Of a DNA stretch of 64,000 nt, positions 1 through 64,000 are shown one piece after another. The first letter of the stretch is position 1. The number at the start of each line of letters is the position of its first letter. This DNA is from Pseudomonas sp. KU26590. GTDB lineage: Bacteria; Pseudomonadota; Gammaproteobacteria; Pseudomonadales; Pseudomonadaceae. The stretch is taken from contig NZ_CP110644.1 of NCBI RefSeq assembly GCF_026153515.1, positions 5,087,501-5,151,500 of the forward strand, read 5' to 3'. The notes under the pieces were generated by a model that ran no database searches, was not told the origin of the DNA, and saw only the letters and a list, made by a program, of their open reading frames with translations. A program made the position numbers and the translations under genes.

Positions 1-107
1 CATTCGGTACGCCCGGACACGTCATCCGGGCAGCATCAGTATGGGTGCAAATAGAACAGGATGTTTCGCCCGCATCAATGTATTTGTCGCGGGCGTTCGC
101 GCGGTTT

Positions 108-542
108 TCAGGATTTTTCGAGATTGGCGAGGATTTTTGAATGAACGCGCATGCAAAGGCGCAGTTCTTCCTCATCGATGCCGGCGAAAAGCTCATGGCG
201 CAAGGCGGTGGCGATGGTTTCGATTTTTTCGATCAGCGGCCGCGCGGTGTCACAGAGCACGATTTTTTTTGCCCGACGATCTTCGAGCACTGCCTGCCGG
301 AGCACCAGCCCCTGATTTTCCAGACTGTCCAGCAGCCGGGCCAGGGTCGGCCCCTCAACGCCGACACTCTGGGCGAGTTCGCGCTGGGTCGGTGGCGTGT
401 TGAAACGGGCCAGATGCAGCAAAACCAGCCAGCGCGCCTGGGACAATCCCAGATCTGCCAGTCGGCGATCCAGTTCCGCACGCCAGCCCCGGGACATATG
501 GGCCAACTGCATGCCAAAGCGGTGTTCTTCGGTTAACGGCAT
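108..542 (-). CDS. MarR/SlyA-family transcriptional regulator
   Basis: The 144-residue product is a winged-helix MarR-type regulator, expected to act as a dimer in the cytoplasm. It has the N-terminal helix EEHRFGMQLAHMSRGW, then the recognition-helix region TQRELAQSVGVEGPTLARLLDSLE and a basic wing around LEDRRAKKIVL, all in the usual order. Its length fits the SlyA branch. I chose the ATG at 542; a TTG at 566 would add eight residues but has poorly placed ribosome-binding sequence. A near-palindrome at 569-581 just upstream could be its own operator. The ligand and regulon cannot be read from the sequence. It lies downstream of recQ on the same strand, with 188 bases between them. Confidence 0.85.
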   Translation of the reverse strand: MPLTEEHRFGMQLAHMSRGWRAELDRRLADLGLSQARWLVLLHLARFNTPPTQRELAQSVGVEGPTLARLLDSLENQGLVLRQAVLEDRRAKKIVLCDTARPLIEKIETIATALRHELFAGIDEEELRLCMRVHSKILANLEKS

Positions 543-568
543 AGGTAACTCGATGGTTAAAGGCAAAT

Positions 569-581
569 CCTAATTAATAGG
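569..581. promoter_or_regulatory. Short palindrome upstream of the MarR gene, possible operator
   Basis: CCTAATTAATAGG reads almost the same on both strands and lies 27 bases upstream of the chosen MarR start. MarR proteins often bind AT-rich palindromes in their own promoters. The assignment rests only on position and symmetry. Confidence 0.3.
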
Positions 582-730
582 CAGCTAACCATGGAGCCCG
601 GGATGAGGCAAGCGCCTGGGCGCGGTGATTCGTCGCAGAGACCTGGGCGTGCCGGGATGCGGCGGGTATGCCTTGGGATTGCCTGGGATTTTTTGAGCGA
701 GCGTGTGCAGCCGGCCGCGATTGCGTCGGG

Positions 731-2857
731 CTAAACCTCGAACTCCGACTGCAACGCCGCGCGCACGCAATACAGCACACCTTCGGGAACGCGCCCTGTA
801 AACAGTTCGGCGATGGCGGCGACAGGGGGCAGCTCGCCTTCGCCATCAAGGAACGCGTCCTGAATCTCGGTCATCAGGTCCTCGGGCAGATCCAGTGCCT
901 GATCCAGTGACAGCTGCTGTTTGCCAATGGCTTCGGCAAGCATCGTGTAGACGTTCTTCTCCGAGCACTGCAGTTGCCCGGCGATCTGCATCGGCGTCAT
1001 GCCGGCGCGGGCAAGGCTGATGAGCTCGTGCCGCACATCGGCGACCACACGCGGGGCCGGTGCGGCACCGCCGAGCACTTCGAGGAATGCCTCGCCGTAA
1101 CGCTCCAGCTTGCGAGCGCCCACACCGCTGACACGGCCCATTTCGGCCATGGTCCCCGGCTGACTGCGGAGCATTTCCAGCAACGTCGAATCCGGGAAGA
1201 TGACGTAAGGCGGCACGCCATGTTCTTCCGCCAGCTTGCGCCGCAAAGCGCGCAGCGCCTCCCACTGCTCGCGCTCTTCGCCGCGCACCAGCTGGCTCGC
1301 CGGGCTGCCGGAAGCTTTCGCGGTGGTCTGCGGTTTCAGGTCACGGCGCAGTTGCAAGGTGACTTCGCCACGTAAGAGCGGTCGGCAGGTGTCGCTCAGG
1401 CGCAAGCCGCCGTAGCCTTCCAGATCAATGTCGGCCAGACCACGAGCCACCAGCTGTCGGAACAATGAACGCCATTCGCCTTCGCTGCGGCTCTTGCCGA
1501 CGCCGAAGACCGCGAGCTTCTGATGACCGAAGCTCTGCACCTTGTCGTTTCCCTTGCCCAGCAAAACGTCCACCAGATGGCCCACGCCGTAGCGCTGGCC
1601 GGTCCGATAAATCGCGGAAAGCGCCTGTCTGGCAGGTTCGGTGGCGTCCCAGGTCTGCACGCCGTCGACGCAGTTATCACAATGCCCACAGGGGTTGGGC
1701 ATGATTTCGTCGAAGTAGGCGAGCAGCGACTGACGTCGGCAACGGGTTTCTTCACACAGCGCCAGCATCGCGTCGAGCTTGTGCTGTTCGACGCGTTTGT
1801 GGCGCTCGTCGCCCTCAGAGTTCTGCAGCATCTGCTTGAGCATCAACACGTCTTGCAGACCGTACGCCATCCACGCATCGGCGGGCAGACCGTCGCGCCC
1901 CGCCCGGCCGGTCTCCTGGTAATAGGCTTCCAGGGATTTGGGCAGATCCATGTGCGCCACGAAGCGCACGTTGGGTTTGTCGATACCCATGCCGAACGCA
2001 ATGGTGGCGACCATGATCAGGCCTTCCTCATTAAGGAAGCGGCGCTGATTGCTGGAGCGGGTTTCGATAGGCAAACCGGCGTGGTACGGCAGCGCCGGAT
2101 AGCCGTTGTCGCTGAGGAACGCCGCGGTCTCTTCGACCTTCTTGCGCGACAGGCAATAAACGATGCCGGCGTCGCTGCGCCGCTCGGACAGAAACGCCAG
2201 CAACTGCTTGCGCGGCTGTTCCTTGGGCACGATGCGGTAAAAAATATTCGGGCGGTCGAAACTCGACAGGAAGCGCTCGGCGTTCTGCAGATGCAGACGC
2301 TCGACAATCTCTTCGCGGGTCCGCTTGTCGGCCGTCGCGGTCAGGGCGATGCGCGGCACGTCCGGAAACAGCTCGGCCAGTTGCCCCAGCTGCAGGTACT
2401 CAGGACGGAAATCATGACCCCATTGCGACACGCAGTGGGCTTCGTCGATGGCGAACAAGGCGATCTTGAGGTTCTGCAAAAACGACAGCATGCGCGGCTG
2501 AACCAAGCGCTCTGGCGCCAGATACAGCATCTTGATTTCGCCCAGACGAATGCGGTTCGCGAGGTCGCGTTGCTGCTCGGCGCTGAGCGTTGAGTTCAGC
2601 GCAGCGGCCGACACGCCCAGTTCTTCCAGGGTCGCCACCTGATCGTCCATCAACGCGATGAGCGGTGAAACCACCACCGCGAGACCGTCGCGCAACAGGC
2701 CCGGCACCTGGAAACACAGGGATTTGCCGCCGCCAGTGGGCATCAGCACCAATGCATCACCGCCACTGGCCACGCGCTCGATAATGGCACCCTGGCGACC
2801 ACGGAAGCTGTCGTAGCCGAAGATGTCTTTAAGTACGCGTTGAGCCTGGTCGAGCAT
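731..2857 (-). CDS. recQ: ATP-dependent DNA helicase RecQ
   Basis: RecQ is a 3'-5' helicase of recombination and replication-fork repair. The 708-residue product has Walker A PTGGGKS near residue 40, the DEAH box followed by [13 protein letters not shown] near residue 138, helicase motif [12 protein letters not shown], an RQC zinc site (CRRQ...CGHCDNC) and an HRDC region ([15 protein letters not shown]). It runs about 100 residues past the compact E. coli protein, and the tail includes a helix-turn-helix-like stretch ([21 protein letters not shown]), as is common in pseudomonads. The start at 2857 is preceded by GGGG at good spacing; an upstream in-frame start would add 18 non-conserved residues. 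Confidence 0.96.
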
Positions 2858-3067
2858 AAATACCCCGGATGGTGCCGCAACAGCGGTCGAGAATCGCTGT
2901 GGAAATCGCAAAGCGCGGCAGTATACCGGAGCGCTCCGACAGATTGGACAGCGGTGACACCGGCGGTCGAAATTAACCGGAATACCGATTCCAGTGGCCT
3001 CGCCGCTGGCGCCGGGCGCCCTCAGGGCCTAGAATTCAGCATCGTTTATTCCCAAGGTAGTCTGTCA

Positions 3068-3655
3068 ATGTCCTTCGCTGAGCAATTACACCGCCTGCAA
3101 GCCTTCCTCGATGCCGATGAGCTGCATGACGAAGCGCTGGACTATGTAGCCGCCCACGGCTATTTGACCGCGCTGTCCATTTGCGCCGAAACCGTGCCGG
3201 ATCGCGAGTGGATTGACGCACTGTTCGCCGAGCCTCCGCACTACGCCGACGAGGCGCAGCACCAGGAAATCGAAGCCACCCTGATCCAGCTCAAGGCGCA
3301 CATCGCTCGCCAGCTGGCGTCGGACGAAGAGTTCGAATTGCCTTGCGATCTGGACCTGGGCGATGACCCTGATGACTCCGAGCTGCGTGGCTGGTGCATC
3401 GGCTTCATGGAAGGCGTGTTCCTCCGCGAATCTGCCTGGTTCGAGAACGACGAAGAGGAAGTCAGCGAGATGCTGCTGCCGATCATGGTCGGTTCAGGAC
3501 TGTTCGATGAACAGCCAGAGTTCGCCGACATCGCTGCCGACGCCAACCTGATGGACGACATGATCGTGCAGATCCCGGAAGCGCTGACCGCGCTCTATCT
3601 GCTGCTGCAAGCCCCGGATGAAAAGCCGGCGATCCTCAAGCCTCGCCATCACTAA
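3068..3655 (+). CDS. YecA/YgfB family (UPF0149) protein
   Basis: This 195-residue acidic cytoplasmic protein belongs to the UPF0149/YecA family. The central GWCIGFMEGVFL signature and the many Asp/Glu residues are typical. It has no C-terminal SEC-type zinc motif, so it is a domain-only form. The ATG at 3068 follows AAGGT at plausible spacing and gives the usual family N-terminus (SFAEQLHRLQAFLD). The biochemical role of the family is poorly defined; in Pseudomonas the related YgfB represses ampDh3, but that should not be transferred to this protein. It is convergent with the polyphosphate gene and separated from it by a strong hairpin. Confidence 0.85.
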   Translation: MSFAEQLHRLQAFLDADELHDEALDYVAAHGYLTALSICAETVPDREWIDALFAEPPHYADEAQHQEIEATLIQLKAHIARQLASDEEFELPCDLDLGDDPDDSELRGWCIGFMEGVFLRESAWFENDEEEVSEMLLPIMVGSGLFDEQPEFADIAADANLMDDMIVQIPEALTALYLLLQAPDEKPAILKPRHH

Positions 3656-3701
3656 GCCCGACTTTCCCGACATTCAAGTTCCGCTATTACCCAGTGAGAC
3701 C

Positions 3702-3727
3702 CGTACGAGCCGACTCCGGCTCGTACG
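3702..3727. terminator. Hairpin between convergent genes, likely bidirectional terminator
   Basis: A perfect 10-bp stem, CGTACGAGCC with GGCTCGTACG, encloses a 6-base loop midway between the convergent yecA-like and polyphosphate phosphotransferase genes. There is no long T-run, so termination is inferred from stability and position. Confidence 0.5.
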
Positions 3728-3738
3728 ACCCTTCCCCG

Positions 3739-5241
3739 CTACTTGTGTTTCTTGTCACTCTTCTTGAATGCCGCCTCGATCGCTTCGTTGATCGTGCGCA
3801 GTACCTTGACCCGCGCCCAGCGTTTGTCGTTGGCCTCGACCAGCGTCCACGGGGCGATTTCAGTGCTGGTGCGGTCAACCATGTCGCCTACCGCCTCGCG
3901 ATACAGCGGCCACTTGCTGCGGTTGCGCCAGTCGTCCTCGGTTATTTTGTGGCGCTTGAACGGCACCTTCTCCCGCGCCTGAAAACGCTCCAGCTGGGTC
4001 TTGTCGTCGATCGCCAGCCAGAACTTCACCACCACGACGCCGAAGTCCGTGAGCTGCTCTTCGAAGTCGTTGATCTCGCTGTAAGCCCTCAGCCAGTCCG
4101 CCTCGGAGCAGAAGCCTTCGACCCGTTCGACCAGCACACGTCCATACCATGACCGATCAAATACGGTGAATTTTCCCCGCGCCGGAATCTGCCGCCAGAA
4201 CCGCCACAGATAAGGCTGAGCCAGTTCGTCCTGACTGGGCGCGGCAATCGGCACAATGTGGTACTGGCGAGGATCAAGCGCCCCGGCGACCCGTTTGATC
4301 GCGCCGCCCTTGCCCGCTGCATCGTTGCCTTCGAACACCGCTACCAGCGAGTGACGGCGCATGCGTTTGTCGCGCATGAGCCCGGAAAGCCGCGCCTGTT
4401 CGGTAATCAGCTGATCGTCGTAGTCGTCCTTTTCGAGCGCCAGTGTCATGTCGAGGTTGTCGAGCAGACTCAGCTCATTGCTGTTGTTGGGCAAAGGGCC
4501 GAGGCCGACAAGGTGCGTCTGCCCTTCGGGAGTTTTCAGGGCGTTCTGCAAACCTTCGAGCAGCAAGCGGCCGACGGTCAGGCTGCGATAATTCGGGTCG
4601 ACGCCTTCGATGACATGCCACGGCGCGTAGTCGCGACTGGTGCGGCGCAGCACGCGCTCGCCAAAACGCACGAAGCGGTCGTAGGTCTTCGATTGCTGCC
4701 AGTCCAGCGGGCTGATTCGCCAACTGTGCAGAGGGTCGTCTTTGAGGGTTTTGAGGCGCAGCTTCATGTGCCGCTTGGACAGATGAAACCAGAACTTGAA
4801 AATCACTGCGCCTTCGTCAACCAGCATCTTTTCCAGCCGCTCGGCACCGTTGATGGCCTGGTCCAGCACCGGGTCCTTGAACTGCTTGTGCACCCGCCCC
4901 TGAATCATCTGGCTGTACCAGTTCCCGAAAAACACACCGATGCGGCCCTTCGGCGGCAATTGGCGCCAGTAACGCCACACCGGCGGACGGGCCAGCTCTT
5001 CATCGGTCTGCTGATCGAAGGTGCGCACTTCGATGTAGCGGGGGTCCATCCAGTCGTTGAGCAGTTTGACGGTTTCGCCCTTGCCGGCGCCCTCGATGCC
5101 ATTGATCAATACGATGATCTGGCGCTTGCCTTGTTCATGCAGTTCGTACTGAGCCTCCAGCAGCGCTTCGCGCAGGGCCGGGACTTCAGCATCGTAGGTT
5201 TCGTCGTCAATGGTGTGGCCGATTTCAGCGGATTCGAACAT
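3739..5241 (-). CDS. pap: Polyphosphate:AMP phosphotransferase (two-domain PPK2)
   Basis: The 500-residue protein consists of two tandem PPK2 domains, the class II arrangement that phosphorylates AMP to ADP with polyphosphate. The first domain has Walker A GIEGAGKGE (residues 48-56) but a changed lid/Walker B region (FFGNWYS). The second has FEGNDAAGKGG near residue 304 and the intact FDRSWYGR. In characterised class II enzymes the C-terminal domain is the catalytic one, which agrees with this pattern. The start at 5241 has GGGAG upstream. No ppk1 or ppx lies nearby, so the gene appears to stand alone. Confidence 0.93.
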   Translation of the reverse strand: MFESAEIGHTIDDETYDAEVPALREALLEAQYELHEQGKRQIIVLINGIEGAGKGETVKLLNDWMDPRYIEVRTFDQQTDEELARPPVWRYWRQLPPKGRIGVFFGNWYSQMIQGRVHKQFKDPVLDQAINGAERLEKMLVDEGAVIFKFWFHLSKRHMKLRLKTLKDDPLHSWRISPLDWQQSKTYDRFVRFGERVLRRTSRDYAPWHVIEGVDPNYRSLTVGRLLLEGLQNALKTPEGQTHLVGLGPLPNNSNELSLLDNLDMTLALEKDDYDDQLITEQARLSGLMRDKRMRRHSLVAVFEGNDAAGKGGAIKRVAGALDPRQYHIVPIAAPSQDELAQPYLWRFWRQIPARGKFTVFDRSWYGRVLVERVEGFCSEADWLRAYSEINDFEEQLTDFGVVVVKFWLAIDDKTQLERFQAREKVPFKRHKITEDDWRNRSKWPLYREAVGDMVDRTSTEIAPWTLVEANDKRWARVKVLRTINEAIEAAFKKSDKKHK

Positions 5242-5396
5242 GCAGGGCTCCCTTCAGGATCGCTCAAGACTAACAGGCGGCAAGCGGCGCCGATGCAGGT
5301 TATGACCGCCAATCGCCGTGATGGATCACTGCCGTGCAACATTTGCCGGCCAGTGAAACGAGGCGGCTGCCGTGTGCAACCCCCTCGCCCGGCGGA

Positions 5397-8300
5397 TTAC
5401 CAGCCCGCGCGGTACAAGTCGGTCAACTGACTGAGCATCAACGTTTCCACGGCTTCGCGTTCTGCAATGAGCGCCAGGCCCTGTCGGTGGTAATCGTCGG
5501 GATCGGTCGGCGGGTGATCTTCCATCGCGACCATGCGCGCACGTACGGACTCGGTGACCAGTTCCAGACCTTCCCGGTGGTCCGCTCGCAGGCGTTCGGC
5601 CCATTGCCGGTCACTGACGGCGAAATGCAGGAACGCCGGCCCGCGTTCGGCTTCCAGTACGTGACGCCGGGCATCCAGCAACGCGCCACGATCAACCGCC
5701 GCCAGCCGTTCCCAGGCCATGCGGTAAGGCTGTCCCGGCAGGCCGAGATCGTCCGTCAACCCTATCCGGTAGGCGAGCCGTACCTCGGCATGGTCCACGG
5801 GCCGGCCGAGGCTCTCACGTCTGGCTATCTCGGCGTCGGCGATCGCCTGCACCTCGTTGAGCCGAAAGAGCTGGCGAATGACGCCCAGCAACGCCTCCGT
5901 GCGCTGACCCTCGGCCACCCCGAGCAGCGATCCATGACTGTAAACCGCGACCTGGATGTCACTGAAAATCAGCCGCGCACCGTCCTGGCAGGTTTGATTG
6001 GCACCGAACAGGCGGTCATTGGCCATGACCTCAAGCTGGCTGCGCAATGGGGCATCCTGCGCGGCGGTTTCCAGCACGGTCAGCACGTCGCTGGCAAGCT
6101 CGGCATGGAACTGGCGAAAGTCAGGGGTCTCCCGCAAACGCTGCAGCAACACCAACAAATGAGGCGCGTCCGCCGCCTGCTCCACCCGCTCCCATGCCGC
6201 CAGCAGCCGCGCGTTCAACACGTCTTCACCTGGCTGTAACCAGTCCTGCGCCGTCGCCTCGGGAACACGCCGGCTGGACCCGGCGCGATGACCGTGGGGC
6301 TCGCCGTCGTCGTCCGAAGAATCGGAGTCGGTTTCCATCCGTGCGCCTTCCACGTGAATCTCGCGGATGTCCTCCGGGAAGTCGTAATCCAGCTGATAGC
6401 GATGGCCGTAGCCGGTGTCGTTGCGCCAGTAAGCTTCCAGTGCCTCGTGAGTGAAAGGGTTGTTGTAAGCGTAAATCACCGTATGCCGGTCGTGATCCGT
6501 CGGGTTCTCGATGACGTCGGCCGCGATTTCAGTGATGTGGTTATCGCTGATGTCCAGTTCGTTGAGGGCCAGAGACTGGGTCCATTCAGGCCATTGAGTC
6601 AGGCCTGTGTTGTTGATCCACAAGGCTGAAAGACGAAGCCGGCTGGTGTCGGTCAGTTCGCCCAGGTAAGTGCCTGCCAGGCTTAATGAGGTGAGCGCCG
6701 GAATATCCATCAGCCTGTCCATCGCTGGCTGGGCGATAGGCCATGGCATGTTTTCCAGAGACAGGTGCTCCAGATACTGAAGCTGCGGCAGAATGGCGGG
6801 CAGCTCGGGTAAACTGCCCTGCACGTTCAGGCGCGTCATATTAGGGAAATTCGCCAGGAAAGCATCGGCAGCAGCACTGTCCAGCACGACGTTATTCAGC
6901 TCGATCTGGGTGATAGTCGCGTAGAAATCCGGCAATGGCGGCAGCTGCGGAATGGCAACGTGCTCCAACGTCAGCCAGCGAGGCCCCCGGGGTGCCGTAT
7001 CGTGGCTGTAGCGCCACGCCCGGCCCAACGCGTTGGCTACACGACGCCGCGCCATGCGCTCTCCGTCATTGAGCAGCACGCTCATGTCGTCCGCCTCGGC
7101 CCAGGCGATCAGGCTGACGTGCAGTTGATCGTAAGCAGCAATACGGGCACGGGTCGCAGCCAGCAATTGCTCCAGTGGGCGAGCACGTCGCGCCATGCTG
7201 CGTACCTGCTCGGGCAATTCCACGCTCTCCGGGTAAAGATGGGTCATCGCCTGGAGCAGTTGCTGTTCGGGCGTTCTGCTCCCAGCAGGCGGCACAGCAC
7301 CACGTCCGCTGAGAGGGTAGCCAATGCGCCCGTCGGGCAAGCGCTGCGGCGGGCTGAAACGTGTTGGAAAGGTCCACTCCCCCAGTTGTTCAGCGGTCCA
7401 TTTCGGTTGCGAGCGGACCCAATCGAAGACCCTGCGCTTCAACGCGCGTACCTGAATGTCGGCATCGTTCAGCCCCATCACCCGAAGGCTGTCCTCGGGC
7501 AGTGCCTGCAGGAGAGCGGAAAACAGGCTGCGTGGTTTTGCCGATGAGTCGGCGCCACTTCCCTGAAACCCTTTGTCGCTTCTGACCAGAACGCGTCGTC
7601 GCTCGGCGTTTTCTGCGCCAACACTGTCAAGCAATGGCCCCGTCGCACTGCCGTCGCGAATCTCGATACGCAGGTCGGCGGGCCATCCCGGAAAGGTTGC
7701 GAGGCTGCGCAATGTCAGGCGTTGCAGATCGCGGTTGACCGTGCTCGGCATCAGGAAGAAGCCTTCCAGCGCGCGGCTCATGCGGTTCTGACGCAAGTGA
7801 ATGCGAACCTTGCCGGCCACCTCTAGCGGGATGCGTTGAGTGTCCGACATGGCGAGCTTTTGCTCGGCGCTCATTTCTGCAACCAGCGACTGTCCTGCAG
7901 ACAAGGTGAGGGAAGGAAAATCGCGCCTGAGCAGGAGAATCAGCGGATCATTCGACTTTTCACTGGCGCGGTATGCCGCCTCGAATGACTCACTCGACTC
8001 TGCCGCTTGCAGACTCAACCGGAACCGCTTGGCAGTGTCGAGCAGTTCCGCTGGTGCGGGGAGGCGCCCGATGTGCAGGGCCGCCAGGCGTTCCTCGTCC
8101 ACGCCGCTGACCGCCATGATGCGGCTGACCGCCTTGTCGTCGATGTCCGCGAACGCCGGATGCAGGCGGCGCAAAGCCACGCTGACGTCGGTCAGGCGCA
8201 CACGGCCGGCAGCGTCACGGGCGGGCACGCTACGCGTGATGAAGGACGGCGGCTGCGATGCTGCTGCCTCTGCTGCCATTGCGCCGGCCGCCGCACCGGC

Positions 8301-9701
8301 GGCACCCAACACCCCCATCATTGCCAGGTTTTGCGCAACATTTCCCAAATGGTCCAACGCTTCATCCATGTCGCCATGGCGCCACGCTTCAATGCCTTCG
8401 AAGGTCTCGTCCAGCAATTGCGCACCTGCGACCAACATCATGGTTTCGCCCAGGCCGGGAACGAACAGCGCCGCAATATTGAGCCCGTCCATGCCGTAGT
8501 CCAGCCATTCAGCGAGACGTTGATCGCGGGTTTTACGGTCCTCATCGTCAGTAGGGACGGCCAGTACCCGAGCGTCGTCCTTCACTTGCAGCATGTGGTG
8601 AAGATAGACAACATCACCCAGCGCGCCGCCCACCTCGATGGCTTCCAGATCGAGAAAAGCATTCTGATCCACCTCGGACACGCTGATCAGCTGTCGGTGA
8701 AAACCTTTGCCACGGGCGACGCTGTGCAGGACGTGGGGCGCCAGGCGCTCGTGCAGACGCCTGAAAAAGGCTGATTTGCTGCGCTCGGGAATGAACCGGT
8801 CGAAGTAGCGCTGATACACCTCAGAACGCAGCTTGGTCCTCAGCGCCTGTGTGAAATGTTCCAGCGACGGATAGGACTGAACCGCATTATCCGGCTCTCC
8901 GGGCAGGTACACCGTGCAGCGTGTCTGCTCACCGAGCTTGAACAGCAACGCACCCCGCAACTTGCAACCGAGCAGTTGCAAGGTGCAGACCTGCGCTGCC
9001 GGACCGGTGAAGTCGAGCTGCAATAGCGCCTGGTACTGTGCCTCGTCGATCGTCCCCTTGAGGCGCGCGATATGACAATCGACGCGCAGGGCCAGACGCG
9101 CGCGTTCGATCATGCGCGCCTTGATGTCTTCGCTGTCCAGGCTGCCGGCCATACCGGGCCGCGCCACGGGATGCAGCACATGACGCAAGTGCCGCTGATA
9201 TAGGCCGCCCAGGTCCAGCCGACGGCACAGCTCGATAAATCGACCGGGACGTACATTCAAAGGATGCACGCTCGCGTGCGCCGACAAAGCATCAGGCGAG
9301 CCACGAACGATGGCAGAGGCGCTTTCGCGGTCAGTTTCCCCGACCTCGGCCGCCTCAAAATTCTGCAGCGCGGCCGCCAGCAGCGAACGGGTGCTGGAAC
9401 CCTGCGGTGCGGGGCGCCCCGTCAGCCGGTCGCGCTGGAATCTGGCGTGGAAGAAATGGTCGCGGTCAACATCGAGACCCGGCCCGAATTCAGCGTCAAG
9501 GGCCTGGGTCAGCAACGGGCGGGCAAATGCCGGCAGGTCCTGAACAGGCTGGAGAACCTGATTGAGATCCTCCCGAGCGGCATGCGCGAGGGTCATGTCC
9601 TGGCGCAGGGCATCGCGCATGGCTGGCGTGGCCTGGATAAACCAATGGGGAAGCGTGTTCTGAATGAATGCAGCAGTGACAGCCTGACTGGCGGTGTTCA
9701 T
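5397..9701 (-). CDS. Large LRR protein with NEL-type E3 ubiquitin ligase domain
   Basis: The 1434-residue product has three parts. Residues ~1-900 resemble the dermonecrotic-toxin-like N-terminal region of large Pseudomonas effectors (for example RFIELCRRLDLGGLYQRHL). A leucine-rich stretch covers ~920-1080 (LEHLSLENMPWP, LALNELDISDNHI). The C-terminal ~300 residues look like the IpaH/SspH NEL domain: Cys1238 and Asp1240 lie in TCQDGARLIF, matching the family CxD catalytic motif, followed by EVRLAYRIGL. NEL enzymes move ubiquitin from host E2 through the Cys onto host proteins. The ATG at 9701 has AAGGAC at ideal spacing, and earlier in-frame starts would run into the mnmC promoter. No secretion chaperone or secretion genes lie nearby, so delivery and targets are unknown. 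Confidence 0.85.
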   Translation of the reverse strand: MNTASQAVTAAFIQNTLPHWFIQATPAMRDALRQDMTLAHAAREDLNQVLQPVQDLPAFARPLLTQALDAEFGPGLDVDRDHFFHARFQRDRLTGRPAPQGSSTRSLLAAALQNFEAAEVGETDRESASAIVRGSPDALSAHASVHPLNVRPGRFIELCRRLDLGGLYQRHLRHVLHPVARPGMAGSLDSEDIKARMIERARLALRVDCHIARLKGTIDEAQYQALLQLDFTGPAAQVCTLQLLGCKLRGALLFKLGEQTRCTVYLPGEPDNAVQSYPSLEHFTQALRTKLRSEVYQRYFDRFIPERSKSAFFRRLHERLAPHVLHSVARGKGFHRQLISVSEVDQNAFLDLEAIEVGGALGDVVYLHHMLQVKDDARVLAVPTDDEDRKTRDQRLAEWLDYGMDGLNIAALFVPGLGETMMLVAGAQLLDETFEGIEAWRHGDMDEALDHLGNVAQNLAMMGVLGAAGAAAGAMAAEAAASQPPSFITRSVPARDAAGRVRLTDVSVALRRLHPAFADIDDKAVSRIMAVSGVDEERLAALHIGRLPAPAELLDTAKRFRLSLQAAESSESFEAAYRASEKSNDPLILLLRRDFPSLTLSAGQSLVAEMSAEQKLAMSDTQRIPLEVAGKVRIHLRQNRMSRALEGFFLMPSTVNRDLQRLTLRSLATFPGWPADLRIEIRDGSATGPLLDSVGAENAERRRVLVRSDKGFQGSGADSSAKPRSLFSALLQALPEDSLRVMGLNDADIQVRALKRRVFDWVRSQPKWTAEQLGEWTFPTRFSPPQRLPDGRIGYPLSGRGAVPPAGSRTPEQQLLQAMTHLYPESVELPEQVRSMARRARPLEQLLAATRARIAAYDQLHVSLIAWAEADDMSVLLNDGERMARRRVANALGRAWRYSHDTAPRGPRWLTLEHVAIPQLPPLPDFYATITQIELNNVVLDSAAADAFLANFPNMTRLNVQGSLPELPAILPQLQYLEHLSLENMPWPIAQPAMDRLMDIPALTSLSLAGTYLGELTDTSRLRLSALWINNTGLTQWPEWTQSLALNELDISDNHITEIAADVIENPTDHDRHTVIYAYNNPFTHEALEAYWRNDTGYGHRYQLDYDFPEDIREIHVEGARMETDSDSSDDDGEPHGHRAGSSRRVPEATAQDWLQPGEDVLNARLLAAWERVEQAADAPHLLVLLQRLRETPDFRQFHAELASDVLTVLETAAQDAPLRSQLEVMANDRLFGANQTCQDGARLIFSDIQVAVYSHGSLLGVAEGQRTEALLGVIRQLFRLNEVQAIADAEIARRESLGRPVDHAEVRLAYRIGLTDDLGLPGQPYRMAWERLAAVDRGALLDARRHVLEAERGPAFLHFAVSDRQWAERLRADHREGLELVTESVRARMVAMEDHPPTDPDDYHRQGLALIAEREAVETLMLSQLTDLYRAGW

Positions 9702-9837
9702 CTTACGTCCTTGTTTTTGCGTGTGATCAAAGGCGCACAGATAAACAGGAACGAGCCCCCAAAGTGGCATACATATGTAGTGCACGGCCCCCCGGACGCT
9801 GGAGTAACATCGCCACCTTGCCTGCTCCGAGCTGAAC

Positions 9838-11856
9838 ATGACCACCACTGACCACACCGAGATCGCCGAGATTGTCCACGCCCACGCCCAGATCGATTGG
9901 GACGAACAGGGCAATCCGCATTCGCGGGTGTTCTCCGACGTTTATTTCTCGACCGAATCGGGCCTGGATGAAACCCGCCATGTGTTCCTGATCCAGAACG
10001 AGCTGCCTGAGCGCTTTGCTGCTTTACCGGCGGGCGGGCGGCTGGTGATCGGCGAAACCGGTTTTGGTACCGGGCTGAATTTCCTGTGTGCCTGGCAGCT
10101 GTTCAACTCCCGCGCAGTGGCAGACGCCCGCCTGCATTTCGTCAGCGTCGAAAAATACCCGCTGAGCCGTGCAGATCTGGAGCGCGCGCTGAATTTGTGG
10201 CCCGAGCTCAAGGAGCAGGCGGATCACTTGCTGGGCCAATATGTGGCGGTGCATCAGGGCTTCCAGCGGTTGGTGTTCGATGGCGGCCGCGTCACGCTGA
10301 CCCTGCTGATCGGCGACGCGCTGGACATGCTGCCGCAACTGGACGGGCAGATCGACGCGTGGTTTCTCGACGGTTTCGCGCCCGCGAAAAACCCGGAAAT
10401 GTGGACGCCCGAGCTGTTCGCCGAGCTGGCCCGGCTGGCGGCACCGGGCTCGACCATCGGCACGTTTACCAGCACCGGCTGGGTGCGCAGGGCACTGAAC
10501 GCAGCCGGTTTCAAAATGAAGCGCGTGCCGGGGATCGGGCATAAGTGGGAAGTGCTTAAAGGCCGCTTCATCGGCTGGCCTGAAGACGTGCCAACGCCAC
10601 CGCGCGCCAAGCCTTGGTTTGCCCGGCCCCGTTTACTGCCCCGTTCACTTGACACCCCTCGCACAGCATTGGTGATTGGCGCCGGGCTGGCGGGGTGCGC
10701 CACGGCGGCGAGCCTGGCAGCGCGCGGCTGGCACGTCAGTCTGCTGGACCGCCATGGGGGTCTGGCGCAAGAAGCATCGGGCAATCCACAAGGGGTGCTC
10801 TACCTGAAGCTGTCGGCCCATGGCACTGCGTTGTCGCAGCTGGTCCTGAGCGGATTCGGCCACACCCGACGTCTGCTGGAGCGCCTGCAGCGGGGCATCG
10901 ACTGGGACGACTGCGGTGTGCTGCAACTGGCTTTCGATGAGAAAGAGCAGGCGCGCCAGGCGCAACTGGCTTCGGCGTTCCCCGACGATCTGCTGCATGT
11001 GCTGGACCGGGCTGACGCCGAGTCGCAGGCCGGTGTCATGTTGAAGAGCGGCGGCTTGTTTTACCCACAGGGCGGTTGGGTGCATCCGCCAGCGCTGTGT
11101 CGCGATCAGGCAAGCGCAAGCCACATTCAGCTGCTGCCCCACAATGATGTGGTCGAGCTGCGGCGCAACGGCGCGCTGTGGCAGGCGTGGGATGGCAAGC
11201 GTCTGTTGGCCTCTGCTCCAGTCGTGGTGCTGGCGGGCGCAGCCGAGATCAAACACTTTCCCGCCAGCGCGGACCTGCCGCTCAAGCGTATTCGAGGGCA
11301 GATCACCCGACTGGCTGAAACCCCCGAAAGCCAGGGCTTGGCCACTGTCGTGTGCGCCGAGGGTTACGTGGCGCCCGCACGCAACGGCGAACACACGCTG
11401 GGCGCAAGCTTCGCCTTCAACAGTGATGACCTGACGCCGAGCACGGCTGAGCATCTGGGCAATCTCGAACTGCTGCGGGAAATCTCCGAAGACTTGACCG
11501 AGCGGCTGAACGCCAACGTCTTGCCCGCCGATGACCTCCAAGGTCGCGCCGCATTTCGCTGCACCAGCCCGGATTACCTGCCCATCGTCGGGCCGCTCGC
11601 GGATCGAGCGGCGTTTGTTGAGGCGTACGCCTTGCTGCGCAAAGACGCGCGCCAGACGCCGGATACCGAGTGCCCATGGCTCGACGGCTTGTACGTCAAC
11701 AGCGGTCATGGCTCTCGCGGTCTGATCACGGCGCCGCTGTCCGGTGAACTGATCGCCGCCTGGCTGGATGACGAACCCTTGCCACTTCCGCGAAGCGTGG
11801 CCGAGGCCTGTCACCCCAACCGGTTCGCGCTGCGCGGGTTGATTCGCGGAAAGTAG
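9838..11856 (+). CDS. mnmC: Bifunctional tRNA mnm5s2U34 enzyme MnmC
   Basis: MnmC completes 5-methylaminomethyl-2-thiouridine at the wobble base of several tRNAs. The N-terminal third is a SAM-dependent methyltransferase (GETGFGTGLNFL near residue 65, DAWFLDGFAPAKNPEMW near 178). The C-terminal part is an FAD oxidoreductase (VIGAGLAGCATAASLAARGW near residue 278, and NSGHGSRGL near the end) that removes the carboxymethyl group. The 672-residue length matches the fused gammaproteobacterial form. It is divergent from the NEL gene, with 136 bases between the starts. Confidence 0.96.
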   Translation: MTTTDHTEIAEIVHAHAQIDWDEQGNPHSRVFSDVYFSTESGLDETRHVFLIQNELPERFAALPAGGRLVIGETGFGTGLNFLCAWQLFNSRAVADARLHFVSVEKYPLSRADLERALNLWPELKEQADHLLGQYVAVHQGFQRLVFDGGRVTLTLLIGDALDMLPQLDGQIDAWFLDGFAPAKNPEMWTPELFAELARLAAPGSTIGTFTSTGWVRRALNAAGFKMKRVPGIGHKWEVLKGRFIGWPEDVPTPPRAKPWFARPRLLPRSLDTPRTALVIGAGLAGCATAASLAARGWHVSLLDRHGGLAQEASGNPQGVLYLKLSAHGTALSQLVLSGFGHTRRLLERLQRGIDWDDCGVLQLAFDEKEQARQAQLASAFPDDLLHVLDRADAESQAGVMLKSGGLFYPQGGWVHPPALCRDQASASHIQLLPHNDVVELRRNGALWQAWDGKRLLASAPVVVLAGAAEIKHFPASADLPLKRIRGQITRLAETPESQGLATVVCAEGYVAPARNGEHTLGASFAFNSDDLTPSTAEHLGNLELLREISEDLTERLNANVLPADDLQGRAAFRCTSPDYLPIVGPLADRAAFVEAYALLRKDARQTPDTECPWLDGLYVNSGHGSRGLITAPLSGELIAAWLDDEPLPLPRSVAEACHPNRFALRGLIRGK

Positions 11857-11999
11857 AAAAGCCTGCGGCACCGGATGTCCAGCCGCGGGTCGCCGCCATC
11901 CGACGCAACTTCTTCGCCCTTGGGAAGATCAACTGTCTCGCCAGCTACATCGGCTCCGGCCAAACCGTTATCCTCCAGCCCATCCCTCCATTCAGGTGC

Positions 12000-12674
12000 G
12001 TGTCGATGCTGCAAGTCCAGGGTGTGTTCAAGAGCTATGCCACGGCCCAGGGCCCATTGGCCGTTTTGCGTGGCGCAGACCTGCAACTGGATCAGGGCGG
12101 CAGTCTGGCGCTGATGGGTGAGTCAGGCAGCGGCAAGAGCACCTTATTGCATCTGGTGGCCGGGCTGGACCACGTGGACAAGGGCAGCATCGAGGTCGCG
12201 GGGCAGCGTCTCGATCAGATGAATGAGGCGCAACTGGCTAATTGGCGGCGCACGGAAGTCGGTCTGGTGTTTCAGCAGTTCAACCTCATCGGCAGCCTGA
12301 AGGTCGAAGACAACCTGGCGTTCCAGGCACGTCTGGCCGGGCGCTATCAACCTGAATGGCAGGCCGAACTGACTGAACGGCTGGGCCTGGACGCCCTGCT
12401 CAAGCGCTACCCCGAACAACTGTCGGGCGGCCAGCAGCAGCGCGTTGCAATTGGCCGGGCCCTCGCCTCGCGCCCAGCCCTGCTGCTGGCCGACGAACCT
12501 ACGGGTAACCTCGACGAAGCCACCAGCGATGAAGTGCTGCAACTGCTGCTGGACCTTCTGGCCGACAGTACTACCAGTCTGTTGATGGTGACCCACAGCC
12601 CGCGAGTGGCTGCGCGATTGCAGCGTCAGGCCGTGTTGCATCTGGGTCGTCTGGTCAGCGAAGGCGAACGTTGA
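12000..12674 (+). CDS. ABC exporter ATP-binding protein (LolD/MacB type)
   Basis: The 224-residue ATPase has Walker A GESGSGKST, a Q-loop at VFQQFNLI, signature LSGGQQQR, Walker B LLLADEPTGNLD and the switch His in VTHS. The DEPTGNLD form is typical of LolD/MacB/FtsE ATPases that power FtsX-type permeases, which fits the next gene starting two bases after this one ends. An alternative ATG two codons downstream at 12006 is also possible. With the permease and the AttH-like lipoprotein it forms a three-gene unit. Confidence 0.9.
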   Translation: MSMLQVQGVFKSYATAQGPLAVLRGADLQLDQGGSLALMGESGSGKSTLLHLVAGLDHVDKGSIEVAGQRLDQMNEAQLANWRRTEVGLVFQQFNLIGSLKVEDNLAFQARLAGRYQPEWQAELTERLGLDALLKRYPEQLSGGQQQRVAIGRALASRPALLLADEPTGNLDEATSDEVLQLLLDLLADSTTSLLMVTHSPRVAARLQRQAVLHLGRLVSEGER

Positions 12675-12675
12675 G

Positions 12676-15156
12676 ATGCCCGTCTTTTACTGGACTTTGA
12701 AAGCGCTGCTGAGCCACTGGCGGCGCCATCCCGTGCAGTTTTTCAGCGTCCTGACCGGCTTGTGGCTGGCAACCAGCCTGCTGACCGGCGTGCAGGCGCT
12801 GAACAGCCAGGCACGCGAAAGCTACGCCAAGGCCAGTCAGATGATCGGCGGCGAGCCGCAGAAGATTCTGGTCTCGCCCAACGGCGCCAACTTTTCCCAG
12901 GATCTGTTCGTGACGCTGCGCCGGGCCGGATGGCCGGTATCACCCGCACTGCGCGGGCGCGTCACCCTCAAGGAAGCGCCGGAGCAGCGTCTCACCGTAC
13001 TTGGTATCGAGCCGGTCTCGCTGCCGGTTAACACTGCGCTGGCCGGCCAATCGCTGGACACGGCGCAGATCGTCGACTTCTTCACGCCTCCCGGCACCAC
13101 CTGGATTTCCCCGCAGACCCTCGCAGCCCTCGGCCTGCATGAAGGCCAGCAGCCGGTCATCGACTCCGACAAAGTACTGCCGCCGTTGCGTGCGAAAACC
13201 GATATGGCGCCGGGCGTGCTGCTCATGGACATCGGTTTCGCCCAGCAACTGCTCAACCAGCCGAATCAGATCTCGCGGCTGGTGCTGCCCAAGGATTTCG
13301 CCGACAACGCCCCCGCCCTGCCGGCCGAGCTGAACGGCGAACTGGTGCTGCGCAAGAGTGGCGAAGACAACGACCTGGGCAGGCTGACCGAGAGTTTCCA
13401 CCTGAACCTCGACGCGCTGGGCTTCCTGTCATTCGTGGTCGGTCTTTTCATCGTCCATGCGGCCATTGGCCTCGCGCTGGAACAGCGTCGCGGGCTGCTG
13501 CGCAATCTGCGCGCCTGCGGGGTCAGCGCACGCGGGTTGATGGTGAGTCTGGTTGTCGAGCTCGGCGTGCTGGCCTTGCTCGGCGGTATCGCCGGTGTCA
13601 TCAGTGGTTACTGGCTGGCGAGCGCGCTGTTGCCCGATGTCGCGGCGAGCTTGCGTGGGCTGTACGGCGCTGAAGTCGCCGGGCACCTGAACCTGAGCGT
13701 CTGGTGGTGGCTGAGCGGTCTGGGCGTCAGCCTGCTGGGTGCGTTTCTTGCGGGGGCCAGCAGCCTGTTACGCGCCGCGCGCTTGCCTTTGCTGGCGCTG
13801 GCCAACGCGCAGGCGTGGCACGAAACCCACGCCAGATGGCTGCGACGCCAGGGCTGGGTCGCAGGGATTTCAGCGCTGATCGCGGTATTGGCCGGGCTGT
13901 TTGGCGACAGCCTGGCGCTGGGCTTCGTGTTGATGGCGAGTCTGTTGTTGAGCGCGGCGCTGGGCCTGCCAGTGCTGCTTAATCTGCTGCTCGACGCACT
14001 GTTGGGCAGGAGCCGTTCGGTGCTGGGTCAGTGGTTTCTCGCTGACTGCCGCCAGCAATTACCGGCCCTGAGCCTGGCGCTGATGGCCTTGCTACTGGCG
14101 ATGGCGGCGAACATCGGCGCGGGCAGCATGACGTCGGGTTTCCGCCAGACGTTCACCCACTGGCTGGAGCAACGCCTCAGCGCCGAGCTGTACATCAATC
14201 CGCAGAACCCCGCCCAGGCTGCGCCGTTGCAGCAGTGGTTAAGCCAGCAACCGCTGACGTCGGCGGTGCTGCCCAACTGGCAGGTTTCGCTGCAACTGCA
14301 TGGCTGGCCGGCGGAGCTTTATGGCGTGATCGATCACCCGCACTACCGCCAGCACTGGCCGCTGCTGGAGTCGGCGAGCGGTGATGCCTGGCAGCAACTG
14401 GCGCAGGAAGACACGCTGATGCTCAGCGAACAACTGGCCCGCCGTCTGGACGTCAGCGTTGGCGATGAAGTGAAACTGCCCGCCCCGGACGGGCCGTGGC
14501 CGCTGCGCGTCGTTGGCATTTATGCCGATTACGGCAATCCCAAGGGCCACATACTGGTGAACGCCGACCATCTGCTCAAGCACTGGCCGCAGCTCACACC
14601 CAACCGCTTTAACCTGCGCATCGATCCCCACGCCATCCCGCAACTGCTGCGCGTGCTGCACAACAAATTCACCATCGACGACAACCGAATCGTCGATCAG
14701 ATTCAGCTCAAGGCCTGGTCGCAACAGGTCTTCGAACGCACCTTCGCCGCCACCGCCGCGTTGAACAGCCTGACGTTGATGGTGGCTGGCGTCGCGCTGT
14801 TCATCAGCCTGCTGACCCAGAGCCAAAGTCGCCTCGCGCAACTGGCGCCGTTGTGGGCGCTGGGCGTGACCCGGCGACAATTGATGCTGCTCAATCTGGC
14901 GCAGACCTGGCTGCTGGCAGTGCTCACGCTGGTGCTGGCAATTCCGCTGGGGCTGTTGCTGGCCTGGTGTCTGGACGCCGTGATCAACGTGCAAGCGTTC
15001 GGATGGCGCCTGCCGTTGCAAGTTTTCCCCATGCAGCTGGTGCGCCTGACGTTGCTGGCCATGCTCGCCACCCTGCTGGCCTCGGCATGGCCGCTCTACC
15101 GTCTGTACCGCACCCGCCCCGCTGATTTGCTGAGGACTTTCGCCAATGAAGGTTAA
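12676..15156 (+). CDS. FtsX-like ABC transporter permease
   Basis: This 826-residue inner-membrane protein has an N-terminal TM segment, a large periplasmic region, a block of membrane helices around residues 245-460, a second periplasmic domain (~480-680) and C-terminal helices (TLMVAGVALFISLL, WLLAVLTLVLAIPLGLLLAW). Two FtsX units in one chain is the arrangement seen with MacB/LolCE-related exporters and AttF-like permeases. It starts two bases after the ATPase gene and overlaps the lipoprotein gene by 11 bases, so the three are probably translationally coupled. The substrate is unknown; lipoprotein or lipid handling is a reasonable guess from the family. Confidence 0.9.
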   Translation: MPVFYWTLKALLSHWRRHPVQFFSVLTGLWLATSLLTGVQALNSQARESYAKASQMIGGEPQKILVSPNGANFSQDLFVTLRRAGWPVSPALRGRVTLKEAPEQRLTVLGIEPVSLPVNTALAGQSLDTAQIVDFFTPPGTTWISPQTLAALGLHEGQQPVIDSDKVLPPLRAKTDMAPGVLLMDIGFAQQLLNQPNQISRLVLPKDFADNAPALPAELNGELVLRKSGEDNDLGRLTESFHLNLDALGFLSFVVGLFIVHAAIGLALEQRRGLLRNLRACGVSARGLMVSLVVELGVLALLGGIAGVISGYWLASALLPDVAASLRGLYGAEVAGHLNLSVWWWLSGLGVSLLGAFLAGASSLLRAARLPLLALANAQAWHETHARWLRRQGWVAGISALIAVLAGLFGDSLALGFVLMASLLLSAALGLPVLLNLLLDALLGRSRSVLGQWFLADCRQQLPALSLALMALLLAMAANIGAGSMTSGFRQTFTHWLEQRLSAELYINPQNPAQAAPLQQWLSQQPLTSAVLPNWQVSLQLHGWPAELYGVIDHPHYRQHWPLLESASGDAWQQLAQEDTLMLSEQLARRLDVSVGDEVKLPAPDGPWPLRVVGIYADYGNPKGHILVNADHLLKHWPQLTPNRFNLRIDPHAIPQLLRVLHNKFTIDDNRIVDQIQLKAWSQQVFERTFAATAALNSLTLMVAGVALFISLLTQSQSRLAQLAPLWALGVTRRQLMLLNLAQTWLLAVLTLVLAIPLGLLLAWCLDAVINVQAFGWRLPLQVFPMQLVRLTLLAMLATLLASAWPLYRLYRTRPADLLRTFANEG

Positions 15157-16264
15157 AGCCCTGCCCCTGGTCATTGTTCGCCTGCAGATCCTCGTCCTGC
15201 TGCTGTTCGGCCTGATGCTGAGTGGCTGCGACGACAAGCCCGAGGAAGAAAAAGGCTTCGCAGGCCTTGCCGACGACGCCTCGAGTTACGCCCAGGTAAC
15301 GCCGGACAAGCGCTTCGTGTTTCCCGATGACCACGGCCCCCACGATGATTTCCGTATCGAGTGGTGGTACGTCACCGCCAACCTCAAGGATGCCGAGGGC
15401 CAGTCATTCGGCGTGCAATGGACGCTGTTTCGCAACGCCCTGCCCCGCGCGAAGGGGCTGCAAGGCGATGGGTCTGGCTGGAGCAACCGCAATCTGTGGA
15501 TGGGCCACGCGGCGGTGACGTCCCGGGACGACCACTTCGCAGCGGAACGCTATGCCCGTGGCGGCGTGCAGCAGGCCGGCGTGACACTGGCGCCGTTCGC
15601 AGCCTGGATCGATGACTGGTCCTTCACCAGCCAGTCTGCCAACGACGATCCGCTGGCGGACATGCAGCTGCAGGCCAGCGGGCCGCAGTTCAACTATCGC
15701 CTGCACCTGAAAGCCACGAAGCCGCTGGTGTTGCAAGGCAAACAGGGCTTCAGCCAGAAGTCCGAGCAGGGTCAGGCGTCGTATTACTACAGCCAGCCCT
15801 TCTTCGAGGCGGACGGCAGCGTTGAAATCGACGGCAAAACCTATCAAGTGTCCGGGCCCGCGTGGCTGGATCGGGAGTGGAGCAGCCAGCCGCTCACGGA
15901 TAATCAGACGGGCTGGGACTGGTTCTCGCTGCACTTGGGGGATGGCGCCGAGGTGATGCTCTATCGCATGCGGCAAAAGGACGGCGAGCCGTACCTGACC
16001 GGGACCTGGATCAATGCAGACGGCAGCACCGAGCAACTGGCGGCGAAGGACATCGAACTGGTGCCGGAGGACACCACTGACGTTGACGGCCGCGACATGC
16101 CCACACGCTGGTCGGTCAAAATCCCTTCGAAGACCGTGGACATCGCTGTCGAAGCGCTGAATCCACAGGCGTGGATGAACTTGCAGATCCCCTATTGGGA
16201 GGGACCGGTCACCCTGAGTGGCAGCCACGAGGGCGTGGGGTATCTGGAGATGACGGGCTACTGA
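15146..16264 (+). CDS. AttH/CrtC-like lipocalin-fold lipoprotein
   Basis: The 372-residue product starts with a hydrophobic signal ending in the lipobox LSGC, so it should be lipid-modified at Cys. The mature part has the AttH/carotenoid 1,2-hydratase-type signatures DFRIEWWYVTANL, WLDREWSSQPL and WDWFSLHLGDG. Despite the CrtC similarity no carotenoid genes are present, and in this context the protein is better read as the periplasmic partner of the ABC exporter, as in att-type clusters. Its start lies inside the end of the permease gene. The residue at +2 after the Cys is Asp (CDD), which usually favours inner-membrane retention. Confidence 0.85.
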   Translation: MKVKALPLVIVRLQILVLLLFGLMLSGCDDKPEEEKGFAGLADDASSYAQVTPDKRFVFPDDHGPHDDFRIEWWYVTANLKDAEGQSFGVQWTLFRNALPRAKGLQGDGSGWSNRNLWMGHAAVTSRDDHFAAERYARGGVQQAGVTLAPFAAWIDDWSFTSQSANDDPLADMQLQASGPQFNYRLHLKATKPLVLQGKQGFSQKSEQGQASYYYSQPFFEADGSVEIDGKTYQVSGPAWLDREWSSQPLTDNQTGWDWFSLHLGDGAEVMLYRMRQKDGEPYLTGTWINADGSTEQLAAKDIELVPEDTTDVDGRDMPTRWSVKIPSKTVDIAVEALNPQAWMNLQIPYWEGPVTLSGSHEGVGYLEMTGY

Positions 16265-16468
16265 GGGGTGGGACATCCAGGGTTATCTCGGTGACCGCTC
16301 TACCACGTCGCCCATGCACGGCTCACTGTCTCCCGAAAAGTCGCCGCGACCGACCATAAAAATCCTCTCAAGTTTCCTTGTGACTGCCGATAAATGAAGA
16401 ATCGGAGCGAAACAAACACTTAAACCCATCAGGCCAGGACGCCTGCTTCAATAGCGTCTGGAGCCTAT

Positions 16469-16696
16469 ATGTCTACTCTTAGCTTGAAAGATATGCAGCT
16501 GGATCTCGAACACTCTGCTGCTTACTTTGACTCTCTGTCGCAATTTCTCGAGGGTCACGCCGTTTATTTGAAGGCTCAAAAAGTTGTGTGTCGACAAGAG
16601 GACCTGAACCTCCTCGAGAGTCACGCCGGCGGCCTGGCAGTGTCGGTGAGCTACATCAAAACCGCTGCTTTACGGATCGCCAACCGCGCCCGCTAG
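16469..16696 (+). CDS. Small hypothetical protein (75 aa)
   Basis: A TGGAG ribosome-binding site sits at good spacing before this ATG, and the frame is compositionally different from its neighbours (more AT at the 5' end). The product is mostly helical in appearance, with no signal peptide and a basic C-terminus (RIANRAR). I do not recognise the family. It lies alone between the exporter unit and the NAGGN cluster. A hairpin with arms AACCGCGC and GCGCGGTT overlaps its 3' end. Confidence 0.55.
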   Translation: MSTLSLKDMQLDLEHSAAYFDSLSQFLEGHAVYLKAQKVVCRQEDLNLLESHAGGLAVSVSYIKTAALRIANRAR

Positions 16697-17212
16697 CTCG
16701 GCCGAGATGCGCGGTTGCGGTGCGTTATGCTCCCCCGCGAATTTTGAAAACCCCAGCGAATAGCCCCCCCTTCCGGTAATCCCCCCACTGCTCCAGCAAA
16801 TATTCGGTATGGCCCGGTGGCTTGCCCGGATACGTTAGCCTCTCACGCCGCCTGCCACGGGTCTGTAATGCGTGTGAATGATGGTACCGATAGAAATCTC
16901 GCAAGGTTTTTATTGAACGTTCCACGCCTGCATGCACTCGATAAAGCTAGGCCGCTGACGGCAGCGCGCTCTGATACGTGTTCGCGCCGGATGGACGCGG
17001 GCTCACGTCAGAGCTGAACACCCGCTCCGGAACAGGGCCGAAACGTTACTGGCTGAGTGCATTGCGCAGGCTTGGGATCAGACAGCGCAGGATGTGCCAC
17101 ACGCGCCATATGTACGTAACCATGTGCCTGATGTCCGGAATGAACTCGGCATTCATCGCCGCGCAATCCCAGTAACGCCAAACACGCCGAAAACATAAAG
17201 GGTTTAGGACAG
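16697..17212. other. Gene-free stretch upstream of the NAGGN cluster
   Basis: About 500 bases hold no convincing gene. A 70-codon minus-strand frame lacks family resemblance and a ribosome-binding site. The promoter of the osmolyte operon must lie here, but I cannot place its -35 and -10 boxes with confidence. AGGAC sits just before the amidotransferase ATG. Confidence 0.5.
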
Positions 17213-18985
17213 ATGTGCGGATTAGCTGGCGAACTACGCTTTGACAACCAACCTGCGGATCTCGCCGCAGTAGAACGTATCACCCATCATCTCGCGGCTC
17301 GCGGCCCGGATGCGTGGGGGTTTCACAGCCAGGGGCCGGTTGCCCTCGGCCACCGTCGATTGAAAATCATGGACCTGTCGGACAACTCGGCGCAACCGAT
17401 GATCGACAGCCATCTGGGCCTGTCCCTGGCCTTCAACGGCGCCATCTACAACTTCCCGGAACTGCGTGCCGAGCTCGAAAGCCTTGGCTACCAGTTCCAT
17501 TCTGGCGGCGACACCGAAGTGCTGCTCAAGGGCTACCACGCCTGGGGCGCCGACATGCTGCCCAAGCTCAACGGCATGTTCGCGTTCGCCATCTGGGAGC
17601 GCGACAACAGAAGCCTGTTCATCGCCCGCGACCGCCTTGGCGTCAAGCCGCTGTATCTGTCGCGCACCGACAAGCGCCTGCGTTTCGCTTCTGCCCTGCC
17701 CGCTTTGCTGAAAGGCGGCGACATCAGCCCGATGCTCGATCCGGTGGCACTTAACCATTACCTGAACTTCCACGCCGTGGTGCCTGCACCGCGCACCCTG
17801 CTGGCCGGTGTTGAAAAACTGCCGCCGGCTTCGTGGATGCGCGTGAGTGCAGAAGGCAAGGTCGAACAGAAAGTCTGGTGGACGCTGCCCTATGGCCCGC
17901 GCGCCGACGAAGCGAATCTGACCCTCGAAGACTGGCGCGACCGTGTGCTCGACAGCACCCGCGAAGCCGTTGCCATCCGTCAACGCGCTGCGGTGGACGT
18001 TGGCGTGCTGCTGTCCGGTGGCGTTGATTCGAGCATGCTCGTCGGTCTGCTCCGTGAAGCAGGCGTGAAGGACCTGTCGACCTTCTCCATCGGCTTTCAG
18101 GATGCGGGCGGCGAACGCGGCGATGAATTCCAGTACTCGGATCTGATCGCCAAACATTACGGCACTCAGCACCACCAACTGCGTATCCAGGAAAGCGAAA
18201 TCATCGAGCAACTGCCCGCCGCCTTCCGTGCGATGAGCGAGCCGATGGTCAGCCATGACTGCATCGCGTTTTATCTGCTGTCCCGTGAAGTCGCCAAGCA
18301 CTGCAAGGTGGTGCAGAGCGGTCAGGGCGCGGACGAGCTGTTCGCCGGTTACCACTGGTACCCGCAAGTGGACGGCGCCAGCGACCCCTATGCGGCTTAT
18401 CGCGATGCGTTCTTCGACCGCAGTTACGACGAATACGCCGAGACCGTTACGCCGAAGTGGCTAACCGCGAATGACGCAGCGGGTGACTTCGTGCGCGAGC
18501 ATTTTGCGATGCCGGGTGCTGATGCGGCGGTGGACAAAGCCCTGCGACTGGACAGCACGGTCATGCTGGTGGATGACCCGGTCAAACGCGTCGACAACAT
18601 GACCATGGCCTGGGGACTCGAAGCGCGCACCCCATTCCTCGACTACCGACTGGTCGAGCTGTCGGCACGGGTTCCGGGACGCTTCAAACTGCCGGACGGC
18701 GGCAAGCAAGTGCTCAAGGAAGCGGCGCGTCTGGTGATCCCGTCGGAAGTCATTGATCGCAAAAAAGGCTATTTCCCGGTGCCGGGTCTCAAGCATCTGG
18801 AAGGCAACACGCTGAACTGGGTCCGCGATCTGCTGCTCGATCCAAGCCAGGACCGTGGCCTGTTCAACCCGGTCATGCTCGACAAACTGCTGACCGATCC
18901 GCAGGGTCAATTGACGCCACTGCGCGGCTCCAAGCTGTGGCAGCTCGCGGCGCTGAACCTGTGGCTCAGCGAACAAGGACTCTGA
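17213..18985 (+). CDS. N-acetylglutaminylglutamine amidotransferase (AsnB family)
   Basis: The 590-residue product has the class II glutamine amidotransferase N-terminus MCGLAGELRF, with catalytic Cys2 after Met removal, and an asparagine-synthetase ATP pyrophosphatase domain (VLLSGGVDSSMLVGLL near residue 268, SGQGADELFAGY near 370). AsnB-like proteins next to an ngg synthetase make the terminal amide of the osmoprotectant N-acetylglutaminylglutamine amide. The next gene begins three bases downstream, so the two are almost certainly one operon. Role assignment rests on the neighbour as much as on the family, since true asparagine synthetases look similar. Confidence 0.93.
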   Translation: MCGLAGELRFDNQPADLAAVERITHHLAARGPDAWGFHSQGPVALGHRRLKIMDLSDNSAQPMIDSHLGLSLAFNGAIYNFPELRAELESLGYQFHSGGDTEVLLKGYHAWGADMLPKLNGMFAFAIWERDNRSLFIARDRLGVKPLYLSRTDKRLRFASALPALLKGGDISPMLDPVALNHYLNFHAVVPAPRTLLAGVEKLPPASWMRVSAEGKVEQKVWWTLPYGPRADEANLTLEDWRDRVLDSTREAVAIRQRAAVDVGVLLSGGVDSSMLVGLLREAGVKDLSTFSIGFQDAGGERGDEFQYSDLIAKHYGTQHHQLRIQESEIIEQLPAAFRAMSEPMVSHDCIAFYLLSREVAKHCKVVQSGQGADELFAGYHWYPQVDGASDPYAAYRDAFFDRSYDEYAETVTPKWLTANDAAGDFVREHFAMPGADAAVDKALRLDSTVMLVDDPVKRVDNMTMAWGLEARTPFLDYRLVELSARVPGRFKLPDGGKQVLKEAARLVIPSEVIDRKKGYFPVPGLKHLEGNTLNWVRDLLLDPSQDRGLFNPVMLDKLLTDPQGQLTPLRGSKLWQLAALNLWLSEQGL

Positions 18986-18988
18986 CCG

Positions 18989-20737
18989 ATGAAAGCCAAC
19001 GCTTCGATTCACAACCAGCGCTTGTTGCGCGGCCAGGCGCCGTCATACGAGCGCTTGCAGGCTCGCCTTGCCGAAGACGGCAGCACGCCTGAGACAGAAC
19101 CGCTGGCTCTGCATTGTGGCTGGGGACGGCTGCTGATTGGCCATACCTACCCTGACCCGGCGTCCCTCGCGCAGGAGTTGCTCAACGAAAAGCAGGGCGA
19201 GCGCGACATCGCTTTGTATGTCGCCGCGCCGCAACAGGTGCTGGCGCAATCTCCGCAACAGTTGTTCCTCGATCCGTCGGACACCTTGCGCCTGTGGTTC
19301 AGCGATTACCGCCCGGCCCAGCGGGTGTTCCGTGGCTTCAGGATTCGTCGAGCGCAAAGCGAGGGCGACTGGACGTCGATCAACAATCTGTACATCGCCC
19401 GTGGCATGTTGCCCATCGACCCTGCCCTGTTGACCCCGCGTCATCAGGGCGGTCCGGTGTACTGGATCGCCGAAGACGAGACCACCAACGCCGTGATCGG
19501 CAGCGTGATGGGCCTGAATCACCAGAAGGCGTTCAACGATCCCGAAAACGGCAGCAGCCTGTGGTGCCTGGCGGTTGATCCGCAATGCACACGGCCTGGC
19601 GTCGGCGAAGTGCTGGTACGGCATTTGGTCGAGCACTTTCAGAGCCGGGGTCTGGCGTATCTGGATCTCTCAGTGCTGCATGACAACGACCAAGCGAAAA
19701 GCCTGTACGCCAAGCTGGGGTTTCGCAACCTGCCAACCTTCGCCATCAAGCGTAAAAACGGCATAAACGAAAAGCTGTTTCTCGGCCCCGGCCCGCAGGC
19801 GGACTTCAACCCCTACGCCCGCATCATCGTCGAAGAAGCCCATCGTCGCGGCATCGAAGTGCAGGTGGATGACGCTGAAGCCGGACTGTTCACGCTGATT
19901 CATGGCAGTCGCCGCGTGCGTTGCCGCGAGTCGTTGAGCGACCTGACGACCGCCGTCAGCATGACGCTGTGCCAGGACAAGCGCATGACCCAGAAGGCGC
20001 TGAAGGCGGCAGGTCTGGAAGTGCCCGTACAACAACTGGCCGGCAATGCCGACGACAACCTGGCGTTTCTCGAAGAACACCAGCGCGTCGTGGTCAAGCC
20101 GGTCGATGGCGAGCAGGGTCAGGGCGTGGCCGTGGACCTGAGCACCATCGAAGATGTGCAGGCGGCGGTTGAACGTGCTCGCCAGTTCGACAGCCGTGTG
20201 CTGCTTGAGAGCTTCCATGAAGGGCTCGACCTGCGCATCGTCGTGATCGGTTTTGACGTTGTGGCTGCCGCGATTCGTCGGCCTGCAGAGATCATCGGCG
20301 ATGGCCGTCACACCGTGGGTCAGTTGATCGAGGCGCAGAGCCGTCGTCGGTCTGCGGCCACGGGCGGCGAGAGCAAGATCCCGGTGGACGACGAAACCCA
20401 CCGCACCGTTGAAGACGCGGGGTTCAGCTTCGACAGCGTGTTACCGGCCGATCAGCGTCTGGCCGTGCGCCGTACCGCCAACCTGCACACCGGCGGCTGC
20501 CTGGAAGACGTCACCGCGATGCTTCACCCGGTGCTGAAAGACGCTGCCGTGCGAGCCGCACGCGCCCTCGACATCCCGGTGGTCGGTCTGGACCTGATGG
20601 TCCCCGCCGCCGATCAGCCGGCGTATGTGTTCATCGAAGCGAACGAGCGCTGCGGCCTGGCCAATCACGAGCCACAACCGACAGCCGAGCGTTTCGTCGA
20701 TCTGTTATTCCCCCACAGCCAGCCTGCCCATGGCTAA
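18989..20737 (+). CDS. ngg: N-acetylglutaminylglutamine synthetase
   Basis: The 582-residue fusion has a GNAT acetyltransferase domain (residues ~110-260, with LAVDPQCTRPGVGEVLVRHL as the acetyl-CoA loop) followed by an ATP-grasp ligase domain (~300-575, with VVVKPVDGEQGQGVAVDL and FIEANERCGL). This pairing fits acetylation of glutamine and ligation to a second glutamine to give the NAGGN backbone, with the preceding amidotransferase finishing the molecule. It is the diagnostic gene of the cluster. A REP-like inverted pair separates it from the peptidase gene. Confidence 0.93.
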   Translation: MKANASIHNQRLLRGQAPSYERLQARLAEDGSTPETEPLALHCGWGRLLIGHTYPDPASLAQELLNEKQGERDIALYVAAPQQVLAQSPQQLFLDPSDTLRLWFSDYRPAQRVFRGFRIRRAQSEGDWTSINNLYIARGMLPIDPALLTPRHQGGPVYWIAEDETTNAVIGSVMGLNHQKAFNDPENGSSLWCLAVDPQCTRPGVGEVLVRHLVEHFQSRGLAYLDLSVLHDNDQAKSLYAKLGFRNLPTFAIKRKNGINEKLFLGPGPQADFNPYARIIVEEAHRRGIEVQVDDAEAGLFTLIHGSRRVRCRESLSDLTTAVSMTLCQDKRMTQKALKAAGLEVPVQQLAGNADDNLAFLEEHQRVVVKPVDGEQGQGVAVDLSTIEDVQAAVERARQFDSRVLLESFHEGLDLRIVVIGFDVVAAAIRRPAEIIGDGRHTVGQLIEAQSRRRSAATGGESKIPVDDETHRTVEDAGFSFDSVLPADQRLAVRRTANLHTGGCLEDVTAMLHPVLKDAAVRAARALDIPVVGLDLMVPAADQPAYVFIEANERCGLANHEPQPTAERFVDLLFPHSQPAHG

Positions 20738-20749
20738 GGCGCAGCCCCT

Positions 20750-20832
20750 GTAGCAGTGAGCTTGCCTGCGGTCGGTCTGGCCGGACGACGAATGCGTCGT
20801 CACCCGACCGAGACCGCAAGCGAGTCCGCTAT
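20750..20832. repeat. REP-like inverted pair
   Basis: An imperfect REP (20750-20772, GTAGCAGTGAGCTTGCCTGC) faces its diverged inverse (20813-20832) between ngg and the M42 peptidase gene. Such pairs form a long hairpin and can reduce read-through or stabilise the upstream message. Confidence 0.6.
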
Positions 20833-20864
20833 CAGGTTAATCCGCGCCACACATTGAGGTTCCT

Positions 20865-22049
20865 ATGACGAATGCAAACATCCTTGAACCCGATCTGAAT
20901 TACCTGCAGAAAGTACTGCTGGAGATGCTCGCAATCCCGAGCCCCACCGGTTTTACCGACACCATCGTGCGCTACGTGGCCGAGCGCCTGGACGAACTGG
21001 GCATTCCATTCGAACTGACTCGGCGCGGTACTATTCGCGCTACGCTGAAAGGCAAACAAAACAGCCCCGACCGCGCCGTCTCCGCGCACCTGGACACCAT
21101 CGGTGCCAGCGTTCGTGAAGTCAAAGACAACGGCCGACTGGGCCTGGCCCCGGTCGGCTGCTGGTCCAGCCGTTTTGCCGAAGGCAGCCGCGTCAGCGTG
21201 TTCACTGACACCGGCGTGATTCGCGGCAGCGTACTGCCGTTGATGGCATCCGGGCACGCGTTCAACACCGCCGTTGACACCATGCCCATCAGTTGGGACC
21301 ACGTCGAAGTGCGCCTGGACGCCTACAGCGCCACCCGCGCAGATTGCGAATCGGTGGGCATCAACATTGGCGATTTCGTGGCGTTTGACCCGCTGCCCGA
21401 GTTCACCGACAGCGGGCACATCAGCGCTCGTCATCTGGACGACAAGGCCGGCGTCGCCGCCCTGCTCGCGGCGCTCAAAGCCATCGTCGACAGCGGCGTA
21501 GAACCTCTGATCGATTGCCATCCGCTGTTCACCATTACCGAAGAAACCGGCAGCGGTGCGGCGGGCAGTCTGCCGTGGGACGTGAGCGAATTCGTCGGCA
21601 TCGACATCGCGCCTGTTGCGCCCGGTCAGCACTCCAGCGAACACGCGGTCAGCGTGGCCATGCAGGATTCCGGCGGGCCCTATGATTATCACCTGTCGCG
21701 GCACTTGCTGCGCCTGGGCGAGCAAAACGATCTGTCCGTGCGCCGCGACCTGTTCCGCTATTACTACAGCGACGCGCATTCGGCGATCACCGCCGGCTAC
21801 GACACGCGCACGGCCCTTTTGGCCTTTGGCTGCGACGCGACCCATGGCTATGAACGCACCCACATCGACAGCCTGAGCACGCTGAGCCGCCTGCTTACCG
21901 CTTACATCATGAGCCCGCCAGTGTTCGCCAGCGACGCGCACCCGTCCAACGCATCGCTGGAGAATTTCAGCCACCAGTTGGAGCACGACGCGCAGATGGA
22001 AAGCGACACTCGGGTGCCCCCGGTGGATACGTTGGTGGGGCAGCGATAG
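20865..22049 (+). CDS. NAGGN-cluster M42 family metallopeptidase
   Basis: The 394-residue product is an M42-type aminopeptidase, a two-zinc enzyme. It shows SAHLDTIGA (metal His and Asp), DDKAGVAALLAAL (bridging Asp) and TEETGSGAAG (catalytic Glu pair), followed by VGIDIAPVAPGQ. This peptidase regularly accompanies asnB-like and ngg genes in pseudomonads and is thought to act in turnover or processing of the dipeptide osmolyte. That role is inferred from co-occurrence, and no substrate evidence is visible here. Confidence 0.9.
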   Translation: MTNANILEPDLNYLQKVLLEMLAIPSPTGFTDTIVRYVAERLDELGIPFELTRRGTIRATLKGKQNSPDRAVSAHLDTIGASVREVKDNGRLGLAPVGCWSSRFAEGSRVSVFTDTGVIRGSVLPLMASGHAFNTAVDTMPISWDHVEVRLDAYSATRADCESVGINIGDFVAFDPLPEFTDSGHISARHLDDKAGVAALLAALKAIVDSGVEPLIDCHPLFTITEETGSGAAGSLPWDVSEFVGIDIAPVAPGQHSSEHAVSVAMQDSGGPYDYHLSRHLLRLGEQNDLSVRRDLFRYYYSDAHSAITAGYDTRTALLAFGCDATHGYERTHIDSLSTLSRLLTAYIMSPPVFASDAHPSNASLENFSHQLEHDAQMESDTRVPPVDTLVGQR

Positions 22050-22113
22050 CCTGCCCGCACGGGGCGCGATAGCATCGCCGCCCCGTGTACCTTTTGTGAT
22101 TGCCGAGAAACCT

Positions 22114-22344
22114 ATGCTGATCCCTTACGACCAACTCGAAGCCGACACCCTGACGCGCCTGATCGAGGACTTCGTGACCCGCGATGGCACTGACAACGGC
22201 GACGACACGCCGCTCGAAACCCGCGTGTTGCGGGTGCGCCATGCCCTGAGCAAAGGTCAGGCGGTGATTTTCTTCGACATGGACAGCCAGCAATGTCAGC
22301 TGATGCTCAAGCATGAAGTCCCAAAGGAATATTTCGAGGAGTAG
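22114..22344 (+). CDS. YheU family protein
   Basis: This 76-residue protein has the YheU family pattern: an N-terminal MLIPYDQLEADTLTRLIEDF, an acidic middle and VLRVRHALSKGQAVIFFD. The ATG at 22114 gives the family start; a start six codons earlier would add unconserved residues. It ends the osmolyte gene group and converges on csrA, with 45 bases between the stop codons. Function is unknown. Confidence 0.85.
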   Translation: MLIPYDQLEADTLTRLIEDFVTRDGTDNGDDTPLETRVLRVRHALSKGQAVIFFDMDSQQCQLMLKHEVPKEYFEE

Positions 22345-22389
22345 GCCACCTGTGCCCACCACTGAACCGGGATGGCCACTGACGTGGAC

Positions 22390-22587
22390 TCATCTGACCG
22401 GCGACCGGTTGGCCAGGCTGTGCAGCCGTGAAGCGATTCGTCGTAGAACTTCTGCCCGATGAATCCTGACGCGTCGCGGCGCATTGATTCCCAGGCGAAC
22501 CTGGTTGCCAGTGATCCCCAGCACCTTCACGGTGATGTCATCACCAATGTTGAAGGTCTCTCCGATTTCCCGCGTCAATACCAGCAT
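22390..22587 (-). CDS. csrA: Carbon storage regulator CsrA/RsmA
   Basis: The 65-residue protein keeps the RNA-binding core of CsrA: Leu4 and Arg6 in [21 protein letters not shown], and Arg44 with Glu46 in IHRAEV. CsrA dimers bind GGA motifs in mRNA leaders to control translation. The C-terminal tail ([17 protein letters not shown]) differs strongly from the main RsmA/RsmE proteins, so this is a divergent paralogue. AAGGAG precedes the ATG. It is convergent with the NAGGN genes, an association I recall in other pseudomonads that may hint at post-transcriptional control of osmolyte synthesis. Confidence 0.93.
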
Positions 22588-22788
22588 ACGCCCTACTCCT
22601 TGGCTGTAACCGAGAAGGCAGGTTGACGCTCAGACCCCGGCGCTTCAATGCGCGAGAGCAAAATCAGTAACGCCCTTCAACCCTCAAAGAACATGGCTGA
22701 CAGACGCTTCCTACGCGCCCGGGCATTTCCGGCCTGGACATCCGAGAAAGGGCTGTTGGACGTCAGTTTTGTCCAGAACGACGTGCGA

Positions 22789-23121
22789 TCAGGCGGCTGA
22801 CCAGCGCGGGCCGAACAGAATGATGGTCGCGCCGATCACGCAGAAGCCAACGCCGATCCAGTCCGAGGTCAACGGTCGGACACGCTCGATAACGCCCAGC
22901 CAGACAATGGAAGCGATGATGTAGATGCCGCCGTACGCCGCGTAGGCGCGCCCGGCATACGTGGCTTCGACCCGGGTCAACAGCACGGCGAACAACGTCA
23001 GGCTGAGCAGCGCGAGAATCGCCCACAGCGCGCTCTTGCCTTGGCGCAGCCACATCCAGAAGGCGTAACACCCGGCGATCTCGAACAGAGCGGCAAGAAA
23101 GAACCAGAGGTAATTGAGCAC
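22789..23121 (-). CDS. YnfA family (UPF0060) small membrane protein
   Basis: The 110-residue product has four hydrophobic segments and the YnfA hallmarks [26 protein letters not shown] and [15 protein letters not shown]. YnfA proteins are inner-membrane relatives of the small multidrug resistance family. A GTG at 23121 with GAGG upstream gives the usual start; a longer frame from 23160 would put 13 polar residues before the first membrane helix. It appears to be a single gene. Confidence 0.88.
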
Positions 23122-23193
23122 GGTAAGCCTCGTCCAGGGCAGCGGGAAAGTGCCGGCCACCCTATCAGAAAAGCCCTTTGACTGACGTTTGGT

Positions 23194-24006
23194 TCAACTC
23201 CCGGACTTCGCCTTGGCGCGCATCTTCTCCGCCATATTGGCCATCTCGTCGTACAGCAACTGGGGATTTTTCTGTTTTAGCTGCCAGGCCATTCGCCCTT
23301 GCTCATGGGGCAGGATCATGAACTCGCCGCTGGCGACCTGCTGGTAGATGTAATCGGCGATGTCCATCGCACTGATGGGCGAACTCTCCAGCAGCTTGCC
23401 GACCTGGGCTTTCATCGCCGGCGTGGGGCCACGAAAGGAATCCAGCAAGTTGGTCTGGAAGAACGACGGACACACCACATGCACGCCGATTTCCTGCTGG
23501 CGCAGCTCGATCAGCAGGCTCTCCGACAGCGCGACCACACCCGCCTTGGCGACGTTGTAATTGCTCATCGCCGGGCCCTGCATCAACGCCGCCATGGAGG
23601 CGATGTTGATGATCTTGCCCTTGCTCTGCTCCAGCAGCGGCAAGAACGCTTTGCAACCTTTGACGACGCCCATCAGGTTGATTGCGATTTGCCAGTCCCA
23701 ATCCTCAAGGGACAATTCGCCAAAGAAACCGCCTGACGCCACACCGGCGTTGTTGACGATCACATCAATGCCGCCGAATTTCTGTTCGCAGGCTTGGGCG
23801 AAGGCGGTGAGTTGGCTGTAGTCCCGAACGTCACAGCGCTGAACGAAACCGTCCCCACCCGCTTCGCGCACCAGGCGCAGGGTTTCCCCAAGGCCGCTGT
23901 CACTGACATCCGACAGCGCCAGCTGCCAACCTTCGCGCGCCCAGCGCAGCGCGATCTCGCGTCCCAGCCCGGACCCTGCGCCGGTGATCATGATGCGGTT
24001 GTGCAT
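23194..24006 (-). CDS. SDR family oxidoreductase
   Basis: The 270-residue protein is a classical short-chain dehydrogenase: cofactor loop ITGAGSGLG near residue 6, NNAG near 87, catalytic Ser in INIASMAA and the YNVAK catalytic Tyr/Lys. The C-terminal part carries HEQGRMAWQLKQKNPQLLYDEM, as in Pseudomonas SDRs of unknown substrate. The ATG at 24006 begins the Rossmann strand directly; the 40-residue upstream extension is not protein-like. The gene lies 73 bases downstream of ynfA, read from the opposite side. Confidence 0.9.
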   Translation of the reverse strand: MHNRIMITGAGSGLGREIALRWAREGWQLALSDVSDSGLGETLRLVREAGGDGFVQRCDVRDYSQLTAFAQACEQKFGGIDVIVNNAGVASGGFFGELSLEDWDWQIAINLMGVVKGCKAFLPLLEQSKGKIINIASMAALMQGPAMSNYNVAKAGVVALSESLLIELRQQEIGVHVVCPSFFQTNLLDSFRGPTPAMKAQVGKLLESSPISAMDIADYIYQQVASGEFMILPHEQGRMAWQLKQKNPQLLYDEMANMAEKMRAKAKSGS

Positions 24007-24453
24007 AGCAGACGCCTTGTCGGTTTCGAAGAAGTAGCCAGAGTGTAAACAGGAGGATTGTCCGACAAACCCTTCATCAGGTCGCTGAATATGAGAGGCA
24101 AACCGATGCCTTGGAGGTTTTATCACTCTTTCGGATGTATTCAGCCAGTGGGGTGATGGAAGGTCGGAGCATTAGATCGAACTTGGGGACCCGTTAGTTA
24201 CAGCTTGGTTCCGCCCTAAACAGCGTACTTTTTCGCGCATTTTTTAATCAGAATTTGAAGCGATCAAGCTTTTACTAAACGCGCAAGGCTATGATTTTCC
24301 GGTTTTTTCTTTGAGATGTTAATTTTTATTTCTGTAGCTCAGAACCTTTTGATTAGTGCGACAGTCGGATCCATCAAGCAGCACAAAGTTAGCCATCATG
24401 GCGATCCAGTGAACTGCATAGCCATCTTCCAAGAACACTAGAGGGAACTCGTC
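24007..24453. other. Gene-free stretch between SDR and DUF3309 genes
   Basis: This ~450-base AT-richer stretch has no supported gene. It must hold the promoter of the DUF3309 peptide gene, whose GAGGG ribosome-binding site ends at about 24445. No clear -10/-35 pair or operator could be assigned. Confidence 0.45.
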
Positions 24454-24612
24454 ATGGGCATCGGCACAATTCTGATCATCATCCTTATCCTGCTGTTGGT
24501 CGGCGGACTTCCAGTATTCCCGCACTCGAGAAGCTGGGGCTACGGTCCGTCGGGCATCATCGGTACGATTCTGGTGATCCTGCTGATATTGGTGTTGCTG
24601 GGCAGGATTTAA
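24454..24612 (+). CDS. DUF3309 family membrane peptide (52 aa)
   Basis: This short gene encodes 52 residues with two hydrophobic helices (GTILIIILILLLVGGLPVF and IIGTILVILLILVLLGRI) joined by PHSRSWGYGPSG, the DUF3309 pattern. GAGGGAACTCGTC precedes the ATG at good spacing, and a strong terminator follows 20 bases after the stop. Family members are widespread, abundant small inner-membrane peptides of unknown role, often stress-related. Confidence 0.85.
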   Translation: MGIGTILIIILILLLVGGLPVFPHSRSWGYGPSGIIGTILVILLILVLLGRI

Positions 24613-24635
24613 CTGCCAGGTTGGCATTAAAAAAG

Positions 24636-24661
24636 AACCGCGCTTAGGCGCGGTTTTTTTT
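24636..24661 (+). terminator. Rho-independent terminator of the DUF3309 gene
   Basis: The stem AACCGCGC with GCGCGGTT and loop TTAG is followed directly by a run of Ts. The preceding A-run also allows termination on the opposite strand. Confidence 0.9.
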
Positions 24662-24680
24662 GTGTTTTTTTTGGAGCGGA

Positions 24681-24935
24681 TCTGCCTGGGGGCAGATTGT
24701 TTCGCCTTCGGCGAGTTACTTTTAAAAAGCACTAAAAGTAACCAAAAGTGCCTGCTCTCGGTTGGGCCCGACTTCGTGGGGTTCCCTCACTCCGACGACG
24801 CTCCGTGGGCCCGCGCCGAACGGACATCCATGTCCTAGCGGCGCTCTCGCGGCATCCATGCCGCTCGGCCTACTGCGCGTCGTCTGCGTTCGGCCTGCAC
24901 CCAAGTCGCGATTGGCGGTGTTTGGACTTTTCGCT
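24681..24935 (+). repeat. Structured intergenic repeat, copy A
   Basis: Copy A contains an outer hairpin TCTGCC/GGCAGA (24681-24696), stem GTTACTTTT/AAAAGTAAC (24715-24742), a two-part stem GCGCCG + GGACAT with ATGTCC + CGGCGC (24813-24844) and GCGGCAT/ATGCCGC (24849-24864). The same layout recurs in copies B, C and D with compensatory base changes. Short open frames inside are not convincing genes. It forms an inverted pair with copy B, and the IS66 composite now lies between them. Confidence 0.8.
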
Positions 24936-24993
24936 TACGAAGATCAAAGGCTTCCCGGCTGAAGCCGGTCCCACTGACTGGGCGCCCCTCGAC

Positions 24994-25016
24994 TGTAGGA
25001 GCCGGCTTGCTGGCGA
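24994..25016. repeat. REP element
   Basis: A single REP, GTAGGAGCCGGCTTGCTGGC and three further bases, is identical to the units around the RAYT gene at 61-62 kb. Confidence 0.75.
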
Positions 25017-25141
25017 ACGCGGGGTATCTGACACGAAGATACCGCTGGGTATTGAGGAGTTCAGCGAGAGTGAGGGTTTACAGCAATAGAACAGGACGTT
25101 CTGAGGAAGCTAGGGCATGAAGCCCTAGCGGCGTGCAGTTA

Positions 25142-25402
25142 TCACTTTTTCTTTTTCGCAGGCTTGTCGGCTTTTTCTGCCTTGTCTGATTTCTTGGCCT
25201 TTTCTGGCTTGCTATCAGCTTTTTTTGCAGCCTTCTTTGGCTCAGCCGCTTTCTTGGTGTCTTTCTTGGCATCTTTCTTTTCGGAAGACTTAGAAAGCGC
25301 CGAAGCCGCCGCTGATTTCTTTTCCGGTGATGACTTTTTGTCTTTCAAATCCTTGCTGGCTTTCGAAGCTTCGCCTTTGCTTTTCTTGTCGTCTTTAGCC
25401 AC
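25142..25402 (-). CDS. Lysine/alanine-rich small basic protein
   Basis: The 86-residue product is about one third Lys, with Ala, Ser and Asp making up most of the rest, and it ends in KPAKKKK. It has no signal peptide and no hydrophobic core, so it is likely disordered and nucleic-acid binding, in the manner of histone H1-like bacterial proteins. The first third (SKASKDLKDKKSSPEKKSAA) is less repetitive than the Lys-rich tail. GAGAGG lies 8 bases before the GTG at 25402, so I prefer that start over the GTG at 25411. I cannot assign a family. Confidence 0.6.
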   Translation of the reverse strand: MAKDDKKSKGEASKASKDLKDKKSSPEKKSAAASALSKSSEKKDAKKDTKKAAEPKKAAKKADSKPEKAKKSDKAEKADKPAKKKK

Positions 25403-25474
25403 GTTAACCACCTCTCGAAGAGTGCCGGTATTAGCACAAGGCCTGTGGGAATCTCCACACGCTAATCATTAGGC

Positions 25475-25495
25475 GAACCTGCTTAAAAGCGGTTC
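25475..25495. other. Hairpin split from its T-run by IS66 insertion
   Basis: GAACC-T-GCTT pairs with AAGC-GGTTC around a 2-base loop. Removing the IS66 composite and one copy of the target duplication places AATCTTTTTT directly after the hairpin, giving a terminator-like structure. The insertion therefore moved the T-run about 3 kb away (to 28518-28527). Confidence 0.55.
25488..25495. repeat. Left copy of 8-bp IS66 target duplication
   Basis: AGCGGTTC abuts the left inverted repeat and is repeated exactly at 28510-28517. Eight bases is the IS66-family duplication length. Confidence 0.92.
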
Positions 25496-25544
25496 GTATG
25501 CGTCCGGCCAAGTCATCTACCCAGCCCCGCAAAGCCAAGACATG

Positions 25545-25570
25545 GTGTGCACTTAAATTTAAGTGGACAC
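25545..25570. repeat. Subterminal palindrome, left IS66 end
   Basis: A 26-bp near-perfect palindrome centred on TTAAATTTAA, with arms GTGT.CAC and GTG.ACAC, lies 49 bases inside the left end and 28 bases before tnpA. A similar palindrome lies 49 bases inside the right end. It may be a transposase or tnpA regulatory site. Confidence 0.7.
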
Positions 25571-25598
25571 CAGTTCTAGCCTTTTAAGCGGGTATTTC

Positions 25599-25931
25599 AT
25601 GCAGCCAACACGCCGTTCCTATTCCAAGTCCTTCAAGGCCCAAGTCATTCAAGAGTGTGCACAGCCCAGCGCTTCGATTGCCAGCGTCGCGCTCGGCCAT
25701 AGCCTCAACGCAAACCTCGTCCACAAATGGATTCGGCTGCAAGCGCAGAAAAGCCCTGCGCTCCCACCTGCATTTATTCCGTTACCCATGCTGCTGGCCG
25801 GGGCCAACTCCCATCCGGCCTCATCGAATATCTGCGTTGAAATACAACACCCGCGCGGCACCGTAAAAGTGAACTGGCCCACTGAAAATGCTGCTGCCTG
25901 CGCGACCTTTCTTCGAGACCTTCTACGATGA
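25599..25931 (+). CDS. tnpA: IS66 accessory protein TnpA
   Basis: The 110-residue product is the IS66 accessory protein with an N-terminal helix-turn-helix (RRSYSKSFKAQVIQE, then VALGHSLNANLVHKWIR), the pattern of IS66 TnpA. It starts at the ATG at 25599, 28 bases after the subterminal palindrome. Its last codons overlap tnpB by four bases, as is usual in this family. It is required with TnpB for transposition in studied IS66 members, though its exact role is unclear. Confidence 0.92.
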   Translation: MQPTRRSYSKSFKAQVIQECAQPSASIASVALGHSLNANLVHKWIRLQAQKSPALPPAFIPLPMLLAGANSHPASSNICVEIQHPRGTVKVNWPTENAAACATFLRDLLR

Positions 25932-26263
25932 TTCGCATCGACGCCATCTGGCTCGCCACCGAACCGATGGACATGCGCGCAGGCACCGACACGGCGTTAG
26001 CCAAGGTGATAGCGGTGTTCGGTGCGGCGCAGCCGCACTGTGCTTATCTGTTCGCCAACCGCCGCGCCAATCGCATGAAAGTGCTGGTGCATGACGGCTT
26101 CGGGATATGGCTGGCAGCGCGCCGGTTAAACCAAGGCAAGTTTCACTGGCCTGGCATTCGCCAAGGCTCAGAAATGGAACTCGATACCGAGCAGTTTCAG
26201 GCACTGGTGCTGGGTCTGCCATGGCAACGCGCAGGTTCTGGAGGCTCGATCACACTGCTTTAA
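25928..26263 (+). CDS. tnpB: IS66 accessory protein TnpB
   Basis: The 111-residue protein shows the full IS66 TnpB pattern: WLATEPMDMRAGTDT, AYLFANRRANRMKVLVHDG and the characteristic FGIWLAARRLNQGKFHW. It is the best-conserved IS66 accessory protein and is complete here. The ATG lies within the end of tnpA, suggesting translational coupling. The product is distinct from the unrelated TnpB of IS200/IS605. Confidence 0.95.
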   Translation: MIRIDAIWLATEPMDMRAGTDTALAKVIAVFGAAQPHCAYLFANRRANRMKVLVHDGFGIWLAARRLNQGKFHWPGIRQGSEMELDTEQFQALVLGLPWQRAGSGGSITLL

Positions 26264-26324
26264 CCGCTACCATTAGCCTATCGGTCTATCGCCGCGAATT
26301 GCCTGCTCTGGCAAAATCGGCGTC

Positions 26325-27935
26325 ATGACTTCGCTTCCCGATCTCGCTCACCTGACCCCTGAACAACTGCGCGCCTTGACGGCGCAGTTGATGCAGCGTG
26401 TCGAGACGCTCGACCACCAGGTCGACACGCTGGGCAAGACGGTAGAAACGCTCGACCAACAAGTTGAGACGATGGGTAAGACCGTTGAGACCATGGGCAA
26501 GAAGATCAGCCGCGACCAAACGCTGATCGAGAAACTGACCCACGAAATCGCCCAGCTCAAACGTTTGAAATTTGCCAAGCGTAGCGAACAGATGAATCCC
26601 GAGCAGGCCAGCCTGCTCGATGATCTGATCGACACCGATATCGCGGCAATTGAAGCAGAGCTTCAAAGCTTGCAGGCAGTGATAACTCCGGCCGAGAAAA
26701 AGCAGAAGCCCAAGCGCACCGCATTACCGGCTGAGTTTCCACGCACGCTGATCCATCACGAACCGGACAACACTCACTGCCCATGCGGCTGCGCCCTCAA
26801 GCGCATCGGCGAGGACGTCAGCGAGAAGCTGGACTACACGCCCGGCGTATTTACCGTTGAACGCCATTTACGTGGCAAGTGGGTCTGCGATGACTGCGAA
26901 ACGCTTATCCAGGCACCGGTTCCGGCGCAGGTTATTGATAAGGGCATCCCGACTGCGGGCCTACTTGCACACGTCATGATTGCCAAGTTTGCTGACCATC
27001 TGCCGCTTTACCGTCAGGAATCGATCTTCGGTCGAGCAGGCCTGGCGATTCCACGCTCAACCTTGGCTCAATGGGTGGGCGTGACGGGCGTGCAGTTGCA
27101 GCCGCTGGTCGACGCGCTGCGCGAAGTAGTGCTTGGGCAACAAGTCATCCACGCAGATGAAACACCGGTGCAGATGCTCATGCCGGGAACAAAGAAAACT
27201 CACCGTTCCTATGTGTGGGCCTACGCCACCAGCCAGTTCTCGGACTTGGCAGCGGTGGTTTATGACTTCAGTCCCAGTCGTGCCGGTGAGCATGCTCGCA
27301 ACTTCCTGCAAGACTGGAGGGGCAAGCTGGTCTGCGACGATTTTGGCGGCTACAAGGCCAGCTTCGAACTGGGCGTGACCGAGATCGGCTGCATGGCCCA
27401 TGCCAGGCGCAAATTCTTCGAGCTGCACGCCACGAATAAAAGCACGCTCGCCGAGCAAGCCCTGCGCTATATCCAGTTGTTGTACGAAATCGAGAGCGAA
27501 GTCCGCGATCTGGAGCCGGATTTACGGCGCCGAATACGGCAAGAAAAAGCCGTCCCAGTGATGAATATGTTGCATGCCTGGATGATCGCCCAGCGTGACC
27601 TCGTGCCCGGAGGCTCGGCCATCAGCAGAGCACTCGATTACAGCCTCAAACGCTGGGCAGCGCTGTCGCGCTACCTTGATGACGGGGCCGTACCCATAGA
27701 TAACAATTGGGCCGAAAACCAAATCAGGCCATGGGCTCTTGGGCGCAAGAACTGGCTCTTCGCAGGGTCTCTACGCAGCGGAAAACGGGCAGCGGCGATC
27801 ATGAGTCTGATCCAGTCGGCGAGACTGAATGGTCATGATCCTTATGCCTATCTGAAAGATGTTCTCACGCGGCTGCCGACTCAGCGGGCGAGTGAAATCG
27901 ACCAGTTGCTGCCGCATAAGTGGCAACCGTTTTAA
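26325..27935 (+). CDS. tnpC: IS66 transposase TnpC
   Basis: The 536-residue transposase has an N-terminal coiled coil of heptad-like units (ETLDHQVDTLGKTVETLDQQ, residues ~20-60), a zinc-binding region (HCPCGC near residue 149, then CDDCET) and a DDE domain (HADETPVQML with Asp and Glu, VCDDFGGYKASF with Asp, and WAENQIRPWALGRKNW with the final Glu). All catalytic positions expected of IS66 are present, and no frameshift is seen, so the element may be active. Confidence 0.96.
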   Translation: MTSLPDLAHLTPEQLRALTAQLMQRVETLDHQVDTLGKTVETLDQQVETMGKTVETMGKKISRDQTLIEKLTHEIAQLKRLKFAKRSEQMNPEQASLLDDLIDTDIAAIEAELQSLQAVITPAEKKQKPKRTALPAEFPRTLIHHEPDNTHCPCGCALKRIGEDVSEKLDYTPGVFTVERHLRGKWVCDDCETLIQAPVPAQVIDKGIPTAGLLAHVMIAKFADHLPLYRQESIFGRAGLAIPRSTLAQWVGVTGVQLQPLVDALREVVLGQQVIHADETPVQMLMPGTKKTHRSYVWAYATSQFSDLAAVVYDFSPSRAGEHARNFLQDWRGKLVCDDFGGYKASFELGVTEIGCMAHARRKFFELHATNKSTLAEQALRYIQLLYEIESEVRDLEPDLRRRIRQEKAVPVMNMLHAWMIAQRDLVPGGSAISRALDYSLKRWAALSRYLDDGAVPIDNNWAENQIRPWALGRKNWLFAGSLRSGKRAAAIMSLIQSARLNGHDPYAYLKDVLTRLPTQRASEIDQLLPHKWQPF

Positions 27936-27990
27936 GCACGCAAGGCGTGATGCCGGAGGCATACTTCTAACCATCATCGATACAGGCTGA

Positions 27991-28191
27991 TTACCCAACA
28001 GATACAAGGGTAGATCCGCCCCAAATGATCGCTTGCGCCACTATCACATTTTGCCCATTGAAGGTGACAGCAGGGCTACCATAAAGCTGGTAACCCATCT
28101 GCAATGCAGCACTCACACGGTGACAGAAAGCTGCATCGTCATGGCCAGTAAGAATACGATAAATTGGCAGATCGTCAGGTGGTACGGTCAC
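27991..28191 (-). CDS. DUF1737 domain protein carried by the IS66 composite
   Basis: The 66-residue product reads as a complete DUF1737 protein: YRILTGHDDAAFCHRVSAAL, GYQLYGSPAVTF and VIVAQAIIW are its recognisable core. A GAGGAG box lies 7 bases before the GTG start at 28191, so it looks translatable. It is transcribed against the transposase genes and lies between the intact IS66 and the inverted IS66 remnant, inside the outer target duplication. It is therefore cargo. The function of DUF1737 is unknown. Confidence 0.75.
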   Translation of the reverse strand: MTVPPDDLPIYRILTGHDDAAFCHRVSAALQMGYQLYGSPAVTFNGQNVIVAQAIIWGGSTLVSVG

Positions 28192-28372
28192 ATGCGAACT
28201 CCTCTAACATAGGGTGGTTCTGGCTCAAGATTGCTCATGTAGGGCACAGGTTATCGGCTTGCGTATCCTGAGTTCTGAAATAGATTACACCACTCGTGTG
28301 ACACTGCCATTTGGAAGGAAATGTACCCATCCTCAGCGCGCACTTTACAAGGCGGGTTGCCCAGGCGCTTAC

Positions 28373-28509
28373 CTTTAAAGGGTTTGGGATAAGAGGTTCT
28401 TTGGCGCATGGCAATCCTGATGATAGGGGCGATAGTGTCCACGTATTTTTAAGTGGACAACATCACCCTTATCGCTGGGATCGGGTAGGTGACTTCGCCG
28501 GACGCTTAC
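28373..28509 (-). mobile_element. Inverted remnant of a second IS66 left end
   Basis: Read on the minus strand, this segment has an IS66 terminal repeat (28483-28509), a subterminal palindrome (28435-28460) 49 bases from the end, and then an ATG at 28409 opening MRQRTSYPKPFK. That resembles the start of an IS66 TnpA (compare RRSYSKSFKAQ in the intact copy) before homology stops near 28373. The order and spacing copy the left end of the intact element. Confidence 0.75.
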
Positions 28510-28517
28510 AGCGGTTC
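28510..28517. repeat. Right copy of 8-bp IS66 target duplication
   Basis: AGCGGTTC directly follows the right inverted repeat and matches 25488-25495 exactly. Confidence 0.92.
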
Positions 28518-28584
28518 AATCTTTTTTAAGCGCTGAACGCAAAAATGACATCTGCCTCATATTCATCCGCGCCTTAAATGCCGG

Positions 28585-28607
28585 TTCGCCGGCAAGCCGG
28601 CTCCTAC
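28585..28607. repeat. REP element (inverse)
   Basis: TTCGCCGGCAAGCCGGCTCC and three further bases form a single REP of the class around the RAYT gene, with one base changed. Confidence 0.7.
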
Positions 28608-28663
28608 CGGAAAGCGAAAGACGATACGACGGACAGAGAAATAACCGGCGCCTGAAATGACCC

Positions 28664-28756
28664 CTTCCCGGCTAAAGCCGGTCCCACTAAAAGGCACATC
28701 GCGTACACCCCGTGGGACCGGCGGCGCACCCTGTAGGACCGGCTTCAGCCAGGAAG
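28664..28756. repeat. REP inverted pair, CTTCCCGGCTAAAGCC class
   Basis: A unit at 28664-28687 faces its inverse at 28733-28756, with a third partial copy (GTGGGACCGGCGGCG) between. The same class occurs at 37.6 kb and 44.7 kb and once at the end of repeat copy A. Confidence 0.75.
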
Positions 28757-28804
28757 CCTTTGCCGTTGCCGTTGCCGTTGCTTTTGATCTTCGTACACAA
28801 AAAG

Positions 28805-29053
28805 CCCAAACACCGCAAAAAGGCGACTTTGGTGCAGGCTGAACGCAGGTCTCGCGCAGTGGGCCGAGCCGCATGGATGCGGCGAGAGCGCCGTCAGGAC
28901 AGGGATGTCCGTTCGGCGCGGGCCCACGGAGCGAGACCGGAGTGAAGGAACCCGACGAAGTCGGGCCCAACCGAGAGCAGGCACTTTTGGTTACTTTTAG
29001 TGCTTTTTAAAAGTAACTCGCCGAAGGCGAAACAGTCGAGCCGTTAGGCCGAC
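28805..29053 (-). repeat. Structured intergenic repeat, copy B
   Basis: Read on the minus strand this matches copy A. It has CCGCAT/ATGCGG (28869-28882), GCGCCG + GGACA with TGTCC + CGGCGC (28888-28919), CCCGAC/GTCGGG (28930-28945), GTTACTTTT/AAAAGTAAC (28990-29017) and an outer stem GTCG+GCC with GGC+CGAC (29035-29053). The GTTAC hairpin faces away from copy A. Confidence 0.8.
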
Positions 29054-29081
29054 GCTCTTGATCTTAAACGCTTTTAAAACA

Positions 29082-29108
29082 AAAACGCCCCGAAGATCGG
29101 GGCGTTTT
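29082..29108. terminator. Rho-independent terminator of actP
   Basis: AAAACGCCCCGA pairs perfectly with TCGGGGCGTTTT around a 3-base loop, 20 bases beyond the actP stop on its strand. The symmetric A/T tails allow action in both directions. Confidence 0.9.
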
Positions 29109-29128
29109 CACTACAGCATCAGCTCACA

Positions 29129-30787
29129 TCAATGCGACACCGCACCACTGGCCCCAAGGCCCGTCTGCGAACGCACGAATTGCGGCATGAACAACGCACG
29201 CTCACCTTCCGCCGCCTTCGACTTGTCCGTAATCGAGAAAAACCAGATCCCGGCAAACGCAATCGCAATCGAAAACAACGCCGGGTACTCGTACGGGAAA
29301 ATCGCCTTCTCGTGATGCAGAATCTGCACCCAAATCGTTGGGCCGAGAATCATCAACACCACGGCACTGATCAAACCCATCCAGCCGCCGATCATCGCGC
29401 CGCGAGTGGTCAGGTTTTTCCAGTACATCGAAAGCAACAGCACCGGGAAGTTACAGCTCGCCGCAATGGAGAACGCCAGGCCCACCATGAACGCGATGTT
29501 CTGACTTTCGAACGCGATACCCAACCCTATCGCCACCACCGCCAACGCAACCGTGGTGTATTTCGACACACGGATCTCGTCTTTCTCGTTGGCCTTGCCC
29601 GCCTTGATCACACTGGCGTACAAGTCGTGGGACACCGCCGAAGCACCGGCCAGCGTCAAGCCTGCCACCACAGCGAGAATAGTCGCGAACGCCACCGCCG
29701 AGATGAAGCCCAGGAACAGACTGCCCCCGACCGCATCGGCCAGGTGAATCGCCGCCATGTTGTTGCCGCCGAGCAGCGCGCCCGCCGCGTCCTTGAACGT
29801 CGGGTTGGTGCTGACCAGCAGGATCGCGCCGAAACCGATGATGAAGGTCAGTATGTAGAAGTAACCGATGAAACCGGTCGCGTAGAGCACCGACTTACGG
29901 GCTTCCTTCGCATCACTCACAGTGAAGAAGCGCATCAGGATATGGGGCAGGCCCGCGGTACCGAACATCAGCGCCAGACCCAGTGAGAACGCCGAGACCG
30001 GATCTTTCACCAGACCGCCCGGGCTCATGATCGCCTCACCTTTGGGGTGAACCTTCACGGCTTCGGAGAACAGCACGTTGAAGTCGAAGTTGACGTGCTT
30101 CATCACCATCAACGCCATGAACGACGCGCCGGAGAGCAACATCACCGCCTTGATGATCTGTACCCACGTGGTCGCCAGCATGCCGCCGAACAGCACGTAC
30201 AGGCACATCAGGATACCGACGAGCACCACCGCCACGGCATAGTCCAGCCCGAACAACAGCTGGATCAGCTTGCCGGCGCCAACCATTTGCGCGATCAGGT
30301 AGAACGCCACGACCACCAGCGAACCGCAGGCGGACAGGGTACGGATTTCCTTTTGCTTCAGGCGATAGGACGCCACGTCAGCGAAGGTGTACTTGCCCAG
30401 GTTGCGCAGGCGTTCGGCGATCAGGAACAGGATGATCGGCCAGCCGACGAGGAAGCCGATGGAGTAGATCAGACCGTCGTAGCCGGAGGTGTAGACCAGC
30501 GCGGAAATCCCCAGGAAGGACGCCGCCGACATGTAGTCACCGGCGATGGCCAGACCGTTCTGGAAACCGGTGATCTTGCCGCCTGCCGAGTAATAGTCCG
30601 ACGCTGTCTTGTTCTTCTTCGACGCCCAGTAGGTGATGTAAAGGGTGAAACCGACAAAGACCACGAACATGATAATCGCCGACACGTTCAACGGTTGTTT
30701 CTGCACCGCACCGGTCAGCGCTTCGGCTGCCCAGAGTGTCGGTGCGAAAGCAGCAAGGCCGAAGGCCGCAAGCAGGCGCCGAATCAT
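29129..30787 (-). CDS. actP: Cation/acetate symporter ActP
   Basis: ActP is a sodium:solute symporter that takes up acetate and other short carboxylates. The 552-residue protein has a signal-like N-terminus ([18 protein letters not shown]), about 13 membrane helices and SSS-family motifs such as [20 protein letters not shown] and [15 protein letters not shown]. The ATG overlaps the stop of the upstream DUF485 gene (ATGA), so the two are coupled. Pseudomonads hold several ActP paralogues, so the substrate may not be acetate alone. Confidence 0.93.
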
Positions 30788-31095
30788 TGCTGTGCCTCCT
30801 TCAGGATGGCGTTGTTCAAGTCATCAAATTCACCGTTTGCGCGGCGAACGTAGATGGCGGTCAGCACAAACGCAGACACAATCAGCCCGACGCCGATCGG
30901 CATACCCCACGTGATGGTTGATGTGGCGCTGAGTTTAGCGCCGAGAATCTGAGGCCCATACGCAATCAAAAGGATGAATGCGGCATAGAGCCCAAGCATG
31001 ATTGCCGAGAGAATCCAGGCGAATCGTTCCCTTTTCGAGACCAGCTCCTTGAAACGCGGGCTGTTCTGAATCGAGAGGTAAATGCTGTCGTTCAT
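30784..31095 (-). CDS. DUF485 (YjcH-like) membrane protein
   Basis: The 103-residue protein has two membrane helices ([20 protein letters not shown] and [20 protein letters not shown]) after an N-terminal [14 protein letters not shown]485 proteins are the usual small partners of actP, encoded just upstream. I chose the ATG at 31095, which gives the family start [11 protein letters not shown]; a longer frame adds 14 unrelated residues. Its stop overlaps the actP start. Confidence 0.9.
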
Positions 31096-31256
31096 TGTTT
31101 TTGTCCTCGCAGCACAGATGGATGTCACGGTTTGCACTTTAGTCCGCTCTGCGATGCACTCCAGACGACCTTAGTATTAGAACGACATTAGTTGATGTTC
31201 GAAGGATTGCCTCTTTTGCATGCGGTTGATTGCGCCTAAGGCTCGGGGCAATAAAA

Positions 31257-31286
31257 AACCGCCTGGCGACGGCGCGCCAGGCGGTT
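31257..31286 (-). terminator. Rho-independent terminator of the betaine-binding gene
   Basis: On the minus strand AACCGCCTGGCG pairs with CGCCAGGCGGTT, followed by TTTT. It lies 29 bases past the stop of the binding-protein gene. Confidence 0.88.
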
Positions 31287-31314
31287 CGGTACAACGTTAA
31301 ATCTTTATGACCGA

Positions 31315-32172
31315 TTACTTACCGGTCCACTCTTTGACGCGATCCGGGTGTTTGGCAACCCAGTCCTTGGCCGCTGCTTCAGGCTTGGCGCCATCCTGGA
31401 TGGCGAGCATGACTTCGCCAATTTCATCTTTGTTGGTCCACTGGAATTTCTTCAGGAAATCCGCGACGTCCGGGGCCTTCTTGGCAAGGTCCAGGCTGCC
31501 GATGTTGTCGACGGTTTCAGCCGCACCATAAACGCCCTTCGGGTCTTCGAGGAACTTCAGCTTCCATTTCGCGAACATCCAGTGCGGCACCCAGCCGGTG
31601 ACGGCGATGGATTCTTTCTTGTTCTCGGCGCGGGTCAGCTCGGCGATCATGCCGGCGCCGGAACTGGCCTGCAGCTTGTAACCGTCCAGGCCGTAATCCT
31701 TGATCGCCTGATCGGTCTTGATCATCACGCCTGAACCAGCGTCGATGCCGACGATTTTCTTCTTGAAGGACTCGTCGGTCTTGAGGTCCGCCACCGAGTT
31801 GGCTTTCACGTACTCCGGCACGATCAGGCCGATTTTCGCGTCCTTGAAGTTGGGGCCGTAGTCGGTGACCTTGTCTTTGTTCTTGGTCCAGTACTCGCCG
31901 TGGGTCACGGGCAACCAGGCCGACAGCATCATGTCCAGTTTGCCGGTCGCGACGCCCTGCCACATGATCCCGGCCGCAACAGCCTGCAGCTTCACCGGAT
32001 AACCCAGTTTCTGTTTGATCACTTCGGCAGCGACGTTGGTGGTTGCAACACTGTCGGACCAGCCATCGACGTAACCGATGCTCAGCTCGGGTTTGGCGTC
32101 GGCGTGGGCCAGCGTGGCACTGATGGCCAATGCCAGCGCGGCACTGACACCCAGGATTTTTCGCATCGTCAT
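31315..32172 (-). CDS. Glycine betaine-type ABC substrate-binding protein
   Basis: The 285-residue periplasmic protein has a signal peptide cleaved after ALAHA and belongs to the OpuAC/ProX-like family. The aromatic residues expected for a quaternary-amine cage are present in the conserved places (GYVDGWSDS, GIMWQGV, SAWLPVTH, TGWVPHWMF). No permease or ATPase gene is adjacent, so like several Pseudomonas choline/betaine/carnitine binding proteins it probably feeds a core transporter encoded elsewhere. GGGGAAG precedes the ATG. Which quaternary amine it binds cannot be told. Confidence 0.88.
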   Translation of the reverse strand: MTMRKILGVSAALALAISATLAHADAKPELSIGYVDGWSDSVATTNVAAEVIKQKLGYPVKLQAVAAGIMWQGVATGKLDMMLSAWLPVTHGEYWTKNKDKVTDYGPNFKDAKIGLIVPEYVKANSVADLKTDESFKKKIVGIDAGSGVMIKTDQAIKDYGLDGYKLQASSGAGMIAELTRAENKKESIAVTGWVPHWMFAKWKLKFLEDPKGVYGAAETVDNIGSLDLAKKAPDVADFLKKFQWTNKDEIGEVMLAIQDGAKPEAAAKDWVAKHPDRVKEWTGK

Positions 32173-32479
32173 TTTTACTTCCCCGGTAGTCCAGAACCCG
32201 ACAGCGGTCGGGCGTCGTTAACGTTCTTATAACGTCGCACTCGCGCCCTGGTTCGGGGCAAGCCACGCGTTTCACGCTTCCACCATGTGCCTGCGCAGCC
32301 GCAATCGCTGCGTGGGCGATTGATCATCAACCCCCACACACCTTGTGCCTTTCCTGCCAGCGACACCCAGCCACCCGGTAAACGACATCACCGGGCCATC
32401 AACGACAGGCAGGTCGTAAAGAGGCTAGCGACTCGTCCGGAAATTGCATGGTTTGAAAAGCGCTGGCCGGATGAGGTGT

Positions 32480-32627
32480 GTAGGAGCGTGGCTTGTCCCG
32501 CGATCTGGCGCGCAGCGGCAGCAATGCAATGCAATGCAATGCAATGAATGCGGTGTATCAGCAAGCATGGCGTCGCGAGGTTTAACGACTGCTCCGCAGC
32601 CGATCGCGGGACAAGCCACGCTCCTAC
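32480..32627. repeat. REPIN, GTAGGAGCGTGGCTTG class, with GCAAT tandem in its loop
   Basis: Units at 32480-32504 and 32603-32627 are exact inverted copies over 25 bases. The loop contains five tandem GCAAT units (32521-32545). The same REP class occurs at 55302-55434. This is the only recognisable content of the gap between the betaine-binding gene and the GH17-like gene. Confidence 0.85.
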
Positions 32628-32684
32628 AGATGTAACCGCGTCATCTTGCTAAGATGCCGCCCTTCGCCCCACTTCGGCCCCATT

Positions 32685-34274
32685 ATGTCCGCACCGTCCC
32701 GCTCGCCTGTCGCCCTCCTTTATCTGTTCTCGTGTGTGATTGCCCTGCTTGGCCTGTGCGGCTATTGGTACTGGCTGGGCAAGCCGGTAATCCTGCCGGA
32801 CGCCGCCACGCCGACCCACAAACTGCAATGCGCGTCCTACACACCCTTCGACAAGGATCAATCCCCGTTCGACCAGCCGTTCACCCTGCGCCCCGCGCGC
32901 ATGGATGCTGACCTGGCGCTGCTGGCGACGCGCTTCGACTGCGTGCGCACCTACTCAATGACCGGCATGGAGACGCTTCCCGACATCGCGCGCAAGTACG
33001 GCCTCAAGCTGATGCTCGGCGCCTGGGTCAATGGCAATCCGATCGACACGGCCAAGGAAATCAAGGCCCTGGTCATGGCCGCTAACACCCACCCGGATGT
33101 CGTGACGGCAGTGATCGTTGGTAACGAAAGCCTGTTGCGCAAGGAAGTCACCGGCGCTCAACTGGCCACGCTGATTCGTCAGGTGAAAGCGCAGGTCAAG
33201 CAGCCGGTCACCTACGCAGACGTCTGGGAATACTGGCTGCAATACCCGGAAGTCGCGCCTGCCGTGGATTTCCTGACGATCCACCTGCTGCCGTACTGGG
33301 AAGACGACCCCAGCGGCATCGACAAAGCCCTGTCCCACGTCGCGCAGATCCGCGAAGAGTTCGGCAAGACATTCGCGCCCAAGGACATTCTCATCGGCGA
33401 GACCGGCTGGCCCAGCGAAGGCCGCCAGCGTGAAACGGCGCTGCCCAGCCGGGTCAACGAGGCACGGTTCATTCGCAGTTTCGTCGCAATGGCCGAGCAG
33501 CACGGGTGGCACTACAACCTGATCGAAGCGTTCGACCAGCCGTGGAAGCGTCAGTCCGAAGGCGCAGTGGGCGGTTACTGGGGGCTGTTCGACGCAGATC
33601 GTCAGGACAAAGGCGTGCTTGCCGGGCCGGTATCGAACCTGCCGTTGTGGCCATTCTGGCTGACAGTCAGTGGCGCGATCGCCGTGCTGGCGCTGGCGTG
33701 GGCGGGGCGGGTCAACCATCCACGCAGCGCGCTGATGCTTCCGGTGCTGGCGGCGTTCGCCGGTTGCTGCATCGGCACCTGGGGTGAATTGGCCCGGGTA
33801 AACAGCCGCTTCGCTGGCGAATACCTGTGGGCAGTGGCACTGGTGGCGCTGAATCTGTTGGTGCTCGCCCACGCCGCATTGGCGTTGTCCGCCCGCAGAG
33901 GCTGGCGCGAACGGGTCTTCGCCTGGCTGGACGCGCGGGCGGGATGGTGGTTGTGCGCCAGCGGGTTCGCGGCGGCAGTGATGATGCTGGCGATGGTCTT
34001 TGATCCGCGCTACCGCAGCTTCGCGACGGCCACCCTGTGGCTGCCCGCCTTGGTCTACCTGATTCGCCCGGCTGCGGCACCGCGCCGAGAGATCGGCCTG
34101 CTGATGTTCATCGTCGGCGCGGGCATCGTGCCGCAGCTGTTTCGCGAAGGCGTGAGCAATCCCCAGGCATGGGCGTGGGCGGGCGTGAGCCTGCTGATGG
34201 CGCTGGCACTGTGGCGCAGCGTGCGCATCGGCGCTCCGGTCAAGGCGCCGAAGAGCGCCGCCAAGGCTGTGTAA
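32685..34274 (+). CDS. GH17-like glycosidase/transglycosylase membrane protein
   Basis: The 529-residue protein has one N-terminal TM helix, then a periplasmic glycoside hydrolase family 17-like domain (~60-310). Its acid/base candidate is Glu in VIVGNESLL and its nucleophile candidate is Glu in LIGETGWPSEGR. About seven C-terminal membrane helices follow. In pseudomonads such proteins are linked to periplasmic beta-glucan synthesis or branching, usually together with an NdvB-type glucosyltransferase; none is seen here. I chose the ATG at 32685 because it gives a short cytoplasmic tail before the helix. Confidence 0.82.
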   Translation: MSAPSRSPVALLYLFSCVIALLGLCGYWYWLGKPVILPDAATPTHKLQCASYTPFDKDQSPFDQPFTLRPARMDADLALLATRFDCVRTYSMTGMETLPDIARKYGLKLMLGAWVNGNPIDTAKEIKALVMAANTHPDVVTAVIVGNESLLRKEVTGAQLATLIRQVKAQVKQPVTYADVWEYWLQYPEVAPAVDFLTIHLLPYWEDDPSGIDKALSHVAQIREEFGKTFAPKDILIGETGWPSEGRQRETALPSRVNEARFIRSFVAMAEQHGWHYNLIEAFDQPWKRQSEGAVGGYWGLFDADRQDKGVLAGPVSNLPLWPFWLTVSGAIAVLALAWAGRVNHPRSALMLPVLAAFAGCCIGTWGELARVNSRFAGEYLWAVALVALNLLVLAHAALALSARRGWRERVFAWLDARAGWWLCASGFAAAVMMLAMVFDPRYRSFATATLWLPALVYLIRPAAAPRREIGLLMFIVGAGIVPQLFREGVSNPQAWAWAGVSLLMALALWRSVRIGAPVKAPKSAAKAV

Positions 34275-34301
34275 CCGAGTGTGCAGTGGGACGGATACAT
34301 T

Positions 34302-34364
34302 GTGTTACCGCCGAGGGACTGAAAAGCCCGAAGGCGGGTAACACGGAAACAGAATTCCGTTACA
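34302..34364. promoter_or_regulatory. Inverted repeats upstream of the sRNA, candidate CbrB sites
   Basis: GTGTTACCGCC (34302-34312) and GGCGGGTAACAC (34333-34344) form an inverted repeat, with a further GTTACA at 34359-34364. They lie 65-125 bases upstream of the sigma-54 promoter, the position expected for an enhancer-binding protein. CbrB drives the known CrcZ-family RNAs, hence the suggestion. Confidence 0.55.
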
Positions 34365-34425
34365 TAGCAGGGAGGCCAATTGATCGGATTTCGCAAGCCA
34401 CTGATTTATAAGTGATTTCAAAAGT

Positions 34426-34441
34426 TGGCACGCACCCTGCT
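34426..34441 (+). promoter_or_regulatory. Sigma-54 (RpoN) promoter of the sRNA
   Basis: TGGCACGCACCCTGCT has GG and GC at the required 10-base interval (-24/-12) with most consensus bases. It predicts transcription from about 34452. Confidence 0.85.
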
Positions 34442-34451
34442 ATATCTCCTG

Positions 34452-34828
34452 CATAACAAGAACAAAATGTGAAAACCCAATAAAAATAAGATGAATCGGC
34501 TCTGACATAACAAGAACAACGGCACAGAGACGCAGCCAACAGATTTTTTTGGAGTAGAAACGCTTTACCGAGGCCCCGGCCTCGCAGCCCGACAGAGAAC
34601 TCTAAAACTACCCCCAGGTAGCGGCCAGAACGGGTTGGATCACCTCTCGCAGAAGAGGAATCAAAGCAGGTCAGCGCTCAAAAAAATACGTTTGCTCTTG
34701 TATCCCGAATGGGGATCACCGAAGACGCTGTAAAGGGACCGGTTGCCAATAACAACAACAGACCGCCCTACAATAATAAGAAAGCGCACGTGCAACGATT
34801 AAAAGGGGAGCCTCGGCTCCCCTTTATG
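34452..34828 (+). ncRNA. CrcZ/CrcX/CrcY-family sRNA (Crc/Hfq decoy)
   Basis: These RNAs sequester Hfq-Crc and so relieve carbon catabolite repression. The ~375-nt transcript is predicted from a sigma-54 promoter to a strong terminator (34802-34825) and contains no plausible gene. It carries at least five A-rich triplet motifs of the AAnAAnAA type: AACAAGAACAAAA near 34456, AATAAAAATAAG near 34480, AACAAGAACAAC near 34510, AATAACAACAAC near 34748 and AATAATAAGAAA near 34775. Length, promoter type and motifs match the family. Its place after a GH17-like gene, not between cbrB and pcnB, suggests CrcX or CrcY rather than CrcZ. Confidence 0.8.
34802..34825 (+). terminator. Terminator of the Crc-decoy sRNA
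   Basis: AAAGGGGAGCC pairs with GGCTCCCCTTT around a 2-base loop. The T-run is short but the stem is 11 perfect pairs. Confidence 0.85.
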
Positions 34829-34866
34829 CTGTCTGGTGTTTGGCTTTCAGCCTTTAGTTTTTTAAG

Positions 34867-35232
34867 TCACGCCTGCCGAGCGCGCACCAGGCGCAACCCG
34901 GCAATCACCACTGCAAACACCGCAAGACTCGCCGTGTAGAGCACCAGCGCGAGTATCCCCAGCAGCAAGCCAACCACCGCGAGCGCTCGGCCGACCTGAC
35001 GTGGCACAAAGAACGCGACCAGCGATGCGATCAGCGCGCCCCATCCGAACACACCGAAGTGAATCAACAGGCCCAGGTTCGAGCGCAACTGGCACTGCCA
35101 TTTCGACGCATCGTCAGCGCAAATTCCCACCCATTGCACGTCTTCCATCAGGCCGTAGCGCAAGCCGTAACTGACGGCGAGCCACAGCACCAGAATAAAA
35201 AACAGCACCAACAACGGCAGACGACGGGACAC
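34867..35232 (-). CDS. Hypothetical inner-membrane protein (121 aa)
   Basis: This product has three or four hydrophobic segments: LPLLVLFFILVLWLAVSY at the N-terminus, LLIHFGVFGWGALIASLVAF, and a long C-terminal stretch from VGRALAVVGLLLG. Between them is a short loop with two Cys (ICADDASKWQC). GGAG precedes the GTG at 35232 at good spacing; the frame is open further upstream but reads poorly. I do not recognise the family. It ends 39 bases beyond the sRNA terminator on the opposite strand. Confidence 0.65.
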   Translation of the reverse strand: MSRRLPLLVLFFILVLWLAVSYGLRYGLMEDVQWVGICADDASKWQCQLRSNLGLLIHFGVFGWGALIASLVAFFVPRQVGRALAVVGLLLGILALVLYTASLAVFAVVIAGLRLVRARQA

Positions 35233-35453
35233 GACACACTCCAGAAAATAACCAACGGCGGGCAGCATAGCCGCAGCCGCCCGGGCAAAACCATACGGGC
35301 AATAAAAAGCACGAGCAGACAGGCCAGAAGTGCCATAACCTGTATCGTCGCGGAGGGTCATGCAAGAGCCACTTGCCGTCACGGCACTTTGGCATTACAC
35401 CCGTGTCATAGCCTGCGTATTTCAACAGCACATCATTCCCAAGGGATTCAGTC

Positions 35454-36752
35454 ATGCTTCGTTTTCTGCGCCTCGCCGCCTTATCAGGCGGCCTGTTTTT
35501 GAGTGCGTCCGTGATGGCGGTCGATATTGATCCGTCCAGCTATGGCTTCCCCTTGACCAATCCGTTCGAAGCGACCATCGCCACGACCCCAGCGGATTTG
35601 CGTGCCAAGGTGCCTGAAGACGCCGACATCGATCAGGACGATTACAGCCTCACCATGCGCCCGGAGCGTGAGTTCACACTGCCGGACAACTTCTGGGCTG
35701 TGAAGAAACTGCACTACCGCCTCGCCAAACAAGACCACCCTGCACCGCTGATCTTTCTGATTGCCGGCACCGGCGCGCCTTACAACAGCACCCTTAATGA
35801 ATACCTGAAGAAGCTTTATTACGGCGCCGGTTATAACGTCGTACAGCTTTCGTCGCCCACCAGCTACGACTTCATGAGCGCCGCCTCGCGTTTCGCCACC
35901 CCAGGCGTCACCAAGGAAGACGCCGAAGACTTGTACCGTGTCATGCAGGCCGTTCGCGCCCAGCAGTCCAAGCTGCAGGTCACCGAGTATTACCTGACCG
36001 GCTACAGCCTCGGCGCACTGGATGCGGCGTTCGTCAGCAAACTTGATGAAACCCGTCGCAGCTTCAACTTCAAGAAAGTGCTGCTGATCAACCCGCCGGT
36101 GAACCTGTACACGTCGATCACCAACCTCGACAAGATGGTGCAGACCGACGTTAAAGGCATCACCAACAGCACGACGTTCTATGAACTGGTGCTGCAGAAG
36201 CTGACCCGCTACTTCCGCGAAAAAGGCTACATCGACCTGAACGATGCACTGCTGTTTGACTTCCAGCAGTCCAAGCAGCACCTGTCCAATGAACAGATGG
36301 CCATGCTGATCGGCACCTCGTTCCGCTTCTCCGCCGCTGACATCGCGTTCACCTCCGACCTGATCAACCGTCGCGGCCTGATTACCCCGCCGAAGACCCC
36401 GATCAGCGAAGGCACCAGCCTGACGCCGTTTCTCAAGCGCGCGCTGCAGTGCGATTTCGACTGCTATGTAACCGAGCAGGTCATCCCGATGTGGCGTGCG
36501 CGCACCGACGGCGGCAGCCTGTTGCAACTGGTTGATCAGGTCAGCCTGTACGCGCTGAAGGATTACCTGGCGAGCAGCAAGAAGATCGCTGTGATGCACA
36601 ACGCCGACGACGTGATCCTCGGCCCGGGCGATCTCGGTTTCCTGCGCAAGACATTTGGCGATCGCCTGACCGTTTACCCTTACGGCGGTCACTGCGGCAA
36701 CATGAACTATCGCGTCAACAGCGACGCCATGCTGGAGTTTTTCCGTGGCTAA
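35454..36752 (+). CDS. Exported alpha/beta-hydrolase-fold protein preceding mlaA
   Basis: The 432-residue product has a cleavable signal (LFLSASVMA) and an alpha/beta-hydrolase layout: a strand leading to LIFLIAGTGAPYNS (oxyanion region), nucleophile elbow GYSLGA near residue 184, an acid candidate in HNADDVI and a late His in YPYGGHCGNMNY. The catalytic triad therefore looks complete. Homologues are sometimes labelled protein kinases, but no kinase motifs are present. It overlaps mlaA by 8 bases, which suggests a periplasmic lipid or ester hydrolase working with outer-membrane lipid traffic; that link is inference. Confidence 0.75.
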   Translation: MLRFLRLAALSGGLFLSASVMAVDIDPSSYGFPLTNPFEATIATTPADLRAKVPEDADIDQDDYSLTMRPEREFTLPDNFWAVKKLHYRLAKQDHPAPLIFLIAGTGAPYNSTLNEYLKKLYYGAGYNVVQLSSPTSYDFMSAASRFATPGVTKEDAEDLYRVMQAVRAQQSKLQVTEYYLTGYSLGALDAAFVSKLDETRRSFNFKKVLLINPPVNLYTSITNLDKMVQTDVKGITNSTTFYELVLQKLTRYFREKGYIDLNDALLFDFQQSKQHLSNEQMAMLIGTSFRFSAADIAFTSDLINRRGLITPPKTPISEGTSLTPFLKRALQCDFDCYVTEQVIPMWRARTDGGSLLQLVDQVSLYALKDYLASSKKIAVMHNADDVILGPGDLGFLRKTFGDRLTVYPYGGHCGNMNYRVNSDAMLEFFRG

Positions 36753-37548
36753 ACGTCTATTGCTTATCGCTGCCCTCCTCTGTGCTGGCGCCGTCCACGC
36801 GGCCGACGCGCCGATCGTTTCCCAGGCAGCCCCGGTCAAGCGGATCGACAACCCGGATGGGTTCACCGAGCCGTTGAAGTCGCTGAAATTCAACCCGGGT
36901 CTGGATGCTCAGGAGTTCGAGCGTTCGTCGCTCAACGCGCTGAATGTCTATGATCCGCTGGAGTCCTGGAACCGTCGGGTTTACCACTTTAACTATCGCT
37001 TCGACGAGTGGGTATTCCTGCCGGTGGTCAACGGCTACAAATACGTGACGCCAAGCTTCGTGCGCACGGGCGTCAGCAACTTCTTCAGCAACCTGGGCGA
37101 TGTGCCTAACCTGCTGAACAGTCTGCTGCAGTTCAAGGGCAAGCGTTCGATGGAAACCACCGGCCGCCTGATCGTCAACACCACTCTGGGCATTGCCGGG
37201 CTGTGGGACCCGGCGACCATGATGGGCCTGAAGAAACAGAGCGAAGACTTCGGTCAGACCCTGGGTTTCTATGGCGTCCCGGCCGGTCCGTACCTGGTGC
37301 TGCCGATCCTCGGCCCGTCGAACCTGCGTGACACTGGCGGCCTGGTCTTCGACTTCACGGCTGAATCGCAGATCAACTTCCTCAACGTCGCCCAGGTCAG
37401 CGAAGACCATCCCGAGCTGTACCTGCTGCGCGCCATCGACCGTCGCTACACGACCAGCTTCCGCTACGGTCAGATGAATTCGCCGTTCGAGTACGAGAAA
37501 GTGCGTTACGTGTACACCGAAGCCCGCAAGCTGCAGGTGTCCGAGTAA
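36745..37548 (+). CDS. mlaA: MlaA/VacJ family protein
   Basis: MlaA removes misplaced phospholipids from the outer leaflet of the outer membrane and passes them to MlaC. The 267-residue protein has the family core DPLESWNRRVYHFNYRFDEW, GDVPNLLNSLLQFKG and GFYGVPAGPYLVLPILGPS. The N-terminal signal ends VHA-AD. The only early Cys, in ALLCAG, does not sit in a standard lipobox (Leu at -1), so lipidation is uncertain although MlaA is usually a lipoprotein. It starts inside the end of the preceding hydrolase gene. Confidence 0.92.
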   Translation: MAKRLLLIAALLCAGAVHAADAPIVSQAAPVKRIDNPDGFTEPLKSLKFNPGLDAQEFERSSLNALNVYDPLESWNRRVYHFNYRFDEWVFLPVVNGYKYVTPSFVRTGVSNFFSNLGDVPNLLNSLLQFKGKRSMETTGRLIVNTTLGIAGLWDPATMMGLKKQSEDFGQTLGFYGVPAGPYLVLPILGPSNLRDTGGLVFDFTAESQINFLNVAQVSEDHPELYLLRAIDRRYTTSFRYGQMNSPFEYEKVRYVYTEARKLQVSE

Positions 37549-37588
37549 CGTGACCTGAAATCTGCCGGCGCTGCTGGCAGCAAAACCT

Positions 37589-37681
37589 GTAGGACTGGCT
37601 TTAGCCGGGAAGAGGCCCGTCGGCACGCCATCAAATTCGTGGTGTTAATGACGGCGTCTTCCCGGCTAAAGCCAGTCCTAC
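37589..37681. repeat. REP inverted pair, CTTCCCGGCTAAAGCC class
   Basis: Units at 37589-37612 and 37658-37681 are exact inverses over 24 bases and can form a long hairpin after mlaA. A further REP-like unit (TTCGCGAGCAAGGTGGAGCG) starts at about 37727. The rest of the 398-base gap before the pirin gene shows nothing else. Confidence 0.8.
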
Positions 37682-37946
37682 AAGTGCACGGTCCGGCCGG
37701 TGGCGTTATGTCGGATCTTCGGGCCTCTTCGCGAGCAAGGTGGAGCGCCACCCCGGTCACTCCTACATGGACAGTGTTTGGCGCGCCACCTCACTCCTTG
37801 CGGATGGTGGGGGGTCTCCTGGAGTCTTGGGAATAAAGCCCGCAACCCATCGCCAAACCCGATCATTCCCGCGCAAAAACGTCACCCATTCATCGCCCCA
37901 ACAGGCCTACCATAGGCGCCATTCCCCTTTTGCCGGAGTGAGCCCC

Positions 37947-38801
37947 ATGACTCAATTTCGTAAAGTGCTGTCGATCCAGGCCGGGCAACCGACTTCGGAC
38001 GGCGCAGGCGTCAAGCTGACCCGTGTGTTCGGCGGTCAAGGCATCGAATCCTTCGACCCGTTCCTGATGCTCGACGAGTTCGGTTCCGAGAACCCCGACG
38101 AGTACATCGCTGGCTTTCCGCCGCACCCCCATCGCGGGTTCGAGACCGTGACCTACATGCTCGAAGGTCGCATGCGTCATGAAGACCACATGGGCAACGT
38201 CGGTCTGCTGCAGGGCGGCGGCGTGCAGTGGATGACCGCTGCGCGCGGGGTCATTCACAGCGAGATGCCCGAGCAGGAAGAAGGCGCCATGCGCGGCTTC
38301 CAGCTGTGGCTCAACCTGCCGGCCAAATCGAAGATGGGCGACGCCGGTTACGACGACATTCAGCCCGAGCGCATTCCGCGCATCACCACGCAGAACGGCG
38401 TCGATGTTGTGGTGATCGCAGGTCAGTTCGACGACGGCCAGACGTCCCAGGCAGGCGCCGTGCAGCGCCCGGACACCGAGCCGCAGTATTTCGATTTCCA
38501 CATGCCCGCCGGCAGCCACATCAACCCGCGCGTTGCCGATGGCCATCGCGTGCTGCTGTATGTGTACGAAGGAGAAGTCGAGATTGCCGGGCAGCCACAG
38601 AAACTCAGCCAGAGCCGTCTCGCGCGGTTGTCGGAAAGCGGTGAGATTCAGCTAAGCAGCCAAACGGGCGCACGCGTGTTGCTGATCGCTGGCAAGCCAC
38701 TGGGCGAACCGATCGTGCAGTACGGCCCGTTCGTAATGAACAGCCGTGAAGAAATCGAACAGGCCCTGCGGGATTTCCGGGATGACAAACTGACGGCGTG
38801 A
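37947..38801 (+). CDS. Pirin family protein
   Basis: The 284-residue protein is a bicupin pirin. The metal-binding residues are in FPPHPHRGFETVTYMLEG and MRHEDHMGN, followed by QWMTAARGVIHSEMPE, the most conserved pirin segment. Bacterial pirins include quercetinases and regulators of central metabolism, so the exact role is open. GGAG lies 8 bases before the ATG at 37947; the longer open frame upstream runs through REP sequence and is not coding. Confidence 0.92.
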   Translation: MTQFRKVLSIQAGQPTSDGAGVKLTRVFGGQGIESFDPFLMLDEFGSENPDEYIAGFPPHPHRGFETVTYMLEGRMRHEDHMGNVGLLQGGGVQWMTAARGVIHSEMPEQEEGAMRGFQLWLNLPAKSKMGDAGYDDIQPERIPRITTQNGVDVVVIAGQFDDGQTSQAGAVQRPDTEPQYFDFHMPAGSHINPRVADGHRVLLYVYEGEVEIAGQPQKLSQSRLARLSESGEIQLSSQTGARVLLIAGKPLGEPIVQYGPFVMNSREEIEQALRDFRDDKLTA

Positions 38802-38815
38802 TCGCCACTTACAGT

Positions 38816-39033
38816 GTAGGAGCGCGCTTGCCCGCGAATGCGATCTGCCTGAGCCAACGATGGCGCCTGACACAGCGCATTCGCCAGCAAGCCGGCTCCC
38901 ACAGGTTTTGCGCCTGACGCTGAATACCGGCCAAGGCAAATCCTTTGTAAGAGCGCGCTTGCCCGCGAATGGGGTAGGCCTGCAATAGATAGGGTGAATG
39001 ACACACCGCCATCGCGGGCAAGCGCGCGCCTAC
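38816..39033. repeat. Cluster of four REP elements
   Basis: Units at 38816-38838 and 38947-38970 (GTAGGAGCGCGCTTGCCCGC class) alternate with inverse units at 38880-38902 and 39011-39033. They fill the gap between the convergent pirin and patatin genes. Confidence 0.75.
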
Positions 39034-39086
39034 AGTGAGCTGCGACAGCTCATGCAGGGCCGCATTGAATCACTCGGGGCAGAGAT

Positions 39087-40319
39087 TCACTCCAGCCGCA
39101 AGAACCGCATCAACTCTTCCTTCTGGGCCATCGCGTCGCGGCGGCCCAGTTCGATGAGCTCGCTGCAATAACCCGACTCGAACAACAGATAGCTCAGCAC
39201 CCCTGCCCCGCTGGTCTTGGTCGCACCCGGGCCGCGCAGAAACGTGCGCAGCGCAGGAGGCAGTTCGCGGCGGTGACGGGCGGCGATTTCATCAATGGGC
39301 TGGCTGGGCGAAATCACCAGCACCTCCACAGGCGCAAGCGACTGAATGGGCGTCGATTCTGACGACTGCGGCCTGGGCATGTCAGACGCCGGCAGCAGGC
39401 GGCTGACCAGATTCAGCCGTTCCAGCAGTTCGATGTCACTCTCCAGGCTGTCAATGAACGTGCTGTTGAGCATGTGCCCACCGATCTGCGCAAGACTCGG
39501 TTGCACGCCACGGACCGCACGCGGCACGGGCGGGTTCACGCCTGGGCCACGGGGGTTGCCGCTGACGCCCACCACCAGCACGCGGTTGGCGCCCAGGTGC
39601 AGGGCCGGGCTGATCGGCGCCGACTGCCGCACCGCGCCGTCACCAAAATATTCCTGGCCCAGCTTCACGGGCGCAAACAGCAAGGGGATCGCCGAACTGG
39701 CCAGCAGATGGTCGATGGTCAAACGTGTCGGCAGGCCGATCCTGCGATGCCGCAGCCAGGATTCGATCGTGCCCTTGCCCTGATAAAACGTGACCGCCTG
39801 CCCTGACTCATAACCAAACGCCGTAATCGCCACTGCACGCAGCTGCTTGGCTTCAATGGCTTCGTCGATGCCGTCGAGGTTGAGGCGCGCGGTCAGCAGG
39901 TCTTTCAGCGGCGAACTGTTGAGCAGCGCCACCGGCACCTGTTGGCGACCGATGCCCAACAGGCTGCGGCCGAAGAACCGTGCGGCCTGGCGAATGACGC
40001 CAGTCCAGTCACTGCGCAACACCTGATGGCTGCGAAAGCCCTGCCAGAAGTCAGTGAGTTCGTGGATTGCCGTCCGAAATTGCGCGGCGCCGCTGGCCAG
40101 CTTCACCGCATTGATCGCCCCGGCGGAGGTGCCGACGATGACCGGAAAAGGATTCTTCGCGCCTATCGGCAACAAATCGGCGATGCCGGCGAGCACGCCC
40201 ACCTGATACGCCGCGCGGGCACCGCCGCCGGACAGGATCAGCCCGGTGATGGGCTCGACGCCGGGAGCCAAGGCTGAGGCGTGGCGCACCGCTTGTTGTT
40301 CTATGGTGCTTGTCGTCAT
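39087..40319 (-). CDS. Patatin-like phospholipase
   Basis: The 410-residue protein has all three patatin signatures: the oxyanion loop LSGGGARAAYQVG near residue 30, the nucleophile elbow VGTSAGAIN near 63 and the catalytic Asp in YFGDGAVRQ near 228. No signal peptide is visible, so it is probably cytoplasmic or peripherally membrane-bound and unlike secreted ExoU or PlpD. The C-terminal region (LRTFLRGPGATKTSGAG) is typical of the Pseudomonas branch. It lies 19 bases downstream of lpxL on the same strand. Confidence 0.92.
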   Translation of the reverse strand: MTTSTIEQQAVRHASALAPGVEPITGLILSGGGARAAYQVGVLAGIADLLPIGAKNPFPVIVGTSAGAINAVKLASGAAQFRTAIHELTDFWQGFRSHQVLRSDWTGVIRQAARFFGRSLLGIGRQQVPVALLNSSPLKDLLTARLNLDGIDEAIEAKQLRAVAITAFGYESGQAVTFYQGKGTIESWLRHRRIGLPTRLTIDHLLASSAIPLLFAPVKLGQEYFGDGAVRQSAPISPALHLGANRVLVVGVSGNPRGPGVNPPVPRAVRGVQPSLAQIGGHMLNSTFIDSLESDIELLERLNLVSRLLPASDMPRPQSSESTPIQSLAPVEVLVISPSQPIDEIAARHRRELPPALRTFLRGPGATKTSGAGVLSYLLFESGYCSELIELGRRDAMAQKEELMRFLRLE

Positions 40320-40338
40320 GGGGTCTCAGCTCTTGGTT

Positions 40339-41271
40339 TCAGCCACGCTTCTTGTACAGCTTCGGCTCACCCGGCGGCCGACTCTTGAACCGCCGGTGGG
40401 CCCAGAGGTACTGCTCGGGGCATGCGGTGACGGCGCGCTCGACCCATTGATTGATGCGAATGCAGTCCGCCTCGTCGCTCTCCCCCGGAAAATCGCTCAG
40501 CGGCGGATGGATCACCAGCGTGTAGCCGCTGCCGTCGGCCAGGCGCTCCTGAGTGAACGGCACGACCAGCGCGTGGCCGAGCTTGGCAAATTTACTGGTG
40601 GCCGGCACGGTGGCGGCCTGAATGCCGAACAACGGCACGAAGAGGCTCTGCTTGGCGCCGTAGTCCTGATCTGGCGCATACCAGATCGCCCGGCCCTTAC
40701 GCAATTGCTTGATCATGCCGCGCACGTCTTCGCGCTCGACGGCAATTGAATCCTGGTTATGCCGCTCGCGGCCGCGTCGCTGAATGTAATCAAATAGCGC
40801 GTTCTTGTGCTCGCGGTACATGCCGTCGATGGTGTGCTGCTGCCCGAGCAGGGCCGCGCCGATTTCAAGCGTCGTGAAGTGCAGCGCCATGAGGATGACG
40901 CCATGGCCGTCCAGTTGCGCCTGCTTTAAATGATGAAGGCCTTCGATGTGCGCCAGCCGCGCCAGACGGGGCTTGCTCCACCACCAGCTCATGGCCATCT
41001 CGAAAAAAGCGATGCCGGTGGAGGCGAAGTTGGCCTTGAGCAGGCGCTTGCGCTCGGCTTTCGAATACTGCGGGAAACACAGTTCGAGGTTACGCGCGGC
41101 AATGACCCGCCGATCGGTCGCCTGGTAATACATGACCCGACCCAGGCCACGGCCGATCACCAGCAAGGCGCGAAAAGGCAACTGCACGATCAGCCAGAGC
41201 ACGCCCAGCCCCAGCCACAGCAGCCAGAAGCGGGGATGAAGAAAGTGAGCTCGAAAACGCGGGCGATCCAT
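40339..41271 (-). CDS. lpxL: Lipid A acyltransferase (LpxL/HtrB)
   Basis: The 310-residue inner-membrane acyltransferase adds a secondary acyl chain to lipid A. It has an N-terminal TM anchor ([19 protein letters not shown]), the catalytic His/Glu motif [10 protein letters not shown] near residue 130, WYAPDQDYG near 193 and the C-terminal [16 protein letters not shown]. The ATG at 41271 gives the typical length; a 78-residue upstream extension would run into minC. It is divergent from minC, as in other pseudomonads. Confidence 0.94.
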
Positions 41272-41413
41272 TACAGCTTCCGTCAGGACAAAGGCGGGCA
41301 TTCTACATCGGTTCGCGCGGATCGCGCCCCCGTCGGTTGCGCCTCCCTTGCGGCTGGCGGGCGTTATCGTTATAAGTCTCGGCACTTTTAGCGACAAGCC
41401 GCTGTATGCCGAC

Positions 41414-42160
41414 ATGAGCCAAATCGAATTGCAAGACAAGGACCCCGTGTTCCAGCTGAAGGGCAGCATGCTGGCCATCACCGTGCTGGAACTGGCCCGC
41501 AACAACCTCGAAGCGCTGGATCGTCAACTGGCGGCAAAAGTCGCCCAGGCGCCGAATTTCTTCAGCAATACACCGCTGGTGCTGGCCCTCGACAAGTTGC
41601 CGCCGGATGAAGGCGCGATCGATCTGCCGGCAATGATGCGCATCTGCCGCCAGCACGGTTTGCGCACCCTGGCCATTCGTGCCAACCGGATTGAAGACAT
41701 CGCCGCCGCCATTTCCATCGACCTGCCGGTGCTGCCGCCTTCGGGCGCGCGCGAGCGACCGCTTGATCCGACGGAAGGCGAAGTCAAAAAGAAGCCGGAA
41801 ATCATCGAGAAGCCGCCCGAGCCGTTGATCAAGCCGACCAAGATCATCACCGCCCCTGTGCGCGGTGGTCAGCAGATCTACGCCCAGGGCTCCGATCTGG
41901 TGGTGATCTCCTCGGTCAGCCCCGGCGCCGAACTGCTCGCCGACGGCAATATTCACGTGTACGGCCCGATGCGCGGCCGCGCGCTGGCGGGGATCAAAGG
42001 CGATACCAAGGCACGGATTTTCTGCCAGCAAATGGTTGCCGAACTGATCTCGATTGCCGGCCAGTACAAGGTGTCCGAAGACCTGCGTCGCGATCCACTA
42101 TGGGGCGCCGGGGTACAGATCAGTCTGTCCGGGGACGTGTTGAACATCACCCGTCTTTAA
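41414..42160 (+). CDS. minC: Septum site-determining protein MinC
   Basis: MinC inhibits FtsZ assembly away from midcell. The 248-residue protein has the N-terminal FtsZ-inhibiting domain ([20 protein letters not shown] to ~110), a proline-rich linker ([10 protein letters not shown]) and the C-terminal beta-helix that binds MinD ([32 protein letters not shown]). The ATG at 41414 begins the conserved N-terminus. A 200-base gap before minD, containing two hairpins, is longer than in many operons. Confidence 0.95.
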
Positions 42161-42360
42161 CGGATACTGCGCCATTTTTAAGCCACTCTGATTCGTCGCG
42201 AAAACGACGCGAAGGCACCGGGACGTTCGGGATATTTTTTTGTTTTCCCGAACATGGACTCCTTCACGGGTTCCGATCACCGCCCTCGCCCGCTTTAGTT
42301 GCGCCGTCACGAGGGGCTCTTCAGGGACTCAACGTCCTTTTCCTCTAGGGGTGATACACC

Positions 42361-43173
42361 TTGGCCAAGATTCTCGTGGTTACATCCGGCAAGGGTGGTG
42401 TGGGCAAGACCACCACCAGCGCCGCCATCGGTACCGGTCTCGCACTGCGCGGCCACAAAACGGTCATCGTCGATTTCGACGTCGGCCTGCGTAACCTCGA
42501 CCTGATCATGGGTTGCGAGCGTCGCGTCGTTTATGACTTCGTCAACGTAGTCAACGGCGAAGCCAACCTGCAACAAGCGCTGATCAAAGACAAGAAGATC
42601 GAAGGTCTTTATGTCCTCGCCGCCAGCCAGACCCGTGACAAAGACGCGCTGACCAAAGAAGGCGTGGAAAAAGTCCTGATGGAACTCAAGGAAACCTTCG
42701 AGTACGTCGTCTGCGACTCCCCTGCCGGTATCGAAACGGGCGCTCACCTGGCGATGTATTTCGCCGACGAAGCCATCGTCGTGACCAACCCGGAAGTGTC
42801 CTCGGTTCGTGATTCGGACCGCATGCTCGGCCTGCTGGCCAGCAAGTCCCGCCGCGCCGAGCGTGGCGAAGACCCGATCAAGGAGCACTTGCTCCTGACC
42901 CGCTACAACCCTGAGCGCGTGAGCAAGGGCGAGATGCTGGGCGTTGAAGACGTCAAGGAAATCCTGGCGGTCACCCTGCTGGGCGTGATCCCGGAATCCC
43001 AGGCGGTACTCAAGGCTTCCAACCAGGGCGTGCCGGTGATCCTCGATGACCAGAGCGACGCCGGCCAGGCGTACAGCGATGCCGTTGACCGTCTTTTGGG
43101 CAAGGAAAAAGAGCATCGTTTCCTGGACGTACAGAAAAAAGGATTTTTCGAACGCCTGTTCGGGGGTAACTGA
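42361..43173 (+). CDS. minD: Septum site-determining ATPase MinD
   Basis: MinD is the membrane-cycling ATPase that recruits MinC and is released by MinE. The 270-residue protein has the deviant Walker [22 protein letters not shown], the Walker B region CDSPAGIE and the C-terminal amphipathic helix ([12 protein letters not shown]). It begins with TTG, after AGGGGTGAT; no in-frame ATG would keep the intact N-terminus. The TGA stop overlaps the minE ATG. Confidence 0.97.
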
Positions 43174-43427
43174 TGAGCATTTTTGACTTCTTTCGTGCCA
43201 ACAAAAAGCCCAGCACCGCGTCGGTAGCGAAAGAGCGTCTACAGATCATCGTGGCGCATGAACGCGGCCAACGCAGCACCCCGGATTACCTGCCCGCCTT
43301 GCAGAAGGAGTTGGTCGAGGTGATCCGCAAGTACGTCAATATAGGTAACGATGACGTGCATGTCGCCCTTGAAAACGACGGCAGCTGCTCGATTCTGGAA
43401 CTGAATATCACCCTGCCTGATCGTTGA
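43173..43427 (+). CDS. minE: Cell division topological specificity factor MinE
   Basis: The 84-residue MinE stimulates MinD ATPase and sets pole-to-pole oscillation. It shows the membrane-targeting N-terminus [13 protein letters not shown], the MinD-contact region [15 protein letters not shown] and the dimerising C-terminal strand [10 protein letters not shown]. It is coupled to minD by a TGATG overlap. A hairpin TTGCCTGA/TCAGGCAA follows at 43457-43486 and may mark the operon end. Confidence 0.96.
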
Positions 43428-43579
43428 TCGAGAAGGCAGTCGCCACGGCGGCCCGGTTGCCTGACTCCCTTTGCGGAATCAGGCAAGCGCGCCGCCGTTG
43501 GCGTTCCTGAAGACCTGTTTTCTGCGCCGCGATGGTTCTTGCGATCGTGTTGCGCCTGTTTGAGCTATGAGGCTGTTCC

Positions 43580-44215
43580 ATGCCGCTGTCCAACGTTCAT
43601 ATCCTCCATCAGGACGACGCTGTCCTGGTGGTGAACAAGCCCACCCTGCTGCTTTCGGTCCCTGGTCGTGCTGACGATAACAAGGACTGTCTGATCACGC
43701 GCCTGCAGGAAAACGGCTACCCCGAGGCGCGCATCGTCCATCGGCTGGACTGGGAAACGTCCGGGATCATTTTGCTGGCGCGTGATGCGGACACGCACCG
43801 TGAGTTGTCCCGGCAGTTTCACGACCGCGAGACCGAGAAGGCTTACACGGCACTGGCGTGGGGCCAGCCAGACCTGGACAGCGGCAGTATTGATTTGCCG
43901 TTGCGCTACGACCCGCCGACCAAGCCGCGTCATGTGGTGGATCATGAGTTCGGCAAGCATGCGTTGACGTTCTGGAAGGTGCTGGAGCGGTATGACACCC
44001 ATTGTCGGGTTGAGTTGACGCCGATCACCGGGCGGTCGCATCAATTGCGGGTGCATATGTTGTCGATCGGGCATCCGTTGTTGGGCGATGGCTTATATGC
44101 GCATCCGGAGGCGCTGGCGGCGTATCCGCGGTTGTGTCTGCATGCGAGCATGCTGGCGTTTACGCATCCGGGGACGGGCGAGCGTTTGCGGTTTGAGTGT
44201 CCGGCGCCGTTTTGA
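43580..44215 (+). CDS. rluA: RluA-family pseudouridine synthase
   Basis: The 211-residue enzyme has the catalytic Asp motif ARIVHRLDWETSGIILLAR near residue 54, an early VVNKPTLLLSVPG and late LTPITGRSHQLRVHM, the three RluA-family landmarks. It has no S4 domain, which with the short length fits the RluA branch that modifies 23S rRNA U746 and tRNA U32. A position after minCDE is common in Pseudomonas. Close paralogues exist, so substrate assignment is by family and context. Confidence 0.88.
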   Translation: MPLSNVHILHQDDAVLVVNKPTLLLSVPGRADDNKDCLITRLQENGYPEARIVHRLDWETSGIILLARDADTHRELSRQFHDRETEKAYTALAWGQPDLDSGSIDLPLRYDPPTKPRHVVDHEFGKHALTFWKVLERYDTHCRVELTPITGRSHQLRVHMLSIGHPLLGDGLYAHPEALAAYPRLCLHASMLAFTHPGTGERLRFECPAPF

Positions 44216-44249
44216 TGTTGTTAGTCAGAACCGCGTGAAGATCAAAAGC

Positions 44250-44505
44250 ATCTGCCTAACGTCAGATCATTTCGCCTTCGGCGAGTTACTTGGAAAAAGC
44301 CCCCCAAGTAACCAAGGGGGCTTGCTCTCGGTTGGGTCCCTCCTCCGTCGGGATTCCCTCACTCCGACGATGCTCCGTGGGCCCGCGCCGAACGGACATC
44401 CATGTCCTGACGGCGCTCTCGCCGCATCCATGCGGCTCGACCCACTCCACATCGTCTGCGCTCGGCCTGCACCCAAGTCGCGTTTGGCGATGTCTGGACT
44501 TGCGT
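44250..44505 (+). repeat. Structured intergenic repeat, copy C
   Basis: Copy C shows GTTACTTGG/CCAAGTAAC (44285-44312), GCGCCG + GGACAT with ATGTCC + CGGCGC (44385-44416) and CCGCAT/ATGCGG (44422-44435). Compared with copy A, the first stem swaps T-A pairs for G-C pairs on both sides and the last stem swaps a G-C for a C-G pair. The outer hairpin is reduced to TCTG/CAGA. It is inverted relative to copy D. Confidence 0.8.
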
Positions 44506-44604
44506 GGGAAAGATCAAAGTCAAAAGCGCAGCTGGGACGCGGAGCGTCTGGGCGGCATTACCACGCGGAGCGTGGGAACGATCGGAACAGCAACAGCAAC
44601 AGCA

Positions 44605-44765
44605 TTCGCGAGCAAGCTCGCTCCCACAGGGAGGGAGTTCGGTCTGCCAAACTGCCAGCGCCCAGACCGGCCCCTTCCCGGCTGAAGCCGGTCCCACTAA
44701 AAGCAGCGCGTGCATCCAGCAGGAAGGCAGTGACCCCGACTGTGGGACCGGCTTCAGCCGGGAAG
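44605..44765. repeat. REP elements between structured repeats C and D
   Basis: A REP (44605-44627) is followed by an inverted pair of the CTTCCCGGCTGAAGCC class (44674-44697 and 44742-44765). They sit symmetrically between copies C and D. No gene is supported in the whole 920-base gap between rluA and apeB. Confidence 0.75.
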
Positions 44766-44799
44766 CTTTTGATCTTGATCTTCATCCACAAAAAGCTCA

Positions 44800-45043
44800 G
44801 TCACCGCCAAACGCGACTTGAGTGCAGGCTGAACGCAGGTCTCGCGGAGTGGGCCGAGCCGCATGGATGCGGCGAGAGCCGCCCCCCGCCATGGATGGCG
44901 GATGGCGGCGGGCCCACGGAGCGAGACCGGAGTGAGGGAACCCCGACGAAGGAGGAGCCCAACCAGGAGCACAAGCCCTTGGTTACTTGGGGCTTTATCA
45001 AGTAACTCGCCGAAGGCGAAACAGTCTGCCCCCAGGCAGACGC
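44800..45043 (-). repeat. Structured intergenic repeat, copy D
   Basis: Copy D keeps the layout on the minus strand: CCGCAT/ATGCGG (44859-44872), GTTACTTG/CAAGTAAC (44982-45006) and outer TCTGCC/GGCAGA (45025-45040). The central hairpin (44878-44909) is rewritten as GCCGCC + CCGCCAT with ATGGCGG + GGCGGC, fully paired although its sequence differs from GGACAT/ATGTCC in the other copies. Confidence 0.8.
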
Positions 45044-45135
45044 TTTTGATCTTAAGGATCTTGATCTTGATCTTGATCTCGATCAAAACACCTTTTGGCC
45101 TGTAAACTCCCGCACATTGCTGTCTGGAGTAACCT

Positions 45136-46425
45136 ATGCGCGAAGAGTTGAATCAGGGCCTTATCGATTTCCTGAAGGCCTCCCCCACCCCCTTTCATGC
45201 CACCGCAAGCCTCGTCCAACGCCTCGAAGGCGCCGGCTACCAGCGCCTCGACGAACGCGAGCCCTGGTACACCGAAGCCGGCGGCCGCTACTACGTCACC
45301 CGCAACGACTCCTCCATCGTCGCCTTCAAACTCGGTCGCCTGTCGCCCCTCACCGGCGGCATCCGCCTCGTCGGCGCCCACACCGACAGCCCGTGCCTGC
45401 GCGTCAAACCGCAACCCGAACTGCAACGCCAGGGCTTCTGGCAACTGGGCGTCGAAGTCTACGGCGGCGCCCTGCTTGCACCGTGGTTTGACCGCGACCT
45501 CTCCCTCGCCGGCCGCGTCACCTTCCGCCGCGACGGCAAAGTCGAAAGCCAGTTGATCGACTTCAAACTGCCCATCGCGATCATCCCTAACCTCGCAATC
45601 CACCTCAATCGCACCGCCAACGAAGGCTGGGCGATCAACCCGCAGACCGAACTGCCACCGATTCTGGCCCAGGTCGCCGGTGACGAACGTCCCGACTTCC
45701 GCGCCCTGCTGACCGATCAACTGGCCCGCGAGCACGGTTTGAACGCCGACGTCGTGCTCGATTACGAGCTCAGCTTCTACGACACCCAAAGCGCCGCCGT
45801 CATCGGCCTCAACGGCGACTTCATCGCCGGCGCCCGTCTCGACAACCTGCTGTCCTGCTTCGCCGGTTTGCAAGCGCTGCTCAATGCCGACGGCGACGAA
45901 ACCTGCCTGCTGATCTGCACCGACCACGAAGAAGTCGGCTCGACGTCCGCGTGCGGCGCCGATGGCCCGATGCTGGAACAGGTGCTGCAACGCCTGCTCC
46001 CGGAAGGCGACGACTACGTGCGCACGATCCAGAAGTCCCTGCTGATCTCCGCCGACAACGCTCACGGCGTACACCCGAACTACCCCGAAAAGCACGACGC
46101 CAACCACGGCCCGAAACTCAACGCCGGCCCGGTGATCAAGGTCAACAGCAACCAGCGCTACGCCACCAACAGCGAAACCGCCGGTTTCTTCCGTCACCTG
46201 TGCATGGCCGAAGAAGTCCCGGTGCAGAGCTTCGTCGTGCGCAGCGACATGGCCTGCGGCTCCACCATTGGCCCGATCACCGCAGGGCACCTCGGCGTTC
46301 GCACCGTCGACATCGGTCTGCCAACCTTCGCCATGCACTCGATCCGCGAACTGGCCGGCAGCCAGGACCTGGCGCACTTGGTGAAAGTACTGTCCGCCTT
46401 TTATGCGAGTGTAGAGTTGCCATAA
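45136..46425 (+). CDS. apeB: M18 family aspartyl aminopeptidase ApeB
   Basis: The 429-residue cytoplasmic metallopeptidase has the M18 two-zinc site: [13 protein letters not shown] (His, Asp), [13 protein letters not shown] (bridging Asp), [16 protein letters not shown] (catalytic Glu pair) and a final His in MHSIREL. M18 enzymes remove N-terminal Asp/Glu or related residues from peptides. A short leader follows repeat copy D, and GGAG lies before the ATG. It appears to be a single gene. Confidence 0.94.
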
Positions 46426-46566
46426 CTTTCAGGACTATCGGCGTCGCAGTGACCGCTGCATCGCCGATGACTGTCCACTGCCTATTCATTTCTTACAACA
46501 CCTTCGACCCTGACAAATTATTCATGCGCCCGGGCGCGTCGAAACGTTAACGACATCAGTGTTTTC

Positions 46567-46585
46567 TTATTTCGATTCGAAATAA
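46567..46585. promoter_or_regulatory. Perfect palindrome upstream of the frameshifted gene
   Basis: TTATTTCGA and TCGAAATAA are exact inverses around one T. It lies 108 bases before the Ig-like gene start and could be an operator; no regulator is implied. Confidence 0.35.
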
Positions 46586-46692
46586 TCTTCATAGCAATAC
46601 AGTCTGGGCGATGCACATCGTCGGATGGACAGTTTAAGCAGGGCCGAACTATATTTTGGACGCACCCTCACTCACGCAAAAGGATCTGCACC

Positions 46693-47048
46693 ATGAGTAC
46701 TCAAACCAATAATGATTCACCAAGACAGTTCCGACTATCGCAGGTGTAGTGGATGGCACCGGCGCCTTCATTGAGCGCGCAACCGCTACCACCAACGGCA
46801 ACACAATGATCACCTTGGTAGGGACCGGAGAACCGAATGGTCAGGTCGAGATCTATAAGATGCTCGACAGCTACAGCGGTAAATCGGAAAAGCTGGATAC
46901 TGTGACAGTAGATCAATATAGCGGATGGCACACATCGACCGTTCTAGAACTGGGCCGTCAAACTTTCTTTGAAGCGTTGAATCCGAAAGGGGATCTAACC
47001 TCCGAGGTTTACCATGTCGTTGCGTTAGGTCCGCTTGGCGGAGCTTGA
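46693..47048 (+). pseudogene. Frameshifted Ig-like-domain protein gene
   Basis: An ATG at 46693 with AGGA upstream opens MSTQTNNDSPRQ and then stops at 46747-46749. The other frame continues VPTIAGVVDGTGAFIE and TLVGTGEPNGQVEIY to 47048, a pattern of bacterial Ig-like repeat domains. Adding one A in the CCAAG run at 46721-46724 restores a single frame of about 118 codons (SPKTVPTIAG). This points to a one-base deletion, or a sequencing error or a phase-variable site. A strong terminator follows, so the transcription unit was complete. Confidence 0.65.
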
Positions 47049-47054
47049 CCCTTC

Positions 47055-47095
47055 GCGCGCCCACCCGAGCAACGGCAAGGAGGGCGCGCTTTTTA
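47055..47095 (+). terminator. Rho-independent terminator of the Ig-like gene
   Basis: GCGCGCCC pairs with GGGCGCGC and is followed by TTTTT. It lies 7 bases past the stop. Confidence 0.8.
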
Positions 47096-47372
47096 TATAA
47101 CGCGTGTTTTATATAAAAACACTTCCCGCGAGATAACTCACGAACAACGGCACGTTCGTCCGCGCGCACTTCTGAATGTGGCGGGCTTGGAAACTCAAGA
47201 GGCCAAGTCGTCACATGCCCCCTGTCTGCACACATTGCCTTGGCCGGTAATCTGCGAAATTCCCCCTCGCCACACCCCCCTTCCACTCGTAAACTCATGC
47301 GCCTCTGCTTGACACCCTCACGGCCCCACACCGAGCGGCTCAAGCGCCTGTCTATTCGAGGTTTGTTCCCCG

Positions 47373-49562
47373 GTGATTGCTCCCACCCGCCTTTCCGTTC
47401 TGCCCCGCCTGTTTTTGCTTTGCCTGCTGGCGATGTTCCCGTTCGCGCTGACACAGGCTGCCGGGTTGCCGAGCCTGCTCAGCGGTGGCAGCAAGACGCA
47501 GCCACAGGCTCAGGAGCCATTGGGGCAGTCCCTGGACGAGGTCATCACGTCGCTGGAAAACGATCAGCAGCGCAGCAAATTGCTTGATGACCTGAAGAAG
47601 CTGCGCGACGCCACCAAGAAAGCGCAGCCGACGGTGGAGCAAGGCGTGCTGGGCCTGATCGGCAGTTCGTTGGCCGAGCTGGAAAAGCAGTTCACCGGCG
47701 CAGACAGCCCCCTCAGCCGCTGGGCGGATGAGGCGGGTATGGCGGAGGATGAGCTGATGGCGCTGATGCTGCCGGCCAACCAGTGGTGGCCGATCATCTG
47801 GGGCTTTGCCGTGGTGCTGGCGGTCTGGGGGCTGCTCGCGGCGGCGCTGATCTGGCTGGGCCACAAGGTGCGCTTGCGCTTCGGCCTTTCCGCCGAGCTT
47901 CCACAGCACCCCCGCCTGTCGGACATGCTGCGCTTCGCGCTTCGCAAGCTGGGCCCGTGGCTGGTGGCGCTGGTCATCACGATTTACCTCAGTTACTCGC
48001 TGCCGCCGTCTCTGGGCCGGGATCTGGCGATGGTGCTCGCTTACGCATTGGTGGTCGGCACGCTGTTTTCGGCGGTCTGTGTCATCGCGTTTTCCCTGCT
48101 CGACGGGCCGCATCGCCATCAGGCGTTGTACATCCTGCGGCATCAGGCATTTCGGCCGCTGTGGTGGATCGGCAGCTTTGCCGCGTTCGGCGAGGCGTTG
48201 AGCGACCCGCGTCTGGTCGCCAGCCTTGGCGTGCACCTGGCGCACACTGCCGCAACCCTGGCCAACGTCATGGCCGCGCTGTCCACGGGCTTGTTCATCA
48301 TTCGTTTCCGTCGCCCGATCGCGCATCTGATCCGCAATCAGGCGCTGGCGCGTCGCCTCAACCGCCGCGCCCTGAGCGACAGCATCGAGGTTCTCGGCAC
48401 GTTCTGGTACCTGCCGGCGCTGGTGCTGGTGGGTGTTTCCCTGTTTGCCACGTTCTTTTCGGCGGGTGACACCAGCACTGCATTGCGTCAGGCCCTGATT
48501 TGCACCGTGCTGATCGTGCTGTCCATGGTCATCAACGGCCTGGTGCGGCGTCATTCACTCAAGCCAAGCCATGCTCACAAGCGTCATGCACTGTATTCGG
48601 ACCGCCTGAAGAACTTCTTTTATACCGTTGCGCACATGCTGATCTGGCTGGTGTTCATCGAACTGGGCCTGCGGGTCTGGGGGCTGTCGCTGATCCGCTT
48701 TGCCGAAGGCGACGGCCGCGACATAAGTCTGCGGCTGATCGGCCTGGCGGCCACGCTGATGTTTGCCTGGCTGATCTGGATTCTCGCGGACACCGGGATT
48801 CACCACGCCCTCACCCGCTCGCGCAAAGGGCTGGCCAATACCCGCGCGCAGACGATGATGCCGTTGATCCGCAACGTGCTGTTCGTGACCATCTTCATCA
48901 TCGCGCTGATCGTCGCGCTGGCGAACATGGGCATGAACGTAACACCGCTGCTGGCCGGTGCCGGTGTGATTGGTATCGCAATCGGTTTCGGCGCGCAGTC
49001 GCTTGTCGCCGACCTTATTACCGGGCTGTTCATCATCATCGAAGACTCGCTGGCCATCGACGACTACGTGGACGTCGCCGGGCACTTGGGCACCGTGGAA
49101 GGCTTGACCATTCGCACCGTGCGGCTGCGCGACATTGATGGCATCGTCCACACCATCCCGTTCAGTGAGATCAAGAGCATCCAGAACTACTCGCGGGAGT
49201 TCGGCTACGCGATCTTCCGCATCGCGATTCCGGCGAGCATGAACATCGACGATGCGCTGAAGATGGTCCGCGATGTCGGCCAGAAAATGCGCTCCGACCC
49301 GCTGCAGCGCCGCAACATCTGGTCGCCGCTGGAGATTCAAGGGGTGGAAAGTTTCGATGCGGGCAACGCCATTCTACGGGCGCGCTTCAAGACTGCGCCG
49401 ATCAAGCAATGGGAAGTGTCGCGAGCATTCAATCTGTCGCTCAAGCGTTATCTGGATGAGGCCGGCATGGACTTGGCGACGCCGCGCCTGAATGTGCAGG
49501 TCAGCACCAGTGGCGGGCGTGTGAGCAAAGTGCGCGAGAAGAAGGATGACGCGACGGTGTAA
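47373..49562 (+). CDS. MscS-family mechanosensitive channel (large, YbiO-like)
   Basis: The 729-residue protein has a signal peptide (to FALTQAA), a periplasmic region with a coiled-coil-like segment (~50-110), about ten membrane helices and a C-terminal MscS core: pore helix LLAGAGVIGIAIGFGAQSLV near residue 530 and the beta domain (DYVDVAGHLGTVEGLTIRTV, HTIPFSEIKSIQNYSR). Large MscS relatives release solutes on hypo-osmotic shock. It starts at GTG 47373, after GAGG. It stands alone between a terminator and the GntR gene. Confidence 0.92.
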   Translation: MIAPTRLSVLPRLFLLCLLAMFPFALTQAAGLPSLLSGGSKTQPQAQEPLGQSLDEVITSLENDQQRSKLLDDLKKLRDATKKAQPTVEQGVLGLIGSSLAELEKQFTGADSPLSRWADEAGMAEDELMALMLPANQWWPIIWGFAVVLAVWGLLAAALIWLGHKVRLRFGLSAELPQHPRLSDMLRFALRKLGPWLVALVITIYLSYSLPPSLGRDLAMVLAYALVVGTLFSAVCVIAFSLLDGPHRHQALYILRHQAFRPLWWIGSFAAFGEALSDPRLVASLGVHLAHTAATLANVMAALSTGLFIIRFRRPIAHLIRNQALARRLNRRALSDSIEVLGTFWYLPALVLVGVSLFATFFSAGDTSTALRQALICTVLIVLSMVINGLVRRHSLKPSHAHKRHALYSDRLKNFFYTVAHMLIWLVFIELGLRVWGLSLIRFAEGDGRDISLRLIGLAATLMFAWLIWILADTGIHHALTRSRKGLANTRAQTMMPLIRNVLFVTIFIIALIVALANMGMNVTPLLAGAGVIGIAIGFGAQSLVADLITGLFIIIEDSLAIDDYVDVAGHLGTVEGLTIRTVRLRDIDGIVHTIPFSEIKSIQNYSREFGYAIFRIAIPASMNIDDALKMVRDVGQKMRSDPLQRRNIWSPLEIQGVESFDAGNAILRARFKTAPIKQWEVSRAFNLSLKRYLDEAGMDLATPRLNVQVSTSGGRVSKVREKKDDATV

Positions 49563-49568
49563 GCCGAT

Positions 49569-50288
49569 TTAAATATCCGCCACCACCGCACTCACATGAA
49601 TCGCATCATGGCGCCAGTATTCCAGGTCGCAATCGATCAGCCGACCGCGCTGGTCGTGATTGACCCGGGCGATGCGCAGGCCCGGGCTGCCGATGGAGAC
49701 TTTCAGCGCCCCTGCCGCTTCCGCCGGTAACGCCGTCGGCACCATTTCGAAACGCACCTGGCCGTAGCGAATGTCGTAGTGGCTGGCGTAGAGCTCGGTC
49801 AGCGACTGGTTCAGGTCCAGCTCGAGGATCTGCGGGAAGTAATCGGGATTGAGGTAGTGCTCGACGTAGAGCACCAGCCGTTCATCTATGCGGCGGGCGC
49901 GGCAGATCTGGATCACGCTCGACAGCGCCGGCAATTGCAGCAGCCCGCAGATGACGGCTGGCGCAGGTTGCAGCCGCGCGGCAATCACCTGGGTCGCGGG
50001 CACTCGGCCCTGAGCCTCAACCATCGCGTGAAAGTGGCTGCGGCGCATCAGGTCATAGGCCAGACGCGGCGGTGAAATGAACCAGCCGCGGCGCTCCTCA
50101 CGGTAGATCAAGCCCTGAGCTTCGAGCTGCACCAACGCCTCGCGCAAGGTGATGCGGGTGGTATCGAAGACCTCGCTCAATTTGCGCTCAGCCGGCAACT
50201 TGCTGCCTGGCGGCAACAGGCCGTGTTCGATCTGCTCTTGCAGCGCGTTGCAGATGGTCGTCACCGCTCGGGGCATTTCTTCGCGCAT
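49569..50288 (-). CDS. GntR/HutC-family regulator with UTRA domain
   Basis: The 239-residue regulator has an N-terminal GntR winged helix (SKLPAERKLSEVFDTTRITL, residues ~28-75) and a C-terminal UTRA effector domain (ICRARRIDERLVLYVEHYLN, PGLRIARVNHDQRGRLIDCD). The ATG at 50288 gives the normal start. It is divergent from an ABC importer operon, with two copies of a CTGrnCTAGACCA-type site between them, and so probably controls both. In other proteobacteria UTRA regulators beside such importers respond to phosphonates; here that is inference. Confidence 0.88.
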   Translation of the reverse strand: MREEMPRAVTTICNALQEQIEHGLLPPGSKLPAERKLSEVFDTTRITLREALVQLEAQGLIYREERRGWFISPPRLAYDLMRRSHFHAMVEAQGRVPATQVIAARLQPAPAVICGLLQLPALSSVIQICRARRIDERLVLYVEHYLNPDYFPQILELDLNQSLTELYASHYDIRYGQVRFEMVPTALPAEAAGALKVSIGSPGLRIARVNHDQRGRLIDCDLEYWRHDAIHVSAVVADI

Positions 50289-50300
50289 TGCATTACCTAT

Positions 50301-50314
50301 CTGGACTAGACCAG
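50301..50314. promoter_or_regulatory. Operator site 1 for the GntR/UTRA regulator
   Basis: CTGGACTAGACCAG is a near-perfect palindrome 12 bases upstream of the regulator start. It fits the TGG-n-CTAGACCA-like sites of HutC-subfamily regulators and suggests autoregulation. Confidence 0.65.
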
Positions 50315-50578
50315 CGCTATTTAAGGGCAGTGTCGCTTGCTGAATGGCCCGTTTCAGTGCTCCAGAGCCTAGGCAGCGTAGATGACCGTTGCGTGACATT
50401 CCAGCTTGAGGCCGCTGAGACAAATACTTTCGGCAAATCTTCCAGCCCTTTCAGATCAAGCTGTTGAGCATGGTCTACGCTCATTTCACAGCGATCTCCG
50501 GAGCTACGACTTGCCCCAGCAAGAGTCGGTCCAGACACGAAAGCGTCATGTTAGTGGCCTAACTTGGCTCAGGTATTG

Positions 50579-50592
50579 CTGACCTAGACCAA
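50579..50592. promoter_or_regulatory. Operator site 2 for the GntR/UTRA regulator
   Basis: CTGACCTAGACCAA matches site 1 at 11 of 14 positions and lies 56 bases upstream of the substrate-binding-protein gene, suitably placed for control of the importer operon. Confidence 0.6.
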
Positions 50593-50648
50593 CCATCCGC
50601 AACGAACACTTCTATGAGTCCGTCGAGAAGTGCACAAAGGAGCTTCGA

Positions 50649-51716
50649 ATGAAACACCTTTTGCTGGCATCACTCCTGGGTTCGGCCATCGCGCTGAGCA
50701 CATCGGCCATGGCCGCCGACACTGACCTGAAAACCCTCGAAGCCGCCGCCAAGGCCGAAGGCGCGATCAACAGCGTGGGCATGCCCGATGACTGGGCGAA
50801 CTGGAAAGGCACCTGGACCGACCTGACCGCCAAGTACGGTCTGGTGCACATGGACACCGACATGAGCTCGGCCCAGGAAGTGGCCAAGTTCGATGCGGAA
50901 AAAGACAACGCCAGCGCCGACATCGGCGACGTGGGTGCAGCGTTCGGCCCGATCGCTACCGCCAAAGGCGTGACCCAGCCCTACAAGCCGAGCACCTGGG
51001 CACAGGTGCCGGATTGGGCCAAGGATAAAGACGGTCACTGGGCGCTGGCCTACACTGGCACCATCGCTTTCATCGTCAACAAGAAGCTGCTGCACGGCTC
51101 GGACGTACCGACCAAATGGGCTGACCTGAAGAACGGCAAATACAAAGTCACCATTGGTGATGTCAGCACTGCAGCCCAGGCTGCCAACGGCGTGCTGGCG
51201 GCTGCAATCTCCATGAAAGGTGATGAAACCAACCTCGCGCCGGGGCTGCAGTTGTTCACCGAGCTGGCCAAGCAGAAGCGCCTGGGCATCAACAACCCAA
51301 CGATTCAGTCGATGGAAAAAGGCGAAGTGGAAGTGGGCGTGGTCTGGGACTTCAACGGCCTGAGCTACAAGGCCAAGATGACCAATCCTGACGACTACGT
51401 TGTGCTGATCCCGTCGGACGGCTCGGTAATCTCGGGCTACACCACAATCATCAACAAATACGCCAAGCACCCGAACGCCGCCAAGCTGGCCCGTGAATAC
51501 ATCTTCAGCGACGCCGGTCAGATCAACCTGGCCAAAGGCAACGCGCGCCCGATCCGCGCCGAGCACTTGACGATGCCCCCAGAGGTGCAAGCCAAGCTGC
51601 TGCCCAACGAGCAGTACAAGAACGTGACACCGATCAAAGACCCGGCAGCGTGGGAAAAAACCTCGAAAGCCCTGCCACAACAGTGGAACGAGCAAGTCAT
51701 CGTCGAGATGCAGTGA
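50649..51716 (+). CDS. ABC importer substrate-binding protein
   Basis: The 355-residue periplasmic protein has a signal peptide cleaved after TSAMA and belongs to the extracellular solute-binding family that includes Fe(III), thiamine, polyamine and 2-aminoethylphosphonate binders. It shows DIGDVGAAFGPIA, ALAYTGTIAFIVNKK and VWDFNGLSY. AAAGGAGC precedes the ATG. It leads an operon with a phosphatase-family enzyme, two permeases and an ATPase. Linkage to that enzyme argues for a phosphorus-containing ligand, but binding residues do not prove it. Confidence 0.9.
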   Translation: MKHLLLASLLGSAIALSTSAMAADTDLKTLEAAAKAEGAINSVGMPDDWANWKGTWTDLTAKYGLVHMDTDMSSAQEVAKFDAEKDNASADIGDVGAAFGPIATAKGVTQPYKPSTWAQVPDWAKDKDGHWALAYTGTIAFIVNKKLLHGSDVPTKWADLKNGKYKVTIGDVSTAAQAANGVLAAAISMKGDETNLAPGLQLFTELAKQKRLGINNPTIQSMEKGEVEVGVVWDFNGLSYKAKMTNPDDYVVLIPSDGSVISGYTTIINKYAKHPNAAKLAREYIFSDAGQINLAKGNARPIRAEHLTMPPEVQAKLLPNEQYKNVTPIKDPAAWEKTSKALPQQWNEQVIVEMQ

Positions 51717-51741
51717 TCCTTTACTGCTGATGCAGGCCCCT

Positions 51742-51829
51742 TGCAGGAGTGAGCTTGCTCGCGATTTCGGTGTGTCAGTCAACCTGTCTGTCGCAGGCAT
51801 ACCGCAATCGCAAGCAAGCTCACTCCTAC
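51742..51829. repeat. REP inverted pair within the importer operon
   Basis: TGCAGGAGTGAGCTTGCTCG (from 51742) faces its inverse (51807-51829). It sits between the binding-protein gene and the rest of the operon, where REPs often stabilise the highly expressed binding-protein message. Confidence 0.75.
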
Positions 51830-51864
51830 AGTAATGTTTGGGGATCCACCCTCCGGAGCGACAC

Positions 51865-52671
51865 ATGAGACACAACGTCATCCTCATCCTGCTGGACGGC
51901 CTGAGTTACAGCGTGGCGCAACATGCGATGGGGCATTTGCTGGCTTACCGAAACGCAGGCCGCGCGGCGTTGTACAAACTCGAATGCGAACTGCCGTCGC
52001 TGTCACGCCCGCTGTATGAATGCATCCTGACCGGCGTCGCGCCCATCGACAGCGGCATCGTGCACAACCAGGTGTCCCGACCTTCCAACCAGCGCAGTGT
52101 GTTTCATTACGCCACCGACGCCGGACTGACCACCGCCGCTGCCGCCTACCACTGGGTCAGCGAGCTGTACAACCGCAGTCCGTTCATTGCCGCACGCGAC
52201 CGCCACACCGACGACGCCGAATTGCCGATTCAACACGGGCACTTCTACTACGTCGATCACTACCCCGATTCCCACCTGTTCGACGACGCCGAGCATCTGC
52301 GGACCGCCCACGCGCCCAATTTCCTCTTCGTCCACCCGATGAACATCGACGACGCCGGCCACAAGCACGGCCTCGACACCCCGCAGTACCGCAACAGCGC
52401 ACGCTCCGCCGACATCATTCTCGCCGAGTATCTGCAGCGCTGGCTGGATGCGGGCTATCAAGTGCTGGTGACCGCTGACCACGGCATGAACAACGACCGT
52501 TCCCACAACGGCGTGCTGCCGGAAGAACGCGAGGTCCCGCTGTTCGTGCTGGGTGACGCCTTCAGCCTCGCACCCGACGCACAACCGAAACAGACCGATA
52601 TCTGCGGCACTGTCTGCGAGCTGCTCGGTGTGACCCACGACAAACCTGTGTGCAACGAGGTGCTCAAGTGA
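51865..52671 (+). CDS. Alkaline phosphatase superfamily hydrolase
   Basis: The 268-residue product has alkaline-phosphatase-fold metal ligands in order: ILLDGLS (Asp11), a nucleophile candidate Ser47 in PSLSRPLYE, FVHPMNIDDAGHKHG and VTADHGMNNDRSHNG. The arrangement is like nucleotide pyrophosphatase/phosphonoacetate hydrolase relatives but with Ser in the usual Thr position. There is no signal peptide, so it should act in the cytoplasm on imported substrate. GGAG precedes the ATG at 51865. Its stop overlaps the permease start (GTGA). The substrate is unknown. Confidence 0.85.
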   Translation: MRHNVILILLDGLSYSVAQHAMGHLLAYRNAGRAALYKLECELPSLSRPLYECILTGVAPIDSGIVHNQVSRPSNQRSVFHYATDAGLTTAAAAYHWVSELYNRSPFIAARDRHTDDAELPIQHGHFYYVDHYPDSHLFDDAEHLRTAHAPNFLFVHPMNIDDAGHKHGLDTPQYRNSARSADIILAEYLQRWLDAGYQVLVTADHGMNNDRSHNGVLPEEREVPLFVLGDAFSLAPDAQPKQTDICGTVCELLGVTHDKPVCNEVLK

Positions 52672-53510
52672 ATTCACAAAGCCGCGGCAAATGGCTGGCG
52701 CTGTTGTGCCTCGTGCCTTTTGCGGTGTTCTTCATCGCGTTCCAGATCGCGCCGCTGGCCTGGGTGGCGATCAACAGCCTGCAATCGGACGCCGGCTGGG
52801 GCATCGACAACTTCATCAAGGCGTTCAACTCGCGCTTCTACCGCCAGGCGATGCAGTACAGCCTGGAGATCAGCTTCTGGTCGAGCCTGATCGGCATCAT
52901 CATCGCGATCCTCGGCAGTTATTCCCTGCGCAAAGTGCCGTCGCGCCTGCGGGATTTCGTCAGTGCGTTCGCCAACATGACCAGCAACTTCTCCGGCGTC
53001 CCGCTGGCGTTTGCCTTCATCATCCTGCTCGGTTTCAACGGCGCGCTGACGCTGATTCTCAAACAGGCCGGGATCATCGATGACTTCAACCTGTACTCGA
53101 AAACCGGCCTGATCATTCTCTACACCTACTTCCAGATCCCCCTGGGCGTGCTGTTGCTCTACCCCGCTTTCGACGCGCTGCGTGAAGACTGGCGCGAGTC
53201 GGCGTCGTTGCTGGGTGCGAGCAGTTGGGATTTCTGGCGGCACATCGGCATTCCGGTGCTGACCCCGGCGCTGCTCGGCACCTTCGTGATCCTGCTGGCC
53301 AACGCGCTGGGCGCCTATGCCACCGTGTACGCGCTGACCACCGGCAACTTCAACGTGCTGCCGATCCGCATCGCGGCGATGGTGGCGGGCGATATCACGC
53401 TGGACCCGAACATGGCCAGCGCCCTGGCGATGATTCTGGTGGGGATGATGACACTGGTGACGGTGGTGCATCAGTGGCTGTTGAAGAGGAGCTACCATGT
53501 CTCGCGCTGA
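52668..53510 (+). CDS. ABC importer permease (first)
   Basis: The 280-residue membrane protein has six predicted helices and the permease EAA-type loop DWRESASLLGASSWDFWRHI near residue 175. A GTG at 52668, overlapping the upstream stop and preceded by GAGG, is the best start. It overlaps the next permease gene by 14 bases. It should pair with that protein as a heterodimeric channel of the importer. Confidence 0.9.
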   Translation: MNSQSRGKWLALLCLVPFAVFFIAFQIAPLAWVAINSLQSDAGWGIDNFIKAFNSRFYRQAMQYSLEISFWSSLIGIIIAILGSYSLRKVPSRLRDFVSAFANMTSNFSGVPLAFAFIILLGFNGALTLILKQAGIIDDFNLYSKTGLIILYTYFQIPLGVLLLYPAFDALREDWRESASLLGASSWDFWRHIGIPVLTPALLGTFVILLANALGAYATVYALTTGNFNVLPIRIAAMVAGDITLDPNMASALAMILVGMMTLVTVVHQWLLKRSYHVSR

Positions 53511-54294
53511 ACGCCGCCCGCCGGGGCTTTACCACCGCGTCGTGGTGTACCTGCTGTTTCTGATTCTGCTGGCGCCGCTGCTGGGCACCTTTGTGTATTC
53601 GATCGCCACCAGTTGGTCGGCCACGATTTTGCCTGACGGCCTGACCTACAAATGGTACGTCGCGCTGTGGAGCGATCCGCGTTTTCTGCGCGCGTTCGGC
53701 CAGTCGCTGCTGGTGTGCGTTGGCGCGCTGGCGCTGTCGGTGGTGCTGATTCTGCCGCTGCTGTTCGTCGTGCATTACCACTTCCCCAAGCTCGACGCGC
53801 TGATGAACATCCTCATCCTGCTGCCCTTCGCGGTGCCGCCGGTGGTGTCGTCGGTGGGCCTCTTGCAACTCTACGGTTCGGGGCCGCTGGCGATGGTCGG
53901 TACGCCGTGGATCCTCATCGGCTGCTACTTCACCGTGGCACTGCCGTTCATGTACCGGGCAATCACCAACAACCTGCAGGCGATCAATCTGGTTGACCTG
54001 ATGGACGCGGCCCAGCTGCTCGGCGCCAATACCTTTCAGGCGGCGTTTCTGGTGGTGCTGCCGAACCTGCGCAAGGGCCTGATGATTGCCCTGCTGCTGT
54101 CGTTCTCGTTCCTGTTCGGCGAGTTCGTGTTCGCCAATCTGCTGGTCGGCACCCGCTACGAAACCCTGCAGGTCTACCTCAACAACATGCGCAACAGCAG
54201 CGGTCACTTCAACAGCGCGCTGGTGATTTCCTACTTCCTTTTCGTACTGCTGCTGACGTGGGCGGCCAACCGACTGAACAAGGACAAAGACTGA
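53497..54294 (+). CDS. ABC importer permease (second)
   Basis: The 265-residue protein has six hydrophobic segments and the EAA-like loop LVDLMDAAQLLGANTFQAAF near residue 165. It starts within the end of the first permease gene and ends one base before the ATPase gene. The arrangement of two separate permeases fits the PotBC/PhnUV-like class rather than the fused FbpB-type. Confidence 0.9.
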   Translation: MSRAERRPPGLYHRVVVYLLFLILLAPLLGTFVYSIATSWSATILPDGLTYKWYVALWSDPRFLRAFGQSLLVCVGALALSVVLILPLLFVVHYHFPKLDALMNILILLPFAVPPVVSSVGLLQLYGSGPLAMVGTPWILIGCYFTVALPFMYRAITNNLQAINLVDLMDAAQLLGANTFQAAFLVVLPNLRKGLMIALLLSFSFLFGEFVFANLLVGTRYETLQVYLNNMRNSSGHFNSALVISYFLFVLLLTWAANRLNKDKD

Positions 54295-54295
54295 T

Positions 54296-55285
54296 ATGAG
54301 CTTCGTCAGTGTCGAAAACCTGCAGAAGAATTACGGCAGCACGGCGGTCTTCAGCGACATCAATTGCGAAATCCACAAGGGCGAATTCGTCACCCTGCTC
54401 GGCCCGTCCGGTTGCGGCAAGTCCACCCTGCTGCGCTGCATCGCCGGGCTGACGTCGGTGACCAGCGGAAGGATCTTCCTTGATGGCAAAGACCTAGTGC
54501 CGGTGTCGCCGCAGAAACGCGGCATCGGCATGGTGTTCCAGAGCTATGCGCTGTTTCCCAACATGAACGTGGGACAGAACGTCGCGTTCGGCCTGCGCAT
54601 GCAGAAAGTCAGTACCGACGAAATGAAGCAGCGGGTGGCCGAGGTGCTCAAGCTGGTGGAGCTGAACGAGTTCGCCGCGCGCTACCCGCATCAGCTGTCG
54701 GGCGGGCAGTGTCAGCGTGTGGCATTGGCACGTTCGCTGGTGACCCGCCCTCGCCTGCTGCTGCTCGATGAGCCGCTTTCAGCCCTCGATGCGCGAATCC
54801 GCAAACACCTCCGCGAGCAGATTCGCGCCATTCAACAGGAACTGGGCCTGACGACGATTTTCGTGACCCACGATCAGGAAGAAGCGCTGACCATGTCCGA
54901 CCGGATTTTCCTGATGAATCAGGGTCGGATCGTGCAGAGCGGCGACGCCGAAACCCTCTACACCGCGCCGGTCGACGCCTTCGCCGCCGGCTTCATCGGC
55001 AACTACAACCTGCTGGAAGCCGATGCAGCGAGTCGCCTGATGCAGCGCCCGATCAACAGTCGCGTGGCGATTCGCCCGGAAGCCATTCAACTGAGCCTGA
55101 CCGGCTCGCTGGAAGGCGAAGTGCGCAGCCACAGCCTGCTGGGCAACGTGATCCGCTACCGCGTCGAGGCCCGGGGCATAGAACTGGTGGTCGACGTGCT
55201 CAACCGCTCGGCCAGCGACTTGCACCCGAAGGGCCAGCGCGTCACCCTGCACATCGAAGCGTCGGCGTTGTGTGAAGTCGCATGA
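54296..55285 (+). CDS. ABC importer ATP-binding protein
   Basis: The 329-residue ATPase has Walker A GPSGCGKST, Q-loop VFQSYALFPNM, signature LSGGQCQR, Walker B LLLDEPLSALD and switch VTHDQEEAL. A C-terminal TOBE-like extension (VAIRPEAIQLSL onward) is typical of the spermidine/iron/phosphonate importer class. It is the last of five tightly spaced operon genes. Confidence 0.93.
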   Translation: MSFVSVENLQKNYGSTAVFSDINCEIHKGEFVTLLGPSGCGKSTLLRCIAGLTSVTSGRIFLDGKDLVPVSPQKRGIGMVFQSYALFPNMNVGQNVAFGLRMQKVSTDEMKQRVAEVLKLVELNEFAARYPHQLSGGQCQRVALARSLVTRPRLLLLDEPLSALDARIRKHLREQIRAIQQELGLTTIFVTHDQEEALTMSDRIFLMNQGRIVQSGDAETLYTAPVDAFAAGFIGNYNLLEADAASRLMQRPINSRVAIRPEAIQLSLTGSLEGEVRSHSLLGNVIRYRVEARGIELVVDVLNRSASDLHPKGQRVTLHIEASALCEVA

Positions 55286-55301
55286 ATTCAACGCCAACCC
55301 T

Positions 55302-55434
55302 GTAGGAGCGTGGCTTGTCCCGCGATCGGCGGGGAACCCGTCGTGAAACCTGCGACGAAGGTCAGAATGACACACCGCATTGGCCTGGGTTGCTGCCGGT
55401 TCCCGGCAGATCGCGGGACAAGCCACGCTCCTAC
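55302..55434. repeat. REPIN, GTAGGAGCGTGGCTTG class
   Basis: Units at 55302-55326 and 55410-55434 are exact inverses over 25 bases, identical in sequence to the pair at 32.5 kb. They lie between the ATPase gene and the HAD gene. Confidence 0.85.
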
Positions 55435-55473
55435 AGTTGATCTGCGTGTGAATGATTTAAGAGGACAGTTTTA

Positions 55474-56127
55474 ATGGCTTTAGCAATTTTCGATCTGGAC
55501 GAAACCCTGATCCACGGTGACTGTTCAAGCCTGTGGAGCGAGCAGATGGGGCGGCTGGGCTGGGTCGATCCCGAGTGGTTCATGAAGAAGGACCACGAAC
55601 TGATGGAAGCCTACGGCAAGGGCGAACTGGCCATGGAAGATTACATGGCGTTCAGCCTGGACCCGATGGTCGGGCGCACGCCGGAGGAAGTGGATTTTCT
55701 GGTAGGGCCGTGGGTCGAGGATTACATCGAGCCGATCATTTTCAGCGATGCCACTAAAACCATCGCCGAGCACCGCGCGGCCGGGGATCGCATTCTGATC
55801 ATCTCGGCGTCGGGCGTGCATCTGGTCAAACCGATTGCCGAGCGCATCGGCGTTGATGAGGTGCTGGCCATCGATCTGGAAGTCGCCCACGGCGTTTACA
55901 CCGGCAAGACCGCCGGCGTGCTCACCTACCGCGAAGGCAAGATCACCCGCTTGATGGCGTGGCTGGATCAGGAAGGCGAGAACCTTGAGGGTGCGAGTTT
56001 CTATTCGGACTCACGCAATGACCTGCCGCTGCTGCACAAGGTGGACTTCCCCCACGCAGTGCACCCGGACCCGGTGCTGCGGGAAGCAGCGGAAAAAGCC
56101 GGATGGCCGATACACCACTGGAAGTAA
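55474..56127 (+). CDS. HAD-IB family phosphatase
   Basis: The 217-residue enzyme has HAD motif I IFDLDETLIHGD (residues 4-15; nucleophile Asp7, acid/base Asp9), motif II Ser in ILIISASG, and motif III/IV FYSDSRNDLPLL. This is the subclass IB pattern shared with SerB-like phosphatases. AGAGGACAG precedes the ATG. It follows the importer operon across a REPIN, so it may be read with it or separately. The substrate is unknown; a phosphate ester from the imported compound is possible. Confidence 0.9.
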   Translation: MALAIFDLDETLIHGDCSSLWSEQMGRLGWVDPEWFMKKDHELMEAYGKGELAMEDYMAFSLDPMVGRTPEEVDFLVGPWVEDYIEPIIFSDATKTIAEHRAAGDRILIISASGVHLVKPIAERIGVDEVLAIDLEVAHGVYTGKTAGVLTYREGKITRLMAWLDQEGENLEGASFYSDSRNDLPLLHKVDFPHAVHPDPVLREAAEKAGWPIHHWK

Positions 56128-56140
56128 TCCAGCCGCTCGT

Positions 56141-56164
56141 TGCAGGAGCGCGCTTGCCCGCGAT
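56141..56164. repeat. REP element
   Basis: TGCAGGAGCGCGCTTGCCCG and four further bases form a single REP. A REP-like unit GCGAGCAAGGTGGAGCGCCA at about 56211 matches one near 37.73 kb. Confidence 0.65.
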
Positions 56165-56274
56165 GAGGCCGGTGCATCCGCTAGATTTTCGGCGGCTGTC
56201 ACGGGTCTTCGCGAGCAAGGTGGAGCGCCACCCTGGTCGCTCTCACAGGTTAAGCCCTCCGGATCAGCAGGCTG

Positions 56275-57237
56275 TCACACCAGGCTTTCGTCGATCACCA
56301 GCACGACCTTGCCCGACACCTGATTGGTCGCCAGCTCCGCGTAGGCAGCTTCCGCTTCGCTAATCGGAAAGCTGCGCGCCAGTTGTGGCTTGAGGCGGCC
56401 TTCGGTGAACAGCGGCATGACGTGCTGCCCCAGATCGCTGAGCAGGTCGGCCTTGAACTGGTCGTCGCGGCTGCGCAGGGTCGAGCCGAGGATATGGATG
56501 CGCTTGCCCAGCACCTTTGCGAAATCCAGCTCGGACTTGCTTCCGCCCATCAGGCCTATCAGGACCAGACGACCGTCGACGCCTAGCACCTTGAGATTCA
56601 GCGCGGCATAGTTGGCGCCCACCGGATCAAGAATGACGTGGAACGGCGCGAAGTCGTTCAGCGCATCAAGGTTCTCGTTGCGCAGTACGCCGCCCTGGGC
56701 GCCCAGCGCTTCGCAATACGCCAGCCGTTCGGCGGAACCCACAGTGACCCAGACCGGGTTGCCGAAGGCCTTGCACAGCTGAATGGCAGCTGAACCAACG
56801 CCACTTGCCCCGGCGTGCAGCAACACTTTTTCGCCGGGCTTGAGGCCGGCCAGCTGGAACAGATTCAGCCAGGCGGTGGCGTAGACCTCAGGAATCCCCG
56901 CGGCTTCGTGCAGCGAAATGCCCTCGGGCACCGGCAGCACATGCCGGGCGTCGACCACGACTTCCTCGGCCATCGCCCCGCCTGCAACCAGCGCGCACAC
57001 GCGGTCGCCGACTTCCCAGGCGGTGCCCGCGCCGACCTCGGCAATCACCCCTGAACATTCCATCCCGAGGATTTCCGTCACACCTGGCGGTGGTGGGTAA
57101 TGCCCCGAGCGTTGCAGCAAATCAGCACGATTGAGTCCCGCCGCTGCGACCTTGATGCGGACTTGTCCTACATCCAGAGTCGGCGATGGCGCTTCAACCC
57201 ATTCCACACGACCTTCAACGCCTTGCAATGCTTTCAC
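56275..57237 (-). CDS. NAD(P)H:quinone oxidoreductase (zinc-free MDR family)
   Basis: The 320-residue protein is a medium-chain dehydrogenase/reductase of the quinone oxidoreductase (PIG3-like) branch: AAAGLNRADLLQRSGHYPPP, GMECSGVIAEVG and cofactor loop HAGASGVGSAAIQL near residue 141. The cysteine ligands of zinc-containing family members are absent. It starts at GTG 57237 with GGAGG four bases upstream, and it is divergent from prc. It probably reduces quinones or related electrophiles with NADPH. Confidence 0.92.
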   Translation of the reverse strand: MKALQGVEGRVEWVEAPSPTLDVGQVRIKVAAAGLNRADLLQRSGHYPPPPGVTEILGMECSGVIAEVGAGTAWEVGDRVCALVAGGAMAEEVVVDARHVLPVPEGISLHEAAGIPEVYATAWLNLFQLAGLKPGEKVLLHAGASGVGSAAIQLCKAFGNPVWVTVGSAERLAYCEALGAQGGVLRNENLDALNDFAPFHVILDPVGANYAALNLKVLGVDGRLVLIGLMGGSKSELDFAKVLGKRIHILGSTLRSRDDQFKADLLSDLGQHVMPLFTEGRLKPQLARSFPISEAEAAYAELATNQVSGKVVLVIDESLV

Positions 57238-57382
57238 AGTGCCTCCATAGTGAGTCTTGACTGAGCCCGATGTGCCTCACGGCCATTGGGCTTTTTGCAT
57301 TATGCGACCGTGTTCTGACCGAACCGGCGACCTCCAAAGACGGCCTAATATGCGTTATCAATTGTCCCCGCGTCGAATCAGC

Positions 57383-59464
57383 ATGAAGCATTTTTTACCC
57401 AGCACCACCCTTGCATTACTCATTGGCCTGACTGTCCTGCCAATGTCGGCCAGTTCGTTCGCCGCCAACAGCTGGGATAATCTTCAACCTGATCGCGATG
57501 AAGTCATCGCCAGTCTGAATGTTGTGGAGCTGCTCAAGCGCCACCACTACAGCAAGCCGCCGCTGGACGACAAGCGCTCGGAAATCATCTATCAGAGCTA
57601 CCTGAAACTCCTTGATCCTGCGCGCAGCTACTTCCTCGCCAGTGACATCGCCGAGTTCGACAAGTGGCGCTTCCAGTTCGACGACTTCCTCAAGAGCGGC
57701 GACCTGGCTCCGGGCTTTACCATCTACAAGCGTTATCTGGACCGCATCAAGTCGCGTCTGGATTTCGCCTTGGCGCAGCTGAGCAAGGGCGTCGACAAAA
57801 TCGACCTCAACACTCAGGAAACCTTGCTGGTTGATCGCAAGGACGCACCTTGGGCCAAAAACGAAGCCGAACTCGACGACCTCTGGCGCAAGCGCGTCAA
57901 GGACGAAGTTCTGCGCTTGAAGATCGCCGGCAAAGACCCGGCGAAGATTCAGGAAACCCTGACCAAGCGCTACAAGAACCAACTTGCCCGTCTGGGCCAG
58001 ACTCGCAGCGAGGACGTGTTCCAGGCGTACCTGAATACCTTCGCGATGTCCTACGATCCGCACACCAACTACCTGTCGCCTGACAGCGCGGAAAACTTCG
58101 ACATCAACATGAGCCTTTCCCTGGAAGGGATCGGCGCTGTCCTGCAAAGCGACAACGATAACGTCAAGATCGTCCGCCTGGTTCCGGCTGGCCCTGCCGC
58201 CAAGACCAAGCAAGTGGCAACCGCCGACAAGATCATCGGCGTCGCCCAGGGCGACAAAGAGATGGTCGACGTGATCGGCTGGCGTCTGGACGAAGTGGTC
58301 AAACTGATTCGCGGTCCGAAGGGCTCGGTAGTGCGTCTGGAAATCGTCCCGGCCAGCAATGCGCCGAGCGACCAGACCACCAAGATCGTGTCGATCACCC
58401 GCGAAGCCGTGAAGCTCGAAGAGCAAGCGGCGAAGAAGTCGATCCTGCACCTGAATCAGGACGGCAAGGATTACAAACTGGGCGTCATCGAGATCCCTGC
58501 TTTCTACCTGGACTTCAAGGCCTACCGCGCCGGCGATCCCGAGTACAAGAGCACGACCCGCGACGTCAAGAAGCTGCTGACCGAATTGCAGTCGGAGAAA
58601 GTCGACGGCGTGGTCATCGACCTGCGTAACAACGGCGGTGGTTCGTTGCAGGAAGCCACCGAGCTGACCAGTCTGTTCATCGACAAAGGCCCGACCGTTC
58701 TGGTACGTAACGCCGACGGCAAGGTCGATGTCCTGGAAGACGAGAACAGCGGCGCGTTCTACAAAGGCCCGATGGCGTTGCTGGTCAACCGCCTCTCGGC
58801 CTCGGCTTCGGAGATTTTCGCCGGCGCCATGCAGGATTATCACCGCGCGCTGATCATCGGCGGCCAGACCTTCGGTAAAGGCACCGTGCAAACCATTCAG
58901 CCGCTGAACCATGGCGAACTGAAACTGACGCTGGCGAAGTTCTACCGGGTTTCCGGCCAGAGCACCCAGCACCAGGGCGTGCTGCCGGACATCGCCTACC
59001 CGTCGATCATCGACACCAAGGAAATCGGCGAAAGCGCGCTGCCTGAAGCGATGACTTACGACACCATCAAGCCGGCGATCAAGCCTGCGGTGGATCCGTT
59101 CAAACCGTTCCTCGCCCAGCTGCAATCACGTCACGACGTGCGTTCGGCCAAAGACGCCGAGTTTGTCTTCATCGAAGAAAAACTCGCGCTGGCGAAGAAG
59201 CTGATGAGCGAAAAAACCGTCAGCCTCAACGAAGCCGAGCGCCGCAAGCAACACGCCGACATCGAGAGCAAGCAGCTGGCGATGGAGAACGTGCGTCGCA
59301 AGGCCAAAGGCGAAGAGCCGCTGAAAGAGCTGAAGAAAGAAGACGAAGACGCGTTGCCTTCAGAAGACGACAAGACCAAACCCGAGGACGACGCCTACCT
59401 GGCTGAAACCGGGCGCATCCTGCTCGACTACCTGGGCTTGAGCGGTACGGTGGCGAAGAAGTAA
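57383..59464 (+). CDS. prc: Carboxy-terminal (tail-specific) protease Prc
   Basis: The 693-residue periplasmic protease has a signal peptide (to SSFAA), an N-terminal helical domain, a PDZ domain (~220-310, around SLSLEGIGAVLQ) and the S41 catalytic core with Ser in NRLSASASEIFAGAM and Lys in GGQTFGKGTVQ. In P. aeruginosa the homologue (AlgO) affects AlgU activation by cleaving RseA/MucA-type anti-sigma factors. The ATG at 57383 puts the signal peptide at the N-terminus; an ATG at 57350 would add 11 residues. Confidence 0.94.
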   Translation: MKHFLPSTTLALLIGLTVLPMSASSFAANSWDNLQPDRDEVIASLNVVELLKRHHYSKPPLDDKRSEIIYQSYLKLLDPARSYFLASDIAEFDKWRFQFDDFLKSGDLAPGFTIYKRYLDRIKSRLDFALAQLSKGVDKIDLNTQETLLVDRKDAPWAKNEAELDDLWRKRVKDEVLRLKIAGKDPAKIQETLTKRYKNQLARLGQTRSEDVFQAYLNTFAMSYDPHTNYLSPDSAENFDINMSLSLEGIGAVLQSDNDNVKIVRLVPAGPAAKTKQVATADKIIGVAQGDKEMVDVIGWRLDEVVKLIRGPKGSVVRLEIVPASNAPSDQTTKIVSITREAVKLEEQAAKKSILHLNQDGKDYKLGVIEIPAFYLDFKAYRAGDPEYKSTTRDVKKLLTELQSEKVDGVVIDLRNNGGGSLQEATELTSLFIDKGPTVLVRNADGKVDVLEDENSGAFYKGPMALLVNRLSASASEIFAGAMQDYHRALIIGGQTFGKGTVQTIQPLNHGELKLTLAKFYRVSGQSTQHQGVLPDIAYPSIIDTKEIGESALPEAMTYDTIKPAIKPAVDPFKPFLAQLQSRHDVRSAKDAEFVFIEEKLALAKKLMSEKTVSLNEAERRKQHADIESKQLAMENVRRKAKGEEPLKELKKEDEDALPSEDDKTKPEDDAYLAETGRILLDYLGLSGTVAKK

Positions 59465-59584
59465 AACAGCATGAAACGTGACGAAATGGTGGCAAATCGT
59501 CATCAAACAGTCATGAATCTGTCGTGAAATAGCGGGGCTCGGCGCCACAGGCGTCCAGCCCCTTTTTCTTGCCCCGAGATTGCC

Positions 59585-61375
59585 ATGACCGTGACTGAAC
59601 AGCTGAGCGCTCTGAGTTCGATCCTGACTCACGGCGACTTGCACAGCCTGTTCCAACCGATTGTGTCGCTGTCAGATCGGCGCATTCTCGGCTACGAAGC
59701 CCTGACGCGCGGCCCTTCCAACAGCGCGCTGCATTCCCCTCTCAGCCTGTTCGCCGTGGCCCGCCAGGCCGGGCGCCTGAGCGAACTGGAACTCGCTTGT
59801 CGCGAGTCGGCCTGCCGTCGCTTCAGCCAACAAAAGCTGGAGGGCAAGCTGTTCCTCAATATCTCGCCCGAATCCTTGCTTGAAGCCTCGCACCCGCCGG
59901 GGCGTACCTTGCAGCTGTTGCAGCGCTACGGTATCCCCCCGAGCCGCGTGGTCATCGAGCTGACCGAGCAAACACCGACCGACGACTTCGGCCTGCTGTA
60001 CAACGCGCTCTATCACTACCGCGACATGGGTTTTTCCATCGCCCTCGATGACTTGGGCGCAGGGTATTCAAGCCTGCGGCTGTGGTCCGAATTGCGTCCG
60101 GATTACGTAAAGATTGATCGGCATTTCATCGACGGCATTCATCAGGACGCGGTCAAGCGCGAGTTCGTCGGCTCGATGTTGCAGATGGCCAAGGCGTCGC
60201 GAGCGCTGGTGATCGCTGAAGGCATCGAGCTGCAGGAAGAGCTGGCCGTCTTGATCGATATGGGGGTCGAGCTGGTTCAAGGCTATTTGCTGTGCCGACC
60301 ACAAGAGTTTCCGCCCCGGGACGCCCATGCGCTGCTGCCGAAAATCGACCCTGCCGCCGCGACCCTGGTCGAAGAAACCAGTGACCTCAGCGCCCTGCTC
60401 AACGAGCAGCCGGCAGTGGTGCAGACCACGCCCACGGCAACGGTGCTGGAAGCGTTTCGCAAGCAGGCCAACCTCAACTCGCTGGCGGTGCTGGATGAGC
60501 AGCATCAGCCGATCGGCATCGTCCACCGCCACTCGCTGTCGGATGTGCTGCTGAAGCCCTTCGCCACCGAACTCTATGCGCGAAAGCCCATCAGTCGTCT
60601 GATGAGCGATGACTTTCTTGCCGTCGAGCTGAGTCAATCCCTGCAGCAAGTCAGCCGCCTGATTACCAGTCGCGCGCGGCAACGCATCGAAGAAGATTTC
60701 ATCATCATGCAGAACGGCGCCTACCTGGGGTTGGGCCGGGTCATCGATGTACTGAAGTTGATTACCGAGGTGAAGATTCAACAGGCGCGCTATGCCAACC
60801 CTCTGACGCTGCTGCCGGGCAACGTACCGATTCAGCAATGCCTGACCCGGCTGTTGCAGCAGGGCCGTGAATCAATGATCTGCTACGTGGACATCGACAG
60901 CTTCAAGCCCTTCAACGACATCTATGGCTACGGGCGCGGCGACGAGGTTCTACTGTGTCTGGCGCAATGCCTGAACGACCGGATCGATCAGAGTCGCGAC
61001 TTTGTCGGGCACATCGGTGGCGATGATTTCTTGATGGTGCTGGGCTCGGACGACTGGCGCAAACGCTTGAACATGCTGCTCGAGGACTTCCAGAACCAGT
61101 GCCGACGCTTCTACCGCGCCGAGCATCTGGAGGCCGGCTGCTTCGTGGCGCTCAACCGACAAGGCCACCGCCAGGAATTCCCGCTGCTGTCGCTGTCCAT
61201 CGGCGTCGTGCACTTGCATCCGGAAGTCTGCACGACCCTCGACGCCAGCCAGCTTGCCGAACTGGCGTCCCAGGCCAAACACCACGCCAAAGAAGTGATG
61301 GGTGCGAGTTTGTATGTGATCAATACGCTGGAGGCGGAGGTTATGGCGACGTTGAATCAGGCGGTGTTGGGGTGA
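59585..61375 (+). CDS. EAL-CBS-GGDEF cyclic-di-GMP protein
   Basis: The 596-residue cytoplasmic protein has an N-terminal EAL domain with all catalytic positions (YEALTRG, NISPESL, ELTEQ, DDLGAGYSSL, KIDRHFI, EGIE, QGYL), a central pair of CBS-like segments (~275-400) and a C-terminal GGDEF domain. The latter reads GGDDF, with Asp for Glu, so cyclase activity may be weak or lost. The expected net activity is c-di-GMP hydrolysis, perhaps tuned by nucleotide binding at the CBS pair. It follows prc, as in P. aeruginosa. Confidence 0.92.
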   Translation: MTVTEQLSALSSILTHGDLHSLFQPIVSLSDRRILGYEALTRGPSNSALHSPLSLFAVARQAGRLSELELACRESACRRFSQQKLEGKLFLNISPESLLEASHPPGRTLQLLQRYGIPPSRVVIELTEQTPTDDFGLLYNALYHYRDMGFSIALDDLGAGYSSLRLWSELRPDYVKIDRHFIDGIHQDAVKREFVGSMLQMAKASRALVIAEGIELQEELAVLIDMGVELVQGYLLCRPQEFPPRDAHALLPKIDPAAATLVEETSDLSALLNEQPAVVQTTPTATVLEAFRKQANLNSLAVLDEQHQPIGIVHRHSLSDVLLKPFATELYARKPISRLMSDDFLAVELSQSLQQVSRLITSRARQRIEEDFIIMQNGAYLGLGRVIDVLKLITEVKIQQARYANPLTLLPGNVPIQQCLTRLLQQGRESMICYVDIDSFKPFNDIYGYGRGDEVLLCLAQCLNDRIDQSRDFVGHIGGDDFLMVLGSDDWRKRLNMLLEDFQNQCRRFYRAEHLEAGCFVALNRQGHRQEFPLLSLSIGVVHLHPEVCTTLDASQLAELASQAKHHAKEVMGASLYVINTLEAEVMATLNQAVLG

Positions 61376-61385
61376 ACCGACGGGG

Positions 61386-61609
61386 TTCGCCAGCAAGCCG
61401 GCTCCTACGGATTTGCGTCTGACGCAAATTGTGTGTCTGGCGCATGGTCAACTGTAGGAGCCGGCTTGCTGGCGAACACGCCATATCAGGCACATTGAGT
61501 GGTGCGGTTGAATCCGGTTCGCCATCAAGCCGGCTGCTACGGATTCATACCTGGCTCAGGTTGCGTGCCCAAACGGATGTCTCCCTGTAGGAGCCGGCTT
61601 GCTGGCTAA
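61386..61609. repeat. Four alternating REP elements upstream of the RAYT gene
   Basis: Units at 61386-61408 and 61518-61540 are inverse to those at 61454-61476 and 61587-61609, forming two REPINs of the GTAGGAGCCGGCTTGCTGGC class. The third and fourth units carry small substitutions. The rest of the 409-base gap shows nothing else. Confidence 0.85.
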
Positions 61610-61784
61610 CGGGATGCGGCTGTCACAGATACATCAACTGACACAACGCGCGCGCCCACCAAAACCAGCCACCCGGCAGAGGTCCCTCACGCTCACGTCA
61701 TGTTTTGAACCATAACCCGAACGCACAGGAGACCGCCCCGCACTAGCCTTCCGGCACTTTCGCCAGACAGCAGGGCTACATCCC

Positions 61785-62240
61785 GTGACGAAGTATCACG
61801 CAGGTCGGTTGCGGACCGGACGCCATTCCCAGTCGGGGCAGATCTACCTCATCACGGCGGTGACCCACCACCGGCAGTGCTTCTTCGGAAACTGGCGAAC
61901 GGGCCGACTGCTCGTGCAGCAGTTTCGCGATGCACAGGCGCAAGGCCTTGTGAACTCGCTGGCGTGGGTCGTGATGCCGGATCACTTTCACTGGCTGGTG
62001 GAGCTGGGCGACTGTGAGTTGGAAAACCTGATGTTGGTGGTGAAATCGCACACCGCTCGCAACGTGAACAAATCCCTCGGCCGGTCGGGTCGATTCTGGC
62101 AGCGGGGCTTTCACGATCGGGCGATCCGATACGAAGAAGACCTGCAGAGCGTCGCGCGCTACATCATTGCAAACCCCATCCGCGCGGGGCTGGTGAGGCG
62201 AGTGCAGGATTATCCGCTGTGGGATGCCATATGGGTTTGA
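61785..62240 (+). CDS. REP-associated tyrosine transposase (RAYT)
   Basis: The 151-residue protein belongs to the Y1 HUH transposase group found beside REP sequences. The HUH motif is MPDHFHWLVE (HFH, near residue 66) and the catalytic Tyr candidate is in VARYIIANPIRAGLV near residue 125, both intact. It starts at GTG. REPINs of one class lie on both sides, the expected arrangement for the RAYT that mobilises them. The domestic single-copy nature of most RAYTs suggests this one maintains the GTAGGAGCC-type REPs across the genome. Confidence 0.93.
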   Translation: MTKYHAGRLRTGRHSQSGQIYLITAVTHHRQCFFGNWRTGRLLVQQFRDAQAQGLVNSLAWVVMPDHFHWLVELGDCELENLMLVVKSHTARNVNKSLGRSGRFWQRGFHDRAIRYEEDLQSVARYIIANPIRAGLVRRVQDYPLWDAIWV

Positions 62241-62317
62241 CGTGCTGATTTTGATTGCGTGCTGGCTCCAAGCTTGCGAGGGCCGGGCCATTACTGATGA
62301 CAGCTGGCGCTACCTCG

Positions 62318-62413
62318 ATCCGTAGGAGCCGGCTTGCTGGCGAATGCGTTGGGTCAGGCACATCCATATTGGCTGGCAGATTGCGGTTCGCCAGCAAGCC
62401 GGCTCCTACAAAT
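62318..62413. repeat. REPIN downstream of RAYT, copy 1
   Basis: REPs at 62322-62344 and 62387-62409 enclose a 42-base loop. The 96-base block including short flanks is identical to 62600-62695. Confidence 0.9.
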
Positions 62414-62599
62414 CCGCGTTCGACTATGGATTCGTGGCGTCGGCGCGTGCGTGTGTGAATCCACGTTCGGTTTTGGATCGCGGCGTCGGTGTGCGCGAAT
62501 GTTGAATCCAGGACAGCGTCGCATGCACGGCCGGCGTGGGATATTCGACGGCGGCTTATGGGTGTCGCGTCGTTACCGTTGAAAGCTGGCGCGAACTCA

Positions 62600-62695
62600 A
62601 TCCGTAGGAGCCGGCTTGCTGGCGAATGCGTTGGGTCAGGCACATCCATATTGGCTGGCAGATTGCGGTTCGCCAGCAAGCCGGCTCCTACAAAT
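62600..62695. repeat. REPIN downstream of RAYT, copy 2
   Basis: REPs at 62604-62626 and 62669-62691 form a block that is an exact duplicate of copy 1, 282 bases away, loop included. The sequence between the two copies is unrelated and holds no supported gene. Confidence 0.9.
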
Positions 62696-62785
62696 TCGTG
62701 TTAGCCATTGGACTCGCGGTGGACTCGCCATGGCATTCAGATAGCGCCTGCATCCAGGTCGGATTGGATCTGACAAGATCCAGGA

Positions 62786-63160
62786 CTACTCAGGTTTGCT
62801 CGGCTGCGCATACTCGAACTCAAACACCCGGGCGACTTCCGAGGCGTGCCAGGAGGCGGCGGCAATGCCGTCAGAAGGGCCGGAGAAACGGCCGAGGTGT
62901 TCGACGCACTCAAAGAATCCGGTGCGTGGCAGGCGACTGGCGCCTTGGCTGATCACCAACGCGCTGCGCAATGGCTGCTCGGCGCGGGCGTCGAGTGCGG
63001 CGAGGTGTTCAAGGGCCGCGGTCAGGGTTTGCATGGCGGGGGTGGGTAACTGCAACCGCTCCAGCAGCGCGCGATACGTCACCAGATGACGCTGGCGGCG
63101 GGCCAGGTCCAGTTCGGCGAGCAGCCCGTCCCAGTGCTGGCGACTGATGCGCACGCTCAT
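62786..63160 (-). CDS. Hypothetical protein downstream of an XRE regulator
   Basis: The 124-residue product starts SVRISRQHWDGLLAELDLAR and has a central helical region and a C-terminal FFECVEHLGRF. No signal peptide or known catalytic motif is visible and I do not recognise the family. Its ATG overlaps the end of the XRE gene (ATGA), so the two are translated together. The pairing of a small HTH protein and an unknown partner is compatible with, but does not prove, a toxin-antitoxin-like unit. Confidence 0.75.
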   Translation of the reverse strand: MSVRISRQHWDGLLAELDLARRQRHLVTYRALLERLQLPTPAMQTLTAALEHLAALDARAEQPLRSALVISQGASRLPRTGFFECVEHLGRFSGPSDGIAAASWHASEVARVFEFEYAQPSKPE

Positions 63161-63519
63161 GCTTCACCCCGCCAGCCCGCAACGCCCAGTTCCCACGCCA
63201 GACTCCGGCGAATGGCCGCGTCCGGCTCACGGGCGCCGCTTTCAATCAGGTCCAGGTAAGAAGGGCTGATGCCGACCGTGCGCGCCAGTTGCGCCACTTC
63301 CAGGCCCTTGGCCTCGCGCAATGCACCCAGCTGAGATAACGAAGGAAGGTCTGCAGCGGCAGCGGACGAGGACTGTTCAGACTCGGCCTCGGTGTGGATC
63401 GCCGCTCCGGACGCCGGGCCACGCGCAACACCCGCCGCGCGCAACAGGGCCTGATACTGCGCCCATGGCAGCACGGCATATTCCGGCTCTCCATCGCGCG
63501 AAATAACCTGAAGATCCAT
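63157..63519 (-). CDS. XRE-family regulator with antitoxin-like N-terminus
   Basis: The 120-residue protein has a short N-terminal segment (MDLQVISRDGEPEYAVLPW, then AQYQALLRAAG) like the Phd/RelB-type opening of some antitoxins, a Ser/Ala-rich linker and a C-terminal XRE helix-turn-helix (LGALREAKGLEVAQLARTVG, then YLDLIESGAREPD). AGGGG precedes the ATG at 63519. It overlaps the next gene by four bases. It probably regulates its own operon. Confidence 0.8.
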   Translation of the reverse strand: MDLQVISRDGEPEYAVLPWAQYQALLRAAGVARGPASGAAIHTEAESEQSSSAAAADLPSLSQLGALREAKGLEVAQLARTVGISPSYLDLIESGAREPDAAIRRSLAWELGVAGWRGEA

Positions 63520-63663
63520 ACCAACACCCCTGTAGGACAAAAACACGCTTTACGTGGTCTTTTTCTAAGTATGGGCGGCATCTTAACAGCGGTTGGCGAC
63601 GACTTGCTTATGTGGAATCACTGAAGCACTGGCTGCGTCAGCGAAAACCGCACAAACGCGCCT

Positions 63664-64000
63664 TCAGATCTTTTTCTCGTGCTCCAGCAAGACAGGCGTC
63701 GCCGGCAAACGCTCAACCACAGCGAGCTTTTCCGGGTTCTGCAGCGCGCGCCATGCACGAAATGCGCTGAGCTCGGCCTCGAGGTGTTTCATCACCCATG
63801 CCAGCACGGCGATGTCATCCAGCATCCCCAGGCCGGGAATCCAGTCAGGGATTGCATCCAGAGGGCTGAGAAAGTACATCAGGCCCGCGACGATCGAGAG
63901 AATCGCCTTACCGCTGATGGCGCGATATTCCCCGCGCCAGTAGGCCAGGCACAACGATTGAAGCAGTTTCAAATCGTCCTTGATCTTACCCAGCCTACCG
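63664..64000 (-). CDS. YkvA/DUF1232 family protein, truncated by the window edge
   Basis: The frame stays open to the window end, so the true start lies beyond 64000; a TTG at 63972 is not a convincing start because homologous-looking residues (GRLGKIKDD) precede it. The visible ~111 residues have the DUF1232 core YFLSPLDAIPDWIPGLGMLDDIAVLAWV, written here in part: SPLDAIPDWIPG followed by DDIAVLAW, with a membrane-like segment before it. The role of the family is unknown. Confidence 0.85.
   Translation of the reverse strand, partial: GRLGKIKDDLKLLQSLCLAYWRGEYRAISGKAILSIVAGLMYFLSPLDAIPDWIPGLGMLDDIAVLAWVMKHLEAELSAFRAWRALQNPEKLAVVERLPATPVLLEHEKKI

Follow-up and report, generated by a model that had tools for sequence, protein, structure and literature searches.

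What is a structured sequence that recurs between the genes of a Pseudomonas chromosome selected for: its DNA, its RNA or a protein? The question is raised by a stretch of 64,000 nucleotides from Pseudomonas sp. KU26590 (hereafter, the window), in which an earlier note had described four intergenic repeats of ~250 bp (A–D) with paired changes in their stems. All four lie where they were placed and the stems quoted for them are correct. The strands given below are those of the inferred RNA, opposite to the orientation of that note, which had A and C on the plus strand and B and D on the minus strand.

22390..22587, minus strand: CsrA/RsmA-family gene, one of four CsrA-family genes in the genome
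24681..24935, minus strand: repeat A (first drawn on the plus strand)
24765..24884, minus strand: RNA core of A, with outer helix, multibranch and two ANGGAN hairpins (R1 match, genome 5112265-5112384)
24853..24860, minus strand: hairpin loop 1 of A, CATGGATG
24825..24832, minus strand: hairpin loop 2 of A, CATGGATG
28805..29053, plus strand: repeat B
28848..28967, plus strand: RNA core of B (R1 match, genome 5116348-5116467)
28872..28879, plus strand: hairpin loop 1 of B, CATGGATG
28900..28907, plus strand: hairpin loop 2 of B, CAGGGATG
28981..29017, plus strand: 3' module of B (helices 6 and 7 of the 31-copy alignment)
29018..29030, plus strand: invariant TCGCC/GGCGA hairpin of B
44250..44505, minus strand: repeat C
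44336..44456, minus strand: RNA core of C, loops CATGGATG at 44425-44432 and 44397-44404
44800..45043, plus strand: repeat D
44838..44958, plus strand: RNA core of D, loops CATGGATG at 44862-44869 and 44890-44897 (TwoAYGGAY, 40.9 bits)
44250..45043, no strand: divergent pair C/D, RNA strands pointing outwards

These four proved to be a small part of a large family. Among 150 candidates scored in the same genome, 82 matched the full core model, all with E below 1e-18, which we count as at least 82 copies (~164 loops). The search of Pseudomonas genomes that the earlier note had proposed found the family in 99 of 149, own genome included, by blastn and in 99 of 149 by the model; the repeat was not found in 50 of the 149 sampled. 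Other genomes carry 76 (G020), at least 147 (G113) or 23 copies (G061). Matches outside the genus were mostly weak (E 1.4e-6 to 3.6e-4), with one at 1.6e-12 in a genome of the same family. Phage records gave no match to the repeat, and in a plasmid collection three queries matched 1, 1 and 2 records, none of them in full.

We then asked what the copies have kept. In alignment A6, which holds 31 of the 82 copies of the genome, A–D among them, standard pairs filled 98.4% of 1716 pair cells and both sides had changed at 19 of 56 pairs (shuffle mean 9.7), giving a covariation score of 0.185 against 0.065 when shuffled and at most 0.035 with slid partners. One copy with a stem deletion, L005, was dropped from A6 and is also absent from alignments A3 and A4, the last of which lacks L004 as well. 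Across species, alignment A7 (33 rows: 30 of 65 model matches chosen by hand plus window copies B, C and D, the row for B beginning 15 nt within the core) showed both-side changes at 21 of 30 core pairs and a score of 0.446, against 0.169 shuffled and at most 0.102 slid. Covariation on wide alignments thus exceeds both controls, within the genome and between species, and bears out the claim that folding of the nucleic acid is under selection. The TCGCC/GGCGA hairpin, invariant in the 31 copies, is uninformative on covariation either way.

Whether that folding concerns RNA or single-stranded DNA had been left as an alternative in the earlier note. At paired positions, G-U combinations outnumbered A-C by 106 to 8 (1761 letter-letter cells in 62 rows of alignment A5, whose rows were found with the model or blastn and fitted to the model); three rows had been removed before this count, namely the antisense matches L031 (+) and L033 (−) and the poorly aligned L056 2026-2115. 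The copies of the genome itself gave 20 against 5. From this excess we conclude that selection acts on RNA of the strand opposite to the one first drawn, which supports folded RNA of one strand, and not single-stranded DNA, as its target. Folding energy favours neither strand, since the z-scores of B are nearly equal (−5.96 for the RNA strand, −5.74 for the other); the core of D has a z-score of −6.08.

Read on its RNA strand, the core is a closed multibranched structure with two CA[N]GGA[N]G hairpin loops, in which the A, the GGA and the closing C-G stay constant while the stems are rewired. Loop 1 is CATGGATG in all 31 copies of A6 and loop 2 in 29, the exceptions being one CAGGGATG (in B) and one CATGGATA; the loops of this genome thus read ATGGAT and, once, AGGGAT. 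Neither loop varies in its A or GGA in any of the 33 A7 rows, with T, G or A at the first N, which may also be missing, and T, C or A at the second; the two GGA lie 28 nt apart in 30 rows and 29 nt apart in 3. At least two CA[N]GGA[N]G matches occur in 59 of 62 A5 rows; in G023, one loop is lost in both aligned copies (L044). Of nine CATGGATG octamers in the window, seven fall within the repeats, and CANGGANG occurs 39 times, eight of them repeat loops, against a naive expectation of 31, so that this window count shows no enrichment of CANGGANG outside the repeats.

The repeats bring at least two ANGGAN hairpin loops close together, as is characteristic of CsrA/Rsm sites, and judged by their sequence the loops correspond to the CsrA/RsmE site. 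RsmE works with hexaloops of the form ANGGAN, and the CsrB repeats read CAGGA(U/A/C)G (PMC7652899). In P. putida, RsmA, RsmE and RsmI all bind the CATGGATG of cfcR mRNA, where a changed GGA lifted the repression (PMC6849547); this binding, published for another RNA, suggests by analogy that the repeat loops may be bound too. A remark drawn from SELEX, that CsrA may disfavour stems of very high stability (PMC7652899), was counted against an Rsm-binding reading of the repeats.

The earlier note could match the repeats to no named motif, a view replaced by the Rfam search that it had called for. The nearest named family is TwoAYGGAY (RF01731), which belongs with rsmX to the CsrA/Rsm clan CL00106 and is a predicted CsrA-binding RNA (PMC4333381). 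The layout agrees, with two AYGGAY-type loop hairpins joined by a closing stem. Repeats A, B and D scored 35.9, 32.0 and 40.9 bits and C gave no row at E 1, all below the Rfam gathering score of 43 bits, so we call the window copies TwoAYGGAY-like rather than members by Rfam's rule; 8 of 18 related loci, and 5 of 7 within the genus, passed this threshold.

Downstream of the core, the 3' module of B runs GCACT (b'), GTTACTTTT (a), AGTGC (b), a T tract and AAAAGTAAC (a'). Helices a-a' and b'-b overlap and are thus alternatives. An H-type pseudoknot was considered and rejected, and mutually exclusive helices seem more likely because the loop crossing nine pairs would span only ~4 nt. On the opposite strand, the TCGCC/GGCGA hairpin of B is followed by TTACTTTT and is terminator-like there. 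Simple consensus scans of the window gave no GacA box with a promoter of the repeat's own: no sigma-70-like promoter was found in 24600-29150 or 43900-45400, and 13 sites with at most three mismatches to what we take to be the GacA-box consensus, against 8.6 expected, are not above chance.

High copy number, pairing and unfixed position lay beyond the view of the earlier note. Could these repeats act purely as DNA, as MITE- or REPIN-like elements that owe their hairpins and inverted pairing to transposition or DNA binding and whose RNA, if any, is incidental? Like such elements they are multicopy, non-coding and variable in position, the last as compared at C/D, a pair flanked by a pseudouridine synthase gene and an M18 aminopeptidase gene. 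In 15 of 15 relatives the C/D gene has no copy beside it; 9 of these relatives keep the same gene pair and 9 carry the family elsewhere, so position is not conserved; most simply, the repeat moves, the variable position at C/D probably reflecting insertion, while absence at this one locus could in principle reflect losses instead. Close neighbours form divergent pairs in 23 of 24 cases here (interiors read for 17 of the 23) and 19 of 19 in a relative, and inverted pairs in 7 of 7 of a further close-neighbour set, and the pairs are nested among other palindromic repeats. Units in G113, whose pairing list spans 71 of at least 147 copies, share outer inverted ends, with both ends at 6 of 11 loci. 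GATCAA-rich tracts occur at both repeat ends, and a regular-expression scan of 120 named loci for an IS110-type motif gave nothing. Outside the genus, the two copies of L096 face each other (+ then −), against the rule in Pseudomonas. A and B were discarded as a pair, being separated by an IS66 element and a small lysine-rich gene. What makes a DNA-only role unlikely is the G-U excess, which points to RNA of one strand, together with the constant A and GGA beside free N positions, unexpected for DNA hairpin use; neither a transposase nor a target duplication was identified. Mobility and an RNA function are, moreover, compatible and not exclusive.

Less likely still is a cis-acting role, in which the repeat would stop transcription or serve as a 3' or 5' UTR signal for adjoining genes and any Rsm binding would be local. 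At least 57 of the 81 outer junctions do have a convergent gene whose 3' end points at the repeat's outer edge, and end hairpins were recognised in 52 of these 57, 34 of them within ~45 bases of the stop codon, where a run of six T precedes the element only once. The outer module carries terminator-like hairpins on both strands, and 24 of 81 junctions lie upstream of a co-directional gene, a class in which A was counted though it is convergent, since the codon-score caller that supplied the neighbours missed at least two small genes beside it (the lysine-rich gene, and at 24454-24612 a DUF3309 gene with its 3' end towards A). Yet the varying position at C/D leaves no fixed target gene, and at those 57 or more junctions the RNA strand runs antisense to the end of the adjoining gene, which therefore transcribes the other strand and not the Rsm-type loops. 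A small conserved protein gene is highly improbable: the G+C-rich DNA accounts for the long frames that run through the repeats, but seven frames gave no Pfam match above the cut-off (one row, GerPB, E 0.11), the copies differ by 1- and 2-nt indels, substitutions track base pairing, and no frame is open in all 33 A7 rows (best 28 of 33), in keeping with the earlier judgement that coding is less likely.

We thus favour, with a probability of about 0.6, a mobile, high-copy, dispersed repeat whose RNA, if transcribed as we infer, would bind and may titrate Rsm proteins. Its copy number, pairing geometry, variable position, RNA-strand covariation, CANGGANG loops and Rfam kinship are established. 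Each repeat would be one copy of a non-coding element with its folded RNA on the strand opposite to that first drawn; its core would present two ANGGAN loops 28 or 29 nt apart, which one RsmA/CsrA dimer could clamp, and its 3' module of overlapping hairpins and T tracts would form the outer end, often by the 3' end of a convergent gene. Read-through from a neighbouring promoter, or an internal one, would yield an Rsm-binding RNA from each copy, and together the ~82 copies, with ~164 loops, could titrate RsmA/E in the manner of RsmY/Z; alternatively, each copy could protect and regulate its host transcript. More tentatively, and doubtful to us, the repeat might be a self-spreading RNA decoy, an inverted-pair mobile element giving one Rsm-binding RNA whichever strand is read, whose copy number would set a genome-wide Gac/Rsm buffer and whose RNA would be sheltered by Rsm binding. 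The leader that precedes the core shows little conservation (between-species blastn matches often stop at query 186-218 of 255), an observation counted against the favoured reading, as are the scans without a promoter or GacA box, the antisense orientation at most outer junctions, the folding energy that favours neither strand and the loop lost in G023.

In Pseudomonas, Gac/Rsm governs secondary metabolism, biofilm and motility, and the prevailing view is that a few sRNA genes supply the RNAs that antagonise it. Should dozens of dispersed mobile copies bind Rsm proteins as well, species would differ widely in their pool of sites (no copy found in 50 of 149 genomes, at least 147 copies at the other extreme), models of Rsm regulons would change, and repeated intergenic regions in Rsm pull-downs could be explained. 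The reading also proposes a concrete role for the orphan family TwoAYGGAY, and perhaps for anonymous intergenic repeats.

Among known systems, the repeat resembles TwoAYGGAY in its two adjacent AYGGAY-loop hairpins with a shared closing stem, D aligning through both loops, but its core is part of a ~250-nt unit that also comprises an outer helix and a 3' module and occurs dozens of times and in divergent pairs; that TwoAYGGAY binds CsrA is itself a prediction. As in the sponges RsmX/Y/Z and CsrB/C, several GGA hairpins would be expected to hold Rsm/CsrA dimers, but those are one to few sRNA genes, under GacA in Pseudomonas, whereas the repeat has many dispersed copies with two clear loops each. 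It shares with Pseudomonas REPINs and MITEs its inverted pairs, its short, non-coding, intergenic nature and a position not common to the species, but its arms are structured RNA units of ~250 nt, while REP hairpins are short. The P. fluorescens repeats R26, R178 and R200 (352, 101 and 320 bp; 9 to 47 copies where present; Silby 2009, PMC2718517) are compatible in size and copy number, the terms of this comparison rather than sequence, and the passages of PMC2718517 that describe these anonymous intergenic repeats give them no RNA or Rsm role. In P. putida KT2440, where the authors of PMC7937890 judged rsmY and rsmZ to be the main, if not only, true antagonists, which was counted against the favoured reading, intergenic regions adjoining ISPpu8 are bound in vivo by RsmA/E/I, and one is described as a 'long palindromic region' (PMC7937890); the rsmY primer of that study, used to find KT2440-like genomes, matched 0 of 398. 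Repeated and, in one case, palindromic like our repeat, and with Rsm binding in vivo as a feature of their own, these flanking regions are by their description plausible members of the family.

Four intergenic repeats of about 250 bp, reported in the earlier note to share an order of hairpins with paired stem substitutions, were confirmed in the window sequence at the places and in the form described:

24681-24935, RNA taken to be on the - strand: repeat A
28805-29053, RNA taken to be on the + strand: repeat B
44250-44505, RNA taken to be on the - strand: repeat C
44800-45043, RNA taken to be on the + strand: repeat D

With A as the query, blastn scored at least 40 matches in this genome. R1, a covariance model built on the 120-nt core from 30 sequences of this genome, gave at least 82 full-model matches here among 150 candidates scored, and 76, at least 147 and 23 copies in three relatives. 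The family was found in 99 of 149 genomes of a genus sample by blastn (own genome counted), and in 99 of 149 by R1 under strict filters; in a class sample, R1 matched 10 of 185 genomes (own counted), mostly weakly. R1 matches leave a copy-free arc of 2.07 Mb that starts at 5.16 Mb, crosses the contig ends, stops at 1.05 Mb and includes dnaA at 0.42 Mb.

We assigned the RNA to the strand opposite to the one first drawn, where most broken pairs were C-A and thus G-U on the other strand. There, G-U exceeded A-C by 20 to 5 in a sequence-only alignment of 31 own copies, and by 106 to 8 (Watson-Crick, 1580; other cells, 67) in 62 rows from other genomes, an alignment fitted to the model and so biased towards pairing. 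Folding energy by itself did not tell the strands apart. Read 5' to 3' on this strand, the element comprises:

Outer helix, 8 pairs: GACGACGC/GCGTCGTC, GGTCTCGC/GCGAGACC, ATCGTTGC/GCAATGAT and others
Internal loop of 3 nt, its 3' side GGA
Helix of 7 pairs, then two arms
Arm 1: hairpin 1, loop ATGGAT
Arm 2: a stem bearing hairpin 2, loop ATGGAT
Purine-rich linker, then a small hairpin
3' module, in order: b' (GCACY), a (GTTACTTTT), b (RGTGC), T tract, a' (AAAAGTAAC)
Invariant TCGCC/GGCGA hairpin, then a variable end hairpin

Both helices of the 3' module are supported despite their overlap, a-a' being paired in 99.6% of cells and b'-b in 98.7%. This module has terminator-like matches on both strands; the C/D stretch holds 5 against 1.5 when shuffled and the A/B stretch 12 against 5.5, counts that include some matches outside the repeats. 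A convergent gene turns its 3' end towards the outer edge in 57 of 81 cases (two-sided binomial test against an expected one half, p 0.0003), A being miscounted among the 24 that do not, as the gene caller overlooked the adjoining DUF3309 gene. Among the 52 convergent junctions whose end hairpins were recognised, the stop codon lies within about 45 bases in 34, only one of which has a run of six T between stop codon and element; an ordinary terminator precedes the element at other junctions, A and B included. Between A and B we also observed an IS66 element (25542-28462; three genes, Pfam HTH_Tnp_1, TnpB_IS66 and DDE_Tnp_IS66) and, between A and that element, a small GTG-started gene (25139-25402, - strand) for a lysine-rich, histone-like product of 86 aa that had no match in a Pfam search.

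Neighbours less than 2.5 kb apart are ordered - then + in 23 of 24 pairs and + + in one (one-sided binomial test against an expected one in four, with pairs treated as independent, p 2.6e-13). The same order holds for 19/19 pairs in one relative (G020) and 7/7 in the listed part of another (G113), and is reversed at L096, a locus outside the genus. The 17 of 23 pair interiors that were read contain other, nested palindromic repeats and GATCAA tracts. Further palindromic families (GGCTTCCCGGCTRAAGCCGG, REP-like GTAGGAGC...GCTCCTAC, ACGCGGAGCGT) occur at 44540-44760 and 61384-62719, nested with or near the element.

Position is variable at C/D: orthologues of the left-hand gene in 15 other Pseudomonas species had no copy within 1.5 kb on either side (0/15), with the same M18 aminopeptidase gene next in 9/15 as judged by eye and the family elsewhere in the genome in 9/15 species. 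In G113, a shared end sequence lies on the right at 9/11 loci, its inverse on the left at 7/11 and both at 6/11; it was not seen at element ends in the own genome. CACACAAACTTGCCAGTCC and its inverse, with at most 3 mismatches, stand beyond both outer ends of the G113 units L185, L191, L203, L206, L209 and L046, and possibly represent true transposon ends. Separately, an IS110-family transposase gene (L200, 385-1434, - strand; Pfam Transposase_20, DEDD_Tnp_IS110) abuts an element copy in G113, and L212 carries sequence similar to it, judged by eye only.

Of the two arm loops, loop 1 reads CATGGATG in 31/31 own copies and loop 2 in 29/31, the remaining two being CAGGGATG and CATGGATA. Across species, A and GGA are kept in both loops in all 33 rows while the N positions vary, and the loops are 28 or 29 nt apart in 33/33; at least two loop-motif matches, some of them CAGGA(C/T/A)G, occur in 59 of 62 rows from other genomes. 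Published RsmE and CsrA sites show features of this kind (PMC7652899), and CATGGATG in cfcR mRNA is a site for RsmA, RsmE and RsmI (PMC6849547). Four genes of the CsrA family are present in this genome, one of them in the window at 22390-22587.

The repeats probably work through RNA: read-through transcription would yield the ANGGAN strand, which would fold and bind one Rsm dimer, and the copies might jointly titrate Rsm or each act on its own transcript. The inverted-pair geometry would provide one sense copy from either strand. In P. putida KT2440, intergenic RNA flanking ISPpu8, an IS4-family element (PMC3056050), was pulled down in vivo with all three Rsm proteins, one such region being termed long palindromic (PMC7937890); if those regions belong to this family, this may be direct evidence that the repeat binds Rsm.

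At gathering thresholds, Rfam called CrcZ alone in the whole window and none of the repeats. The CrcZ sRNA (34453-34857, 283 bits) is a decoy of the Hfq/Crc system. Below threshold, TwoAYGGAY (RF01731) was the best row for the A, B and D cores, and the sole row for C was a weak rsmX (18.3 bits), of the same clan; among related loci, 8/18 passed the TwoAYGGAY threshold (5/7 in the genus, 3/11 outside). Searches confined to open-licence papers brought up no high-copy, paired, position-variable form with this RNA-strand signature and Rsm-type loops, and the anonymous repeats R26/R178/R200 (PMC2718517) may be the same DNA. The kind itself is already known or predicted, a TwoAYGGAY-like, CsrA-type RNA: TwoAYGGAY is a probable RNA in its discovery paper (PMC2864571) and was predicted in 2014 to bind CsrA (PMC4333381).
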